Of a stretch of DNA of 49,691 bases, positions 1-49,691 are shown piece by piece; positions within the stretch are counted from its first letter, which is position 1, and every line of letters starts with the position of its first letter. Location of the stretch: positions 1 through 49,691 of IMG/VR virus record IMGVR_UViG_3300019889_000020; one strand, written 5' to 3'. The DNA comes from a virus. Under the pieces are notes generated by a model. The model saw only the letters and a list, made by a program, of their open reading frames with translations. It made no database searches and had not been told where the DNA came from. The position numbers and the translations under genes were made by a program.

Positions 1-76
1 TGGCGTGGCTCCCCTCCCCTGGCGTGGCTCCCCTCCCCTGGCGTGGCTCCCCTCCCCTGGCGTGGCTCCCCTCCCC
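1..76. repeat. 19-bp tandem repeat, four copies
   Basis: Four exact head-to-tail copies of a 19-bp GC-rich unit (TGGCGTGGCTCCCCTCCCC) fill the first 76 bases, then the sequence becomes unique. The array starts at the window edge, so more copies may lie outside. It has no credible coding role: the reading frames through it are low-complexity Pro/Trp/Leu. It could be a terminal or intergenic satellite, or an assembly boundary. Confidence 0.9.
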
Positions 77-159
77 TCCCGATTGGACAAGCCCATTGCC
101 ATGGCCTACCGTCTAGTAGTGGTGGTAACGATCGGACGACGAACGAAGGGGAAACGACA

Positions 160-345
160 ATGGCCATTCATGATGACAACGCAAGGTCCACTCGTGAGCG
201 TATGGGCCTTACCATCGAACGTAGCCTAGCTGTCATCGAACGTCGCATGGATGCATGCTCCGGCCTACGCAACATGCACGCATCCAAGGAATGGGCCAGA
301 TACGTGCATGCATACTTCCTCTTATGTGAACGTAAGGGATCATGA
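160..345 (+). CDS. Small hypothetical protein (61 aa)
   Basis: An open frame of 61 codons begins at an ATG preceded by a good ribosome-binding site (AAGGGG, nine bases upstream). The predicted protein is charged and probably helical (many Arg, Glu and His), with no signal peptide, no membrane segment and no motif I recognise. Longer upstream starts run into the 19-bp tandem repeat and are unlikely. It lies alone, before a perfect hairpin at 371-408 that may end its transcript. Its function is unknown. Confidence 0.5.
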   Translation: MAIHDDNARSTRERMGLTIERSLAVIERRMDACSGLRNMHASKEWARYVHAYFLLCERKGS

Positions 346-370
346 GCAACATCTTGCCTGTCAAGCCCAT

Positions 371-408
371 GAGGGGAATTATCATCATCACCGATGATAA
401 TTCCCCTC
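371..408. terminator. Perfect 16-bp inverted repeat, possible terminator
   Basis: GAGGGGAATTATCATC and its exact reverse complement are separated by a 6-base loop. The hairpin lies 26 bases after the stop of the small gene at 160-345. There is no T-run behind the second arm, so intrinsic termination is uncertain; it could be an RNA-stability element or a protein-binding site. Confidence 0.5.
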
Positions 409-489
409 GTCTCGTTGCAAATTCACATCACGGGGTGGGTCAAATTCCCATCAACAGGTCGGCATGATATCATGCATCCACCGCCCGCC

Positions 490-614
490 CCATGCTGTAC
501 GAACTTTTGGGAAAATTGATCCTGGAACATGTTTCTCTGATAGAGAAGCCAGTCCATGCTGTACGAACTTTTGGGAAAATTGATCCTGGAACATGTTTCT
601 CTGATAGAGAAGCC
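490..614. repeat. Two 61-bp direct repeats, 3 bp apart
   Basis: Positions 490-550 and 554-614 are identical as read by eye and are separated by AGT. Each copy ends in CTCTGATAGAG (535-545 and 599-609), a one-base variant of the dispersed palindrome CTCTA(A/T)TAGAG. A true core copy follows at 642-651. The duplication therefore multiplies the palindrome, giving three closely spaced sites. Confidence 0.9.
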
Positions 615-700
615 CAGGTATCCATTTTTAGGGAATACATATCTAATAGAGAAGATGCATTGAATCGACTGCACAAGCTCAAAAGTGAATTTCCCATTTT

Positions 701-735
701 TCAAAATTCAAAATTCAAAATTCAAAATTCAAAAT
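701..735. repeat. Heptamer array TCAAAAT, five copies
   Basis: Five consecutive TCAAAAT units form an AT-rich, easily melted tract, followed by a degenerate sixth copy. A core copy of the dispersed palindrome (TCTATTAGA, 767-775) lies 30 bases downstream. Arrays of short AT-rich direct repeats occur in replication origins, but also in neutral spacers. Confidence 0.85.
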
Positions 736-773
736 TCAATTTTCAAAAATTTACGTTTCGTAAAAGTCTATTA

Positions 774-808
774 GATTTCCTGTGGCCGCTTCGCGGCGAT
801 TTCCTGTG
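774..808. repeat. Hairpin flanked by 11-bp direct repeats
   Basis: GATTTCCTGTG occurs at 774-784 and again at 798-808. Between them lies exactly GCCGC-TTC-GCGGC (785-797), a tight GC hairpin. The precise abutment looks like a small insertion cassette with duplicated flanks, or a structured binding site. No gene is present. Confidence 0.7.
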
Positions 809-882
809 AAAAGCCTTCAGATCGACTATGATTTTCACACTTTCTGGACTGAAAATGTGCCAGAAATAATCCTCCATTTTGC

Positions 883-911
883 TGAAAAAATCCTGAAAAT
901 GACCGTATACT
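883..911 (+). promoter_or_regulatory. Conserved phage promoter, rightward (virion genes)
   Basis: TGAAAA (883-888), a 17-base spacer and TATACT (906-911), with ATGACCG directly before the -10. The 17 bases at 898-914 recur exactly, inverted, at 42238-42254, and in near-identical form at 42565-42580. The three copies head the three transcription units and point the right way each time. This one drives the virion genes starting at 1027. It may be read by the phage sigma factor at 37703-38269 or by a host sigma-70 factor. Confidence 0.75.
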
Positions 912-1026
912 ATCATAGCAGTGGGCTGTAGCATGCCGTGTGGCACGCCGTGTGGCACAAATCCGGTCCAAAAAACGTGAAACTCGTCAACGTCGGAACG
1001 GTGAAACTCTAATAGAGGCAACCCTT

Positions 1027-1383
1027 ATGATTCATTTTCCGGAAGAGTTTCCTCTGGATGCATTGAGTGTCCTGGGGCCAATCATTCGCTCTGGCGGAAC
1101 TATCACCGATCCCATTGCAGCAGGTGAGGCCGTGCTCACTCTCCAGGGTTATGGGATGGGTCAGTGGCTTGGGACGACCCATACCGTGGGAGCAACTGCA
1201 CCTCCCAATGTGAGTGAACTTGAGCAGGTCGATAGAGCGACGGCATTGGCCGCTCTCGACTCTCTTGAAGAGGGTTCGCACACCGGAGACCCCAATCTGG
1301 TAGGCAAATTTGATCCCAAGCAATTGGGCAAATTCGCATTGCAAATCGCCAAGTTCATCCTCCCATTCCTTATTGGCCTTTAA
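1027..1383 (+). CDS. Hypothetical protein (118 aa)
   Basis: This is the first gene of the long rightward unit. The ATG at 1027 is chosen because GAGG lies eight bases upstream; that GAGG is the end of a perfect copy of the dispersed palindrome (1007-1017). A GTG at 940 would extend the frame by 29 residues but lacks a ribosome-binding site. The protein is acidic in its middle and ends in a hydrophobic helix (ALQIAKFILPFLIGL), which could anchor it in a membrane. I recognise no family. It precedes a secreted protein and a papain-like protease, so a role at the cell envelope is possible. Confidence 0.65.
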   Translation: MIHFPEEFPLDALSVLGPIIRSGGTITDPIAAGEAVLTLQGYGMGQWLGTTHTVGATAPPNVSELEQVDRATALAALDSLEEGSHTGDPNLVGKFDPKQLGKFALQIAKFILPFLIGL

Positions 1384-1407
1384 CACCTCACGCTAACTAA
1401 GGAATTT

Positions 1408-2085
1408 ATGGGAACGCTATCCAAACTCCTAATTTTGGCGGCACTCTCTCTTGGCCAAATTGAAGGCCCGGATAGCGTTCCCACCCACCAAATTGCCACC
1501 GTAACTACCGATGTGGTAGCGGACGGTTATATTTGGTTCGTTTTTCCTATCGAACCAAATACCGAAGCTCTCCAATCCAATCCCAAAGTTTTCCAATTTA
1601 CTGGCAGTCCCGGGGTACATCAAGTTTCTCTAGTGCCATTGAAAGATGGCATTCCCCAAGGGAAATTTTGGAAAACGGTAACCTTTGGCCCAACGGGACC
1701 TATTCCACCTCCGGGACCCACTCCCCCGCCACCTCCTCCAGGGCCAACTCCTCCTCCAGGGCCATTACCTCCGCCCACTCCCATAACGGAACCTGTTCAT
1801 GTCACTTTGATCTATGATATGGATAGGATAGCCACTTCACGGCCGGCGGTAGTAAGCAACTTATCTATTAGAGAAGCTGCCAAGAAATTGAATATCTTTT
1901 GGCGAACTTATGATGATTCGTCATCTGATCTCATTCCGTTGAAGATTCTCCCCACCATTGAAAAAATTGGTGTTCCCGCTCTTGTTATCCAACGTACCAA
2001 TGGAACTGTGATAGATGTTCTTCCCTGCCCAGCCACTCCGAATAGCGTGATTGATCTCTTTAACGTTATTAGAGGTAATCCGTAA
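1408..2085 (+). CDS. Secreted, proline-rich protein with thioredoxin-like C-terminus
   Basis: The start is supported by AAGG five bases before the ATG. The first 20 residues are a signal-peptide-like stretch (KLLILAALSLGQ). Residues 20-95 form a beta-rich domain, about 96-130 a Pro/Gly-rich linker with long runs of prolines, and the rest looks like a thioredoxin fold, with VPALVIQ as a possible cis-proline strand. No CxxC pair is visible, so redox activity is doubtful. It fits an exported structural or host-surface-interacting protein. Signal plus beta domain plus proline linker is a common design in planctomycete secreted proteins. The fold call is tentative. Confidence 0.65.
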   Translation: MGTLSKLLILAALSLGQIEGPDSVPTHQIATVTTDVVADGYIWFVFPIEPNTEALQSNPKVFQFTGSPGVHQVSLVPLKDGIPQGKFWKTVTFGPTGPIPPPGPTPPPPPPGPTPPPGPLPPPTPITEPVHVTLIYDMDRIATSRPAVVSNLSIREAAKKLNIFWRTYDDSSSDLIPLKILPTIEKIGVPALVIQRTNGTVIDVLPCPATPNSVIDLFNVIRGNP

Positions 2086-2090
2086 ATCCT

Positions 2091-2945
2091 ATGGCTAGCG
2101 AACTTGAGACCATTGTTGATCCATACACTGGAGAAACTCGTTATCTTGGTTCGCTGCCAAGTGATCCTCGTTTGGTGGCCGCTTTACCGACATACGTTGG
2201 AGAAATTCTTCCTCCTAGCGAACTAATGGATTTCAATGATTTCTCTCCCGATCTGTTGATCAAAGATCAAAACGGACAGGGAGCGTGTAATGGTTTCGCT
2301 TCCGCAGCGGTGATAGAACAGTCCAGATTTGTTCAGGGAATGGATCACGTTCTGCTCTCAGGTAGCTATGTTTATAGCATTCTCTGTAATGGTCGTGATC
2401 GTGGCAGTAACATTCTTCAAGCATACAAGCTCCTGATTGATCAAGGTGTCGCTCCGGAGTCCCAAGTCCCTTATCTTACGCTTAATCCGAACAAGCTCAC
2501 TGCTGAAGCTCATCGTGACGCCGCCAATTATAAAATGGAATTTGGAGCCGCCTACCAATCTTGGCGGCAAATTGTTAGTGCAGTCTACTTACGCGAGAAT
2601 ATGAATCTGTCAGTTTGTGTCGGACGCCATTTTTCCAATCTCGATAGTGAGGGCGTGGCTGGATTGGATAAGGGTCAAGGCAACCATGCGGTTGCCGTTG
2701 GACTTGGCTTGAAATTCTCGAAGAAATGGGGCTGGCTTGTCCTTATGCGAAACTCCTGGAGTACCAAATGGGGTAACAAGGGAATGTGTTGGTTGGCAGA
2801 AGCTCATATCGAAGCTGGCTCTTACTTTGAGTGTTTCTCTGTTAGAGCCGTCAAGGATGATCCAACGGGCAAAAAGAATCCTCCGGTTGTTATCTTAGAT
2901 AACTTACCTAAGCGAACGACCTGGAAAATGGCATCCGCCGCGTAG
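2091..2945 (+). CDS. Papain-like cysteine protease (C1 family)
   Basis: This 284-residue protein shows the ordered catalytic signature of C1 peptidases: oxyanion Gln63 with nucleophile Cys66 in NGQGACNGFA, His199 in GNHAVAVGLG, and Asn221 in MRNSWSTKWGNKGMCWL, matching the papain NSWG..WG..G block. It has no signal peptide and no long propeptide; about 55 residues precede the core. Its position between a secreted protein and the terminase genes suggests a virion or maturation role, for example prohead processing or host surface digestion. Phage prohead proteases are normally serine proteases, so a papain fold here would be unusual. All catalytic residues are present, so activity is expected. 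Confidence 0.9.
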   Translation: MASELETIVDPYTGETRYLGSLPSDPRLVAALPTYVGEILPPSELMDFNDFSPDLLIKDQNGQGACNGFASAAVIEQSRFVQGMDHVLLSGSYVYSILCNGRDRGSNILQAYKLLIDQGVAPESQVPYLTLNPNKLTAEAHRDAANYKMEFGAAYQSWRQIVSAVYLRENMNLSVCVGRHFSNLDSEGVAGLDKGQGNHAVAVGLGLKFSKKWGWLVLMRNSWSTKWGNKGMCWLAEAHIEAGSYFECFSVRAVKDDPTGKKNPPVVILDNLPKRTTWKMASAA

Positions 2946-2969
2946 TTCTCTATTAGATTCGAGGAGTCG

Positions 2970-3548
2970 ATGGGATTATACGAACGTGAACCTTCTGAAA
3001 CACCTATCAAAAAAGTGCCCTATCCTGATCATCCTAATCGGTGTCAGGCAGTTGGCGGTTCTCATGGTGATCAATGTTTCAACTTAGCAGCTCCGGAATC
3101 GAAATATTGCCTTGCTCACAGTGGTAATTTTGCAGTAGCTCAAACTCAATTGAAGGAATTGAATCTCTATCGTGTAAAAAAGTACGAAAAACGTATTCGC
3201 GAATTCAAAGAGGCGAATGGTGCTCGCGGTCTCGAAGAAGAATTGGCCATCATGAGGATGGTATTGGAAGAAATCCTCCTCAAGTGTGAGAATGAAGGGG
3301 AAATGGGCCTCCTTCTCTATTCCACCAAGATATCGGAGACTGTTCGCGATATCAAAACCCTGGTGTTGTCCGTTGAGCGTCTATCAAGCAAGGCGGGATT
3401 GACCATCGGACGTTCTCAGGGAGTAGTATTGGCAGGTAAGGTGGTCGATATCATCTCTCGTCATGTCACCGATATGGAGGCCCTTAACCGGATTGCTAAT
3501 GATATCGGTGAAGCTTTTGTCATGCCTGATCCTGAAAATGCGGAGTAA
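2970..3548 (+). CDS. Probable small terminase subunit with zinc-finger N-terminus
   Basis: This 192-residue protein lies directly before the large terminase. Residues 25-51 carry a C-x11-C-x10-C-x2-H cluster typical of a small treble-clef zinc finger seen at the start of some phage packaging-associated proteins. The middle and C-terminus are helical and charged, as expected of an oligomerising DNA-recognition subunit. GAGG lies upstream of the ATG, and a copy of the dispersed palindrome (2948-2958) is 11 bases before it. Assignment as terminase small subunit rests mainly on position. Confidence 0.6.
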   Translation: MGLYEREPSETPIKKVPYPDHPNRCQAVGGSHGDQCFNLAAPESKYCLAHSGNFAVAQTQLKELNLYRVKKYEKRIREFKEANGARGLEEELAIMRMVLEEILLKCENEGEMGLLLYSTKISETVRDIKTLVLSVERLSSKAGLTIGRSQGVVLAGKVVDIISRHVTDMEALNRIANDIGEAFVMPDPENAE

Positions 3549-3572
3549 CTCTAATAGAGTTAGTTGATCCTA

Positions 3573-5228
3573 ATGCACTCTATCGAGAAATTGATTACGA
3601 GAAAGATACATGAGGGACTTTCCCGGAAAGCATTAACAAAATGCAGCGAATGGGCCAGTCGATATAGGGTGATGGGTGTTCCTTATCCAGGAAAATGGAC
3701 ATTCGATCATCACCCTTGGCTCCGGGATATGCACGACAGTGATGCCGAAATGAATATCGGCCAAAAAGCAGCCCAAATGGGCTATACCGAAACCGTATTG
3801 AACCGTGTTCTTTTCAATATTGATATGAGGGCGATAGATTGCCTATACCTTCTACCAAGTTGGAAACCCGATGCCACAGACTTTTCGTCGGGCCGTTTTA
3901 AAGCGGCTATTGAACTCTCACCTCATATCTGTGACGTATTTTCTGACGTTTCTAATGTTGGTCATAAGCGTGCTGGTCTGGCTAACCTTTATATTCGTGG
4001 TAGTCATTCCCGATCTCAATTGAAATCTATTCCTGTCGGTCAGATCGTCATTGATGAAAAAGACGAAATGACTCAGGAAAATGTTCCACTGGCATTTGAG
4101 CGTCAAAGTGGCCAAGTTACTCGTGAAACATGGCAAATTAGCACCCCAACAGTTCCAGAATTCGGCATTAACGCTGATTTTATTAGATCGAGTCAAAACC
4201 ATTTCTATTTTACGTGTCCAAGTTGCTCACGTTTCGTTGAACTTGAGTTTCCTGGCTGTTTGGTAGTGACTGCCGATAGCTTAATGGACCCTTCTCTAAA
4301 AGATTCGCATGTAATTTGTCCCCAATGTAAGGCGAAATTGCCCCATGAGACGAAAAAAGAGTGGTTAGGTAACGCTAAGTGGATTGAAAGCTTTTCACAA
4401 CGTGATTGGAAAGGCTGGTATATCAATCAACTGTACTCAATTAACTTGGAACCTTGGAAAATAGCGGAGACGGCTCTCAAAGCTCAAACGAATCCCGCCG
4501 AGGAACATGAATTTTGGAACTCCAAGGGCGGTCTTCCTCATATTGTCACAGGTGCGGGTGTTACAGATGCCGATCTCATAGCTTGTATCTCTAGCTACCG
4601 CCTTTTCGCCAGTTACAATGGTAATCGTGTAGTTACAATGGGCATTGACGTTGGTTATCCTAACTGCCATTACGAAATTGATGAATGGTTACTGCCTCCG
4701 GCGGGAACTGCGATAGTTGATATCAATCAGTATGCTAAGCCTCGGATACTTTCCATTGGAACAGTACCTACTTTTGCTGAAGCCGGTACTCTATTAGAGA
4801 ATTTTCGAGTGAACTTTTGTGTAGTGGACGCCCAACCTGAACGTCGAGCAGCTTTGGAATTTGCTAACAAGTATTATGGTAAAGTTCGCCTCTGTACCTA
4901 TGAGCAAGGTATCACTGGAAAGTCAATTCACACTGATATACATGAGCCCCGAGTGAAAGTTGATCGTACTAGCTGGCTCGATCTCTCCTTAGGACGTTTT
5001 AAGTCGCGAACTATCAGGATTGCTGCTGATATGCCCGAGGAATGGAAATCTCATATCAAAAATCAGGTTAGAGTATATGAAAAAGATAGAGCCGGAAATC
5101 CAACAGGCCGATATATCACCCCCACGGGTGAGGATCATTTCGGGCACGCTCGAAATTACGCTGAAATTGCACTCCCTCTTGCCTGTGAAATGGCCGCACC
5201 CATCAATATTGAAAGTTCAGTCTTCTGA
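3573..5228 (+). CDS. Terminase large subunit (GpA-like)
   Basis: This is the packaging motor ATPase/nuclease that translocates and cuts phage DNA. An N-terminal ATPase region shows QKAAQMGYTE, followed by a Walker B-like IVIDEKDEM and the coupling motif STPT. A zinc ribbon (CPSC and CPQC) follows, then an RNase H-type nuclease beginning at MGIDVG with a later VVDAQPE. This order matches GpA/lambda-type large terminases. A TTG at 3564 would add three residues; the ATG at 3573 follows a perfect palindrome copy (3549-3559) by 13 bases, and neither start has a strong Shine-Dalgarno. Another palindrome copy lies inside the gene (4789-4799), read as LLE. Confidence 0.9.
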   Translation: MHSIEKLITRKIHEGLSRKALTKCSEWASRYRVMGVPYPGKWTFDHHPWLRDMHDSDAEMNIGQKAAQMGYTETVLNRVLFNIDMRAIDCLYLLPSWKPDATDFSSGRFKAAIELSPHICDVFSDVSNVGHKRAGLANLYIRGSHSRSQLKSIPVGQIVIDEKDEMTQENVPLAFERQSGQVTRETWQISTPTVPEFGINADFIRSSQNHFYFTCPSCSRFVELEFPGCLVVTADSLMDPSLKDSHVICPQCKAKLPHETKKEWLGNAKWIESFSQRDWKGWYINQLYSINLEPWKIAETALKAQTNPAEEHEFWNSKGGLPHIVTGAGVTDADLIACISSYRLFASYNGNRVVTMGIDVGYPNCHYEIDEWLLPPAGTAIVDINQYAKPRILSIGTVPTFAEAGTLLENFRVNFCVVDAQPERRAALEFANKYYGKVRLCTYEQGITGKSIHTDIHEPRVKVDRTSWLDLSLGRFKSRTIRIAADMPEEWKSHIKNQVRVYEKDRAGNPTGRYITPTGEDHFGHARNYAEIALPLACEMAAPINIESSVF

Positions 5229-5273
5229 TAATCATCCACATTGCCATACCACTATATCTAATAGAGAAACATA

Positions 5274-7100
5274 ATGCCCGTAAGTGCTGTTCCCAATATT
5301 GAACCGAAAGTTGGCCGAATTTGTGATGTACTACATCCATTTTATCGGCGTTGGGTCAATAGTTGGCGGAAATGGCGACTTACTTATGAGGGCGGTGATG
5401 CATTTATACACAAATATCTTGTTAAATTTTCTAATAGAGAGAACGATAAGGAATTTCAGCAGCGAAAACGTCTCGCTTATTGCCCCGCCTTTGCCAAAGC
5501 AGCCATTTTCGAGATCCGAAATGCCGCTTTTAAGCGATCTGGTGATATCCATCGTGAAGGAGGAACATCTTCCTACCAAAACGCAGTAAATGGCAAGGAT
5601 AATGGAGTTGATCTCGAAGGTTCGGATATGAATTACTTCATGAACATCAAAGTTCTTGAAGAACTTCTACCGATGCAATATGTTGGCATTTTCGTTGATA
5701 TGCCCGCCGATGTTGGCCCTTCTCTATTAGAGGCGAAAGATAAGCGTCCTTATATTTACATTTATCAGGTTGAGGATATCCGTTCGTACACAAAAGACCC
5801 TTATGGCAAGCCTTGGGAATACTCTTCTGTACTTTTGATGGATCATACTTACATTTATGATCATGAAACCAATCTCCCTACCGATGAATGCTCCCGTTAT
5901 CGCTATCTTTATCTGAAAGCTACTGAACAGGGCCAGCGTGTCTTCGTAAAATATTATGATCATCATGGAAGACCAATAGATGCCAATGGTATTTCCGTAG
6001 AGGAAACCTATGAGCAACAAGTTGGCAATTTGCAGAAAATTCCCTTTATCCTTCTTAAGATTAGCCATTCACTGCTCGCTGACGTGGCAAATTACCAAAT
6101 TGCGTACCTTAATTTGGCTTCTGGAGACATTTGGTACGGATCGCGGGCCAATTTCCCGTTTTACATTGAACCATTTGATCCTAAAAGTCAATCACCTTAC
6201 GTTAAACGTACCGGGACTGATGAGTTCGATGCCACTGATCCTGAAACGTCTGTTATTACTACAACAACGTCAGATGAAATCACTGTTGGTCCGACCCGTG
6301 GACGAAGGTACGTTACCGGAACGAATCAACCGGCTTTCATCCATCCCTCGTCGGAGCCTATGAAGGCTTCGATGATGAAACAGGATCAGCTTAAGGCTGA
6401 AATCCGCCAATTGGTCAATTTATCCTTAGCGTCTCTTAATCCGGGGTTTGCCTCAGCGGAGAGTAAAGGTGTCGACGAACATTCCCTCCAAAATGGGCTT
6501 AGTTACCTCGCAACAGTTCTTCAATACGCTGAGAACCGCATTGGTTACTTCTGGTCACTCTATGAGGGAAGTAAGAGTTTCCCTGAAATCCAATACCCTG
6601 AGCAGCATCAATTTCTTTCCCCTGAGCAAATTGACAAAGAGATCAAAACTCTAGTAGAGTTGATCGACAAAACAACCTCGCTTACTTTGAAAAAGCGCTG
6701 CATGAAAGTGATAGCGGAACTGAAAATTGCCGAATATGTCACAATGGTTGAACTCAAGAAAATTTATCAGGAAATTGATAATGCCGATGTCGTTATCGGT
6801 GATGCTCTTAATATCAAGAACGATATTGAAAGTGGCATTGTCTCTCTAGGGACGGCTAGCAAGGCTCGTGGTTATCCTGATGGCGAAGTTGAAAAGGCCG
6901 CCAAAGATCATGCCGATCGTATAGCCAGAGTGATGGTGGCCCAAACTGATGCTCCAACTGATGCTGTTGATGACAAAAAGGCTCGTGGTGTACCTGATCT
7001 ATCTGGTAATCCTGCCAGTGGCCGTGAAGAAAAAGCTGAAGTGAAGGACCCGACCACTAAGACTGAACCAACTGATCCAACTAGAGGTCCTGGTAAATAA
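5274..7100 (+). CDS. Portal protein
   Basis: This 608-residue protein directly follows the terminase. It has the expected size and layout of a siphovirus portal: an N-terminal region, a large alpha/beta core with YIYIYQVEDIRSY and a crown-like helical C-terminal third (from about residue 370), ending in a charged low-complexity tail rich in Lys, Asp and Pro. The portal forms the dodecameric DNA channel at the capsid vertex. The ATG lies seven bases after a palindrome copy whose AGAG probably serves as the ribosome-binding site. Two further copies are inside the gene (5430 and 5722), read as SNRE and LLEA in different frames. Confidence 0.85.
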   Translation: MPVSAVPNIEPKVGRICDVLHPFYRRWVNSWRKWRLTYEGGDAFIHKYLVKFSNRENDKEFQQRKRLAYCPAFAKAAIFEIRNAAFKRSGDIHREGGTSSYQNAVNGKDNGVDLEGSDMNYFMNIKVLEELLPMQYVGIFVDMPADVGPSLLEAKDKRPYIYIYQVEDIRSYTKDPYGKPWEYSSVLLMDHTYIYDHETNLPTDECSRYRYLYLKATEQGQRVFVKYYDHHGRPIDANGISVEETYEQQVGNLQKIPFILLKISHSLLADVANYQIAYLNLASGDIWYGSRANFPFYIEPFDPKSQSPYVKRTGTDEFDATDPETSVITTTTSDEITVGPTRGRRYVTGTNQPAFIHPSSEPMKASMMKQDQLKAEIRQLVNLSLASLNPGFASAESKGVDEHSLQNGLSYLATVLQYAENRIGYFWSLYEGSKSFPEIQYPEQHQFLSPEQIDKEIKTLVELIDKTTSLTLKKRCMKVIAELKIAEYVTMVELKKIYQEIDNADVVIGDALNIKNDIESGIVSLGTASKARGYPDGEVEKAAKDHADRIARVMVAQTDAPTDAVDDKKARGVPDLSGNPASGREEKAEVKDPTTKTEPTDPTRGPGK

Positions 7101-7113
7101 CCAGGGAACATAA

Positions 7114-7659
7114 GTGAATAGCGTCGTTCTTAACGCGGGTGCCGGTTTCGATCCCGAACCTATCGGGTTTGTTGATGTTCTCAAGGTGACTGGACGATTT
7201 TTCGTTCAGATTATTCGCCAAGGGAAGGTGATCTTTGAGGACTTTTTCAACGCCGTTACCAATGAAGGTCTGAACAATATGCTCGGGGTCACCTTTCACG
7301 GTGATACCCAACAGACCGCCTGGTACGCTCTCCTGATCTCCGGAACATCGTTCTCCGCTCTTGCTGCGGGTGACACGATGGCGTCTCATGCCGGTTGGAT
7401 TGAATCGGTCGCTTATGATGAAGCAACTCGCCAACAATGGACTGCCGGGGCAGCCGCCGCCAAATCCATTACAAACGCGGTGGCAATGACATTCACCATT
7501 TCCGCTGACGGAACGGTAATCAAGGGTATTGCGATTTGCTCTGATAATACCAAATCCGGTACCACTGGTAAGCTCTGGTCTACTGGACTGTTCTCAGGTG
7601 ATCAGACTCTTCTGGACGGTGATCAACTCAAGATGTTGTACACTGTCAATCTCGCCTGA
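7114..7659 (+). CDS. Virion-associated protein, paralogue of the 25996-26571 product
   Basis: The start is GTG after AGGGAACATAA. The 181-residue protein is beta-rich. Its C-terminal two thirds align by eye with the product of 25996-26571: HAGWIESVAYDEATRQQWT versus HSGWTEFTTYDETNRQAWT, and NTKSGTTGKLWSTGL versus NTKGGTTGTLYAQGL. The two copies lie at opposite ends of the virion gene cluster, which suggests related outer-surface or tail-tip proteins with different attachment domains. No enzyme motif is visible. The exact role is unknown. Confidence 0.75.
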   Translation: MNSVVLNAGAGFDPEPIGFVDVLKVTGRFFVQIIRQGKVIFEDFFNAVTNEGLNNMLGVTFHGDTQQTAWYALLISGTSFSALAAGDTMASHAGWIESVAYDEATRQQWTAGAAAAKSITNAVAMTFTISADGTVIKGIAICSDNTKSGTTGKLWSTGLFSGDQTLLDGDQLKMLYTVNLA

Positions 7660-7690
7660 TCGTTTCTCTATTAGAGTCGAGTAGGAACCT

Positions 7691-10336
7691 ATGGCACAGA
7701 CGCTCAGTGGAACTGGTATCGCACATTATCTATCTCGTGCCGATGGCGATGCATCCAATGCTTCCACTTGGGCTGTAGTTGATCCACTTTCTTTTCAGGA
7801 CCTTATTAGTTCCAATGGAATAGGAACTTTTTTCGACGAATCCTCACTTTCGACAAGTAGTCAGACAACTTATAAAAAGTCTGTTATACCTTGGACATAT
7901 ACCTCTTCGCCGCCGACAATTGATGGTATTGCGCTTAAACTGAATAGTCATACAGGAGTGGGAACCCTAACAGTAGCATTGGATATAGCCAATGTTGATG
8001 TTGCAGGCACCGTAGTAACATGTAATCTTACTGATCTTCCTGCAACCGGCTGGTTTTTCCTGAAGTTTGCGGCTCCCGTTACTTTATTAACGTCGACTTA
8101 TACAGTTAAGTTTAAAACTTCTGTCAATGGTACCGTTACCTTAAGATGTTCCGGTGGCAGTGTATTTCCGCAACTTTTACGCACAACGACTACCGGAGTA
8201 CCCCAGGCAACTTTGACGCAAAGAGATAATCTTTATATCATGGGGGAGATTACGGGAGCAGGTGCAATATCTAATAGAGTTGTGACCTGGGATATTACCG
8301 CTAATAATTTTCCTTATAATTCAATTACCGTCAGCTCCTATGCAACAGTGAATCTTGAGAATGCTCCCAGCAACGATTATTATATGCATTCACAATGCGA
8401 TATTCGTATCTACGCTGGCGGAATAATGAACATTGGAACTATAGGTACTCCTGTTGATGTAACTTCGACATTTACGGTCACATTGCATCCAACGACGACA
8501 AGTACCCTTACTTCCTTTGTCGTTATCACTGGTGGCACTTTAAATTGTTATGGTTCACCGAAAACGGTAAAGACTCACCTGACAGCCAATGCCAGTGCAG
8601 CGGCGACCTCAATCACGGTAGATGATGCTACAGGTTGGGAAATTGGTGATCAAATTGCTTTAGCGGGTACGGGAACGGTATATTCGGATTGTGAACAGGT
8701 TGTAATTACTTCGGTTTCCGGAACAACGATTGGTATCGCTCCATTAGCACATGCACATTTGGGTACAATACCGAGACAAGCTGAAGTTATTAATCTTACA
8801 CGAAATATACGTTTTGTAGGTTTCTCTTCAACTTCCAAAGCATCTTTTGCAAATATGAATGGTAATCTCTTAGGTCAAACTCCTTTTAGTGGCTCCACAG
8901 TTTTACGTTATGTTGAATTTGGAACATTTATGGGTTTGACTGGTGCAGATACAAGTGCAACCCTTTATCTTAATAGTTATACCAATGGCATTGATATTCA
9001 ATATTGCTCAATTCATCATGGAGCATCAAGTGTAATTGGCGTGTATATTGACGTGCTCAGTGGACCCATTACATTTGCAAATAATGTCATTTTTGATTAT
9101 AGAGATAATCATTTATTAACTAATTTATCAGAAGCTTTTACAGGAACGTTGGCTGTTGATTCTAATGTCTTCATGTATAATCCCACTAGCACGAATATGA
9201 TAGTTTGGGGATTATCAGAACCCGCGACATTTACCAATAACTATCTTATCGGAGAATGGGGTAGTATAACCGGATGCTTCCTTGAGATTAAGGCTCAAGG
9301 TCTTGTTGGTACAATGACTGGTAATACGATACATTGTTCATCAGCTTATGGTATCAATGTAACAACAGTACAAGTTACTAATTATTTTCAGTGGAACTCT
9401 GCCACTTGGATAATTTATGATGTAACAAATCTATTAGAATTTAGCACCATACTAGTACCTGCAATTGTTAGCATTAATGGTATGACTGCTTTTAATTTTA
9501 CAAATGGTATCTGGTTCAAAAAGCATTTTGTTGGCGATTTTTATGCTAACGCATTGTTTTTTGATGATGGTACTTATGGTATCTTATCAGATGCCCTTAA
9601 TAATTCTGTTTCAGGAATGCTAATTGATAACAGTGAATTTTCATCAATGACGTCTGCGGATATCGCATTTATTGATCCAACAATCATCACCATGCTATTA
9701 CGTAATACAAAATTACTCTCAACCATCCCGATTTTTGGTCAAGCGAATATGCTTGGTGGTAGTACGATACGTGCAAGTCGTCATCAACAAATTGACGGTA
9801 ACTATAGTGAATGGAGACCTCAAGGTATAGAAACACCGGATTCGGTTATTTACGATGGGCTGGCTCCCTCTATTAGAGTTAAGCCTAGTGGCTATGCAAC
9901 TTGCAACCCTTTTTACGTAGCTGTAGGTAATGGGCATTCGCCCACCGTCTCTGTGCGAGTTAGAAAGAGTGTACTTGCCGATCCTAGTGGACAAGCTTAC
10001 TCTGGACCACAACCGCGATTGATTATGGTACATGATCCAGGTGTAGGTGTTACTACAACCACTATTCTTGCAACCATGACAGTCGGTAATGGTACTTGGG
10101 AAACTTTAATAGCAGCAATTCCGGCAGCAGTTGGTAATTGCGTTTACCAATTCCTTGTTGATTGCGATGGTACAACGGGTTGGATCAATATTGATAATTT
10201 CACCACAACTGAATCAGGTTCTGATACAGGAGCTATGAATTTCGCTTTCAATGGTCGATCCTTCGTTGCCCTTGGAAGTGGTACTAATACTGTTGTTCAC
10301 GTACCAATACCTATGATTCGGAAAAAGGTAATATGA
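7691..10336 (+). CDS. Large fibre-like protein with G8-like domain and beta-helix
   Basis: An 881-residue virion protein. The N-terminal 180 residues look like a beta-sandwich attachment domain. Residues about 200-380 resemble a G8-type domain: repeated GGTLNCYG/GGIMNIG strands, then ATGWEIGDQIAL and AEVINLTRNIRFVGFSS, the pattern found before right-handed beta-helices in secreted carbohydrate-active proteins. The following region (about 380-690) is rich in N, G and short strands, as in a parallel beta-helix. The last 170 residues resemble a lectin-like sandwich. A receptor-binding or capsule-degrading spike is likely. The gene is more AT-rich than its neighbours. Confidence 0.7.
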   Translation: MAQTLSGTGIAHYLSRADGDASNASTWAVVDPLSFQDLISSNGIGTFFDESSLSTSSQTTYKKSVIPWTYTSSPPTIDGIALKLNSHTGVGTLTVALDIANVDVAGTVVTCNLTDLPATGWFFLKFAAPVTLLTSTYTVKFKTSVNGTVTLRCSGGSVFPQLLRTTTTGVPQATLTQRDNLYIMGEITGAGAISNRVVTWDITANNFPYNSITVSSYATVNLENAPSNDYYMHSQCDIRIYAGGIMNIGTIGTPVDVTSTFTVTLHPTTTSTLTSFVVITGGTLNCYGSPKTVKTHLTANASAAATSITVDDATGWEIGDQIALAGTGTVYSDCEQVVITSVSGTTIGIAPLAHAHLGTIPRQAEVINLTRNIRFVGFSSTSKASFANMNGNLLGQTPFSGSTVLRYVEFGTFMGLTGADTSATLYLNSYTNGIDIQYCSIHHGASSVIGVYIDVLSGPITFANNVIFDYRDNHLLTNLSEAFTGTLAVDSNVFMYNPTSTNMIVWGLSEPATFTNNYLIGEWGSITGCFLEIKAQGLVGTMTGNTIHCSSAYGINVTTVQVTNYFQWNSATWIIYDVTNLLEFSTILVPAIVSINGMTAFNFTNGIWFKKHFVGDFYANALFFDDGTYGILSDALNNSVSGMLIDNSEFSSMTSADIAFIDPTIITMLLRNTKLLSTIPIFGQANMLGGSTIRASRHQQIDGNYSEWRPQGIETPDSVIYDGLAPSIRVKPSGYATCNPFYVAVGNGHSPTVSVRVRKSVLADPSGQAYSGPQPRLIMVHDPGVGVTTTTILATMTVGNGTWETLIAAIPAAVGNCVYQFLVDCDGTTGWINIDNFTTTESGSDTGAMNFAFNGRSFVALGSGTNTVVHVPIPMIRKKVI

Positions 10337-10800
10337 GAGGCGTATATACTGTCCGTCAGCAAATTGCTTCCCTTTCGACGGCAAAAACCGTTTTACTCGG
10401 CACGGTTCCATCATCCTGTGTCGTCGAGATACTTGAAGCCTATCTTACGAACGCTAATCAGAGCACATTGGAGCAGTTGGATATTGGTTTGTTTCTTGTT
10501 ACCACTCTCGGTACGCCCACGGGCACGACCATTTCAGCCGGTAATGTTCAGAAAACTGAGGGTGGTTCGCCCAATACCGTTGTGACCTGGCTTGGTGATC
10601 TTACCGGAGAGCCAACCGCCTATGATGCTAACCCGCTCCATGTTGAGGGTGTCATCAACGTTGGCGGTTATCGCTATGAGCCTGTCCCGGAAGCTCGGAG
10701 ATGGATTGGCGTTAGTAAATCCTTTGGATTACGTATCCTAGTGAATCCAGTAAATTCGTTCAAAGCGGAATGTGTAATCACCTACCGTGAAGTGGGGTAA
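10333..10800 (+). CDS. Hypothetical virion protein (155 aa)
   Basis: The start overlaps the stop of the large fibre gene by four bases (ATGA) and has AAGG five bases upstream, so it is translationally coupled. The protein is beta-rich with no signal peptide and no catalytic motif. Position between two fibre-like proteins suggests a decoration, connector or fibre-associated role. I do not recognise its family. Confidence 0.7.
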   Translation: MRGVYTVRQQIASLSTAKTVLLGTVPSSCVVEILEAYLTNANQSTLEQLDIGLFLVTTLGTPTGTTISAGNVQKTEGGSPNTVVTWLGDLTGEPTAYDANPLHVEGVINVGGYRYEPVPEARRWIGVSKSFGLRILVNPVNSFKAECVITYREVG

Positions 10801-10803
10801 CTT

Positions 10804-12168
10804 GTGCCCTATGTCTTGGGTCAAAGTTTTCCGAGACCCTTTGCAGGGTACACTTACCCGCGTAAAAAGCGAGACTACTTTCCCGCAGCTTCGCCGACCA
10901 CTCGAATTATCAATGAGGCAATTAGTCACAGTGTTGCAGTTACAGATTCCATTTATCTTGGTCGTGTGCTACTTCGGCATATCGTTGATACGGTTACTGT
11001 CAGTCAAATAGTTACAAGGATTGGATTTGTCTATACCGTCTCGTTAGCACATGATGTTACAGTCTCCCACTCTATTAGATTAAACAGAGTATATTTCAAA
11101 AGTGTTATTCATAATGTGACAGCTGATCAGAATATGAATCAGCAACTTATCATTGTCCACACTGTCACGGTAACTGATGAAATCGTTGTTAATAAGATCA
11201 TTAATCGTAATATAGTTGATAATGTCGCAGTGACTCATGCCAATTTTATTAGTTCGCCAAGATTCATTTCTCTATCAGACACGGTATTAGTTACCGATAT
11301 AGTATATGGGAGATTAGGAACTTATCATTTGGAAATCGTGGATACTGTCACTGTTACAGATTTTATTAGTGAACGTTTAGGTACTTTTCGGATTTCTCTA
11401 GAAGATACGGTGACTGTTAATCAGATCGTTCGCCCAATTGATGCCATCTATACTCATAGCATTGTTGATAATGTCACAGTTACCGATAAGATTAATACCG
11501 TTTGGAATAAGCATATTGTCCATGATGTAGCAGTTACACAAACAATAAGTGCTAAAAGGCATATTACCAGAACGATTAGTACCCTTGATATTATCAGTGC
11601 CATTGGCAAGCAAGATGAAACTTTTGAACTGGTAGAGAGCGATCTAGTATTTTCTGAATTTACTTGCAATCTGGACATTCTCCGCGATTTTGAGGATAGT
11701 TCAATCAATGATGATATTCTCAATGCCACTTTATTCATTCCTAACCCAGGGCCGCATCCGCCAGTACCAGGGATACCGACAAGTTATGGCTTCCTAACTC
11801 TATTAGAGACGATCTATGGATCAATCATACTACCATTACCGGAGTTGAATGATACTCAAAAGAACAATGACACAATCAATGTTCGGCGGTCGATGGCTGG
11901 CACGCTCCATGCGTACATTAAGCGAGTTCCTACGCAAACGCTCCAATATAGTTTTATCCTGGATTATCCGAAAGCACTTGAACTCAAGGCATGGGTAAGA
12001 ACGAACTTTGCACAATTTATCAAGTTAACGAATTTCAAGGGTGAAATCTGGCAAGTGAAAATTCTCAATGACGATCTCAATTTGGTTAATGAGAGTCGCT
12101 ATTCCGGTAACGCTCGGCAAAAGACAACCGTCACTCTAGAATTCGAGGGAGTGAAAACAAGTGGGTAA
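10804..12168 (+). CDS. Repetitive beta-rich virion protein with DTVTVTD repeats
   Basis: GTG start after GGGGTAA. Residues about 35-270 hold some ten imperfect units of about 25 residues built on (H/D)(D/N)TVTVTD followed by a hydrophobic strand, resembling repeat regions of adhesins and fibre shafts. The C-terminal 130 residues form a separate compact domain (LHAYIKRVPTQTLQYSF onward) ending in TVTLEFEGVK, reminiscent of head- or tail-surface domains. The repeats probably form an extended stalk. Palindrome copies at 11070 and 11798 are in the gene and encode SIR and LLE. No enzymatic motif is visible. Confidence 0.7.
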   Translation: MPYVLGQSFPRPFAGYTYPRKKRDYFPAASPTTRIINEAISHSVAVTDSIYLGRVLLRHIVDTVTVSQIVTRIGFVYTVSLAHDVTVSHSIRLNRVYFKSVIHNVTADQNMNQQLIIVHTVTVTDEIVVNKIINRNIVDNVAVTHANFISSPRFISLSDTVLVTDIVYGRLGTYHLEIVDTVTVTDFISERLGTFRISLEDTVTVNQIVRPIDAIYTHSIVDNVTVTDKINTVWNKHIVHDVAVTQTISAKRHITRTISTLDIISAIGKQDETFELVESDLVFSEFTCNLDILRDFEDSSINDDILNATLFIPNPGPHPPVPGIPTSYGFLTLLETIYGSIILPLPELNDTQKNNDTINVRRSMAGTLHAYIKRVPTQTLQYSFILDYPKALELKAWVRTNFAQFIKLTNFKGEIWQVKILNDDLNLVNESRYSGNARQKTTVTLEFEGVKTSG

Positions 12169-12400
12169 TCGAATTGAAGTCCGTTTGGACACTAAAGATG
12201 GTCTCTTTGTTACAGATATCGTGATATTGCCATTTCTTGAAATGCCTGACGTTATCGTTTGGGGCGAACGTTATTTCGTACCGAAAAGTTCTTGGGCTTC
12301 CAATGGCACAATGAAACACGTTTACAGGGAAGCTTTTGCTTACGCTGCCCCTATTTACACCACTGCCGCTGGTCCTAAAGGGGGCACGTTGCCACCATGA
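12161..12400 (+). CDS. Small hypothetical virion-cluster protein (79 aa)
   Basis: A GTG start overlaps the preceding gene by eight bases, and the stop overlaps the next gene, a typical coupled arrangement. The protein has a beta-rich core (VLPFLEMPDVIVWGERYFVP) and a Gly/Pro-rich tail. Size and position just before a head-tail connector suggest a small head-assembly protein. I recognise no family. Confidence 0.6.
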   Translation: MGNRIEVRLDTKDGLFVTDIVILPFLEMPDVIVWGERYFVPKSSWASNGTMKHVYREAFAYAAPIYTTAAGPKGGTLPP

Positions 12401-12852
12401 GTCCGATAATTTCCTATGGAACTCTATTAGAGGCACAAGCCTATTTCGATGATGCTCGTCTCAATGCGGAAGCTTGGGATGAGTCTATCGAAGAAATTCG
12501 CTTGAAAGCTCTTAAGTCAGCCACGATCAAGATTGATCGTCTGAGTTTCAAAGGGACACAAACCTATATCGGGCAGGTTCGTGAGTGGCCACGAAATGGT
12601 GCAGTATTAGTTATCGACGATATTAAGATAGCATGTTTTGAGATTGCATTGGCATTGTTAGATGGTGTTGATCCCGACCTGGAAGAAGAAGCTCTTGGCT
12701 CCATGACAGATGCATATGCGACCATTCGGATAACCTCCGATCCGAATATTCGCAAAGACCACATTCGAGCAGGCATTCCAAGTACGGAAGCGTGGAAACA
12801 TTTACTTCCTCACTTGAATGATCCTCTCGACTTACACATTCGGAGGGGCTAG
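12397..12852 (+). CDS. Head-tail connector / DnaT-like adaptor protein
   Basis: The 151-residue protein has the pattern of the phage head-tail adaptor family, some of whose members are annotated DnaT-like: YGTLLEAQAYFDDARL at the start, a helical AL..AT.KIDRLSFKG block, WPRNGA, and the helix KIACFEIALALLDGVDPD. Such proteins bind under the portal and complete the head. It lies before scaffold and capsid, overlapping its upstream neighbour by four bases. A perfect palindrome copy at 12422-12432 encodes LLE. Confidence 0.75.
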   Translation: MSPIISYGTLLEAQAYFDDARLNAEAWDESIEEIRLKALKSATIKIDRLSFKGTQTYIGQVREWPRNGAVLVIDDIKIACFEIALALLDGVDPDLEEEALGSMTDAYATIRITSDPNIRKDHIRAGIPSTEAWKHLLPHLNDPLDLHIRRG

Positions 12853-12861
12853 GACACTAAA

Positions 12862-13707
12862 ATGCGAAATTCTATTAGAGAAATCAGTTACGTTGTCCCT
12901 TTGTTCATCATCCCGGCAAATCGGTACTTTGAGGACCCGCCGCCTTCTGATGATCCTCCGGGAAAAACTCCGGAGCAAATTGAAGCGGAAAGAAAGGCCG
13001 CTGCCGGAGGCACTGGAGAACGTAAGTTCACTCAGGCTGAAGTCGATCGGATCGTCAAGGCCGATAAGGACAAGGCCAAGCGGGAACGGGACAAATATCT
13101 AGAAGATTTGGAGACTCTCAAAGCTCAAGGGCTCACGCCCGAGAATATGGATTCTCTTAATCAACGGATCGAAGCTCTCCAGAACGAGGGCAAAACGAAG
13201 GAACAGCTTGCTTCCGAAGAACGTGGCAAGTTAGAGAAGAAGTTTAAGGGTGAGATTGAGAAGGAGCAGACACAATCCAAGTTCTGGAAACAGAACTATG
13301 AGCAATTTCGATCGCAAACTGAAATCCTGACCGCTGCAAGTGCTCATAAGGCATTTAACAACGATCAGGTCTATCAAATTCTACGACCTAACACCGTGAT
13401 GGTGGAGAAAGTCGGTGAAGATGGCAAACCTACCGGGGAATATATTCCCCGGGTCAAGTTCCAGGATGAAAAAGACGGACAAGCGGTTACGCTTGACCTG
13501 TCCGTCGCCGAAGCTGTCAAGCGTATGACCGAAATGGAAAGACATCAAAATCTTTTCGAGTCGGGTGTTTCTGGTGGCTTGGGTGGCCACAACAATGGTA
13601 GGTCAGGTTCTACCGGGACTACTACCGTCCCAACAGACACGAAATCGTATATGGAGGCTCGGAAAAAAGATCCGAACCTCCTCAGAAAAGGTAACGTCAA
13701 ATCATGA
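12862..13707 (+). CDS. Scaffolding protein
   Basis: 281 residues, highly charged, with a central coiled-coil-like region (about 50-160) rich in Lys and Glu and a basic C-terminus. Immediately before the capsid gene this is the standard signature of a procapsid scaffold, which nucleates coat assembly and then leaves the head. The N-terminus contains a short hydrophobic stretch (VVPLFIIPA) followed by Pro/Asp. The start is supported by AGGGGCTAGGACACTAAA. A palindrome copy lies four codons into the gene, read as SIRE. The stop overlaps the capsid start by four bases. Confidence 0.85.
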   Translation: MRNSIREISYVVPLFIIPANRYFEDPPPSDDPPGKTPEQIEAERKAAAGGTGERKFTQAEVDRIVKADKDKAKRERDKYLEDLETLKAQGLTPENMDSLNQRIEALQNEGKTKEQLASEERGKLEKKFKGEIEKEQTQSKFWKQNYEQFRSQTEILTAASAHKAFNNDQVYQILRPNTVMVEKVGEDGKPTGEYIPRVKFQDEKDGQAVTLDLSVAEAVKRMTEMERHQNLFESGVSGGLGGHNNGRSGSTGTTTVPTDTKSYMEARKKDPNLLRKGNVKS

Positions 13708-15161
13708 TCACTACTTTCGGAATCAGCAACTTCAAAAAGCGGAAGGTCATTTCTCTCAGCCGTCGTGGCATCAGAGCGGGTGGTTTGCTCCATCGTGATA
13801 ACACTTTGGATGCCTTCAACATCCAACTCTGGGCCAACGAGAGCCTCGCGATTCTATTAGAGAATATGGTGATGGGCCAGTTGGTCCATCGCGATTTCGA
13901 TAGCATGATCGCGGCCTACGGCGACACGGTGAACGTCAGGAAGCCTGGTCAGTTCACTGCCAAGCGGAAGACGAATGCTGACTCGGTGACGGTCCAGAAT
14001 GCCACGGCGGTCAATATCCCAGTGAAACTGAACCAGCAGGTTCACGTTTCTTATCTCATCAAGGACGGCGAAGAGTCGATCGCGTTCACGAGCGTCATTG
14101 ACGAGTTCCTTCGTCCGGCCATGATCGCCAACGCTCGTTTCATCGACCATGTTCTTTCGTCCCAGGTCTATCAGTTCCTGGCCAATTCGGCGGGCAAGCT
14201 CGGCGGCATGGACAATACGAACGGGAAGAGATACATTCTCGACACCCGTGCGGCCATGAATGCCAACAATGCCTGGATGAACGATCGTAACCTCGTGCTG
14301 ACCAGTGCAGCCGAGACGATCATGCTCGATATCGAGCAGTTCACTGATGCTCAGCGAGTTGGTGATGATGGCACGGCCCTTCGGAATGCTAGCCTTGGGC
14401 GAAAGCTCGGGTTTGACATCCTGATGGCTCAGAACCAGCCCTATATCACGGCACAGACCGGCGTGATTACGGGAGCCGTTGACAATGCGGGCGGTTATGC
14501 CGCCGGAGCAACTTCCATCACTGTCGATGGACTCTCTGCCGCCATCACAACCGGAACGTATGTCACTTTCGCAGGTGACATGACGCCTCATCAGGTCGTG
14601 AGCACCACGGGCGGTACAACTCCGACCGCAATGGTGATCACTCCTGGCTTGAAGTACGCTGTTATCGACACGGCGGTGCTTACCCTTTACCCGAAGGGTG
14701 CGACCTCGGCTGAGTACACTTACGATAGCGTAACGCAACTCGGTTACGCCAAGGAGATCGCGGTCACCGGCTTTTCAGTTGCTCCTCAGGTGGGTCAACT
14801 TGTTTCTTTCGGAAGCAACACGACACTCAAGTATGCCATTATCGATGCCAATGGTACAGCAGGCATCACACTTGATCGTCCGATTGAGGCGACGATCGCT
14901 AACGGTGCGACCGTTAACCTCGGCCCCTCTGGCTCGTTCAATTTCGCTTTCCATCCCAACGCACTCACCCTCGTGACACGGCCGATGGCCATGCCTCGCC
15001 AGGGCACCGGAGCATTGTCGGCGGTGGTTGATTTCATGGGCCTCTCTATTAGAGTTACCATCACTTACGATGGCAACAAGCAGGGTCACTTGGTGACACT
15101 CGACATCTTGGCTGGGGTCAAGGTGCTCGATGAGGACCTCGGAGCTGTCATGTACAGCTAA
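13704..15161 (+). CDS. Major capsid protein (P22-coat-like)
   Basis: 485 residues. The segment from residue 33 (NTLDAFNIQLWANESLAILLENMVMGQLVHRDF) through YGDTVNVRKPGQFTAKRK and the internal helices matches the P22-type coat family, a HK97 fold. Two domains not belonging to the core lie at about 265-332 and 345-408 and resemble each other. The first also resembles a stretch of the tail-tube protein (HQVVSTTGGTTPTAMVITPGL versus YEVVSHTETSTNTTSITFIPGL). They probably form surface decorations. Base composition is more GC-rich than its neighbours, as expected for a highly expressed gene. Two stem-loops follow it. Confidence 0.9.
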   Translation: MITTFGISNFKKRKVISLSRRGIRAGGLLHRDNTLDAFNIQLWANESLAILLENMVMGQLVHRDFDSMIAAYGDTVNVRKPGQFTAKRKTNADSVTVQNATAVNIPVKLNQQVHVSYLIKDGEESIAFTSVIDEFLRPAMIANARFIDHVLSSQVYQFLANSAGKLGGMDNTNGKRYILDTRAAMNANNAWMNDRNLVLTSAAETIMLDIEQFTDAQRVGDDGTALRNASLGRKLGFDILMAQNQPYITAQTGVITGAVDNAGGYAAGATSITVDGLSAAITTGTYVTFAGDMTPHQVVSTTGGTTPTAMVITPGLKYAVIDTAVLTLYPKGATSAEYTYDSVTQLGYAKEIAVTGFSVAPQVGQLVSFGSNTTLKYAIIDANGTAGITLDRPIEATIANGATVNLGPSGSFNFAFHPNALTLVTRPMAMPRQGTGALSAVVDFMGLSIRVTITYDGNKQGHLVTLDILAGVKVLDEDLGAVMYS

Positions 15162-15181
15162 TCGGCGGTTGTACATGACAG
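15145..15181 (+). other. Stem-loop across the capsid stop codon
   Basis: CTGTCATGTAC (15145-15155) pairs perfectly with GTACATGACAG (15171-15181) across a 15-base loop. The 5' arm is inside the last codons of the capsid gene and the stop codon is in the loop. It may stabilise the capsid mRNA or act with the next stem-loop as an attenuator. Confidence 0.6.
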
Positions 15182-15187
15182 TCGGGG

Positions 15188-15240
15188 ACTCTCCTAGAGT
15201 TATGGGCCAAGGTGAGGGACGCAACTCTAGGAGAGTTTTA
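15188..15240 (+). terminator. Terminator or attenuator after the capsid gene
   Basis: ACTCTCCTAGAGTT (15188-15201) and its exact reverse complement AACTCTAGGAGAGT (15223-15236) form a 14-bp stem with a 21-base loop, followed by TTTTA. A perfect stem plus T-run after the capsid gene suggests partial termination separating head from tail expression. Each arm also looks like an altered copy of the dispersed palindrome (CTCTCCTAGAG, CTCTAGGAGAG), so protein binding is an alternative. Confidence 0.7.
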
Positions 15241-15257
15241 CTCTCGAAAGGATCGGG

Positions 15258-15767
15258 ATGCTTCTTTTTGCATTGTCTGATGCGGTATTGGCACAATTGA
15301 TCACAGCAACTTTAACTTTGATAGGAACATGCTTTTCAGGATATCTGACCTATCTCATGGCCAAGTTGAATAAGGATCAGAACAGGCAAGCTGGAATAAT
15401 TGCCAATGAAGCGCATGAAGTAAAAAATACTTTGGCAGATAATAATCGTGCAAATATCCATAAATTGTCCAATATCCAACAGATTTCGACAACTACCAAT
15501 GACCTATTGGCATTGAACACTGAGGCAATTAAATCAACTTCTAGTGAAACTATTGGCAAATTAGTAACTATTGAGACTACGACTAAGAAAGCTGAGCAGC
15601 TTGCTAATGGTACTCTCACGGAACAGTTACGTTTGAATATGGTAGTTACGCAACAACTTGCTGCACTTACGAAGGACCCAATACATATTGAAGCCGCGAA
15701 ATTAGCGGAAATAAAATATAACAAACATGTGGAAGAGGATAAAAGACAAAAACGGGAGAGTCAATGA
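15258..15767 (+). CDS. Membrane-anchored coiled-coil protein
   Basis: The ATG follows AAAGGATCGGG. The first 35 residues form one hydrophobic helix (LITATLTLIGTCFSGYLTYLM); the remaining 130 are polar, Asn/Thr-rich and probably helical or coiled-coil, ending in a very charged tail. It is a single-pass membrane protein. The following gene has the same architecture, so the two may act together. A lysis role (spanin-like or holin-associated) or an envelope-penetration role is possible, but no diagnostic motif is present. Confidence 0.6.
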   Translation: MLLFALSDAVLAQLITATLTLIGTCFSGYLTYLMAKLNKDQNRQAGIIANEAHEVKNTLADNNRANIHKLSNIQQISTTTNDLLALNTEAIKSTSSETIGKLVTIETTTKKAEQLANGTLTEQLRLNMVVTQQLAALTKDPIHIEAAKLAEIKYNKHVEEDKRQKRESQ

Positions 15768-16029
15768 GTATGGTTATTGCGAGGGCCATTACAAACGTAC
15801 TACTGTTATTTAGTCTCGTTTTTAATGGCCTGTTAATATATTTCATGTATCATGCGAGTAGAAATCAGAAAAGTCTCCTGAGTAAGTTACTTGTTGAACT
15901 TGCTAAATTGAAAGATGTTCTTACAAAAGTTTACGAAAGAAAAAGTGAAGAGCTTAATGAGCTAATGTCACTTAATTTAAAGACACAAACTCTATTAGAG
16001 TCTTTGATTGAAAAGGCGGAAAATAAAAA

Positions 16030-16033
<4 letters not shown>
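15764..16033 (+). CDS. Small membrane protein with coiled coil (89 aa)
   Basis: Overlaps the preceding gene by four bases, with GGGAG upstream. Residues 5-30 are a transmembrane helix (ITNVLLLFSLVFNGLLIYFMY) and residues 32-89 a Leu/Lys/Glu heptad-like coiled coil. It repeats the layout of its upstream neighbour at half the size. It could be a partner subunit in envelope permeabilisation or assembly. The palindrome at 15990-16000 lies in the coil region, encoding LLES. The next gene starts inside its last codons. Confidence 0.6.
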
Positions 16034-18566
<2,533 letters not shown>

Positions 18567-18578
18567 GGAGAGGATATA

Positions 18579-18854
18579 ATGGCTGCCGACCTGACCCAAA
18601 AGAAACAGAATTTCATCATCCGATTAACGGATGAAATTAACACATTCGTTGATGCTCAAATGAGGTTAACTGCCCTTATGAACGAATATGTTCGTTTAGG
18701 TTATGCAACCGCGATCGTTGATGCCGATCTTATAGCGTCAACTTCTAAACACATTGACAAGGCTATGCTGACTGCCGGTCTAGACACTATCAATGTTCTG
18801 GAAACTTCGATGGCCGGAGTACATGGCACTAACTTGAATAGATTCCGGCGATAA
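18579..18854 (+). CDS. Hypothetical helical protein (91 aa)
   Basis: The ATG follows AGGAGAGGATATA. The 91-residue protein is predicted almost wholly helical, with alternating hydrophobic and polar residues, no signal and no cysteines. Its place between the fibre and tail-completion genes suggests a small structural or assembly protein. I recognise no family. Confidence 0.65.
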   Translation: MAADLTQKKQNFIIRLTDEINTFVDAQMRLTALMNEYVRLGYATAIVDADLIASTSKHIDKAMLTAGLDTINVLETSMAGVHGTNLNRFRR

Positions 18855-18870
18855 TCTATTAGAGAAACCA

Positions 18871-19422
18871 ATGCCATTTAACGTTGGAAACTTATTCAAT
18901 GGTGATGGACTGGCCATAACTGCTATGCCAATACATTCTGAAACAAGGAGTATTCCGCGTTGGATAATGGCTTCGTGTCGCCATTTCTTTCATGATCGTC
19001 GTGGTCAATTTCCCATGTTCTTTGAGCATACCGGAAGTAAGAATTTACGAACCGATGCCGGTGGAAAAATCGTTGACTATTTCGAGTTTCGGTTAGATGG
19101 ACCTTTCTCCATCCAACATAGCAAAAATGAAACAGAGTATGCTATCGAAATCAATGTCCTGTGTATTAGCAATCTCAAAACGAAATATACTGATCAGATC
19201 GAAGTGATGGTTGGAATTGCTGCTGCATCATTTGAACTTAGCATACCTGTCTTCCGTTTTGGTGATCAACCCCAAGACGATCAGTCGTTTGTTGGTTGCC
19301 TTAAACTTGTACAAGGGAAAAATGAACAAGTTCGTGTAAGTCGTTTCGGACAGGCTAATCCTGATACCGAAATCGTTCAAGCGAGCGTCGAAGGCCACTA
19401 CACGATGAGATTGGTCCTCTAA
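18871..19422 (+). CDS. Probable tail terminator / tail completion protein
   Basis: 183 residues directly upstream of the tail-tube genes, the usual place of the tail terminator. It mixes strands and helices, with RWIMASCRHFFHDRRGQFPMFFEHTG near the start and several aromatic strand residues. It lacks a signal or membrane segment. The ATG lies six bases after a palindrome copy (18855-18864) whose AGAG is the only ribosome-binding candidate. Assignment is mainly positional. Confidence 0.5.
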   Translation: MPFNVGNLFNGDGLAITAMPIHSETRSIPRWIMASCRHFFHDRRGQFPMFFEHTGSKNLRTDAGGKIVDYFEFRLDGPFSIQHSKNETEYAIEINVLCISNLKTKYTDQIEVMVGIAAASFELSIPVFRFGDQPQDDQSFVGCLKLVQGKNEQVRVSRFGQANPDTEIVQASVEGHYTMRLVL

Positions 19423-19469
19423 ACAGGACACCTTCCTTTAAGGAGCGACTCTATTAGAGTCGGAACGCA

Positions 19470-20195
19470 ATGGCCAGGCCAGGTTACATTGACTTGAAAC
19501 TTGCCGATATTTTCATTAGCGATGGCTATGGAAATGTCGGAGCCGTCAACCTCTTGGCAGGATATGCTATCGGTCTCGCCACAATGGCTGTTGACGAGAT
19601 CGTTGGTATTATCCCGACTGGAGCGACATTCCAGTTGACAGGTGATGAGACGATCTATGAGGTCGTTTCGCACACCGAGACTTCTACCAACACGACCTCG
19701 ATCACCTTTATTCCAGGTCTTGTCGAGGCTGCCATTGATGGTCAGGTCATCACGTTCCTACCCAACTCGATCGAGATTCGGGTTGGTGATGGCAACCTGA
19801 CATATGACAAAAAGAAGCCTCGTGAGTACAAACTGGACAAGGGACGGCTCTATCTTGTCCGGAATGCTGACGAAGCACCGATGGATGTCACCTTTGATTT
19901 CGTCTGGGATCATATCATTGGCTCGACCGGTGATCCCATTACCGTAGAGGAAGCTCTTGACGGAACAGGGAGAGCTTCCCATTGGGTTAGTTCGGCCACG
20001 GAAAGCTGTGAGCCTTACGCCGTCGATATCACTGTTCTCTATACGCCGGATTGTGAGGATGTTGAACCTGAGAAGATCGTCTTTGAGGACTTCCGGTACG
20101 ACAGCCTGAAGCATGATATCAAGGCAGGTAGCGTAGCCTGCACGGGTGCTTGTAACCGTGTTGCACCAACTGTGACCAGGCTTGCAGTCGCCTAA
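19470..20195 (+). CDS. Major tail tube protein with inserted surface domain
   Basis: 241 residues. Residues about 99-241 align by eye with almost the whole of the next protein: IRVGDGNLTY versus IRIGEGNFSY, FDFVWDHIIGSTGDPITVEEAL versus FQFIWDLMISSDDDPPTIEEVL, and FEDFRYDSLKHDIKAGSVACTGACNRVAPTVTR versus FPDFYYDDLSHSLRDSTVDCKGFSNRVKPTITR. Residues about 28-98 are an extra beta domain resembling the insert in the capsid protein. The core probably forms the tail tube ring and the insert projects outward. A 15-bp palindrome (GACTCTATTAGAGTC, 19447-19461) precedes the gene. Confidence 0.7.
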   Translation: MARPGYIDLKLADIFISDGYGNVGAVNLLAGYAIGLATMAVDEIVGIIPTGATFQLTGDETIYEVVSHTETSTNTTSITFIPGLVEAAIDGQVITFLPNSIEIRVGDGNLTYDKKKPREYKLDKGRLYLVRNADEAPMDVTFDFVWDHIIGSTGDPITVEEALDGTGRASHWVSSATESCEPYAVDITVLYTPDCEDVEPEKIVFEDFRYDSLKHDIKAGSVACTGACNRVAPTVTRLAVA

Positions 20196-20230
20196 CCCAC
20201 CTATACGCAGTCGCCTAACCGGAGTGGACG

Positions 20231-20728
20231 TTGACTCCAATAGATTTGAAGGACTGTACCCTGTTTCTAATCGACGGAACAGGGACGAACTTCATCGCGA
20301 TCCGTATAGGAGAGGGCAACTTCTCCTATACGGCTAAGCGAAATCTTGAGCAACGTAAAGCTCGCGGCCAATTGGATAAGATTCGTGAAGGTGAAGAAGA
20401 AGCTGTATCCATTGCATTTCAATTCATCTGGGATTTGATGATCTCGTCCGATGATGACCCGCCCACGATCGAGGAAGTTCTCGAAGGCAATGCAACAGGG
20501 TGGGTTTCTTCGTCACCTGATACCAATGGGCCATTTTGTATCCATCTCCAGATCGTGAGATCATTGACGTGTCGCCATCCCAATGGTACTAACTATACCG
20601 ATGGCGAAACGTATAATTTTCCGGATTTCTATTACGACGACCTCTCTCATAGTTTGAGAGATTCTACGGTCGATTGTAAAGGCTTCTCTAATAGAGTTAA
20701 GCCCACAATAACCAGGGACCTCACCTAA
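20231..20728 (+). CDS. Second tail tube-like protein (paralogue)
   Basis: 165 residues starting at TTG with GGAG six bases upstream. It matches the C-terminal 140 residues of the preceding protein but lacks the inserted surface domain, so the two genes are a tandem duplication. Both keep the paired cysteines in the last third. One copy may form the tube and the other a modified or terminal ring. A perfect palindrome (20686-20696) lies near the 3' end, encoding SNR. Confidence 0.7.
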   Translation: MTPIDLKDCTLFLIDGTGTNFIAIRIGEGNFSYTAKRNLEQRKARGQLDKIREGEEEAVSIAFQFIWDLMISSDDDPPTIEEVLEGNATGWVSSSPDTNGPFCIHLQIVRSLTCRHPNGTNYTDGETYNFPDFYYDDLSHSLRDSTVDCKGFSNRVKPTITRDLT

Positions 20729-20736
20729 GGTAACCT

Positions 20737-21342
20737 ATGAAAATCGGTGGCAAGAAAATCGACTGCACACCTGCTAGCGAAATGATCGTCTTTCCTCGGG
20801 AAAGTGGCGATATCGCCCTCCGAGCCAATGCTGTGCTTGATCGCGATGAATTTGACAAACTTTGTCCTACACCCAAGATGCCGCAAAAGCGTGTCAAAGG
20901 TGGTCGTATGGTGGACGATCCTGATAGTCCACGTTTTCTTAAATTGCTTAATCAGCACAGTACCAAGTTCGTGGATTGGCTTATCATCACATCGCTCTGT
21001 GGTGTCAATAAAGAGACGAAGGAAGATGATCCCATTGAATGGGAGTTGGTCGATCGAAGTGACTCATCGACATGGAGCAAATGGGACGATGAATTTAGAG
21101 CTTCCGGTTTCTCTGATATGGAGAGGAAGCGTATTCATAGCCTTGTGATTACGGTTAATTCACTCTCTGAACGACGGCTAGACGAGGCTCGTGAAAGTTT
21201 TTTGCTACCAGTGGCGGAGGAGCAAGACGATTCATCCTCCCCGACTATCGAACAGACCGATACTCCGTCTGGCGAGCCTGTGAACGGTTCGGCATCAGAC
21301 CACCCGGTGTCCCGGAAAGCTGGGACGACTTCGACGAAATAA
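20737..21342 (+). CDS. Tail assembly chaperone, zero-frame product (gpG-like)
   Basis: 201 residues between tail tube and tape measure, the canonical slot for the chaperone that coats the tape measure during assembly. It is acidic and helical, with a Ser/Pro/Thr-rich tail. At 21198-21204 the zero frame reads T-TTT-TTG, a canonical -1 slippery heptamer, and the -1 frame is open from there to a stop at 21438-21440. The AAGG upstream of the ATG gives a clear start. The identity is inferred from position plus frameshift signal, not from conserved residues. Confidence 0.8.
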   Translation: MKIGGKKIDCTPASEMIVFPRESGDIALRANAVLDRDEFDKLCPTPKMPQKRVKGGRMVDDPDSPRFLKLLNQHSTKFVDWLIITSLCGVNKETKEDDPIEWELVDRSDSSTWSKWDDEFRASGFSDMERKRIHSLVITVNSLSERRLDEARESFLLPVAEEQDDSSSPTIEQTDTPSGEPVNGSASDHPVSRKAGTTSTK

Positions 21343-21440
21343 ATTGGTGGACACCTGCTTCTCTAATAGAGTACAACCTCATTCGTACAGTGGAAGAGTT
21401 TGAATTTGCCAAAATGATGATTCCAAATATCCAACTCTAA
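20737..21440 (+). CDS. Tail assembly chaperone, -1 frameshift product (gpGT-like)
   Basis: A -1 slip on T-TTT-TTG (21198-21204) after codon 156 adds 78 codons with no stop, giving a 234-residue fusion ending at TAA 21438-21440. The added part ends in a well-formed acidic, aromatic domain (PESWDDFDEINWWTPASL then IEYNLIRTVEEFEFAKMM), as expected for the T extension that binds the tape measure. No independent gene with a start is visible between 21343 and 21440. The perfect palindrome at 21361-21371 is read in this frame as SLIE. Confidence 0.8.
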
Positions 21441-21470
21441 CGGCTACTCTAATAGAGAAACGCGGTAACA

Positions 21471-21977
21471 ATGCTTGAGATCAGAGGTTTCTCAGTAAAA
21501 ATGAGCATTGATGTTGGACGAGTTACGAAAACTCTAAACGAGAATATGTCCATTCAAATGAGACAAGCGGCTCGGGAATGGCTTCGAGCCGTTATCACAA
21601 AAGTTCCAGTTTGGACAGGAACAAGTAAGGGATCGTTTAAGCCTATTGGTCGCTTTCTCAATGTACAGATACCAATTTCTCCAGAAGTGTCACGTTCGGG
21701 AATGGGACCAGATGTCGGTGCAGACAAATCGGCATTCCATTTTTCACGTCGAAAAGGTAATCAAATTTTCACATTTGAGGTTGGCGTGGCACATTATGCT
21801 GTCAATGAATTTCATAATGTCAATCTCACTGGACAATTTCAGTTAAGAAATCCTGGACCCTATGCTTCTTTCAAGTTTGGTGAATTGGCATTTAACCGTT
21901 ACGTTGAGAATGTTATGCCGGGTCGTTTGCCAAAGCCAGAGACTTTTACCAAAATGACCAAGGTAAAGATTAAATAA
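21471..21977 (+). CDS. Probable tail completion / minor tail protein
   Basis: 168 residues between the chaperone and the tape measure. Early segment QMRQAAREWLRAVITKVPVWTGTSKGSFKP resembles the helix-plus-loop of HK97 gp10-like tail completion proteins, which bind portal-distal rings. ATG 21471 is chosen (CGGTAACA upstream); ATG 21501 is an alternative. A palindrome copy at 21447-21457 precedes it. The stop overlaps the tape measure start by one base (TAATG). Confidence 0.6.
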   Translation: MLEIRGFSVKMSIDVGRVTKTLNENMSIQMRQAAREWLRAVITKVPVWTGTSKGSFKPIGRFLNVQIPISPEVSRSGMGPDVGADKSAFHFSRRKGNQIFTFEVGVAHYAVNEFHNVNLTGQFQLRNPGPYASFKFGELAFNRYVENVMPGRLPKPETFTKMTKVKIK

Positions 21978-24900
21978 TGGCAACGATTATCTCTCAATAT
22001 CAAATTGACGCCGATCAGGCTATTGCAACTGTACAAAGGTTGCAACAAGCCTATCTGCGTTACAATTCCGCTGTCGGAGCAATGGCTATCCAGACAGCGG
22101 CATATAACAAGAAAGGTGGTGAAGCGAAAGTTGTCTTCACGCAAATTGATGCAGCTGGGCGTAAGGTTGCTACAACGATTAGAGAAGCCGGAGCAAGTTA
22201 TGAAGTTCTCAGTACGAAGATGACGAAAGCGTCCAATTCACAACGCATCATGGCAATGGAAATGGAGAAGCAACGTCTTCTCTCTGATAAATTAGCAAAG
22301 GCCGTTCTTGGAGCTACGCCAGGAACAGCAACAACTCCCACAGCATTCACCGGAGTGCCCAATGCTACCTTGATCGCCAAAGGTGCGGCAGAATTTCGGA
22401 TACTCACAGCCGAACAGGTCAAAGCGGCTGCTGCCGCAAATTATCTTAATGCAACACAGACTAAGGCATTACAGAATGTTGTCGATGGTACACAAAAAGT
22501 TAGTAAAGGCTTTCGAGCCATCGGTGATAGTGTTGCCTATTTTGAAGGCAAGTTAGACGAAATGGCTCGGGTCGCTTTTCACACGGCGATCTATCGTGGC
22601 ATATCGCTCATTACGCAAGCGATTGCAGAAGGTGTCAAAGAGGCATTAGAGTTTTCTCGCCAGATCGGTTTGATTCAAACATTATCACAAAATAGCGGAG
22701 AGACATTCGATACCTGGACCGAATCTATTAGAGCCGTCGCCGATGAGTTTGGCCGTCCAGTCACTGAAATTGCAGCAGCAACGTATGACGCTCTATCAAA
22801 CCAGATCATTGAAACTACCGCCGACATGGACAAGCTACGGGATGCCGCCGAGCTTGCCCGTAACACGAACTCAAATACTGCCGATTCCGTTAACGTATTG
22901 TCCTCCGTGTTAAATAGCTTTGGTAGTGCTGCCGGAACATCTCGCCAGATTGTTGATCAACTTTTCACGACCGTCGATCTAGGTCGTGTCCGTATCAATG
23001 AGTTGAATACTGTTGTTGGTCGTTCGGGTAGTATCCTTTCAACAGCGGGATTGTCTTTCCAAGAACTCAATGCTGGTTTGATTGTTCTCACGCAACGTGG
23101 ATTGGATTCCGCCGAAGCTGCCACACTCTTGAATAATATCTCTAATCAACTTATCAAACCGAATGAAGCTCTCGCGGCCCAATTCAAAACAATGGGATTT
23201 GATAGTGGATTTGCTGCTGTCAAGACTCTTGGCCTTGTCGGTGTGATGAAGGAACTTCACCTCGCTGCCTTGAAAACAAGTGAAGGCATTGCAACATTCT
23301 TCCCAGAGATTAGAGGATTACGTGGTGCTGCCGCATTCGCTGGAGAGGGATTAGATCAACTTCGTGAAGCTCAGGAAGCTTTGGCCCGATCCTCAGGAGC
23401 AAACAAACGAGCAACTGAAGTTCAAAATCTAAATCCCGGACGACAACTTCTCGATGAAATGGAGCGTATCAAGACATTCTTTACGGTTGATATCGGTGTC
23501 AAAGCAATTAAGTATGTCGCTGAACTTACTCAACAGTTTGGTGGATTAAATAAGGTTGTTCAATTCACCACCGAATTGTTCTTACATTTGGCTCAATATG
23601 CCATTTCTGGAGTTCTTTTAACTGCCGGATTTGCAACTTTCACAGTTATAAATAACTTGGTTACGGGATTTTGGTCCCTCACCAGGGTGTTGACAGTTGT
23701 TCAAACAACAGCAGCCGCAGCGGGCATTTCTCTAAGGATGCTAAGTGTTGGTGGTGCTCTCACAGCATTGACTGTGTTATACTATGCTGCGGGCGGTGCA
23801 GTTGAATACTTTGAAAGTCGAAATCGACATGCGATCGAAAAGATCGTTGAGACTGAGAAAAAAGCAAATGCAACCATAAAGAAATTACATGAGGAAGAAT
23901 CAGCTCATCGTATTAGCATGTTCAATGCCGCTATTGATGTTGTCAATACCGGGTACAACAAGTTCATTGCTGAATTCAAGAAACAGAATCTAGTCGGTAT
24001 CAAGAGTACTGCTGACTTTGGCAAATCCATTGCAAATGATCTCAAAAACCAGTTTCAGGTTTTGGAGAGTGTTGCCAAAAGTGGCCTAGCCAAACTGGAA
24101 CAACAGCAGAGTAAAGCTAGTTCCAATATCCTGAAGATTAATCGTGACAAGACCGATGTACTTGAAAGCCTCGACTCTAAAAGATTCGATAGGCAACTTC
24201 AACGTCAATCGGAACTTTTAGAACAGGATATCGCCAGCGGCTTTAAAGACTATGGCGGGGTAACTAAGAACCCCACCAAAGAGATTTTGAAAATTGTCAA
24301 TGCACGTAATGACCTGTTGCGTGATAAGCGGAAATTGGCTTTTGACACTGGAGATATTGAAGCCGCTAAAGGCTTCCTAGATGAAATACTTCAAAATCTG
24401 GACAAACTCTCAGATTTCAAAGATGTTAATAATATTCGGGCTCCTCGGCGTGAGGATAGGGGCAGGCGATTCACTAATATTGATAAGGCTGCCGCTAGTG
24501 AATTGGCCGATTACAATGCCAATGCCGAAGAATATCAAAGAACTCAGGAAGCTATAACAGTTAATGTAGCGAACCAGGTAATCGAGGAGAAGGAACGTGC
24601 CAAGGCGTTAGAAGATGTATTAACTAAGGTGGCCGGATTTAGTAAGACTCTAACAGATAAAGATGGAAATCTAGTAGAGAGATTCATTGGCCATCCTGAA
24701 CTAGCTAGAACTGAACTTGTTAAGGCACAGAATGAAGCATTGAAAATGGCTTCCACTCTTGGGGAAGCTATGGACCCGTTGGTAGCTCTCCAATTTAATG
24801 CTGCTTTGAAAGAAATCGAAGAGTCATTCGCTAAGCAAAGAGCAAATGCCGATCTAACTGTCCTATTAGGGACGCAACAGGCCCAAGCAACGAAATATGC

Positions 24901-25678
24901 TCAGACACGTTCTCTTGCGATTGAGGCTGAGAAAAAGGGCATTGGCGATGCTACAGCACTTCTCCAAAAGCAAAAAGTAACTATGGATGAACTTGCCTCA
25001 ACTGCCAAAGTTCATCTTCTTAGTATTGAACGCTTGGCAAGTAGCTTTGGCTCAGGTAGAGCAGGTGGCTTACTAAATCAAATCGTGGATATTAACAAGG
25101 TAGATTTCAGTGATGAAGATGTTGCAAGAATGAAAGCCTGGGATAAGGAACTTATCAGTTTCTTGCAAAATGTCCCTGAGCATCAAGACAAGATAGAGTC
25201 TATACTTGCTGATTATCGTGCATTAGTCACAGAATCAGCAAAGGGTAAAGGACTAGATGTTGTAGATCCAGAAAATGCAGAGGCATTAACAAGTTACACA
25301 GAAATATTTAATCGTGCAGCTTCTGCTATTGAAAGATTGGGGAACATGCAGCCTCGATTTAAGCAAGATACCATGATGCTTAATTTCCTCAAGGATGCAT
25401 CAAAACAAATTGATCTAGATTTAGTTAATAAATTGAAAGAGAGTAATCCCGGTCTCGCTGAACTGGTTGCCAATACTCAGAAACTAACTAACCAAAATGT
25501 GAACATCAATAAATCTGCTCAAGCCCTATCTGCGGTAGCTGCCAGTGTTGGAGAAATTTTGGAACAATCTCAGGCTCTATTAGATTTGAAAATGCCTAAT
25601 ATTACGCTTACTCCGTCAACAGGTGTAGGTGGGCCTGTTGGCAAAGCTGCCGGTGGTATGGTGATCAAGGTAATTTAA
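21977..25678 (+). CDS. Tape measure protein (TP901-like)
   Basis: 1233 residues, the longest protein here. Residues about 180-460 show the TP901-type core: FSRQIGLIQTLSQNSGETFDTW, VTEIAAATYDALSNQI, and the helices around VNVLSSVLNSFGSAAGTSRQIVDQLF and GLSFQELNAGLIVLTQRG. A hydrophobic segment follows at about 535-620, and long charged helical repeats make up the rest. Such proteins fix tail length and enter the cell envelope. It ends in a Gly-rich AAGGMVIKVI, but the usual C-terminal domain lies downstream in another frame (25687-25968), indicating a frameshift. Confidence 0.9.
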   Translation: MATIISQYQIDADQAIATVQRLQQAYLRYNSAVGAMAIQTAAYNKKGGEAKVVFTQIDAAGRKVATTIREAGASYEVLSTKMTKASNSQRIMAMEMEKQRLLSDKLAKAVLGATPGTATTPTAFTGVPNATLIAKGAAEFRILTAEQVKAAAAANYLNATQTKALQNVVDGTQKVSKGFRAIGDSVAYFEGKLDEMARVAFHTAIYRGISLITQAIAEGVKEALEFSRQIGLIQTLSQNSGETFDTWTESIRAVADEFGRPVTEIAAATYDALSNQIIETTADMDKLRDAAELARNTNSNTADSVNVLSSVLNSFGSAAGTSRQIVDQLFTTVDLGRVRINELNTVVGRSGSILSTAGLSFQELNAGLIVLTQRGLDSAEAATLLNNISNQLIKPNEALAAQFKTMGFDSGFAAVKTLGLVGVMKELHLAALKTSEGIATFFPEIRGLRGAAAFAGEGLDQLREAQEALARSSGANKRATEVQNLNPGRQLLDEMERIKTFFTVDIGVKAIKYVAELTQQFGGLNKVVQFTTELFLHLAQYAISGVLLTAGFATFTVINNLVTGFWSLTRVLTVVQTTAAAAGISLRMLSVGGALTALTVLYYAAGGAVEYFESRNRHAIEKIVETEKKANATIKKLHEEESAHRISMFNAAIDVVNTGYNKFIAEFKKQNLVGIKSTADFGKSIANDLKNQFQVLESVAKSGLAKLEQQQSKASSNILKINRDKTDVLESLDSKRFDRQLQRQSELLEQDIASGFKDYGGVTKNPTKEILKIVNARNDLLRDKRKLAFDTGDIEAAKGFLDEILQNLDKLSDFKDVNNIRAPRREDRGRRFTNIDKAAASELADYNANAEEYQRTQEAITVNVANQVIEEKERAKALEDVLTKVAGFSKTLTDKDGNLVERFIGHPELARTELVKAQNEALKMASTLGEAMDPLVALQFNAALKEIEESFAKQRANADLTVLLGTQQAQATKYAQTRSLAIEAEKKGIGDATALLQKQKVTMDELASTAKVHLLSIERLASSFGSGRAGGLLNQIVDINKVDFSDEDVARMKAWDKELISFLQNVPEHQDKIESILADYRALVTESAKGKGLDVVDPENAEALTSYTEIFNRAASAIERLGNMQPRFKQDTMMLNFLKDASKQIDLDLVNKLKESNPGLAELVANTQKLTNQNVNINKSAQALSAVAASVGEILEQSQALLDLKMPNITLTPSTGVGGPVGKAAGGMVIKVI

Positions 25679-25686
25679 TCAATTTC

Positions 25687-25968
25687 TTGACAGGGAAGTA
25701 TGCCAAAGGCAGTGATGTTATTCCGGCTATGCTTGGGCGTAAAGAGTTTGTTGTTCGTGAACCAATGGCCCAGAAATATTACAGTCAACTTGTTGCTATG
25801 AATGCGGGACATTTCCCAACTTACAAAGCTCAAGGTGGTCCCGTTACCAATACAAACGTGGGCGATATCCACTTCACAATCGCAGGCGGTCAAACTTCTC
25901 CTGCAATGGCCAGGGAAGTTGCCAATCACATCCGCCGTGGGATTAAACAGGGCACATTGAAAATCTAG
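25687..25968 (+). pseudogene. C-terminal piece of tape measure protein, in the -1 frame
   Basis: The sequence YAKGSDVIPAMLGRKEFVVREPMAQKYYSQL..MNAGHFP resembles the standard tape measure C-terminus, where G(T/S)D..PAML..GEFVV follows an AGGMV motif. Here AAGGMV is the end of the preceding frame and the rest follows in frame -1, open through the join. Either one base was lost or gained (mutation or assembly error), a slippery event occurs near 25655-25676, or the piece is translated separately from TTG 25687. No canonical slippery heptamer is visible at the join. Confidence 0.7.
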
Positions 25969-25995
25969 CGGCTACTCTAATAGAGAAGGGGAAAG

Positions 25996-26571
25996 ATGAA
26001 CGATCGCAATCGGATAGTTTCCAAGTTTTCGAGTTCAGTAGAACGCCGTCGATCCTTGGCGACTCTAGAAGAGTTGCACGGCGTTTTCGGGTTGGAGCAA
26101 TGGCGAAATGGAATCTGCATTGGTGTGATTCCATTTCCCAATAGTTCGACCAATGTCGGCAAACAATACCTTCTCGGAACGGGATTCAATTCCGTTACTC
26201 AGATCACGGGTTGGTTCCTCGGCCTGATCGACGGAACATCAGGAACTCCCGTACTCGATGCAACGGATATATCCAATGGCCATTCGGGTTGGACAGAATT
26301 TACTACTTACGATGAGACCAATCGACAGGCGTGGACCAAGAGCCCGTCTCCGAGCACCAATCAGATGGTATCTTCCGCTCCGTGTCAATTCACGGTCTCG
26401 GCAAGCGTGGCAGCGAATGCTTTCATTGCAGGGGGTTTCGTTATCAGTAACAACACCAAGGGCGGCACGACAGGAACTCTTTATGCCCAGGGCTTGTTAC
26501 CAAACGCGGTTCCTGTTCAAGAGGGCGATATTTTCAAATTGAACTATACCACGGGACTTACCTCGGCCTAG
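25996..26571 (+). CDS. Virion-associated protein, paralogue of the 7114-7659 product
   Basis: 191 residues, start supported by AAGGGGAAAG. The central and C-terminal parts resemble the protein at 7114-7659 (HSGWTEFTTYDETNRQAWT, NTKGGTTGTLYAQGL, GDIFKLNYTTGL). The N-terminal 45 residues differ, being basic and helical. It lies just after the tape measure, so it is probably a tail-tip or surface protein. A perfect palindrome (25975-25985) lies ten bases upstream. Confidence 0.7.
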   Translation: MNDRNRIVSKFSSSVERRRSLATLEELHGVFGLEQWRNGICIGVIPFPNSSTNVGKQYLLGTGFNSVTQITGWFLGLIDGTSGTPVLDATDISNGHSGWTEFTTYDETNRQAWTKSPSPSTNQMVSSAPCQFTVSASVAANAFIAGGFVISNNTKGGTTGTLYAQGLLPNAVPVQEGDIFKLNYTTGLTSA

Positions 26572-26580
26572 GAAAACAGG

Positions 26581-26811
26581 ATGAAAGATATATTAATTGC
26601 AGGAATATTGATCATTACGACGACTGCCTTTTCTGTAGTTCGCTTATACGGAATTACAGAAAATAATTTCAAAGCTATGGCCCATATTTATACGGGCATG
26701 TTGTTAGGTTATGCTTTCGCCGATACTGATACAGCGAAACTTTGCCGATGGCTAGCTGGTATCATAACCGTTGTCGAAGTTATCGCGTTTTTAAAGGACA
26801 AATTTGGCTGA
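26581..26811 (+). CDS. Small two-helix membrane protein, holin candidate
   Basis: 76 residues with two transmembrane helices (about 3-22 and 32-50, possibly a third at 55-70) and a short charged C-terminus, which is holin-like. The start is supported by AGGAAAACAGG. No endolysin was recognised next to it, and it sits among tail genes, so a role in DNA injection is also possible. It overlaps the next gene by eight bases. Confidence 0.55.
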   Translation: MKDILIAGILIITTTAFSVVRLYGITENNFKAMAHIYTGMLLGYAFADTDTAKLCRWLAGIITVVEVIAFLKDKFG

Positions 26812-27517
26812 ACCTCTAGAAGATATCATTGATGTTGATACTGAAACTGACTCTTTTGAGAGTTGGGTAGGGGAACGTATCATCATCACGGATCAGGAAA
26901 TTTCCCTTTTCACTGGAGATCACCAACGCCAATTTACCAATAATGATCTAACTCCTGATCAATTTGCACACGCTCTCGAATCTATTAGAGAAGTTGAAAC
27001 AATTGAAATTGAGACAAGTACATTCTCCGGTATATTGTTCAATGTTGATTATATCAATAATCCATTTCCGGCATTACCTAACCCACCTGTCCTCGATCCA
27101 CTACCCCCGTTACCACATAATTTCACTGATTCTGGTAGGTTAGTTCCACAAACTTTTAAGTTCTTTTATCCAGTTGTAAGTGATTTACCAATTATCACTA
27201 TTGGACCACCGGAGTTTGGTGACACGGATAGTTATCGAAATATCAAAGAACAGAAATACACTCGCGGTAACACCCTTATCCTATTTCATATTAATGCTTG
27301 GGGAACTGAAAACATCTTTGAGTTTGGCTTTAATAACCTTGGAACATTTGATCGCGTTAATCTATTAGAGTTTTTGAGATGGACTCTCGGTAGACGCATA
27401 CGTATAGTGGATCATTTCAACACTGAACGAGTTGGATTTATTTTAACGCCAGAGAATGAGGTTGCTCAACCTTCTCGGAAAGACTTTGCCTTTAGTTTCA
27501 AATTTCAAGAAGGTTGA
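26804..27517 (+). CDS. Minor tail protein (distal tail-like)
   Basis: 237 residues, TTG start with AAAGGA upstream. The N-terminal half is acidic and contains a proline-rich stretch (PALPNPPVLDPLPPLPHN); the C-terminal half is beta-rich, with RVNLLEFLRWTLGRRIRIVDHFNTERVGFIL resembling a distal-tail or tail-tip beta domain. It follows the tape measure and precedes the large hub protein. Two palindrome copies lie inside the gene (26981 and 27361), in different frames (SIRE and LLEF). Confidence 0.55.
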   Translation: MAEPLEDIIDVDTETDSFESWVGERIIITDQEISLFTGDHQRQFTNNDLTPDQFAHALESIREVETIEIETSTFSGILFNVDYINNPFPALPNPPVLDPLPPLPHNFTDSGRLVPQTFKFFYPVVSDLPIITIGPPEFGDTDSYRNIKEQKYTRGNTLILFHINAWGTENIFEFGFNNLGTFDRVNLLEFLRWTLGRRIRIVDHFNTERVGFILTPENEVAQPSRKDFAFSFKFQEG

Positions 27518-27520
27518 TCT

Positions 27521-30500
27521 ATGGCACGTAATCTAACTCAGGCTGTTCGAGATCACCTCAATACCGGAGAGGCGATTGATCCCCTCATGATCGTGGGGAT
27601 ATCGTTTTATCCAGGTCAAGAGAGTTTGTACGCTGATCGCGATATCGGTGCTACAATCAAAGGCCAAATCCTTGAGTTTGGTCAACTTGAAACTATCACC
27701 AGATTAGATGGAAATGGATCATCCTCCTCGATTTCCTTCACGTTAGATGATAATGAAGGCCATATTCTTTGGATATTGAAAAATACCGATGTACTTTATA
27801 ATAAGGTAACAGTTTACCAACATTTCTATGCTACTTCACTTACGTCTATGATTCCCTTGTTTGAGGGCGTTCTCGCTACTCCAATAGAATGGGACGAGGG
27901 CACTCGAACAGTTCGACTTACAGCGATCACACGTCAGTCAAACTATCAGGTTGGATTTGCCCTTGACGAAAGCACAGTTCCCGTCTTTCATGAAAGTCTA
28001 TTAGATAAAGTGTGGCCAATGATCTTTGGCTCACCACGATACACTCCGGTTCTCAATTTACAGGAGATACCGACAGGGATATTGGTTAATCCGATCTATC
28101 TCACCGATCCATCATTCCCATTTAGAGTTCAGGAACTCTCGGATCAGATGGAAGCAGTTCGTAAAGAAGTATTTGTAGGACATGATTACACTGAAGAAAA
28201 CAAGATACTCGATAATATCTATCGCTCTTTAAATCTGGATTTTGGACATCACCCCGGCGAGTCTTCTGATACACCTAAAGCTGGATTGACAATGTGGGTC
28301 AGATCAATTCTGATCCCCATGCCAAGTCGATTTGCCGAGGTTTCCGATAAGCTCTTAAGAGTTGTTGATGAGGATTTTAACAATTATTTGAATTGGTATC
28401 GTGATCAACAGTTTCGGTTACGTACACTAAAAGAGGAACGTGTTTTTACAATTGCTCAATGGAATATCCAACGTAGTCGAGAAAGTACAACAAACTATAT
28501 CATTGGTGGATATAAGTTTCCTCCGGGACGATACCTTTGCAAGATCAATGAAGAGATTTTCTATATCACATTTTGGCCTAACACTCAAGGGTTACATGAA
28601 GATTCCGCCGCCAATGTCCGTATTGAACCTGTGCTACCTGCGTACACTTACACAGCGGGACAAGGAATAGCGGGAAGTCGTTTCATTCAAGCCGGTGCCC
28701 AAGTCGAACTCTTAGATGATTTTCCTGGAGGCTATCACCATGTCGCTTCCATCACTCCAGGGACGGTAGAGGGCGTTTACGCATATCAAACTATCAATGG
28801 GTTCAAGAGATTGGCCCGCGTACCTGATCAGTATTGGACAACTCGAACGGAGGTCAAGGGTGGCTATACGATAACGTATATCGTTACTACTCGTCCATTG
28901 GCGACGGCTGCTTATTTTGAGAATCTGTCAACACAAATGGCTGAGGATACTCTGGCCAGGGTTAGGAATCTCCCGCCCTCGAATGAGCCTTTAAAAGTAC
29001 AAAACAAAATTGAGTGGGACAATGAAATATTTGTTAATTTTGTTTCAACTATTGGCCCTAATACTGTTGATATTATCATTTGGCTTATACAACATTATAC
29101 GACTTATACTTACGATCACGCTTCGTTTAGTTCTGTATGGAATGCTGTTAATCCGTTCCCTGCGAACTTTGCTCTTTTAGAGCGGCCCAATGTTGATGAG
29201 TTGATTGAAGATATCGCTTATCAATCGAGGTGTGCGATATGGATCAAAAATGGCATTTATTATATTAAGTACTTGCCCGCTACGCCAACGATCACCGAGA
29301 CCATTGCTGATGGCGATATCATTTTCGGTTCGTTGAAAATTAAGGCATCGGATACAAATGATCTCATAACAAAATATGTGGCCACCTGGAAGCCGGATGG
29401 CCTTTCGGAAGATGCAACTATCGTTGTTAAGAACAATGTTGAAAAGTTCGGCGTATTGGAAGATAGTTACAGTTTCTACATTTATGATAATTATAATACC
29501 GTTCTCAAATCGGCTACATTCTGGCTAATACGAAAAAGTAACATTTGGAAAATCGTTGAGGTAAACTGTTTCTTAACCAAACTTAGTATCGAAACATTGG
29601 ATGATATTAACCTTGATCTTGCCGCTCCCTATGTTACTAACGCCCCTGGTGGGGTAGCATGCCAAGTTGAATCGGCTCAATATGATAGTGCTACCAATTC
29701 AATTCTATTAGAGTTATGGACAGGAATTAAATTCGGTTCAATGGATGTGTACCCATTTAGTCGTCCCGCCGACAGTGCTATCAATCTGCAATTTCCGTTA
29801 CCGAGTGATCATTATCGTGGCGACTTGCCACAAATCCCATTTGAGGATACTGCTCCTGATATCCCGAAGTTTAATGCGAGCCAGCCTAACCCGCCACCGA
29901 AAATTGAACTTGTCCAAAGACACTTATTCGTTACTTATGTGATTGGCGATGAGCCATCCACTAAAGGAGACACCTATCCTTCTGACCAAAAGACTACGAT
30001 AAATTATCAATCTCGCCCGCTTAGCCCGAAAATTGTTCCGGCGAGGGCAACACGACCGGCGGATAATTATGTTTACAATAAGCCGCCTGTGCCATTACCA
30101 ACGCCAAAGATCACGACACCACCGCCAGTGGAACGTGATCTAATTGGAGCGGGTGTTGGAACTGGAAGTGGAGAGGGTGAAGGGGGAGGAACAGGGATAC
30201 CAGGGCAGGTTATATCGCGAGGCACTAACGGTACATTGTGGAATGTGAATGTCTATCTCGATGGACCAGGATTGGCGCCAACTCTATTAGAGGCGGTGGA
30301 GCTTCATAATGATAGTGAACTTATAGGATTGGAAACTGAGTGGGTCACAATTTTTAAAAGCATCATTGATGAAATAACACGCTACTGGTTCTATACAGCA
30401 CATACCGCCATTCTACCAGTTAAAATGGCCAATAATATAGTCGGTGAAATTTATCCGCGTGGTAAGGATATTCCAGAGGTCGCTTGGAATACAACCGTTA

Positions 30501-30646
30501 ATCAGATACAAATCGCTGAAGGTTTTCAAATTCCTGCGGATACTTGGTCAATAGCCTGTCGAATATGGAATGGTACAAGTTTCATTTATGAAACTCAGGT
30601 AGCTGTCTTCCTACCTGGACCAGAAGAAGACGAAATTGAAAGTTAA
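27521..30646 (+). CDS. Large tail tip / baseplate hub protein
   Basis: 1041 residues after the tape measure, the usual size and place of a tail-tip central hub that contacts the host. The N-terminal 160 residues resemble hub barrels (GQLETITRLDGNGSSSSISFTLDD; VTVYQHFY...PLFEGVL). The middle is mixed alpha/beta; residues about 780-870 are proline-rich (PTPKITTPPPVERD) and lead to a Gly-rich hinge (GTGSGEGEGGGTG) and a C-terminal beta domain. No signal peptide is present. A host-adhesion role is likely. Confidence 0.7.
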   Translation: MARNLTQAVRDHLNTGEAIDPLMIVGISFYPGQESLYADRDIGATIKGQILEFGQLETITRLDGNGSSSSISFTLDDNEGHILWILKNTDVLYNKVTVYQHFYATSLTSMIPLFEGVLATPIEWDEGTRTVRLTAITRQSNYQVGFALDESTVPVFHESLLDKVWPMIFGSPRYTPVLNLQEIPTGILVNPIYLTDPSFPFRVQELSDQMEAVRKEVFVGHDYTEENKILDNIYRSLNLDFGHHPGESSDTPKAGLTMWVRSILIPMPSRFAEVSDKLLRVVDEDFNNYLNWYRDQQFRLRTLKEERVFTIAQWNIQRSRESTTNYIIGGYKFPPGRYLCKINEEIFYITFWPNTQGLHEDSAANVRIEPVLPAYTYTAGQGIAGSRFIQAGAQVELLDDFPGGYHHVASITPGTVEGVYAYQTINGFKRLARVPDQYWTTRTEVKGGYTITYIVTTRPLATAAYFENLSTQMAEDTLARVRNLPPSNEPLKVQNKIEWDNEIFVNFVSTIGPNTVDIIIWLIQHYTTYTYDHASFSSVWNAVNPFPANFALLERPNVDELIEDIAYQSRCAIWIKNGIYYIKYLPATPTITETIADGDIIFGSLKIKASDTNDLITKYVATWKPDGLSEDATIVVKNNVEKFGVLEDSYSFYIYDNYNTVLKSATFWLIRKSNIWKIVEVNCFLTKLSIETLDDINLDLAAPYVTNAPGGVACQVESAQYDSATNSILLELWTGIKFGSMDVYPFSRPADSAINLQFPLPSDHYRGDLPQIPFEDTAPDIPKFNASQPNPPPKIELVQRHLFVTYVIGDEPSTKGDTYPSDQKTTINYQSRPLSPKIVPARATRPADNYVYNKPPVPLPTPKITTPPPVERDLIGAGVGTGSGEGEGGGTGIPGQVISRGTNGTLWNVNVYLDGPGLAPTLLEAVELHNDSELIGLETEWVTIFKSIIDEITRYWFYTAHTAILPVKMANNIVGEIYPRGKDIPEVAWNTTVNQIQIAEGFQIPADTWSIACRIWNGTSFIYETQVAVFLPGPEEDEIES

Positions 30647-30657
30647 AGGATATTAAT

Positions 30658-31692
30658 ATGGCTGAGTACACAGATGAAAACCCTTACTTACCTCCTAACC
30701 AGTTAGATGGTACAGATGATCCTGTAAAACGGGTAAGTGGTCCCCGTAAATATAGTCCAATTTACAGTGGATCATCGGAATCAATTACTGAGAAATTTTT
30801 TATATCTAATAGAGAAGAAGACCCTTGGAGTATTGCGGAAAAAGTACCTTATCAACCTCTCTCGTTACAAAATAAGTCAGAGAAATGGATGCATTTAGAT
30901 TTTCGATATCATAATGGTATTGTGCCTCCGGCTTCAAGTTTTTTATCAGATCGTGCTTTCGTTGGAACATATAACAGTCGCCCATTTCTTGCTGGTAAAA
31001 AAATATATGTTAAGGAAATTAAACGCGATACACCAATAACTTATGTATGGCCTGGTGATGAAATGGTTTGGTCAGTTGATGTATGGAATAGGAATTTGCA
31101 AAATACTTTTTGCCGATTTCTCTTTTGTAAAATACATCCGATAACATTTACAATAACTCTTGGCGATGATGGTAAATTATCTGGTACAATGACACCAATT
31201 ATCCATGAGTTACAACCTCTCCAATCAGCGGTTTTAAATCTTTATGGGTCCTCCGGTTGGTATCCTAATGATCATCCAAATACAAGTATTGCAAGAGCAA
31301 ATATTGAAACAATACAACCTGAACTTATTTGGGAAACTAGAACAGATGTTACACCTATCCGACGTTATTTAAAAATGTACACTCCACTAGTTCCAAGAGA
31401 ACCACAATATCAAACTGGTATTTTCTATCAAGGTGAAGTATTTAATCATTGGATTAAGTCTAGAACTTTTCATAATATACGACCTTGTTTAGCAACTGGT
31501 GGTATTAGTCCTAGTACAGGTGACAGTGTAACGGAAACTGTAGCTAATCAAGAAATTAAATGTTACATGCAACTTTTTGTTTATCTATTAGATAAAAAGC
31601 CTACTACCAATTTGGTAGGCTATAGTGTCCATGATGCTACTCCCTGGACAGAATATTTAACTACCGGAGTATATTACATTTGGACAAATTAA
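30658..31692 (+). CDS. Last virion gene, tail-associated protein (344 aa)
   Basis: The final gene of the rightward unit, ATG after AAAGGATATTAAT. It is beta-rich with many aromatics (MVWSVDVWNRNLQNTFCRFLFCKIHP) and lacks a signal peptide, suggesting a tail-tip or fibre-adaptor protein. The gene is AT-rich. Its end contains a short imperfect hairpin (GCCTACTACC..GGTAGGC near 31600-31620) preceded by AAAAA, a possible terminator for the converging leftward unit. It overlaps the end of the leftward gene by four bases. Confidence 0.6.
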   Translation: MAEYTDENPYLPPNQLDGTDDPVKRVSGPRKYSPIYSGSSESITEKFFISNREEDPWSIAEKVPYQPLSLQNKSEKWMHLDFRYHNGIVPPASSFLSDRAFVGTYNSRPFLAGKKIYVKEIKRDTPITYVWPGDEMVWSVDVWNRNLQNTFCRFLFCKIHPITFTITLGDDGKLSGTMTPIIHELQPLQSAVLNLYGSSGWYPNDHPNTSIARANIETIQPELIWETRTDVTPIRRYLKMYTPLVPREPQYQTGIFYQGEVFNHWIKSRTFHNIRPCLATGGISPSTGDSVTETVANQEIKCYMQLFVYLLDKKPTTNLVGYSVHDATPWTEYLTTGVYYIWTN

Positions 31693-32336
31693 GTGAATAT
31701 CATCCGTTTGTTAAGGGCGTACATTTGCTTACGGTACACATCCACTACCGTTGCCGCGTCAGCAAGTGCGGTACGTTGCTTCCCATAGTTATGATCAATT
31801 TTCAGTAAGTTAGCGAGATAGACTAAGTTTGTCTTGGCATAGGGAAATTCCGGTTCTGCTCGGAAATCTGACATATCGTTCATATGTTTAGCGACAACCA
31901 TCGTGTCTCTCAATTCCATATCATTGAAATAACTCTCATAGAGAAGATCGCCAAGCCACATTCGCATGAACCTTGAAATGAATGAGAAGTGATGGGCGAC
32001 CGGAGCAATGCCCTTTTTGCCAAGTCCCTGCCGTTCAACCCATATCCGTAAGATTTCTTGGGCAGTCTCCCTGTCCAAACCAGTGTCGATAGCATCCTTG
32101 ACACGATGAGCATTTGCCATTTTCTCGGCACCTGTCCAATCAATTTTATTAACACGTTCCGGACGTATTTTGAGATCAAGCCATTTCCGGTCCTGATCAC
32201 GTTCAAATTTGGCATTGATCGGGATGATCGCTAGCTCATAGATTTCATGCAACTCAAAAGATAATCCTGTTGTTTTGATATTGATGGCACACAACAGGTT
32301 CTTGTTCAAATGCGCAAGGCTGAATTTGGCAACCAT
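31689..32336 (-). CDS. DnaQ-fold exonuclease-like protein, catalytic residues missing
   Basis: 215 residues with the order of a DEDDh exonuclease, but the motifs have changed. Motif I reads CAINIKTTGL where family members have D-x-E-TTGL. Motif II reads VAHHFSFISRF where an Asp is usual. Motif III reads QRTALADA, keeping only the final Asp and lacking the His. The fold seems intact but the metal ligands appear lost, so it is probably inactive and may bind nucleic acid or another protein. It is the most distal gene of the leftward unit and starts right after its neighbour's stop. Confidence 0.65.
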   Translation of the reverse strand: MVAKFSLAHLNKNLLCAINIKTTGLSFELHEIYELAIIPINAKFERDQDRKWLDLKIRPERVNKIDWTGAEKMANAHRVKDAIDTGLDRETAQEILRIWVERQGLGKKGIAPVAHHFSFISRFMRMWLGDLLYESYFNDMELRDTMVVAKHMNDMSDFRAEPEFPYAKTNLVYLANLLKIDHNYGKQRTALADAATVVDVYRKQMYALNKRMIFT

Positions 32337-32762
32337 TTAATCATTTTCCTTGATAGGAGGGGTGAGAGTGAGTGAATCTAATAGAGTAAAGCCGGGTTTG
32401 ATACCTTCCCGGGTAGGTTTCACATGGCGATGATTGATTATGAACGACGGATCATTTGTGAATTGAGTAAAACCCAATTTCAATAATCCGGCGGCAAATT
32501 GCCTATTCTGAACGCACTCCACGATAACGGGAGTTAACTTATACTCTAGAGTAAGATGAAGCATCAGCCGCTTGAAAGCTCCCGTTCCAGGTTTTTTAGC
32601 TTCTAATCTTGCTAACTGGATTGTTTTGGTACGATAAAGGCTATTGTTCAATGCCCAGACATATCCACTATATCGAACATATAATTGTTTGAAGTCGGGA
32701 TGTTTGACAAAGGCATTAGGACGATCACTGGCTAGAAACTGGTCGAGGGTCAGAAGTTTCAT
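32337..32762 (-). CDS. GNAT-like N-acetyltransferase
   Basis: 141 residues from ATG 32762, chosen because AGGA lies nine bases upstream; a longer frame to 32813 lacks a site. The middle shows the acetyl-CoA-binding pattern ARLEAKKPGTGAFKRLMLHL, followed by a strand and VIVECVQNRQFAAGLLKLGF, matching GNAT motifs A and B. Such proteins in phages may acetylate host or phage proteins. The upstream kinase gene overlaps its start by 38 bases. A palindrome copy lies at 32377, encoding part of its C-terminus. Confidence 0.65.
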   Translation of the reverse strand: MKLLTLDQFLASDRPNAFVKHPDFKQLYVRYSGYVWALNNSLYRTKTIQLARLEAKKPGTGAFKRLMLHLTLEYKLTPVIVECVQNRQFAAGLLKLGFTQFTNDPSFIINHRHVKPTREGIKPGFTLLDSLTLTPPIKEND

Positions 32763-33348
32763 TGATCTTGTTTCCTGAAAAGAGTTGATGGCAAACCTGT
32801 TTCGCTTTGTCACTCAAATCCTCTTTAGTCCCATCGTTCATAACGATAAGATTCCAACTGAGATAGTGAGCTAATTTGTCGTCAACTGAAACTCCTTCTC
32901 GGTTAGGAATTTTGGGATTTACTATTTTGATTGTGAAATCACAATAAGGTATTTCGACAGGGAAACGGGTATCTCCATTAATGATCACGTCCACATCAGT
33001 ATTATTGTGCTTTACCCATTCCACCCATGTTAAATCCCAGACATGATCTCGAACTCCGTAAGAACCAAACTTGATCCAAATCTCCACCGGAGTTAGACCT
33101 ATACATGGTAACTTGATATTGCGTAATTTTCTACCTTCATCAGTTTCGTAAAATTCCGGTTCGCGAAGTCCCAAATGTTTATAAAGTTGAAAGCAAGCAT
33201 CTTTAAGTTTCCAGGCCCAGGAGAGTTTCCGTATTTTCAATCCATGTAATGTATCTTTAAACAAATTGTTAAAGTGTTCAACGAAAAAATTGGCAAAGGT
33301 ATCCTTACCGTGCCCGCTCCGATGTCCTACTCCAATTATGTACGTCAT
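32725..33348 (-). CDS. Deoxynucleoside monophosphate kinase-like protein
   Basis: 207 residues. The N-terminus is a P-loop, GVGHRSGHGKDTF (residues 6-18), typical of T4 gp1-type dNMP kinases and related adenylate-kinase-like enzymes. Later ING/DTRFP suggests substrate-binding residues. The enzyme would phosphorylate dNMPs to dNDPs, supplying the NDP kinase encoded in the same unit (41310-41726). ATG 33348 is chosen with GGAG upstream; ATG 33369 would place that site inside the gene. It overlaps a small membrane gene upstream by 44 bases. Confidence 0.75.
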   Translation of the reverse strand: MTYIIGVGHRSGHGKDTFANFFVEHFNNLFKDTLHGLKIRKLSWAWKLKDACFQLYKHLGLREPEFYETDEGRKLRNIKLPCIGLTPVEIWIKFGSYGVRDHVWDLTWVEWVKHNNTDVDVIINGDTRFPVEIPYCDFTIKIVNPKIPNREGVSVDDKLAHYLSWNLIVMNDGTKEDLSDKAKQVCHQLFSGNKINETSDPRPVSSQ

Positions 33349-33484
33349 TTTTCTTCTCCGGGGCTCCATATTCCCAGCCCTGCCGAGCCGTGCAGGACAA
33401 TATGAACAAAAGGATTAGAATAATAATGAAGCCGAAACAGCCGCAACCATTGGTATCTGTTTCAGCTTTGTAATACCCATTCAT
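33305..33484 (-). CDS. Small membrane protein (59 aa)
   Basis: A short frame not obvious by length. Its ATG (33484-33482) overlaps the stop of the upstream gene as ATGA, a sign of coupling in this unit. The product has a polar N-terminus with CGC, one strongly hydrophobic helix (CFGFIIILILLFILSC) and a charged C-terminus, so a single-pass membrane or lipoprotein-like protein is likely. Its last 44 bases overlap the start of the kinase gene in another frame. A rather poor ribosome-binding site is the main doubt. Confidence 0.55.
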   Translation of the reverse strand: MNGYYKAETDTNGCGCFGFIIILILLFILSCTARQGWEYGAPEKKNDVHNWSRTSERAR

Positions 33485-33867
33485 AGCGTTTTTACTTTCT
33501 TATCAAACTCTTGGTTAAGATAATTTGCCCACGACTCTATTAGATTTTGTGCCTTCTCGAAAGAAACTGTCTCAATCTCATGTGGTTGATTCCTTTTTCC
33601 AATAGAGAATTCAACGATAGATGTTCGTACTTTGTAAAGTGAAACTCGAAGTTCATAAGGGTCATTGTTCCAATAGAGGAGAAGCGAGTCACCCATACGA
33701 GTTAACGTCGGGCAATACACTTCCTGGTTACACATCCCTGTGAAAAGTTGAATCGCGTTCATCATTGAATCACCCACCGTCCAATTGAGAGCTTCAAGAG
33801 CTTTCATGAACGGCATGGTCGTAAATTTGTTAAGTTGGCGGCAGGTCACCACATCCAATAACGGCAT
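33481..33867 (-). CDS. Hypothetical protein (128 aa)
   Basis: 128 residues, no signal or membrane segment, mixed alpha/beta with a charged C-terminus. The ATG overlaps the upstream stop by one base (TAATG). The palindrome at 33535 lies in the gene. Two TCCAATAGAG near-copies occur at 33597 and 33667. I recognise no family; it is part of a string of small genes in the leftward unit. Confidence 0.6.
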   Translation of the reverse strand: MPLLDVVTCRQLNKFTTMPFMKALEALNWTVGDSMMNAIQLFTGMCNQEVYCPTLTRMGDSLLLYWNNDPYELRVSLYKVRTSIVEFSIGKRNQPHEIETVSFEKAQNLIESWANYLNQEFDKKVKTL

Positions 33868-34334
33868 TATTTTCCCTGTTTAGCAATGAACTCATCGCGA
33901 GCTTTACGAAAGTTCGCGATAACACCTCCTAGGGATAAGATAAGCTGTTCCGCTGTTTCCACTCGCTGTCGAAGATCAAGAGCTTCCTCAATCATGGCAA
34001 TAGGTTTGCCTGTGTATTCACCATCCTTGATATGGCCCATTATCGCTGATGAAACACCTCCACTCATCCAGAGGAGACGATCATATGACTCTTTTAAACT
34101 TGAACATTCATTGTGTCCAACGAAACGACGTGCAAAATTTCCATCGGAATAGATTAAAATGCGTTTGTCCTCAAATTTAACAATCCATTCTCCTGTTCGT
34201 ACATGCACATCTGCTTCTCGAATATAGAAAATGTCAGGGTTTGTTGTTGCCTCCAAATCTACTAGAGTTATCTTGATTGTTTCAATTGTCAATTGTTCTG
34301 CTTGAACTTCTTCAACGCGAGTGAAATATTTCAT
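33867..34334 (-). CDS. Hypothetical phage protein, PGDWI-like domain (155 aa)
   Basis: ATG 34334 is chosen with GGAG nine bases upstream and an ATGA overlap with the preceding stop. The N-terminal half follows a pattern common in phage proteins: VEEVQAEQLT early, then VHVRTGEWIVKF and a strand with YSDGNFARRF, a small beta domain of unknown function. The C-terminal half is helical (EEALDLRQRVETAEQLILSLGG). The family has no known biochemical role. Confidence in the gene is good, but not in its function. Confidence 0.65.
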   Translation of the reverse strand: MKYFTRVEEVQAEQLTIETIKITLVDLEATTNPDIFYIREADVHVRTGEWIVKFEDKRILIYSDGNFARRFVGHNECSSLKESYDRLLWMSGGVSSAIMGHIKDGEYTGKPIAMIEEALDLRQRVETAEQLILSLGGVIANFRKARDEFIAKQGK

Positions 34335-34537
34335 ACATAAAACTCCAATTCCCAATAAGGTCCTGTAGGTTCGCTGTCAATAATGGGCCATACACGTCTA
34401 AAAGCTTGTACAGGCCATTGACGTTGTAAAACTAAAGCAAGGGCTCGCCAACCCTCACCATGAAATCTAATCACTCTATTAGTTACTAATACAATTTCAA
34501 AATTTGCTTCCTTTAGTAAATTTACATATTCGTTCAT
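34331..34537 (-). CDS. Hypothetical protein (68 aa)
   Basis: 68 residues between two coupled small genes, overlapping the upstream stop as AATGA and the downstream start as ATGA. A compact alpha/beta protein (FEIVLVTNRVIRFHGEGWRALALVLQRQWP) without signal or cysteines. No family recognised. Confidence 0.6.
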   Translation of the reverse strand: MNEYVNLLKEANFEIVLVTNRVIRFHGEGWRALALVLQRQWPVQAFRRVWPIIDSEPTGPYWELEFYV

Positions 34538-34746
34538 TTAGCGACTACTCCTTTCATTTTGATAGTTCCAATTGACCACTGTCCAGCAGTTTCCTCAATT
34601 TGAAGAAAACTGATACGTTCGGCATTGATACCGATGAAACGATTTTCACCATATCTAATGAATTGACTAAGTCCATACTCACGAGCATAATCAAGTGTTG
34701 CTTTCTCTTTTGGAGAAAGTGAGAGTAGAATATCTCGAATACTCAT
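34534..34746 (-). CDS. Hypothetical protein (70 aa)
   Basis: 70 residues, helical N-terminus (SIRDILLSLSPKEKATLDYAREYG) and a short beta C-terminus. The ATG follows AGAAAGTAACTCTA, with a partial palindrome copy (CTCATTAGAG in plus-strand reading) around the start. It lies directly downstream of the primase-helicase gene. No family recognised. Confidence 0.6.
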   Translation of the reverse strand: MSIRDILLSLSPKEKATLDYAREYGLSQFIRYGENRFIGINAERISFLQIEETAGQWSIGTIKMKGVVAK

Positions 34747-34781
34747 TAGAGTTACTTTCTGGGTTAGATAACCTAGGAGGA

Positions 34782-37508
34782 TTAAATCCTACGGCCATTT
34801 TGGAAAAACTTACCATCACGAACTGTGAGCTTGTGCTTGATAATTTCTCCTGGTGCTCTAGCAGCAAAATCAATATTACCGATATAACGCTGATTATTTG
34901 CTGCGGCACCATAAGGAAACTTGGGCGGTATCTCATCCCTAACGCGGTGTTTTGTCCAGGAAACTTTCTCATCAACAGGGCCGAGCCACTCAATAAAACG
35001 TTCGTAGAAATCGGTGTACTTGATCCACTCCCCGTCAACTTCATAGCACATCTCATCAATGAAACTCTCCAGGTAACTATAGTTCGCTCGGCTTGCCTGT
35101 TGCTTGATCTGTGTTGTGATAACTGGAATATTCAAGCGATCATTAGATGGTGGAACTTCTAACGTTAAGATCGCTTGAAGAAAATCAGGAGCTTCCGCCT
35201 GGAGCAACTCTAATAGATTTCGTTTGGGAATAAGTTCCAGGGGATCAATTGGAGCAACACTGATCATTGTAATACGGCTGTCACCCGGAAGTATCGGACA
35301 AGCGGAGTGATGATTCGCACATTGTATCCAGTGCGTACTATTGGGTATGGTATAAGGTGTCTTTGACTTAGGATGAACCAGGAACATCTTTGCTGTAACC
35401 CATTCCTTGATCCGATTGTACGCAAGTGATTTACCTCTACCTTTGCCAAGATCAACTTCCTCGATGACGCACAAGATCGCGGACGACAGTTCGCCATTGA
35501 AACTCGCCTCGCTAGTTAATGCGACCGATGCCGGTACAACAGCCCCTTGAGTAAGCAATAGGGAGATGGCTTCATGAAAGGAAGATTTTCCTGTATTCTG
35601 TTCCAATGAATAAAAGAAGAGATAGGGAAGTTGCTCCAGTGGGAATTGGAATAGAGAAGCTATCCAACACTTGAGATAGTCTGCTCCGGACAGAATGCCA
35701 TTGTTCAAACACCAGGGATGTTGGACAATCTCCTCATTCAATCCCTCACCGAGATGGTCAAGTAACTTGATCCAGGTTGGATAATGTAGATTTTCCTTTT
35801 CCTTATCCTTGGATGGTTTGAAACGGAGTTGAGCCGCATTCCTATTCCAACAACGTCCTCCCGGATATTCGACCTGGAAAGGACGATTGACAAGGACCCA
35901 TTGTTTCATGATGGCATTGCCCAACATCAGATCGACATCGGGACCAATATGGCCCTGACGCTTGACCGCTAGACGGACATGTACAAGTGGCTCCACTGAC
36001 CAACTTTCCGCAACTTTGATCACCCACCCGGCGTCCTCATGGGCCTCATTGACAAGGTGACGGAGAGCCTCATCATGATCAGCTAACTCAGGTTCAGCAG
36101 GGGCCGTATTTCTAATAGAGAAAACTCGCTGCCATTTCTTCGGAGTTGCAATCCAATCGTCCATTTTATCGGAAGTATCACCAGGCTCTCTAGTGACTTC
36201 CATGATGATCTTACCATCTTTCCTTTGCTTGATAGAGGCTTCGCGACCAGCTAGATTAGCTGCCAAAGTGACTTCGGCTCCCAAGGCAATGGCGGTATCC
36301 ATCGCTGCCTTAGCATAGGAGAAAATGTATCCTCCGGTAGGCTTCTCCTTTCCACCGTAGGAGTTAGCCAATGTAGGGAGATCAGGGTCACGGTTAAGAA
36401 AACAACGAGTCCACCCGGCACCATCTTGGGACCAGGAAGAGTGCTCTGCAACTCCGGGCGTGAAACGGCGTACTGCCCAACTGCCCTTACGTAGTGGAAA
36501 GCAGAAACAATTATGATCGGTGCCTCTTTCAGTGCCCGTAGAAATTGTTTCAAAAGGACCTCTCAAATCGAGATCGTTATGCATTTTCTTTAGAAACCAG
36601 GTATGGGTAACAAGCATATTGCGATCGGAATCCCAATACCAATAAGCCCCGTTAGAAGTAAGCCACTCAATATGGCTACGGTGTGAGGCGTCCAATTCTG
36701 CGTGTATTGACTTCGACGTAAGTTCATCAAAGAGGTCCTCCTGGTTACCAGAGCGTACCAACTCTGGTAGAGTTTTACGACGATCCCCTTTCACGACCGC
36801 GACATGATCTTTCCAATTAACCGGGATATCCTCGAAAATTGTGCCACTTTTGATAAGGAGAAGGACATTGGTATTGATCATTTTGCGGTGCCAAACCCAC
36901 ATATTGCCACCGCAGATATCCACCTTGCTACTAAAATCGTATCCTACAAAAGCAGATAATTGACCAAGAATACTACGAGCCAGAGCAGAATGTTCATGGT
37001 GAGTATTAGTAGGAACTTCTGCAAGAAAGACGTAGAGATGTAATCCCCTTCCTGAAGTTGAATAGCGTATATTAATCCAGGGAACTCCTTGGAGAAGTTG
37101 CTCGATTTGCTTGAGTTCCTCCTGTGTAGACTTACGGGTATGACGTTCCGAATGTCCCATGATCGCATCAAAATCGAAAGCGACCCAACGTGAAACTCTA
37201 TTTTTCCAATCCCAACCCGTCATACCGATGCCTTCGGCATGAGCTGCGATATCAAAGGACATTGGAACATCAGTATATTCAGGATTAGTTCCTGCGTTTC
37301 TAGGGATACGGAACGGTTTCCATTCCGTATCCCCATCAGTCCAGGCCATATAAGTACGGCCATTAAACGTTGGATCAATACGTGTCCCGCCATCGGCGGC
37401 GACATTGACCTGGCACTCCATATCATGGCTATAGAGTTCTGCCAAATCCTTGTGCGTGCTCAAGGTAAGGAACGTCTTGATCGCTTCAGTACGAGTAGGT
37501 TGAGTCAT
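34782..37508 (-). CDS. Primase-polymerase / SF3 helicase fusion
   Basis: 908 residues from ATG 37508 (AAGGAAAG upstream). The N-terminal domain is an archaeo-eukaryotic primase: WVAFDFDAI holds the DxD metal site (112 and 114), and YSTSGRGLHLYVF the conserved His (157). The C-terminal part is a superfamily 3 helicase: Walker A EQNTGKSS (636-643), Walker B AILCVIEEVD, and an SF3 sensor region around HWIQCANHHSACPILPGDSR. The protein would unwind and prime phage DNA. Palindrome copies lie at 35208, 36111 and just before the start (37524). Confidence 0.9.
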   Translation of the reverse strand: MTQPTRTEAIKTFLTLSTHKDLAELYSHDMECQVNVAADGGTRIDPTFNGRTYMAWTDGDTEWKPFRIPRNAGTNPEYTDVPMSFDIAAHAEGIGMTGWDWKNRVSRWVAFDFDAIMGHSERHTRKSTQEELKQIEQLLQGVPWINIRYSTSGRGLHLYVFLAEVPTNTHHEHSALARSILGQLSAFVGYDFSSKVDICGGNMWVWHRKMINTNVLLLIKSGTIFEDIPVNWKDHVAVVKGDRRKTLPELVRSGNQEDLFDELTSKSIHAELDASHRSHIEWLTSNGAYWYWDSDRNMLVTHTWFLKKMHNDLDLRGPFETISTGTERGTDHNCFCFPLRKGSWAVRRFTPGVAEHSSWSQDGAGWTRCFLNRDPDLPTLANSYGGKEKPTGGYIFSYAKAAMDTAIALGAEVTLAANLAGREASIKQRKDGKIIMEVTREPGDTSDKMDDWIATPKKWQRVFSIRNTAPAEPELADHDEALRHLVNEAHEDAGWVIKVAESWSVEPLVHVRLAVKRQGHIGPDVDLMLGNAIMKQWVLVNRPFQVEYPGGRCWNRNAAQLRFKPSKDKEKENLHYPTWIKLLDHLGEGLNEEIVQHPWCLNNGILSGADYLKCWIASLFQFPLEQLPYLFFYSLEQNTGKSSFHEAISLLLTQGAVVPASVALTSEASFNGELSSAILCVIEEVDLGKGRGKSLAYNRIKEWVTAKMFLVHPKSKTPYTIPNSTHWIQCANHHSACPILPGDSRITMISVAPIDPLELIPKRNLLELLQAEAPDFLQAILTLEVPPSNDRLNIPVITTQIKQQASRANYSYLESFIDEMCYEVDGEWIKYTDFYERFIEWLGPVDEKVSWTKHRVRDEIPPKFPYGAAANNQRYIGNIDFAARAPGEIIKHKLTVRDGKFFQNGRRI

Positions 37509-37527
37509 CTTACTTTCCTTGAATCTA

Positions 37528-37713
37528 TTAGAGAAGTGTATCAACTGAAGCAACTAACTCGTCAAAAGCCAGATCGGCTTTCCTGCATAGGTCCTCGAAA
37601 CCTGTAAACTCCTTATCCAATCGTTTGTACTCTTTCATGTCGCGGCGTGCCCTAACATATGCCTTGGCGGCGGTAATGACTCGATCTTCTTTTTTGAAAA
37701 ATTTAAAGAGCAT
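37528..37713 (-). CDS. Hypothetical helical protein (61 aa)
   Basis: 61 residues from ATG 37713, which overlaps the end of the sigma-factor gene by 11 bases; GAAG lies upstream. Lys-rich and probably wholly helical (EDRVITAAKAYVRARRDMKEYKRL). It may be an accessory protein of the sigma factor or primase, but this is only positional. Confidence 0.55.
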   Translation of the reverse strand: MLFKFFKKEDRVITAAKAYVRARRDMKEYKRLDKEFTGFEDLCRKADLAFDELVASVDTLL

Positions 37714-38269
37714 TGTACTTCTTCCATCTCCGTTTGAGGCGTCTTTTCGCTCGTGCAAAATCGACAATGATACGCTGATGATTGGTATTCAACCGTTTAG
37801 CTATCTCCTTTTTAGGTAATCTTTCCAATATGTACATTGTCACTATCGCACTTTCATACTCATTGAGACCGATTAATAGATCACTAAATCTATAAGAGTC
37901 GGGTTCAACTTCATATCCGTGATGATTATCGCTAATCGGATGACGATTCATGTGCTGAGCACGTTTGGCATCTTCTACTGTTGTTGCAAACTGAAAAGCT
38001 CGCTTTGGGATATGGAATGGACCTCGCCTAATCTTATACCACGTTAAATTTCGCTTAATATAATTTGCTGCATAAGCACCGAATGGAATTTTTAAATCTT
38101 TATTGTAATTGATGCGAGCTTCGCATAATGCAAGATAAGCTTCTTGGAGAGCGTCCTCATCTTGAGTGAGGTAACGCTCTTTTAACATCGTCCAAATTAG
38201 TCCGATGTTATCTTCAATTTGCTTATCCCATTCTAATTGTTCCTGGTGAGTTGTAGGTTCCTCATACAT
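37703..38269 (-). CDS. RNA polymerase sigma factor, sigma-70 family
   Basis: 188 residues, ATG after GAGGTACTC. Region 2-like residues about 18-90 include NIGLIWTMLKERY, EDALQEAYLALCEA and the aromatic-rich IPFGAYAANYIKRNLTWYKIR, which matches the core-binding and -10-melting segment. Residues about 132-182 (LNEYESAIVTMYILERLPKKEIAKRL followed by HQRIIVDFARAKRRLKRRW) match the region 4 helix-turn-helix. There is no region 1 and only a short linker, as in ECF-type or late phage factors. It may direct transcription from the three shared promoters. Confidence 0.8.
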   Translation of the reverse strand: MYEEPTTHQEQLEWDKQIEDNIGLIWTMLKERYLTQDEDALQEAYLALCEARINYNKDLKIPFGAYAANYIKRNLTWYKIRRGPFHIPKRAFQFATTVEDAKRAQHMNRHPISDNHHGYEVEPDSYRFSDLLIGLNEYESAIVTMYILERLPKKEIAKRLNTNHQRIIVDFARAKRRLKRRWKKYNAL

Positions 38270-38276
38270 GAGTACC

Positions 38277-39404
38277 TCACTCTAGTTTGGAAATGGACTC
38301 CCCGGCATAGAGGACACATTCCTCCAGCTTTTGGATGGCAAGAGACCGTTGAGCGTTATCAGGGCAACTTGCCCAAAGGATGGTAACAAGGGAGGAGGCC
38401 GCTTTTTGCACAGCGGTATTACGAGTAATCTCGCCCGGAGTCGGGGCTTTGTAGACGAAATAATCTATTGGAGCCGGCATACGATCCCTCACGTAGTTGA
38501 AACTATTACGATAGTTCTGATTGAATTGTTTGTTTCCAGCAATCCATGCGACCCTACCGCCAATGAAGATTTTGTCTCCCCATTGTTGGTATTTGATATC
38601 GCCGGTTCGCTTGGCTAAGTAGCCATATATCGGCAATATCAATAGATTGAGGTCAGGTGCTCCCGTAGTAAGTGTCATGTTCGTGGGCGGGTCAGCGTAC
38701 ACGAAAGATTGATTAGACTCTCGCCAATGTGTCTCCATGAGACCTTCACCAGCGAGTTTGATCGCGGGAAACACTTTGTCGTCATTGGAAACGACTTCCC
38801 ACATCATCAAGGCTTCACAGGCCAATCCCACCATAAAAGGCTGTGGCACCCACGTTTTCGAGATGAACCATTGATCGAAATGACCATAGAGATTGCGGAT
38901 GCGATCTAGAGTTTTCTTCTCCCGAACTTTACCTAGCGATTCAGCCACCAAATGAGCCATGATCGCATAGGCACATTCACGCGACCCATTTGCACTGACA
39001 AGATAACTTCCATGACCAACGGAATCGAGATCGGTAGCATAGGACGAATTGTTAGAAAGCAGCATTACGGAATCTTTTGAGAACGTGTCTCCTGTTCGTC
39101 GAAAATCTTCCGCCAATCCTTGCGGAAATATCCAGTAGCCTGGCAATCGACCCTGGTTCGGTAGCAGATAAGTATCGCGATAAAGTTGAACAGAGACCTT
39201 GGCAGCATCCAGCCATTTGGCATCCTTGGTGTAATCGTAAATCTGATAGAAAACCCGAGCCCCATCATAGTAAACAGGATTGAAATCAGGATTAGGCTTA
39301 CCACCCTTCCAATCGGTAAGAATTTTCTTTTGATTATTGGCATGCGTCAGTCCGAAACTGAGCATGTCCTTTTCCCACATTTTCTTAGCGTCGTCAAATG
39401 TCAT
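38277..39404 (-). CDS. Toroid (alpha/alpha barrel) glycosidase-like protein
   Basis: 375 residues, ATG 39404 with GAGGG upstream. The sequence repeats paired helices with aromatic and Gly/Asn-rich loops (YYDGARVFYQIYDYTKDAKWLDAAK, SRECAYAIMAHLVAES, HFDQWFISKTWVPQPFMVGLACEALMMWEV), the pattern of six-hairpin glycosidases and polysaccharide lyases. There is no signal peptide. Lysis or capsule breakdown are options, yet it lies inside the replication unit. No palindrome copy occurs in it. No catalytic residues can be assigned by eye. Confidence 0.6.
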   Translation of the reverse strand: MTFDDAKKMWEKDMLSFGLTHANNQKKILTDWKGGKPNPDFNPVYYDGARVFYQIYDYTKDAKWLDAAKVSVQLYRDTYLLPNQGRLPGYWIFPQGLAEDFRRTGDTFSKDSVMLLSNNSSYATDLDSVGHGSYLVSANGSRECAYAIMAHLVAESLGKVREKKTLDRIRNLYGHFDQWFISKTWVPQPFMVGLACEALMMWEVVSNDDKVFPAIKLAGEGLMETHWRESNQSFVYADPPTNMTLTTGAPDLNLLILPIYGYLAKRTGDIKYQQWGDKIFIGGRVAWIAGNKQFNQNYRNSFNYVRDRMPAPIDYFVYKAPTPGEITRNTAVQKAASSLVTILWASCPDNAQRSLAIQKLEECVLYAGESISKLE

Positions 39405-39634
39405 TTTACCCTCGGCTTGTCTTGATGTTTTTCGAGACGGTCAGCACACTCACGCATCGCTCTGACGACATCTTCACGGTTGCCATTGGAAATATATTGC
39501 ATTTCACTGTGATCATCGCATATCAGTAAAGCGAAAAACGTATTTCTATCAGGAAGACGTTCCTGTATTCCTTCAGCAACCCATTGCATGAACGTTTTCA
39601 GTTCTCTATCATTCATTAGATGAAGAGGTTTCAT
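39401..39634 (-). CDS. Hypothetical protein (77 aa)
   Basis: 77 residues from ATG 39634; a TTG at 39697 would add 21 residues across a palindrome copy (39680-39690). The sequence begins MKPLHLMNDRELKTFMQWVAEGI and ends in a charged helix, looking like a small regulatory alpha/beta protein. The stop overlaps the glycosidase-like gene start as ATGA. No family recognised. Confidence 0.5.
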   Translation of the reverse strand: MKPLHLMNDRELKTFMQWVAEGIQERLPDRNTFFALLICDDHSEMQYISNGNREDVVRAMRECADRLEKHQDKPRVK

Positions 39635-39693
39635 GTTACTTTTACTTAAAAATGAGCCATCCGTGGCTCTTAGGGCTGGCTCTAATAGAGAAA

Positions 39694-40314
39694 TCAACGG
39701 AAGTTGAGTGTCCAGTAGGAACCGATACCGGCCAATCCGATCGCTGTGACGGATGGATCAAGCATTGCTGCTCGATGTGGCGGTGAATTCATCCATTGGC
39801 CACCGATTGTGGCAGGTGAGCCCATTGCCGCGTTTTGGCGTCGAGCAGGTCCCATAACGAAGTGACCTAGCCCACGTCCCTGACAAGCGGCACTATTCCG
39901 ACTAGCCCAATTGGCTAGGTTTTGATCCCAACCTACGGGTCGAAGACCTGCTCTTGCTCTAATAGAGTTGAGCCAGGACACGAAAGAGGGCACCTGTGGG
40001 CGAGGAGCAGGCTTAACCTTGCGTTCAACACGCCACATTCCCTTGTAATCGCCGGATTGGATTTGGCTACCCCAACCAAAAAGGCCCTGTTTGGTAAGCC
40101 AAACCCATCCCTTTGGTCCCAATTCTTCACCATTGACGGTGGTAGTAGGAACCTTCTCCAAGTTTGAGGAAGCTACCAATTTGTAATCATCCGGGTAAAC
40201 GGGAGCGTGACGTACCTGAGGAGGGTGAACGGGAGCGTAATGTACGGGAGCGTAACATTGCCCATTCGCACACTGTTCAGGGGCTAACAGGGCGAGGAGG
40301 AGAATCAACTGCAT
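39694..40314 (-). CDS. Secreted CAP-domain protein
   Basis: 206 residues from ATG 40314 (AGGAG six bases upstream; ATG 40317 is an adjacent alternative). A signal peptide (MQLILLLALLAPEQCANG) is followed by a Tyr/Pro/Val-rich spacer (APVHYAPVHPPQ). Residues 125-206 form a CAP/SCP fold: FVSWLNSIRARAGLRPVGWDQNLANWA, a short GHFVMGP segment, IGGQWMNSPPHRAAML and IGLAGIGSYWTLNF. Host-surface interaction or wall-associated roles are typical. The N-terminal style is common in planctomycete exported proteins. Confidence 0.75.
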   Translation of the reverse strand: MQLILLLALLAPEQCANGQCYAPVHYAPVHPPQVRHAPVYPDDYKLVASSNLEKVPTTTVNGEELGPKGWVWLTKQGLFGWGSQIQSGDYKGMWRVERKVKPAPRPQVPSFVSWLNSIRARAGLRPVGWDQNLANWASRNSAACQGRGLGHFVMGPARRQNAAMGSPATIGGQWMNSPPHRAAMLDPSVTAIGLAGIGSYWTLNFR

Positions 40315-40636
40315 CATGCTCTCCTGAATTTTCTTTGTCCCACAGTGCTTGCCACTTGGCAAGTTTCACCGGGGCCATCGCGTATAGTTCTTCTAACGTT
40401 CCGCCGCGAAGGATATACATTTCAAGGCAACATAACATAACGTCGATCATTTCAATTCGGCTACTTTCTCTAATAGATTTGTATTTGTAAAGAGGATCAC
40501 GATCTTCAATTCGGGCCGCTTGACAGAATTCGCCTAACTCGCCATTGATAGCCGCTAAAATATCCCATTTTCCGATCTTATTGGCGTTAGCACGATGAAT
40601 ATTTTCAACTTGCCTGAAAGTCACTGGATCAATCAT
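40277..40636 (-). CDS. MazG-like nucleotide pyrophosphohydrolase
   Basis: 119 residues. The helical core carries the MazG/dUTPase-like metal pattern: GELGEFCQAARIED, with a later SRIEMIDVMLCCLE, the E-x2-E...E-x2-D arrangement that binds magnesium. Such enzymes hydrolyse NTPs or alarmones and help phage replication. The ATG has AAGG upstream and overlaps the preceding stop as ATGA. The 3' end overlaps the CAP-protein gene by 38 bases. Confidence 0.65.
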   Translation of the reverse strand: MIDPVTFRQVENIHRANANKIGKWDILAAINGELGEFCQAARIEDRDPLYKYKSIRESSRIEMIDVMLCCLEMYILRGGTLEELYAMAPVKLAKWQALWDKENSGEHDAVDSPPRPVSP

Positions 40637-40896
40637 AGTGGCATTCCTTGTTTTTCGGCATTAATCATCGCAGTATACGTTACATCGCGTATATGTTTAG
40701 CAGTTTCTTTATTAATTCCAATATAATCAAGCCAATAATAGACCAAAGTGGCAAAATTAGTAGGACTTTTATACTGAATTACCGTTGAAAGTGGGTATTT
40801 GTCGGCTTCCAACTTAGCAAGTGTATAAATATTCGAGGCTTTGACCGGAATTATGGTCACTTCCTTCGGACAATAGTACAAAGCTATATATTTCAT
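40633..40896 (-). CDS. Hypothetical protein (87 aa)
   Basis: 87 residues from ATG 40896; an upstream frame to 40950 is possible but overlaps the previous gene. Compact alpha/beta protein with several Tyr residues, no signal. The start lacks a strong ribosome-binding site. The stop overlaps the MazG-like gene by four bases. No family recognised. Confidence 0.5.
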   Translation of the reverse strand: MKYIALYYCPKEVTIIPVKASNIYTLAKLEADKYPLSTVIQYKSPTNFATLVYYWLDYIGINKETAKHIRDVTYTAMINAEKQGMPL

Positions 40897-40901
40897 GGTC
40901 T

Positions 40902-41099
40902 TTATGATGGGAAAAAGGTGATGGGCCAAAATAAATCCGCTAAACAACACGATTTTGGCGTCTGATCACCTGCAAATAGCACATGAACATGAATAGGAAG
41001 GCCCTCAGTTCCGATAATAATACCGTATTCGGGAATTTTCATGTGCTTTTGCTGATAGAGTACCGGCTTTTTCAGTTCAATTTCCTCTGGATTGATCAT
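40902..41099 (-). CDS. Hypothetical small protein (65 aa)
   Basis: 65 residues, ATG after AAGGCAGGAAA. Beta-rich (PEYGIIIGTEGLPIHVHVLFAGD) with one Cys pair near the C-terminus. It overlaps the gene upstream by 23 bases. The family is unknown. Confidence 0.5.
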   Translation of the reverse strand: MINPEEIELKKPVLYQQKHMKIPEYGIIIGTEGLPIHVHVLFAGDQTPKSCCLADLFWPITFFPS

Positions 41100-41298
41100 T
41101 TTCCTGCCTTTCAGAAGTCAATTTCTCCCTTTCCTCTTCCTCATCAACTGTTTCAAACCTCCCTGCGACATTGGCGTACTTCCTTTTTGTCCCGAATTCA
41201 ACTGTTGGGTAGTCCTGAGAGAAATCAATCCACCCAATTTCATGTTCATCGGTCAATCCTTGAGCTTCACAGTAGTCTTTGAACTGTTTCCAGGTCAT
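41077..41298 (-). CDS. Hypothetical acidic protein (73 aa)
   Basis: 73 residues from ATG 41298, chosen because GAGG lies five bases before it; that GAGG comes from a palindrome copy (41305-41315). The protein is acidic with an amphipathic start (MTWKQFKDYCEAQGLTDEHE) and a Glu-rich tail. No family recognised. Confidence 0.55.
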   Translation of the reverse strand: MTWKQFKDYCEAQGLTDEHEIGWIDFSQDYPTVEFGTKRKYANVAGRFETVDEEEEREKLTSERQENDQSRGN

Positions 41299-41309
41299 TT
41301 GAACCTCTA

Positions 41310-41726
41310 TTAGAACCATTTGTACCAAAGTGAGATTTCGCGGCGTGCTGCTATCTCGTCCGCAGAGCCGTGAATGGCGTTTTTCATGGAATCGACCATA
41401 TAAAGGTAACGAATTGTATCAGGTGCAGGCTCGGAATAGTTCCCCATAAGGGTACGGAACGCGGAAAAGACATGGTTGGGCTTCTTTTTCATCGTGAGCG
41501 TGCCAATTATGATGGGCGTATGCGTGTACATGCTCGCTATTAGATTTTCATAGAAGTCTTTTCCCTTATGTTCACCATAATGTGACTCTAATAGAGAAAA
41601 TTGGGGTATTAACATGGATAAATTCGTGACAGTGAAGCCTTTTTCCTCTATTAGAGAAATGATCTTTCCTGATAAAGAGCGTTGAATGGCATCCGGCTTG
41701 ATAATGAAGAATGTTTGTGGCAACAT
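41310..41726 (-). CDS. ndk: Nucleoside diphosphate kinase
   Basis: 138 residues from ATG 41726 (GGGG upstream). The fold signature is complete: TFFIIKPDAIQRSL at the N-terminus, SHYGEHKGKDFYENLI, DTIRYLYM and the catalytic His119 in NAIHGSADEI. The usual GTIRGDF is altered. The enzyme moves phosphate between NTPs and dNDPs; with the dNMP kinase in this unit it completes a dNTP-supply pathway. Two perfect palindrome copies lie inside (41586 and 41646), and a GCTATTAGAT near-copy at 41537. Confidence 0.85.
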   Translation of the reverse strand: MLPQTFFIIKPDAIQRSLSGKIISLIEEKGFTVTNLSMLIPQFSLLESHYGEHKGKDFYENLIASMYTHTPIIIGTLTMKKKPNHVFSAFRTLMGNYSEPAPDTIRYLYMVDSMKNAIHGSADEIAARREISLWYKWF

Positions 41727-41727
41727 A

Positions 41728-42099
41728 TCACATATCCCCGCTAAAAACATAGTTTGCAGAGGCTTCCATGACAACTTTGATCACATGTTCAGGTACATCA
41801 TGTTCCTCACCATCACGCTCGCCCTCGGAATTGAGGACACCTACGATCATCATAGACCCCACAATGCAATCGCCTACGCCTAGGGGCGTACCTACGCTAT
41901 TACACAGATAGGTAGCTAAAGCATTGAGCACGGGCTGTTTGTCCGAGCGTACCTTGGCTTCCTCATCAATGAAGCAAACACTATCAACCGTAAACGGGAT
42001 CATTTGTATCCATCCGCCGATGATCTTTTTCATATCATTGAAGCCTTTGATTTCTTGCACGATCGCAGGCTTGCTAACTTCAATCACGAGAACTTTCAT
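41728..42099 (-). CDS. DUF3846-like protein, first gene of leftward unit
   Basis: 123 residues. MKVLVIEVSKPAIVQEIKGFNDMKKIIGGWIQMIPF and the later CFIDEEAKVRSDKQPVLNALA and CIVGSMMIVG fit the DUF3846 pattern of phage and mobile-element proteins of unknown function. It is the first gene after the leftward promoter at 42241-42269 and lies 13 bases after a palindrome copy (42113-42123). The family role is unknown. Confidence 0.7.
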   Translation of the reverse strand: MKVLVIEVSKPAIVQEIKGFNDMKKIIGGWIQMIPFTVDSVCFIDEEAKVRSDKQPVLNALATYLCNSVGTPLGVGDCIVGSMMIVGVLNSEGERDGEEHDVPEHVIKVVMEASANYVFSGDM

Positions 42100-42240
42100 A
42101 CCTGTTCCTTTTCTCTATTAGATTCGCCATTTGGCAGATGATCGTTCATTTCTCTAATAGATTCGCTTAGCATTAGATTAGAGAAATTGATCGAGTGCAT
42201 GCATTCAAGCAGTCAATCACGGTCTGAGAGGTCCCCCGAT

Positions 42241-42269
42241 AGTATACGGTCATTTGGCCGGTTTTTTCC
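42241..42269 (-). promoter_or_regulatory. Conserved phage promoter, leftward (replication genes)
   Basis: On the minus strand GGAAAA (42269-42264), 17 bases, then TATACT (42246-42241), with ATGACCG directly before the -10. The 17 bases at 42238-42254 are the exact reverse complement of 898-914. It points at the leftward unit starting at 42099. Confidence 0.75.
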
Positions 42270-42362
42270 AAAATCCGTCAAAATCGTAACCCTTATTTTC
42301 ATCGGTCGTCACAAGTCGTTTGATAGTCCCATTTATAACACCTAGTAACCAAATCCCGCTAA

Positions 42363-42411
42363 CTTCTTTGTATGAGAGATAGTAGTGATAGTGATAGCTC
42401 ATACAAAGAAG
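42363..42411. other. Perfect 14-bp inverted repeat with 21-base loop
   Basis: CTTCTTTGTATGAG (42363-42376) and its exact reverse complement (42398-42411) enclose a purine-rich loop, AGATAGTAGTGATAGTGATAG. It lies between the divergent promoters. No T-run follows. It could be an operator, a small RNA, an origin hairpin or a site for nicking. Confidence 0.7.
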
Positions 42412-42549
42412 ATACGGGCGTGCGTATGGTTAGGATACGAAACCGGGCACGCGTAACGGGTTACGGCATGCCAGCCTGAAAAGGGTTATAATGCTTGCAT
42501 GAGTGCATGCATGCATGTAAAAATATTTTCGGAAATGTTGCCATTTCGT

Positions 42550-42578
42550 GGAAAATATGCGACAATTGACCGTATCCT
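42550..42578 (+). promoter_or_regulatory. Conserved phage promoter, rightward (ParB/helicase genes)
   Basis: GGAAAA (42550-42555), 17 bases, then TATCCT (42573-42578), with TTGACCG directly before the -10. It differs from the other two copies by a T for A just before TGACCG and a C for A in the -10. It faces the ParB-like gene at 42714, whose leader holds two palindrome copies. Confidence 0.7.
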
Positions 42579-42713
42579 ATATGGGGAAACCACATGGCTG
42601 GCGAAAAGGTGTCTTTTCGCTGATTTCTCTAATCTAAAGGTAGGCGAATCTATTAGAGAAATCGGTCAAAGGCTTCAGCGACCGAATCTAATAGAGAAGT
42701 CAGAGGGCAGACA

Positions 42714-43790
42714 ATGGCAACGGCATCGGCGACAAACAATGCAACTGGGAACGCTTTCGAGAATGCGAAGTTCGAGCTGCGTGCGGCTCCAATGGACAAG
42801 ATCAGGCTGGGGAAATACTCTCTGAGAGAAGTTGATCGCAACTCGGAGAAGTACCAGCGTTTGCGGGACGCCATTGCGGCCACTAATGGCCCAATGCTTC
42901 CCATCCTTCTTCGCGAAATTGAGGACCCTGATAACAAGGGGAAGAAGGCTCTTGGCCTTATCGACGGACTCCAACGCTACTCGTGTTGTCTCGATCTCGG
43001 GTTCAAGACGATTCCGGCTCGCATCATTGACATGGACGATGCCCAGGTCGCAGCGGCCCAGATCATCGCGAACCATTCCCGGATCGACACCAAGCCGGTT
43101 GAGTACACGCAACAGCTTCACCGCATGTTGAACGCTGATCCTACCCTGACTCTAGAAGAGTTGAGCGATCAACTGCATTGTTCGGTGAAGTGGCTTCAGG
43201 ATCGGCTCAGTTTGGCCAAGCTTCATGAGAAGATCGGCCCCCTGGTGGACAACGGTGATATCTCCTTGGCTCACGCCTTCGCTCTCGTCAAGCTCAAGCC
43301 CCCGGAGGAGCAACTCCAGTTCGTTGAGCAGGCTCAGACGCAGACGATCCAGGAGTTCTCCGGCCACGTCACGAACCGGGTGAAGGAACTGAGAGAGGCG
43401 GCTCGTACTGGCCGCATCCCGAGTGACAAGGCGGCTTTCCAGGCTGTCCCGCACATGAGGGCGGTCAGGGAGATCAAGGCACAACTGGAAAGTCCGACCC
43501 TCGCTCCTGCTATCGTCAAGGACATGAAGGCCACCACTCCCGAGGAGGGATTTGCGGCGGGCGTCGCTTGGGTGTTGAACATGGACCCGAAGTCCATCGA
43601 GATTTCCAAGCAGCAGGCCGAGGATCGCAAGAAGGAGGATGAGGTCAAGAAAGAAGCCAAGAAGAAGGAGAATATCCGGAAGCGTGCGGAAGCGGCTCGT
43701 GCGGCTGCGGCTGACGCTGGCATCTCCTTGGAGATGAACGCGAACGAGGGTGAGGAAGAAGACGAAGACGAGGATGAAGACGACGAGTGA
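42714..43790 (+). CDS. ParB-like protein 1
   Basis: 358 residues. The N-terminal ParB/Srx-like domain has LREIEDP, LIDGLQRYSCCLDLGFKTIPARIIDMDDAQ and ANHSRIDTKPVEYTQQL. A following helix-turn-helix, LTLEELSDQLHCSVKWLQDRLSL, matches the KorB/ParB type. The C-terminal third is a charged helix ending in a long Glu/Asp run. ParB proteins bind palindromic sites, and two palindrome copies sit in its leader, 18 and 56 bases before the ATG. Composition is more GC-rich than nearby genes. The usual ParB CTP-pocket motif (GERR) reads DGLQRY here. Confidence 0.8.
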   Translation: MATASATNNATGNAFENAKFELRAAPMDKIRLGKYSLREVDRNSEKYQRLRDAIAATNGPMLPILLREIEDPDNKGKKALGLIDGLQRYSCCLDLGFKTIPARIIDMDDAQVAAAQIIANHSRIDTKPVEYTQQLHRMLNADPTLTLEELSDQLHCSVKWLQDRLSLAKLHEKIGPLVDNGDISLAHAFALVKLKPPEEQLQFVEQAQTQTIQEFSGHVTNRVKELREAARTGRIPSDKAAFQAVPHMRAVREIKAQLESPTLAPAIVKDMKATTPEEGFAAGVAWVLNMDPKSIEISKQQAEDRKKEDEVKKEAKKKENIRKRAEAARAAAADAGISLEMNANEGEEEDEDEDEDDE

Positions 43791-43887
43791 AGGGCATTGT
43801 TTCCTGATCGGATTCAATGATCCAGTTTCTCTATTAGATGCCGTACACGGCCTATTAGATGCGGCCTCCCTGTGATTGGGGCTCACA

Positions 43888-44376
43888 ATGACATTCAACA
43901 GTGTTGACGGGAATACGTATAACAGCGTGTACATTCCTATCAACATGACAAGTTGTCCCAAGCCAAAGGCGGAGTTGAATTTCACAATTCTACCGCCTTT
44001 CAACCTTCCCGGACTGAAAAGTCCAAACGTCAAAGGACTGAAAATCGTGTACCAGTTGCGTGCGACTCAGGGCGTGAAGCTCAAGCTCAATGGGCGAGAC
44101 AAACGGGGCAATCCTGTAAGTTTCACCGATGAGCAAATCGTCGCCACATCTTCCGATGAAGCTCTCCTGGCGGTGGTCGTTGAAGACGGTATGGTTGTCG
44201 CTCGCCCGATCGGTCCTCTTGGGACGGGTCAGGTCCAGGTCAACTTGCCTGATGTCGATGTTGATACCGAAGGGGAGCAGACCCTTTCCGGTATTCTTGA
44301 TATCGAGGTGGTGAGCGGTGTGGCAGTTGCGATTGACTTCCAGGCTGCCGAAACGTTCCCTCTTGAAGAAGCCTGA
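43888..44376 (+). CDS. Ig-like beta protein of unknown function
   Basis: 162 residues from ATG 43888 (GGGG seven bases upstream; a TTG at 43876 is an alternative). Mainly beta, with KGLKIVYQLRATQGVKLKLNGRDKRGNPV and VVVEDGMVVARPIGPLGTGQVQVNLPD resembling Ig-like or BIG-type beta-sandwich domains. No signal peptide. It lies between the ParB-like gene and a conserved phage protein, so a nucleoprotein or virion role cannot be excluded. A palindrome copy (43829) lies 48 bases before the start. Confidence 0.6.
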   Translation: MTFNSVDGNTYNSVYIPINMTSCPKPKAELNFTILPPFNLPGLKSPNVKGLKIVYQLRATQGVKLKLNGRDKRGNPVSFTDEQIVATSSDEALLAVVVEDGMVVARPIGPLGTGQVQVNLPDVDVDTEGEQTLSGILDIEVVSGVAVAIDFQAAETFPLEEA

Positions 44377-44438
44377 AGAACGTTTCTTCAGGTCAGTTCT
44401 CTAGTAGAGTTTCCTAGGTTTCAAAAAGGTTAAGTAAA

Positions 44439-45191
44439 ATGGCACGAGACAAGGGCGAAGTGCAGACGCTCACTAACCGTGAAGTTGGAACGATAGAGGA
44501 TAATCTTCCGGGTATCATCGACCCGAAGACGTTCTCAGTTCCGGCGATCGAAAACCCGTACAGTGAAGATTTCGCATCGTTCACAACGGGATTGTTCCTG
44601 CCGAGGTTGCAGCTTGAAGGAAGTTCTTCCAAGTTGGTGAAGAATCGGAAAGTTTCCGCTGGAAACTATATCATCATCACGGGCAAGGATGCTTTCGAGG
44701 TTCTCGGAGAGAAGATTGACATCTTGGTTCTAACATATCGGTCGAAAGCACTCGATCTGTCCGATACCAAGAACATTGTCGCCTCGTTCGACAAGAACTC
44801 CGAAGAATTTCGGCGTATCCAGGCCGCGGCTCAACAGAAGTCGAAGGGCTACCTTTACGGGCTCGATTTCCTCTGCTACATTCCCGACTCTAAGGGAGAA
44901 ACGAAGTACGCCAGTCTTTTCATGGGCAATCCGACCTTTCGCATGGCTGCCCGCAACTTCAAGCCGCTGATCGGTAAAGCGGTCACAATGGGTGTTGAAC
45001 TTATCAACAACACCGAATACACCTGGGAAGCTCCCACGATCGTGGCATGTAGCACTCCATTGAGCAACTATCCCTCGGCAGAGGAGATGGCGGCTCAAAT
45101 GAAGGATTTCGTGAACCCACCCAAGGGTCCGGTGATCGAGCGTGTCTCTGATGAGGAAGCTGTCGCCGCTGGCACCGACCGCGATCGGTAA
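44439..45191 (+). CDS. Conserved phage protein, possible ssDNA-binding role
   Basis: 250 residues, ATG after AAGGTTAAGTAAA. A compact mixed fold: LPRLQLEGSSSKLVKNRKVSAGNYIIITGKDAFEVLGEKIDILVLTYRSKALDL, then a middle helix and MGNPTFRMAARNFKPLIGKAVTMGVELI. The acidic C-terminus resembles tails of single-stranded DNA-binding or recombination proteins, but the family is not certain. Its position between ParB and helicase genes suits DNA metabolism. The gene is GC-richer than average. I would call it unknown if pressed. Confidence 0.55.
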   Translation: MARDKGEVQTLTNREVGTIEDNLPGIIDPKTFSVPAIENPYSEDFASFTTGLFLPRLQLEGSSSKLVKNRKVSAGNYIIITGKDAFEVLGEKIDILVLTYRSKALDLSDTKNIVASFDKNSEEFRRIQAAAQQKSKGYLYGLDFLCYIPDSKGETKYASLFMGNPTFRMAARNFKPLIGKAVTMGVELINNTEYTWEAPTIVACSTPLSNYPSAEEMAAQMKDFVNPPKGPVIERVSDEEAVAAGTDRDR

Positions 45192-45242
45192 TCGTAACGG
45201 CCCTGTCCTTCACAAAACCGGATTGTGATGTGGCAGGACTGG

Positions 45243-45272
45243 TCCCCCGGTAAGTCTCGGCTTACCGGGGGA
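45243..45272 (+). terminator. Strong 12-bp GC hairpin
   Basis: TCCCCCGGTAAG (45243-45254) and CTTACCGGGGGA (45261-45272) enclose the stable loop TCTCGG. It lies 51 bases after the stop at 45191 and 24 bases before the next gene. No T-run follows, so attenuation, RNA protection or factor-dependent termination is as likely as intrinsic termination. Confidence 0.6.
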
Positions 45273-45296
45273 TACATCCATTTAGAGAAAGTGATT

Positions 45297-45467
45297 ATGG
45301 TTACTAAAGTTTGGCCATTGCTCCTTGAATGTGATGGACAGAATTGCAAGAAGCAAACAATGGTCTATAGCAGGAATGAGAAAGTAGCAACTATTCCTTG
45401 GGATTGGAGAAAATTAGATACTTTTATTTATTGTCCCAAATGTGTAGAGAAAATGGGAATAGATTAA
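45297..45467 (+). CDS. Small zinc-ribbon protein (56 aa)
   Basis: 56 residues from ATG 45297 with AGAG upstream. Cysteine pairs CDGQNC and CPKC, separated by about 28 residues, suggest one zinc ribbon. It is one of several small zinc proteins in this unit (46190-46411, 49360-49521). The stop overlaps the next start as TAATG. A role as transcription or DNA-binding adaptor is possible. Confidence 0.55.
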   Translation: MVTKVWPLLLECDGQNCKKQTMVYSRNEKVATIPWDWRKLDTFIYCPKCVEKMGID

Positions 45468-46012
45468 TGCAAGTAATACCATTGAGTATGAGCCAGGTTA
45501 ACTGGTCTGATTATGTAAGCATTGCGTATAAGCATGTGGGCCATTCACCCACACGATCACTTGATGGAGCGGGAATCAAACCGGGTGATCCCTATAGCTT
45601 TTTAGCTAGCTTAGCGGAATTGGAAATTGAGGGAACTGATCCGCGTACAGGTGTACTCTCGGCCAATCATACGCTGGCACACGTTCATTTATCTTTTTTA
45701 TGTGTGCTATCTGCACAGGAACAGAATGCACTGAGAAACATTCCGATCCTGGATATTTCTTTCATTGATGGAAAAGAGGATTACGAATCTACTAGAGTTG
45801 ATCTCATGATCATCTCGGGAACACTTTTACACTGGCAATTAATCATTCCTTTAATGTTAGAAGGGCTTGATCTCTCTCGAACATACTATGTGAGAAGGAA
45901 GTTTTTCAATGCCATTTATAATTGGCTCATCAAATTTAATTTCAAGGACCTATTCGTCAGTTATAAGATTGTTCAATTGACAGATGGAACCTATTGCCTG
46001 GAGCCCAAATGA
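45467..46012 (+). CDS. Hypothetical protein (181 aa)
   Basis: 181 residues from ATG 45467, overlapping the previous stop by one base. Mixed alpha/beta with NHTLAHVHLSFLCVLSAQEQNALRN and a hydrophobic C-terminal half (LMIISGTLLHWQLIIPLMLEGLDL). No signal, no zinc cluster and no recognised family. The variant palindrome TCTACTAGAG lies at 45788-45797. Confidence 0.6.
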   Translation: MQVIPLSMSQVNWSDYVSIAYKHVGHSPTRSLDGAGIKPGDPYSFLASLAELEIEGTDPRTGVLSANHTLAHVHLSFLCVLSAQEQNALRNIPILDISFIDGKEDYESTRVDLMIISGTLLHWQLIIPLMLEGLDLSRTYYVRRKFFNAIYNWLIKFNFKDLFVSYKIVQLTDGTYCLEPK

Positions 46013-46197
46013 AAGAATTGTTCAAACGCAAAGTTGACAAATTGTGTCAATGGATAGCATGGAAGCTTCCTAAGCGAATTGCTATGTGGACCTATGTTAG
46101 AGTAGGTGCCCATGCGACTACCGGAAAGTATGGAGATACAGTGCTGCCTGAAATTACAATGATGGAAGCTCTTAAACGATGGGAATGTAATGGGTGA
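46009..46197 (+). CDS. Small basic protein (62 aa)
   Basis: 62 residues from ATG 46009 (GGAG five bases upstream, ATGA overlap with the previous gene). Basic and Trp-rich (KLCQWIAWKLPKRIAMWTYVRV), perhaps membrane- or DNA-associated. It overlaps the next gene by eight bases. No family recognised. Confidence 0.55.
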   Translation: MKELFKRKVDKLCQWIAWKLPKRIAMWTYVRVGAHATTGKYGDTVLPEITMMEALKRWECNG

Positions 46198-46411
46198 TAT
46201 AACGCACTATTGTCATTGGCCTGGTTGTCGCACACCAGTTTCACCAAAGTTATGGGGATGTAAGCGACATTGGTATGCTCTTCCGAAGGAATTACGCAAC
46301 AAAGTTTGGGATGCCTATGTTCCAGGGCAAGAAATCCGGAAGGACCCAACTGGAGAGTATATGGATGTGATGGCTGAACTTTACGCATGGATCAAAGCCA
46401 ATGGCGGGTAG
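46190..46411 (+). CDS. Small zinc-finger protein of phage type (73 aa)
   Basis: 73 residues. CHWPGCRTPVSPKLWGCKRHW is a C-x4-C-x9-C-x2-H zinc site followed by a helix (LPKELRNKVWDAYVPGQEIRKDP), a pattern seen in many phage and prophage small proteins of unknown function. It may mediate nucleic-acid or protein contacts. Overlaps its upstream neighbour, suggesting coupled translation. Confidence 0.7.
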   Translation: MGDITHYCHWPGCRTPVSPKLWGCKRHWYALPKELRNKVWDAYVPGQEIRKDPTGEYMDVMAELYAWIKANGG

Positions 46412-46570
46412 CATTCTCTGATAGCGTTCGGCTACATTGATGATCCCCAATCATCAGGGTTGATCGCCGGTCTCCGGGCGATTTAAAATCCGGGAGACAA
46501 AAAATAGGAGGACCTGGGTGATGATGGGATCACTTGGCAAATCCAATCTCTATTAGAGAAAGTGAAAACT
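46412..46570 (+). other. Intergenic leader with stem-loops before the helicase gene
   Basis: About 160 bases. Short arms pair around ATCATC/GATGAT (near 46439-46458), ATCGCC/GGCGAT (near 46462-46481) and CTCC..GGAG (near 46473-46498), so the leader is probably structured. A perfect palindrome copy (46548-46558) lies 12 bases before the helicase ATG. Confidence 0.5.
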
Positions 46571-48487
46571 ATGCCAGTTGTATCAATGATTTCTGTCAGT
46601 GGCCGTCACAAGTACAAAAAGGAAGTAGATATCAATTCTACTGGAAGAGGGACATTACAACTTGAGTTCGATTATGACGAATATCTCAAGGATGAAGTAA
46701 AGGCAATGGATGGTGCCAGATGGAATCCAGATATTAAAAGTTGGATTGTTAAGGATACTCCAAGGAATTGGTTTCAACTTCGTTTCCTCATGGGAGAGAA
46801 TCCTTATACTTGGTATGATGCTCCTCTAGTAGAGTTTGTTAGTCGGGTCGATACGATCTATCCGCAACAAATCCAAATGGTCAGGGAAGGACTGACCTAT
46901 CGGCAGATGATCTGGGCGGCGGAAATGGGCTTAGGCAAGACGCTTGCCGCTATCCTGATGATCGAGGAAGCTCTTGAACGTTGGAATTTTCGGAAAGTTT
47001 GGTGGGTTGGACCTAAGTCCGCTCTGGCCAGTTTCGAGGTTGAAGTGGCCACTTGGGGCATGCTTAATCTTCCCGAGAAGATCATGACCTATGAGGAGTT
47101 AGTCAAAACGGTAAAGAATTGGCCTCCCGGATTAAAAGCTCCTCAGATCATTATCTTGGATGAAGCTAGTCGTTGCAAAACGCCTACTACGCAACGAACA
47201 CAATCCGTCATGGAAGTTACTAAGGGAATGCGAGAAGATTATGGTGAAAATGAGCCATTCATTATCGAGATGACGGGAACTCCTGCTCCCAAGAGTCCAT
47301 TGGATTGGTATTCGCTTTGTGAAGTAGCCAAGCCCGGATTCATTCGCGAAGGCAATATACATAAGTTCCGGGATCGGTTGGGCGTAGTAGAAAAGCGAGA
47401 GTCTCCAGCGGGCGGGGTGTATCCACATACCGTAACATGGAGAGATAGCGAGAATAAATGTCGTCATTGTGGTTCCACTCGGGAGGAACATGATTTCGAT
47501 GTGATTGCGCGAGAGGGTATCGCACATGAGTTTCAACCAGGAATAAATGAGGTCGCAAAACTCTATAAGAGAATGAAAGGACTAGTTTCCGTTTACTTCA
47601 AGAAGGACTGGCTATCCTATCTTCCGGACAAACAGTATCGTATCCTTCGTTGCAAAGTTAGTCGGAGCACAGCCAATGCAGCATCATCTATCCAATCTAA
47701 TGCAAAACGGGCCGTAACGGCTCTTACTTTGCTCCGAGAGTTATCTGATGGATTCCAATATTCCGATATCGAAGAAGGCACCACGTCCTGCCCTCTTTGT
47801 CTTGGGTCGAAAAGGACAGAAGTTCCATTTGTCCTGGACGAATCAGGCAAGATGGAACTTCGAGAAGTTGAATGTACCAATTGTAGTGGCGAAGGAGTTG
47901 TCCCCAAATCTATTAGAGTAACTAACTCAGTAGCATGCCCAAAGGATGACATTTTAGAAAGTATTCTCGATGATCATGAAGATGGGCGATTGGTCATCTA
48001 TGCTGGATTTACTGGCTCTATTGATCGTATTGTTACATTATGCTTGCGTAAAGGTTGGGGCACGATTCGTGTCGACGGACGAGGATGGGAATCCTCACTC
48101 CCAGTCTCTGCCGATGTAAAGCAATCTTTACCGAAGAAACTATTGGATGTTTTCCAGAGAAAAGGTAAATATCCTATAGGATTTGATGAAAAGATCGCAT
48201 TTATTGGTCATCCGGGCTCGGCGGGAATGGGAATCACATTGACAGCGAGCAATGAAATCGTCTATTATTCCAATGATTTCAATGCGGAAAGTAGAATTCA
48301 ATCCGAGGATCGTATTCATCGTCCAGGGATGGACCTAAACAAGGGGTGTATGATCACTGATATTGTCCATCTCCCTTCGGACATAGTTGTCTTGAAGAAC
48401 CTCAAGGACAAGCGTAGACTCCAAGACATGAGCTTGGGTCTTTTCCATGAATCTATGAAGATGGCCGATGAAGATCGTTTGCTTTAA
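46571..48487 (+). CDS. SNF2-type helicase with internal zinc ribbons
   Basis: 638 residues from ATG 46571; GTG 46562 would add three. Motif I is AAEMGLGKTLAA (K123), motif II IILDEAS, motif III MTGTPAP and motif VI QSEDRIHRPGM. A short N-terminal segment, VKAMDGARWNPDIKSWIV, resembles the HARP domain of SMARCAL1-like annealing helicases. Zinc-like clusters follow: CRHCG, CPLC and CTNCSGEG. The protein would remodel or unwind DNA during replication or repair. Palindrome copies lie at 46548 (leader), 46824 (variant) and 47909. Confidence 0.85.
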   Translation: MPVVSMISVSGRHKYKKEVDINSTGRGTLQLEFDYDEYLKDEVKAMDGARWNPDIKSWIVKDTPRNWFQLRFLMGENPYTWYDAPLVEFVSRVDTIYPQQIQMVREGLTYRQMIWAAEMGLGKTLAAILMIEEALERWNFRKVWWVGPKSALASFEVEVATWGMLNLPEKIMTYEELVKTVKNWPPGLKAPQIIILDEASRCKTPTTQRTQSVMEVTKGMREDYGENEPFIIEMTGTPAPKSPLDWYSLCEVAKPGFIREGNIHKFRDRLGVVEKRESPAGGVYPHTVTWRDSENKCRHCGSTREEHDFDVIAREGIAHEFQPGINEVAKLYKRMKGLVSVYFKKDWLSYLPDKQYRILRCKVSRSTANAASSIQSNAKRAVTALTLLRELSDGFQYSDIEEGTTSCPLCLGSKRTEVPFVLDESGKMELREVECTNCSGEGVVPKSIRVTNSVACPKDDILESILDDHEDGRLVIYAGFTGSIDRIVTLCLRKGWGTIRVDGRGWESSLPVSADVKQSLPKKLLDVFQRKGKYPIGFDEKIAFIGHPGSAGMGITLTASNEIVYYSNDFNAESRIQSEDRIHRPGMDLNKGCMITDIVHLPSDIVVLKNLKDKRRLQDMSLGLFHESMKMADEDRLL

Positions 48488-48518
48488 GCGATCTAAATCT
48501 AATAGAGAAAGCACAACG

Positions 48519-49400
48519 ATGAGCACGACACTTGAAATGGGCCGTAAGATTGTCAAAGTTCCGATGAACAAGATCAAGCACATTGACGAGCACAACTGTC
48601 GGGGACGGGTACAGCCACAGGATTGCGTTACATTGGCTGCACGCATCCGTACCGAAGGGCTGTTGTACCCTATCCAGATTGCCAAACTTCGGGAACCTGA
48701 GGGTGAGTACGAATATGAGATCATCGCCGGTTTTCGCCGTTTCATGGCACACCGGATCAATGAAGCTGAAACGATTGAATGCGAAATTCTATCAGATTCG
48801 CTATCGGAAGCGGATAAGGCCGTTATTAATTTAACGGAGAATCTTTCCCGAGCCGATTTGAATATCCTCCAGGAAGCCGCAGGACTTGATCGAATCAAAC
48901 GTCTCCGTTCTATGACGCAAAAAGAGTTAGCCGATACCCTAGGCGTGTCACAGAAGTGGGTCCAGATTCGGCTCTGGTCCCTGGAACTTGAACAGCCAAT
49001 CCAGGAAGATATTCGAAAAGGTTTCCTAAAACAACAGCACATCGAACAACTCAAAGCTCTCCCTGCTGGCGCGAAGCGATTTGCTTACGTCAAGCAGGTC
49101 AAATCGGCCCAGCTCTCCAATGAGAAGCCTCGTGTCTCATTAGCAAAGAAGAATCCGTTCTCAAAGAAAAGGCGAGAGCGGGTAGAAATCTTTGAGATGC
49201 AAGATCATCTATTAGAGTCGCTCGGCGGGGGAAGAGTTGACAAACTCCCCGAGAACGCTCGTCTGATTTTGCAGGCACTCGGTTGGGCTGCTGGGGAGAC
49301 AACAGATATGGAAATGTACGGGACTCTTCGTGCGATTGCGAAGAAGAATGGGTTGCATTATGAAATACCAGAGTCAGCAATGTCAGCCCTCCAAGGATGA
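48519..49400 (+). CDS. ParB-like protein 2
   Basis: 293 residues from ATG 48519, 11 bases after a palindrome copy whose AGAGAAAG is the likely ribosome-binding site. The N-terminal domain has KVPMNKIKHIDEHNCRGRVQ, GLLYPIQIAKL and YEIIAGFRRFMAHR, the ParB box whose usual form is GERR. It then has NLTENLSRADLNILQEA and a helix-turn-helix, MTQKELADTLGVSQKWVQIRL. A basic linker and helical C-terminus follow. With protein 1 it gives two different ParB-type DNA-binding proteins in one unit and no ParA in the window. Confidence 0.85.
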   Translation: MSTTLEMGRKIVKVPMNKIKHIDEHNCRGRVQPQDCVTLAARIRTEGLLYPIQIAKLREPEGEYEYEIIAGFRRFMAHRINEAETIECEILSDSLSEADKAVINLTENLSRADLNILQEAAGLDRIKRLRSMTQKELADTLGVSQKWVQIRLWSLELEQPIQEDIRKGFLKQQHIEQLKALPAGAKRFAYVKQVKSAQLSNEKPRVSLAKKNPFSKKRRERVEIFEMQDHLLESLGGGRVDKLPENARLILQALGWAAGETTDMEMYGTLRAIAKKNGLHYEIPESAMSALQG

Positions 49401-49521
49401 TTGTCGGCGATGCAAAATCAAGCTTCGCCTTGTTCATGGAAAACGTGGCTATTATTACCGTTGCGATATCTGCAAAGTGACGGTGAATAAGAAGCCAATT
49501 AGGGAAACCGTGTTATCGTGA
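49360..49521 (+). CDS. Small zinc-ribbon protein (53 aa)
   Basis: 53 residues from ATG 49360, overlapping the ParB-like gene by 41 bases in another frame. CRRC and CDIC with a basic Tyr/Gly loop between them (KRGYYYRC) form a probable zinc ribbon. The weak ribosome-binding site and the overlap lower the confidence. It may be a small DNA-binding accessory protein. Confidence 0.5.
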   Translation: MKYQSQQCQPSKDDCRRCKIKLRLVHGKRGYYYRCDICKVTVNKKPIRETVLS

Positions 49522-49551
49522 TCCTTTAACAACTAATAGAAAAAGTTACCA

Positions 49552-49691
49552 ATGAGTGAGCCAATTTTCTATGATACGGAAACAGTTGGTCTTCAGGGGC
49601 CAATTGTTCTTTTGCAATATGCTCAGGGAGATGATCCTGTTAGTCTCCATTCCGTCTGGACGGAACCAATTAGTGACACGATGGTAATTAT
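49552..49691 (+). CDS. 3'-5' exonuclease / DNA polymerase I-type gene, partial
   Basis: The frame is open to the window edge. It begins MSEPIFYDTETVGLQGPIVLLQYAQG, the Exo I motif (D-x-E-T) of family-A DNA polymerases and DnaQ-type exonucleases. It follows a helicase and ParB genes, as expected for a replication module. The rest is outside the window, so polymerase and stand-alone exonuclease cannot be separated. A degenerate palindrome (CTAATAGAAAA) precedes the ATG. Confidence 0.75.
   Translation, partial: MSEPIFYDTETVGLQGPIVLLQYAQGDDPVSLHSVWTEPISDTMVI

Follow-up and report, generated by a model that had tools for sequence, protein, structure and literature searches.

Clamps of the ParB family serve in chromosome and plasmid segregation, in nucleoid occlusion and, in a few cases, as regulators. 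The complexes that Noc makes at its ~70 dispersed sites extend over ~1-2 kb (PMC4331003), and KorB has a sliding range of up to 1.5 kb (PMC11790492). Here we analyzed the IMG/VR virus record IMGVR_UViG_3300019889_000020 (positions 1 to 49,691; the whole stretch of 49,691 nucleotides is referred to as the window), which carries a palindrome spread over the genome together with two ParB-family proteins. From the sequence evidence, we put at roughly two in three the probability that the palindromes are loading sites for one of these proteins, ParB2, acting as a Noc/ParB-like CTP clamp that coats the phage genome. We found no description of such a system in the literature searched.

A previous sequence-only reading had reported 58 matches to TCTAWTAGA, 21 of them the complete CTCTAWTAGAG, and our exact count over the full window gave identical figures, with start positions from 642 to 49208. 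The central base is T in 35 sites and A in 23; six further sites match TCTASTAGA, and TCTATAGA has 0 exact occurrences in the window. Markov models of orders 1-4 predict a mean of 0.4-2.3 TCTAWTAGA sites, with a maximum of 8. The same reading held that coding cannot explain the motif, and this was borne out by shuffling synonymous codons within genes, which left about one site per genome (1.1 +/- 1.0, maximum 4) against 42 observed in genes. The in-gene sites occupy two reading frames, SIR/SNR and xLLE/xLIE. None is found in the third, since a TAG stop would arise there. Fifteen of the 58 sites are intergenic versus 4.9 expected from the 8.4% non-coding share, an enrichment of ~3x, and about three quarters of the sites are intragenic. 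The 9-mer is real, but the core turned out to be broader than it: TCT-N3-AGA occurs 99 times, versus about 11 (5-17) for the same arms at other spacings. The repeated unit is an inverted half-site with a fixed 3-bp spacing, and the 9-mer is only its commonest form. Sites in the window lie about 500 bp apart on average (about 850 bp if only strict ones are counted), and the largest gap is not above about 2-3 kb. No centromere-like clustering beyond chance was seen, the spacing being even or random, with a tendency in several genomes to be more even than random.

All site coordinates refer to the 9-mer core and come from the exact motif count, with the strand given as ".". The form TCTAATAGA is found at 642..650, 5257..5265 (intergenic), 16742..16750, 16829..16837, 30805..30813, 32377..32385, 35209..35217, 36111..36119 and 40469..40477. 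The form TCTATTAGA is found at 767..775, 1864..1872, 2949..2957 (intergenic), 9430..9438, 12871..12879, 13853..13861, 18855..18863 (intergenic), 22724..22732, 25576..25584, 26981..26989, 27361..27369, 27997..28005, 29704..29712, 31584..31592, 33536..33544, 37524..37532, 41306..41314, 47909..47917 and 49208..49216. Full 11-mers lie at 1008..1016 (CTCTAATAGAG), 4790..4798 (CTCTATTAGAG), 9869..9877, 12423..12431, 15045..15053, 15991..15999, 30283..30291, 39681..39689, 39958..39966, 41587..41595 and 41647..41655, and between genes at 3550..3558 (CTCTAATAGAG), 7667..7675, 19450..19458, 21362..21370, 21448..21456, 25976..25984 and, before the helicase gene described below, 46549..46557. One more intergenic site lies at 43830..43838, and the others are given where they are discussed.

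A collinear relative of the phage carries 138 TCT-N3-AGA sites, the centre of which is nearly free, whereas in the window it is mostly AWT. The exact 9-mer, which the earlier reading had proposed looking for in related phages, is present with 35 sites over two contigs together. Comparison of the two genomes showed that site positions are retained in 21 of 56 cases, against 36 of 550 for control palindromes. The relative has the site at 5430..5438 in the corresponding position, and it also keeps the one at 11071..11079 and those that are full 11-mers in the window at 5723..5731 and 20687..20695; the arms are kept at 8270..8278 and at 11799..11807 (a full 11-mer in the window). Synonymous codons, where constraint had also been proposed as a check, are conserved at 72 of 111 positions in sites (0.649) versus 2450 of 5845 elsewhere (0.419). 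With the recount, the codon shuffles and the related phage all in its favour, the claim of a genome-wide palindrome suited to a dimeric DNA-binding protein is supported. Beyond that claim, our analysis adds the core TCT-N3-AGA, a likely reader encoded in the window itself, and the use of different letters in relatives.

The window encodes two ParB-family proteins flanking a helicase, each ParB with a helix-turn-helix (HTH) domain. ParB1 lies at 42714..43790 (+ strand), the SNF2-type helicase at 46562..48487 (+) and ParB2, a ParB/Noc-family protein and the likely reader of the sites, at 48468..49400 (+). The helicase always stands between the two ParBs, and family comparison revealed a conserved 250-aa protein of unknown function, encoded in the window between ParB1 and the helicase (44439..45191, +) and present in 11 of 12 distant genomes. 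ParB2 matches PF02195, PF17762 and TIGR00180 above their cut-offs, and Noc is its closest PDB match by both sequence and fold, with ParB and KorB also among the neighbours; against the curated Noc model TIGR04285 it scores 97 bits, below the cut-off of 315. Its CTP-pocket motifs are invariant or nearly so among 62 ParB2 proteins compared: N and R of NxR, G and the second R of GxRR, and E, N and R of ENxxR in 62/62, and the first R of GxRR in 61/62. Reading of the N-termini in the window and the relative revealed no obvious Noc-like membrane helix, and residues 1-24 are disordered in the structure model. Comparison with the relative suggests that translation of ParB2 starts at 48519 rather than 48468; a site (48498..48506) lies 12 bp before this likely true ATG. 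ParB1 has a degenerate nucleotide pocket (DGLxR), a long C-terminal helix and an acidic tail, and is probably a partner of ParB2. Two sites lie just upstream of its start (42649..42657 and 42687..42695) and two more in the divergent intergenic region upstream (42114..42122 and 42153..42161). Across the family, the ParB1 5' end carries sites in 20 of 23 genomes (33 observed versus 9.2 expected), pointing to self-regulation of the module as well.

The same ParB1-helicase-ParB2 module is found in related IMG/VR phages, most of which have their own iterated palindrome in other letters: GAT-N5/6/7-ATC, AGTTANTAACT, TGTTAN4TAACA or TAGTN7ACTA. Comparable palindromes (LLR > 25) were detected in 28 of the 59 shorter family contigs and 17 of the 21 longer ones, versus none of 53 unrelated phage contigs. 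There was no clear call in 17 of 82 contigs, among them G027 and G033, both records longer than 50 kb with both ParBs present. Palindrome similarity follows the similarity of the ParB2 HTH (partial r=0.39, p=0.002, controlling for the ParB1 HTH and both N-domains) and not that of the ParB1 HTH (r=-0.02, p=0.62), these being Mantel-type tests, which shared ancestry can inflate. An independent-pairs test on half-site class found ~4 changes on the ParB1 tree, too few cases for such a test. Among the ParB2 columns that covary with the motif are those corresponding to R173, G201 and R204 of Caulobacter ParB, residues which set or contact parS/NBS (PMC7383237); at position 173 the window ParB2 has Q, as in Noc, where chromosomal ParB has R. 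Recognition of the sites by ParB2 is well supported by this covariation, and we consider it very likely. A scan of all viral contigs for TCTAWTAGA pairs returned mostly tandem repeats or different, flanked motifs among the other dense contigs, which we do not count as the same system, and a GGCCNNNGGCC signal in L006 corresponded to a 7-bp tandem repeat.

With the terminase as query, no host or prophage relative came up among 84,980 genomes of bacteria and archaea. ParB1 as query gave a single contig of 11 kb, placed in a Thioalkalivibrio MAG by a binning that we do not trust; this contig carries GATAN5TATC. Among cultured phages, terminase identity was 22-24% among the matches listed, ParB1 was unmatched and ParB2 had distant matches only; no iterated palindrome is present in Gordonia phage Kiko or in two further records with a ParB.

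In the mechanism that we propose, a ParB2 dimer would place its two HTH domains on the palindrome, one per TCT/AGA half-site. On the model of Noc, ParB and KorB, CTP-dependent closure around the DNA would follow, and the clamp would slide away. At the site density given above, and with gaps of at most about 2-3 kb, clamps loaded at these sites could cover essentially the entire phage genome, giving a self-specific nucleoprotein coat inside the cell. We infer such cover by sliding as an extrapolation from the known clamps; CTP clamping and coating, taken together, seem to us somewhat probable on this analogy. Candidate benefits are genome organisation, shielding from nucleases, and separation of phage DNA from other DNA. 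Joint evolution of the ParB2 helix and the sites would explain why the word is not the same in all phages.

ParB2 might instead be a genome-wide transcription regulator, silencing or pausing transcription in the manner of KorB/VirB or of a stoperator repressor. The excess of intergenic sites and the sites at the 5' end of ParB1 are consistent with this, as is the kinship with KorB, a ParB-fold repressor whose site is palindromic; however, most sites are intragenic, they tend to be evenly spread and not centred on promoters, and they are symmetric, unlike the oriented stoperators, so that we regard this explanation as unlikely. Less likely still is that ParB1, or both ParBs jointly, read the sites, the GAT-N6 and GAT-N7 classes reflecting two readers. 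The HTH in both proteins, the co-occurrence of the two spacings in 16 contigs and the site enrichment at the ParB1 gene point that way, but ParB1 HTH similarity contributes nothing once ParB2 is included, the motif association is concentrated in the HTH for ParB2 only, and the window and its relative each have a single arm spacing. A ParABS centromere system with dispersed parS, partitioning a plasmid-like prophage, would account for ParB-family proteins with inverted-repeat sites, and phage-plasmid N15 does have several separate centromere repeats (IR1-4). We find it very improbable, however, given dozens of sites everywhere with no cluster, the absence of terminase relatives from the bacterial and archaeal genomes, and a ParA profile (PF13614) unmatched in 15 records while positive in 14 of 14 control genomes. 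The palindrome could also be linked to DNA modification: HIP1 of cyanobacteria, similar in density and dispersal, goes together with two orphan methyltransferases (PMC4390886), and ParB-fold proteins adjoin DNA-modifying enzymes in some phages (PMC12783734); but no methyltransferase was found among the ~30 window proteins scanned and the word changes along with the ParB2 helix, leaving this link extremely improbable. Chance, base composition or codon usage is ruled out for practical purposes, being contradicted by the Markov models, the codon shuffles, the control palindromes and the unrelated phages alike.

If ParB2 does load at these palindromes, a phage family with two orphan ParBs and genomes saturated with loading sites would put ParB clamps to a new use, as a virus-encoded coat for intracellular DNA, and the role of orphan phage ParBs becomes directly testable. 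The relatives would also provide a naturally evolved set of readers with their words, across which the specificity of ParB was rewired several times, at residue positions that are already mapped for ParB and Noc. More tentatively, this family of uncultured tailed phages may possess a viral "chromatin" in which the address code is private, each member labelling its genome throughout with a self-specific word for its own ParB clamp. Phage DNA would then be coated and distinguished from that of the host and of rival phages, and the co-evolving word and reading helix would provide many orthogonal ParB-site pairs.

HIP1 resembles the phage sites as a highly iterated palindrome both within and between genes, but its link is to methyltransferases rather than a ParB protein. 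The sequence-only reading took mycobacteriophage stoperators as the closest concept. These are likewise many repressor sites along a phage genome (PMC9283540), yet they are asymmetric and bound by an unrelated repressor family, whereas the phage sites are symmetric and 43 of 58 lie outside intergenic DNA; Noc and its sites (NBS) are closer. The KorB/OB operators of plasmid RK2 share an orphan-type ParB-fold sliding clamp and an odd-length palindrome, the phage sites being far more numerous and dense, and mostly intragenic. Chromosomal and plasmid ParABS share the ParB fold with HTH, a palindromic nucleation site and a nucleotide pocket, but ParABS has one centromere region, while the phage has genome-wide sites and no detected ParA. 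In Noc/NBS of Bacillus and relatives, as in the window, a ParB-family HTH protein is paired with a palindrome dispersed on the replicon, and ParB2 has Noc as its best PDB matches, keeps the CTP-pocket residues and carries Q at the equivalent of Caulobacter ParB 173. It differs from Noc in lacking an obvious membrane helix and in density, with 58-138 sites per ~50 kb in the phages against ~70 per bacterial chromosome for Noc (PMC4331003); moreover, the phages always have a second ParB, and their word changes among related phages.

The palindrome TCTAWTAGA occurs 58 times in the window, 21 times as the full CTCTAWTAGAG, exactly as counted in the sequence-only reading; Markov models of order 1–4 predict 0.4–2.3 occurrences. 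The same reading had argued that coding could not explain the sites, and it was borne out by synonymous-codon shuffles, which gave 1.1 ± 1.0 sites against 42 real ones in genes. Intergenic sites were also in excess (15 vs 4.9 expected). Sites within genes use only two reading frames (SIR/SNR and LLE-type); the third is unused because TAG would fall in frame. A scan of all gapped palindromes revealed that the invariant part is a half-site pair at fixed spacing, TCT-N3-AGA, present 99 times, and other palindromes built from the same letters showed no comparable enrichment. Other spacings of the same arms gave 5–17 sites, with a few exceptions: N11–N12 (20–22 sites) and N5, the highest, whose excess arises because the flanking C/G belong to the same TCT-N3-AGA sites. 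With its flanks the motif extends weakly to about 15 bp (WWCTCTAWTAGAGWW).

Two contigs from one metagenome (G002, also L006, and G014, also L138/L139; 52 kb summed) are collinear with the window, at 64–74% nucleotide identity in matched segments, and on that ground probably represent one genome. They carry 138 TCT-N3-AGA (15.7 expected), with a freer centre than in the window. Among window sites within aligned genes, 21 of 56 are kept in place, compared with 36 of 550 for the 63 remaining inverted triplets of equal spacing. Where the amino acid is unchanged, the codon is identical in 65% of cases at sites and 42% elsewhere. Place retention and codon identity thus indicate selection, yet the sites also turn over, with 65 present only in the relative. 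At 2047–2204 of L006, this relative also has a 7-bp unit, GGCC-N3, repeated in tandem over 22 steps.

The window, an entire IMG/VR virus record of 49,691 bases, encodes a tailed phage, with genes for terminase (3564–5228), portal (5274–7100), major head protein (13704–15161) and tape measure (21977–25678), as well as a primase-like protein (34782–37553). A papain-family cysteine protease (PF00112; 2091–2945) lies directly upstream of the packaging genes, and a collagen-like tail fibre protein with many phrog tail-fibre matches is found at 16536–18566. A phage-encoded ECF-like sigma-70 factor (37703–38269) adjoins the gene of a 375-aa protein (38277–39404) whose C-terminus weakly matches, below the curated cut-off, the Acb2/Tad1 hairpin domain of the anti-CBASS sponge family.

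Terminase alignment confirmed 113 IMG/VR relatives, and 80 of them were retained; none was found among 84,980 bacterial and archaeal genomes. Cultured phages gave only matches with terminase identities of 22–24% among those listed. Most relatives have an iterated palindrome, with letters and spacings unlike the window's. The type present in most of them is GAT-N5/6/7-ATC, as in TGATTN4AATCA (G047; 67 vs 0.1 expected) and GATTN5AATC (G030; 66 vs 2.9); further forms are AGTTANTAACT (G050; 58 vs 0.2), TGTTAN4TAACA (G025), TAGTN7ACTA (G001), GATGN4CATC (L299, L339) and GATAN5TATC (L223). A motif was called in 65 of 82 non-redundant family contigs; the other 17 include G027 and G033, both longer than 50 kb and with both ParBs. 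As a control, 53 unrelated phage contigs, each 10 kb or longer, were scored for palindromes, and none reached the level exceeded by 17 of 21 long and 28 of 59 short family contigs. GAT-N6-ATC and GAT-N7-ATC are both abundant within single genomes (G004, G043; 16 contigs in total), possibly reflecting two readers or one flexible reader. L402, an 11.4-kb contig assigned by binning to a Thioalkalivibrio MAG, encodes a ParB1 relative and has nine GATAN5TATC (0.16 expected); it is probably a phage of this family and may hint at a host.

Two ParB-family proteins are encoded in the window, ParB1 (42714–43790, plus strand) and ParB2 (48468–49400, plus strand). Each of the 12 long distant genomes examined has both of them together with an SNF2-type helicase (46562–48487 in the window), which lies between the two ParBs, and 11 of the 12 also have an accompanying 250-aa protein; in G025 the module crosses the contig end. 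A search that recovers ParA from every control genome gave no match in 15 records. Of the two ParBs, ParB2 is closer to the canonical form: its top PDB matches in both sequence and fold are Noc, and the residues of its nucleotide pocket show little or no variation across 62 sequences. The ParB1 pocket is altered (DGLxR; AN replaces EN). Irrespective of the letters used, 20 of 23 genomes have the palindrome at the ParB1 gene's 5' end, with 33 sites counted vs 9.2 expected.

Across 48 motif-called genomes, motif similarity correlated with identity of the ParB2 helix-turn-helix (HTH) at 0.50, above every other region of either protein, over about four half-site class changes on the tree, too few cases for a strict independent-contrast test. 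Controlling for the ParB1 HTH and both N-terminal domains left a partial correlation of 0.39 (p=0.002), and that of the ParB1 HTH was -0.02 (p=0.62). The ParB2 HTH was enriched in motif-associated columns, both for half-site (p=0.011) and for spacing (p=0.029); the ParB1 HTH was not (p=0.51 and 0.46, respectively). In our reading of HMMER alignments, ParB2 Q162, Q190 and E193 pair with Caulobacter ParB R173, G201 and R204; the first two are among four residues that switch parS/NBS specificity, and R204 contacts parS (PMC7383237). Of the 44 GAT-type ParB2, 31 have R at the 173-equivalent, as do none of the 5 non-GAT ones; the 204-equivalent is E in the two TCT phages and R or K in almost every GAT6/GAT7 type. 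From these sequence comparisons we infer that ParB2 reads the palindromes.

Repeats were also noticed in other contigs. Two phage contigs, G018 (L397/L398) and G023 (L399–L401), in which HTH_ParB was not found, have 20–24 copies of a directional 15-mer, CTCTAATAGATAACT, whose direction reverses a single time, near 11 kb, as though tracking transcription; the TCTAATAGA core that it shares reflects coincidence or remote kinship. Phage contigs L043, L096, L083 and L103 have TCTAWTAGA in other flanks (GTT-TCTAWTAGA-AAC), 4–10 sites each, some in close arrays. A record titled Listeria phage (L407; OR846716.1, 10000–55000) has five copies of TTCACGTGAA, the core of bacterial parS; it may therefore be bacterial DNA, and would then serve as a positive control for the palindrome scan.

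Window sites are on average 496 bp apart (852 bp for the strict form TCTAWTAGA), with a widest gap of 2.0 kb (2.9 kb). Spacing is more even than random (P<0.05) in the window, G003, G004, G006, G047 and G050, and not in other genomes; none of the genomes analysed for spacing has a centromere-like cluster. Noc nucleates at scattered NBS sites, forming complexes of ~1–2 kb (PMC4331003, PMC8429893), and KorB can move away from its operator by sliding over as much as 1.5 kb (PMC11790492). Given these ranges, loading at dense, cluster-free sites with small gaps could cover the entire genome. Most likely, by analogy, ParB2 would load at the palindromes, close as a CTP clamp and coat the whole phage genome, to the phage's presumed benefit; self-regulation at the ParB1 gene may be an additional role.

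A 2025 survey of the ParB-CTPase fold takes in phages and orphan ParBs, and those of its phage passages that the search displayed do not mention genome-wide sites (PMC12704722). No comparable system was found described in the further literature searched, mostly outside subscription journals. A viral genome saturated with a private word that changes from phage to phage appears to be a use undescribed so far, of components that are members of a known superfamily.

Follow-up and report, generated by a model that had tools for sequence, protein, structure and literature searches.

A palindrome dispersed across a phage genome

The 49.7 kb siphovirus contig analysed here (the window, 49,691 nucleotides in all) belongs to a family of uncultured bacterial viruses and carries one short palindrome dozens of times over, together with two genes for ParB-family proteins. 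Which protein reads the palindrome, and what use might a virus make of so many sites?

535-49217, unstranded: dispersed palindrome CTCTAWTAGAG, first to last copy; 63-71 copies, whole window

Allowing one mismatch, CTCTAWTAGAG occurs at 63 sites in the window, and there are 64 TCTANTAGA sites; counted by strand, hits at up to one mismatch number 87, against 0.66 in shuffles. Coding DNA contains the majority of the sites, which are under selection at the DNA level: TCTANTAGA occurs 44 times within coding sequence, compared with a mean of 1.24 and a maximum of 6 in 400 synonymous-codon shuffles. The motif is conserved, with turnover of sites, 18 of 55 aligned coding sites being kept within 3 bp (0.42 expected) at a mean protein identity of 54%. 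The preliminary description had called the sites evenly spaced. This is true of the window, where the CV of the spacing is 0.62 against 0.98 at random, none of 5000 random placements is as even, and short gaps between sites are rarer than random; however, evenness is clear in only one of the eight other records examined, with a second at nominal significance (P = 0.03), and is therefore not general. A preferred pair spacing or helical phasing between neighbouring sites was looked for, and none was seen.

Two ParB-family proteins in a conserved module

As had been claimed from the sequence, the window encodes two distinct ParB-type proteins with helix-turn-helix (HTH) domains, both exceeding the Pfam cut-offs (ParB1: ParB_N 3.7e-7, HTH_ParB 3.1e-9; ParB2: ParB_N 1.6e-7, HTH_ParB 3.5e-11), and has palindrome copies in the leaders of both. 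The module ParB1-gp250-gp204-SNF2-ParB2 is kept in 44/44 dereplicated contigs.

34782-37553, minus strand: primase (PHROG, DUF5906)
42113-42123, unstranded: palindrome in the leader of divergent minus-strand genes, mirroring the ParB1 pair
42152-42162, unstranded: second palindrome of the mirror pair, 39 bp off
42648-42658, unstranded: ParB1 leader palindrome (ATCTATTAGAG)
42686-42696, unstranded: second ParB1 leader palindrome (ATCTAATAGAG), 38 bp from the first
42714-43790, plus strand: ParB1, 358 aa, ParB_N, HTH_ParB and a long charged C-terminal tail (Pfam, alignment A1)
43829-43839, unstranded: palindrome in the gap separating ParB1 from the gene that follows
44399-44409, unstranded: palindrome in the gp250 leader
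44439-45191, plus strand: gp250, conserved module protein (44/44 contigs)
45398-46012, plus strand: gp204, conserved module protein (44/44 contigs)
46548-46558, unstranded: palindrome immediately upstream of the SNF2 helicase gene
46562-48487, plus strand: SNF2-type helicase/translocase between both ParB genes (44/44 contigs; Pfam, PHROG)
48497-48507, unstranded: palindrome in the ParB2 leader
48519-49400, plus strand: ParB2, 293 aa, ParB_N, HTH_ParB and a helical C-terminal domain; candidate palindrome reader (Pfam, alignment A2, model, covariation)
49207-49217, unstranded: palindrome within the ParB2 coding sequence
49553-49691, plus strand: first part of the next gene downstream of ParB2, truncated where the window ends (from sequence)

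The SNF2 assignment comes from Pfam (SNF2-rel_dom, 4.3e-9) and PHROG (DNA helicase, 9e-46), and a model of gp250 (pLDDT 72.7) has no significant fold match. Relatives carry a family A DNA polymerase after ParB2: this gene family occurs in 39 of the 44, and one member gave a Pfam match (DNA_pol_A, 5e-19). Across the 44 relatives, where 11.3 would be expected for each gene, sites are enriched in the leaders of ParB1 (33), gp250 (29) and primase (28), which points to repression as well as to loading sites; ParB2 leaders, with sites in 16, have no clear enrichment. The preliminary description had offered coating, condensation, protection, a packaging mark and repression side by side. A promoter scan of the divergent region came out at chance.

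The proteins that ParB2 most resembles in sequence and predicted fold are Noc and KorB. In a profile search its nearest solved structure was Noc (7ol9, 8e-30), and its AlphaFold model (pLDDT 90.4) was matched by Foldseek to Noc (7nfu, 4e-12) and KorB (8qa9, TM 0.68 by target). The CTP boxes GxRR and ENxxR are intact in 66/66 distinct ParB2 rows; conserved motifs and fold suggest CTP binding by ParB2. The model begins with a disordered stretch and has its first strand at residue 11, leaving no room for an amphipathic membrane helix of the Noc type, and we rejected membrane-tethered Noc-like occlusion on that ground. ParB1 has Spo0J among its solved relatives (profile search, 1e-22) and an incomplete ENxxR box: of 87 distinct relatives, at least 85 have another residue in place of the Glu (Ala in 60, Thr in 13, Gly in 10, Leu in 2), and Asn is present in all 87. 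ParB1, which has lost this P-motif glutamate, is probably a partner protein or reads something else.

Palindromes differ among relatives

Relatives were also sought among cultured phages. A tblastn search of 50,697 phage records with ParB1 of the window gave no match; a second ParB1 query gave 15 weak partial matches and a ParB2 query 39 matches, none in either case reaching 80% coverage. For the terminase, the best 20 of 480 matches to cultured phages all fall below 25% identity. A search of genome contigs yielded two loci. We retained 80 of 117 ParB1 relatives; two further alignments combined the window with 18 of 22 (A3) and 12 of 16 (A4) listed relatives. Palindromes were searched for in loci of at least 7 kb, and presence was counted in loci of at least 10 kb.

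A dispersed palindrome of the lineage's own is found in 42 of 58 distinct loci with the ParB pair: GATT-N4/5-AATC, GATG-N4-CATC and TGAGTTTAAACTCA are types found among relatives, and TGATTTactAAATCA is a further one. The half-sites have 4-6 bases, the whole palindrome 11-15 bp, and density ranges from 0.4 to 2.5 loading sites per kb. The other 16 of these 58 loci have no clear palindrome, and a looser scan found a weak signal in about seven of them. In two records a tandem array, of GGCC in G004 and of CTTAAG in G015, scored above the palindrome or close to it and was discounted as a tandem repeat. Where neither ParB family exceeds threshold, a search of 18 loci of at least 10 kb gave no palindrome in 16. 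The same motif with both ParB genes missing, which the preliminary description had named as refuting a link, was seen in no contig of sufficient length; G004, G016 and G017, which have the motif and no ParB, are fragments of 9-19 kb. Among carriers of ParB relatives, Gordonia phage Dogfish, one faecal contig and two wastewater contigs showed no dispersed palindrome of the GATT type.

Palindrome divergence tracks the ParB2 helix-turn-helix

The preliminary description had proposed looking for covariation of motif and HTH residues in related phages, and this test was run. Loci L150, L158, L190 and L192 were removed by hand from the covariation set (their motifs being weak or GC-biased) ahead of the dereplication of 67 loci to 44 contigs. 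In a partial Mantel test, motif distance correlated with the ParB2 HTH given the rest of ParB2 (r 0.335, p 0.0005; Mantel p-values leave phylogeny partly in), and continued to do so once every control for ParB1 and ParB2 was included (r 0.30, p 0.0025), compared with r 0.09 and p 0.18 for the ParB1 HTH. Among 22 independent pairs, partial r was 0.52 (p 0.013) for the ParB2 HTH and 0.006 (p 0.98) for ParB1. The ParB2 signal was present with all six motif distances (r 0.26-0.37, p <=0.005); with a cruder measure of motif distance, none of the proteins showed a signal (values of about 0.15 or lower throughout). In a sliding scan of ParB2, the best window was the recognition helix. A single position can be compared with a solved case: in Caulobacter ParB, R173 is described as contacting the outer G of parS (PMC7383237). 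The equivalent ParB2 residue is R in 29 of 44 contigs; the window has Q here and its nearest relative P, and neither of these two has the GAT half-site.

Since the palindrome diverges with the ParB2 HTH beyond what the rest of the protein accounts for, one protein, ParB2, is likely to be the reader. The earlier proposal that the two ParB-like proteins read the palindrome thus survives in part: covariation across the 44 relatives supports it for ParB2, whereas ParB1 gives a weak signal or none.

What the dispersed sites may do

By analogy, we think it somewhat more probable than its opposite that ParB2 acts as a Noc/KorB-like clamp free of ParA, which would bind palindromes, spread and repress replication genes. 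A ParB2 dimer would bind the dispersed palindrome through its HTH; on CTP it would close and leave the palindrome as a sliding clamp, as Noc and KorB do, and spread across adjoining phage DNA, so that at the densities observed most of the genome would be covered. From leader sites of the ParB1 operon, gp250 and primase it would repress replication genes, with autoregulation, as KorB does on RK2, and ParB1 would be the second ParB of the module. Such binding, CTP switching, sliding and repression are all putative; a palindrome that varies by lineage together with the HTH of one ParB suggests that the virus marks its DNA and also coats or silences it. A more tentative extension, possible if doubtful, is a 'phage nucleoid' in apparently non-integrating phages: ParB2 would load at dozens of palindromes, slide and coat replicating DNA, SNF2 and the P-motif-degenerate ParB1 would serve as clamp remover and regulator, and palindrome and recognition helix would coevolve, changing the loading code from one lineage to the next so that a phage marks its own DNA alone, separating self from host and competitor phages.

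The sites could instead be stoperator-like, with ParB2 or another phage repressor sitting statically on each palindrome as a local block, with no CTP clamp or spreading. In the window, sites lie upstream of 17 of 57 genes (4.3 for rotated sites), which fits this reading as well as the enrichment in three operon leaders across relatives does, and Cluster A mycobacteriophages are described as having dispersed, lineage-variable repressor sites (PMC6550527). Nevertheless, we regard it as unlikely: the sites are palindromic and mostly intragenic, their centre base along the gene strand (T in 41, A in 23) indicates a weak orientation bias at most, the ParB2 CTP motifs are invariant, and no tyrosine integrase, hence no such sign of lysogeny, was found in the nine records examined.

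Less probable again is a reader role for ParB1, with linkage producing the covariation seen for ParB2. ParB1 leaders are the most site-enriched of all, as autoregulation would predict, and with information-weighted distances the ParB1 HTH reaches r 0.21 (p 0.02-0.03). Nonetheless, whichever of the six distances is used, the 22 independent pairs show no ParB1 signal (r 0.02-0.21, p >=0.36), the recognition-helix residues of ParB1 are scrambled relative to motif class, and its P-motif Glu is replaced almost throughout. A reader outside the pair (the SNF2 translocase, a phage sigma factor or a host protein), with the ParB genes merely travelling along, seems quite improbable. It would suit the 16 pair-bearing loci with no clear palindrome, and SNF2 does covary comparably at first, its windows equalling the ParB2 helix in partial r and the whole protein giving r 0.31 (p 0.004) against the module background; however, with ParB2 controlled, SNF2 falls to r 0.09-0.14 (p >=0.10), although the two genes lie next to each other, and a palindrome of this architecture suits a dimeric HTH protein. 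Plasmid-type partition, in which the palindromes would be centromeres segregating an extrachromosomal prophage, is hardly credible and was rejected for lack of ParA: although the proteins belong to the ParB family and a wastewater contig with ParB relatives (L196) carries the ordinary parS core TTTCACGTGAAA five times, so that such elements are near in sequence space, ParA (PF13614, PF01656) is absent from the window, as the preliminary description had it, and from all nine records including it (which may be fragments), the ParA-binding motif [LFI]G[KR]G[LFI] occurs in 0/87 ParB1 and 0/66 ParB2 sequences, and the sites are genome-wide, not clustered.

Significance and comparison with known systems

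Dispersed sites for ParB-family proteins are already known from chromosomes (Noc) and a plasmid (KorB). A literature search in which subscription journals were thinly covered returned no paper reporting phages that have such sites genome-wide. If ParB2 is indeed a ParA-free clamp, these viruses would offer dozens of protein-palindrome pairs as a natural library for learning how ParB-family specificity evolves, an instance of CTP clamps used without ParA, and a means by which a phage could mark its genome as its own; such pairs are open to direct in vitro testing.

Four systems bear comparison. First, Noc, the ParB-family CTPase of nucleoid occlusion in Bacillus and Geobacillus, is described as having 16 bp sites chromosome-wide and as spreading from them (PMC8429893). 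The candidate sites here are likewise scattered genome-wide, and Noc is the nearest to ParB2 in sequence and fold; on the other hand, ParB2 as modelled could not accommodate the amphipathic membrane helix, the genome is that of a phage, the palindrome is unlike NBS, ParB2 has a C-terminal domain beyond the matched part, and it sits in a replication module alongside a second ParB. Second, the cluster A stoperators also vary in sequence by lineage, together with their repressor; they are described as asymmetric sites of 13 bp, most of them aligned with the direction of transcription, and as serving an unrelated immunity repressor in temperate phages (PMC6550527), unlike the palindromic, mostly intragenic, ParB-family sites here. 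Third, chromosomal ParB/parS shares with this system the domain order, the CTP boxes and the R173-type specificity position, and differs in its ParA, its ParA-binding motif, its clustered sites and its 16 bp parS, compared with 11-15 bp here. Finally, KorB of plasmid RK2 is described as a ParB-family CTP clamp and long-range repressor with operators near and far from promoters (PMC11790492). The fold match of ParB2 and the candidate operators in leaders of replication genes recall it, although identity is 20% and sites are far more numerous here; in place of a KorA-like clamp lock, the partner may be ParB1 or SNF2.

The ParB module and its clade

The window, a 49,691-base linear contig (IMG/VR virus), carries siphovirus genes, and the two ParB-type helix-turn-helix (HTH) proteins named in the preliminary description are confirmed by their domains:

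3564-5228, terminase
5274-7100, portal
13704-15161, major head protein
21977-25678, tape measure
34782-37553, primase
42714-43790 (+), ParB1; ParB_N and HTH_ParB, both over Pfam cut-offs
44439-45191, gp250
45398-46012, gp204
46562-48487, SNF2 helicase
48519-49400 (+), ParB2; ParB_N and HTH_ParB, both over Pfam cut-offs

Profile searches kept 80 of 117 relatives for ParB1 and 57 loci for ParB2, and the two were found together almost without exception. Among the records compared, which may all be fragments, ParB1, gp250, gp204, the SNF2 helicase and ParB2 are common to 44/44 dereplicated contigs in similar relative positions; the primase lies upstream on the opposite strand, and 39 of these contigs also have a DNA polymerase of family A on the downstream side. 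The gp250 and gp204 members scanned matched no Pfam or PHROG family; from gene position, we guess that gp250 is a single-strand binding protein.

Because these 44 contigs were selected for both ParB genes and the motif, co-occurrence within them is no test. Among loci of at least 10 kb, those with both ParB genes have a palindrome in 62 of 80 cases (42 of 58 after dereplication). The count is 9 of 13 where ParB1 stands by itself, 1 of 5 for ParB2 by itself, and 2 of 18 where neither family passes the threshold; these last two are high-GC and taken for composition effects. A looser scan of 16 pair-bearing loci that lack a clear palindrome gave weak signals in about seven.

Several neighboring genes and outlying loci deserve mention. 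A nucleoside diphosphate kinase gene (41310-41774, minus strand; Pfam NDK, 9.7e-32) is noteworthy in the company of a protein expected to depend on CTP. A 375-aa protein (38277-39404, minus strand) weakly matches the hairpin domain of Acb2/Tad1 (1.7e-4, under the Pfam cut-off), a family of sponges for anti-phage defence signals. A Thioalkalivibrio MAG contig (L194, 11.4 kb) carries relatives of ParB1 (6e-87) and ParB2 (2e-61) and the palindrome GATA-N5-TATC (9 vs 0.1), a weak hint of a possible clade host. A Crenarchaeota MAG contig (L195, 883 kb) encodes a ParB1-like protein (6.5e-31), with no GATT-type dispersed palindrome near the gene. A wastewater contig labelled Listeria phage (L196, OR846716) encodes two ParB relatives separated by about 3 kb; it also contains the ordinary parS core, TTTCACGTGAAA, five times, so the palindrome finder recovers parS.

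The palindrome is selected as DNA

At up to one mismatch, CTCTATTAGAG has 87 strand-hits in the window versus 0.66 in shuffles; 63 places lie this close to CTCTAWTAGAG and 64 are TCTANTAGA sites (union 71). The tested coding sequences hold 44 copies of TCTANTAGA, against a mean of 1.24 and a maximum of 6 in 400 within-gene synonymous codon shuffles (control patterns: reversed 3, unrelated 1). Since synonymous shuffling yields far fewer copies, the sites are under selection at the DNA level. Intergenic DNA has 17 sites (3.9 expected), and 17 of 57 window genes have one within 60 bp upstream (versus 4.3). The even spacing described previously holds in the window (CV 0.62 vs 0.98 at random) but not in general: among eight other records, G002 shows it clearly (P 0.0007) and G005 nominally (P 0.03), and the remaining six do not show it. 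Along the gene strand, the center base is weakly biased to T (41 vs 23 A), for which stop-codon avoidance may be the source.

Sites in the 44 contigs are over-represented near the starts of ParB1 (33 contigs vs 11.3 expected), gp250 (29) and primase (28), slightly at ParB2 (16), and not at gp204 (9), SNF2 (9) or the polymerase (9/39 vs 10.1). The window's divergent leaders each hold one site pair 38-39 bp apart (42113/42152; 42648/42686), and promoter prediction there was at chance. A sigma-factor-like protein adjoining the primase (37703-38269, minus strand; PHROG 1.8e-13) could use the same leaders.

The nearest relative is represented by two contigs of a single sample (3300021976; ParB2 57%, terminase 72%) and has the same palindrome. 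A comparison of the window with four close-relative contigs (mean identity 54%) aligned 55 coding sites, of which 18 are conserved to within 3 bp (0.42 expected); positions turn over and density stays. CTCTAWTAGAG is not numerous in the more distant relatives examined, whose own palindromes include TGATTNNNNAATCA, GATTTNNNAAATC and GATTNNNNNAATC; the clade also has GATG-N4-CATC, GATATNNNATATC, GATTANTAATC, TGAGTTAcTAACTCA, TGATTCCGGAATCA and GCTC-N4-GAGC, with densities of roughly 0.4-2.5 sites per kb. Two relatives bear repeat arrays: L012 (G004) has 22-25 copies of a GGCC type (CTCGGCCC and its shifted forms), and G015 has 8 copies of a CTTAAG type.

The palindrome covaries with ParB2

The earlier suggestion that both ParB-like proteins may read the palindrome is supported for ParB2, and not clearly for ParB1, by a comparison of motif and protein distances across 44 contigs. 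With the rest of ParB2 controlled, the motif follows the ParB2 HTH (r 0.335, p 0.0005; r 0.30, p 0.0025 with ParB1 controls added); the ParB1 HTH under the same control gives r 0.09 (p 0.18). With the average of the other proteins in the module as background, values are 0.344 for the ParB2 HTH (p 0.0003), 0.309 for SNF2 (p 0.004), 0.207 for gp250 (p 0.013) and 0.136 for the ParB1 HTH (p 0.084), and primase and gp204 show no motif signal. In 22 pairs using each contig once, partial r is 0.52 (p 0.013) for the ParB2 HTH and 0.006 for the ParB1 HTH. The ParB2 signal appears under all six motif-distance definitions (r 0.26-0.37, p ≤0.005), under which that of SNF2 is lost once ParB2 is controlled (p ≥0.10); ParB1 reaches p 0.02-0.03 under information weighting only, and this is gone in the independent pairs. 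A cruder distance on the five strongest columns gave no signal for any protein, a result against ParB2 covariation, which we think arises because half-sites are misaligned. The top ParB2 window in a sliding scan is the recognition helix, equaled by SNF2 windows. At matched backbone identity, differing motifs lower ParB2 HTH similarity from 0.44 to 0.36, 0.48 to 0.41 and 0.54 to 0.43, and that of ParB1 less (0.49 to 0.44, 0.51 to 0.51, 0.59 to 0.54).

In Caulobacter ParB, R173 is described as touching the outer guanine of parS, where Noc has Q (PMC7383237). The R of ParB2 'SRGW' aligns to this position (HMMER), which is R in 29/44 contigs (25 as 'RG'); the half-sites of these are almost always GATT, GATG or GAT, with GCTC in one. 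Where the residue differs, the outer bases are mostly changed or more strongly specified; the CTCT lineage has Q or P, and several lineages keep G without R. An inexact association of this residue with the half-site is suggestive, and palindrome binding by ParB2 is putative.

Comparison with known ParB systems

At least 85 of 87 ParB1 sequences have lost the Glu of the ENxxR box, which serves hydrolysis in ParB proteins, to a different residue; the fold matches listed include the solved structure of a ParB E93A mutant. ParB1 might, as a guess, be a regulatory partner. ParB2 has both CTP boxes, GxRR and ENxxR, in 66/66 distinct sequences, and its confident structure model has the Noc/ParB/KorB fold; a ParA-binding motif was not found and, unlike Noc, it has no room for an amphipathic helix. 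In the portion available, a survey of phage proteins with the ParB-CTPase fold stresses methyltransferase and DUF domain fusions and makes no mention of dispersed palindromes (PMC12704722). KorB is described as a sliding clamp that sets out from distal operators and represses promoters (PMC11790492), and Noc as nucleating at scattered sites and then spreading (PMC8429893). By analogy with these two, ParB2 would load at the palindromes, then spread along the DNA and repress the replication operons.
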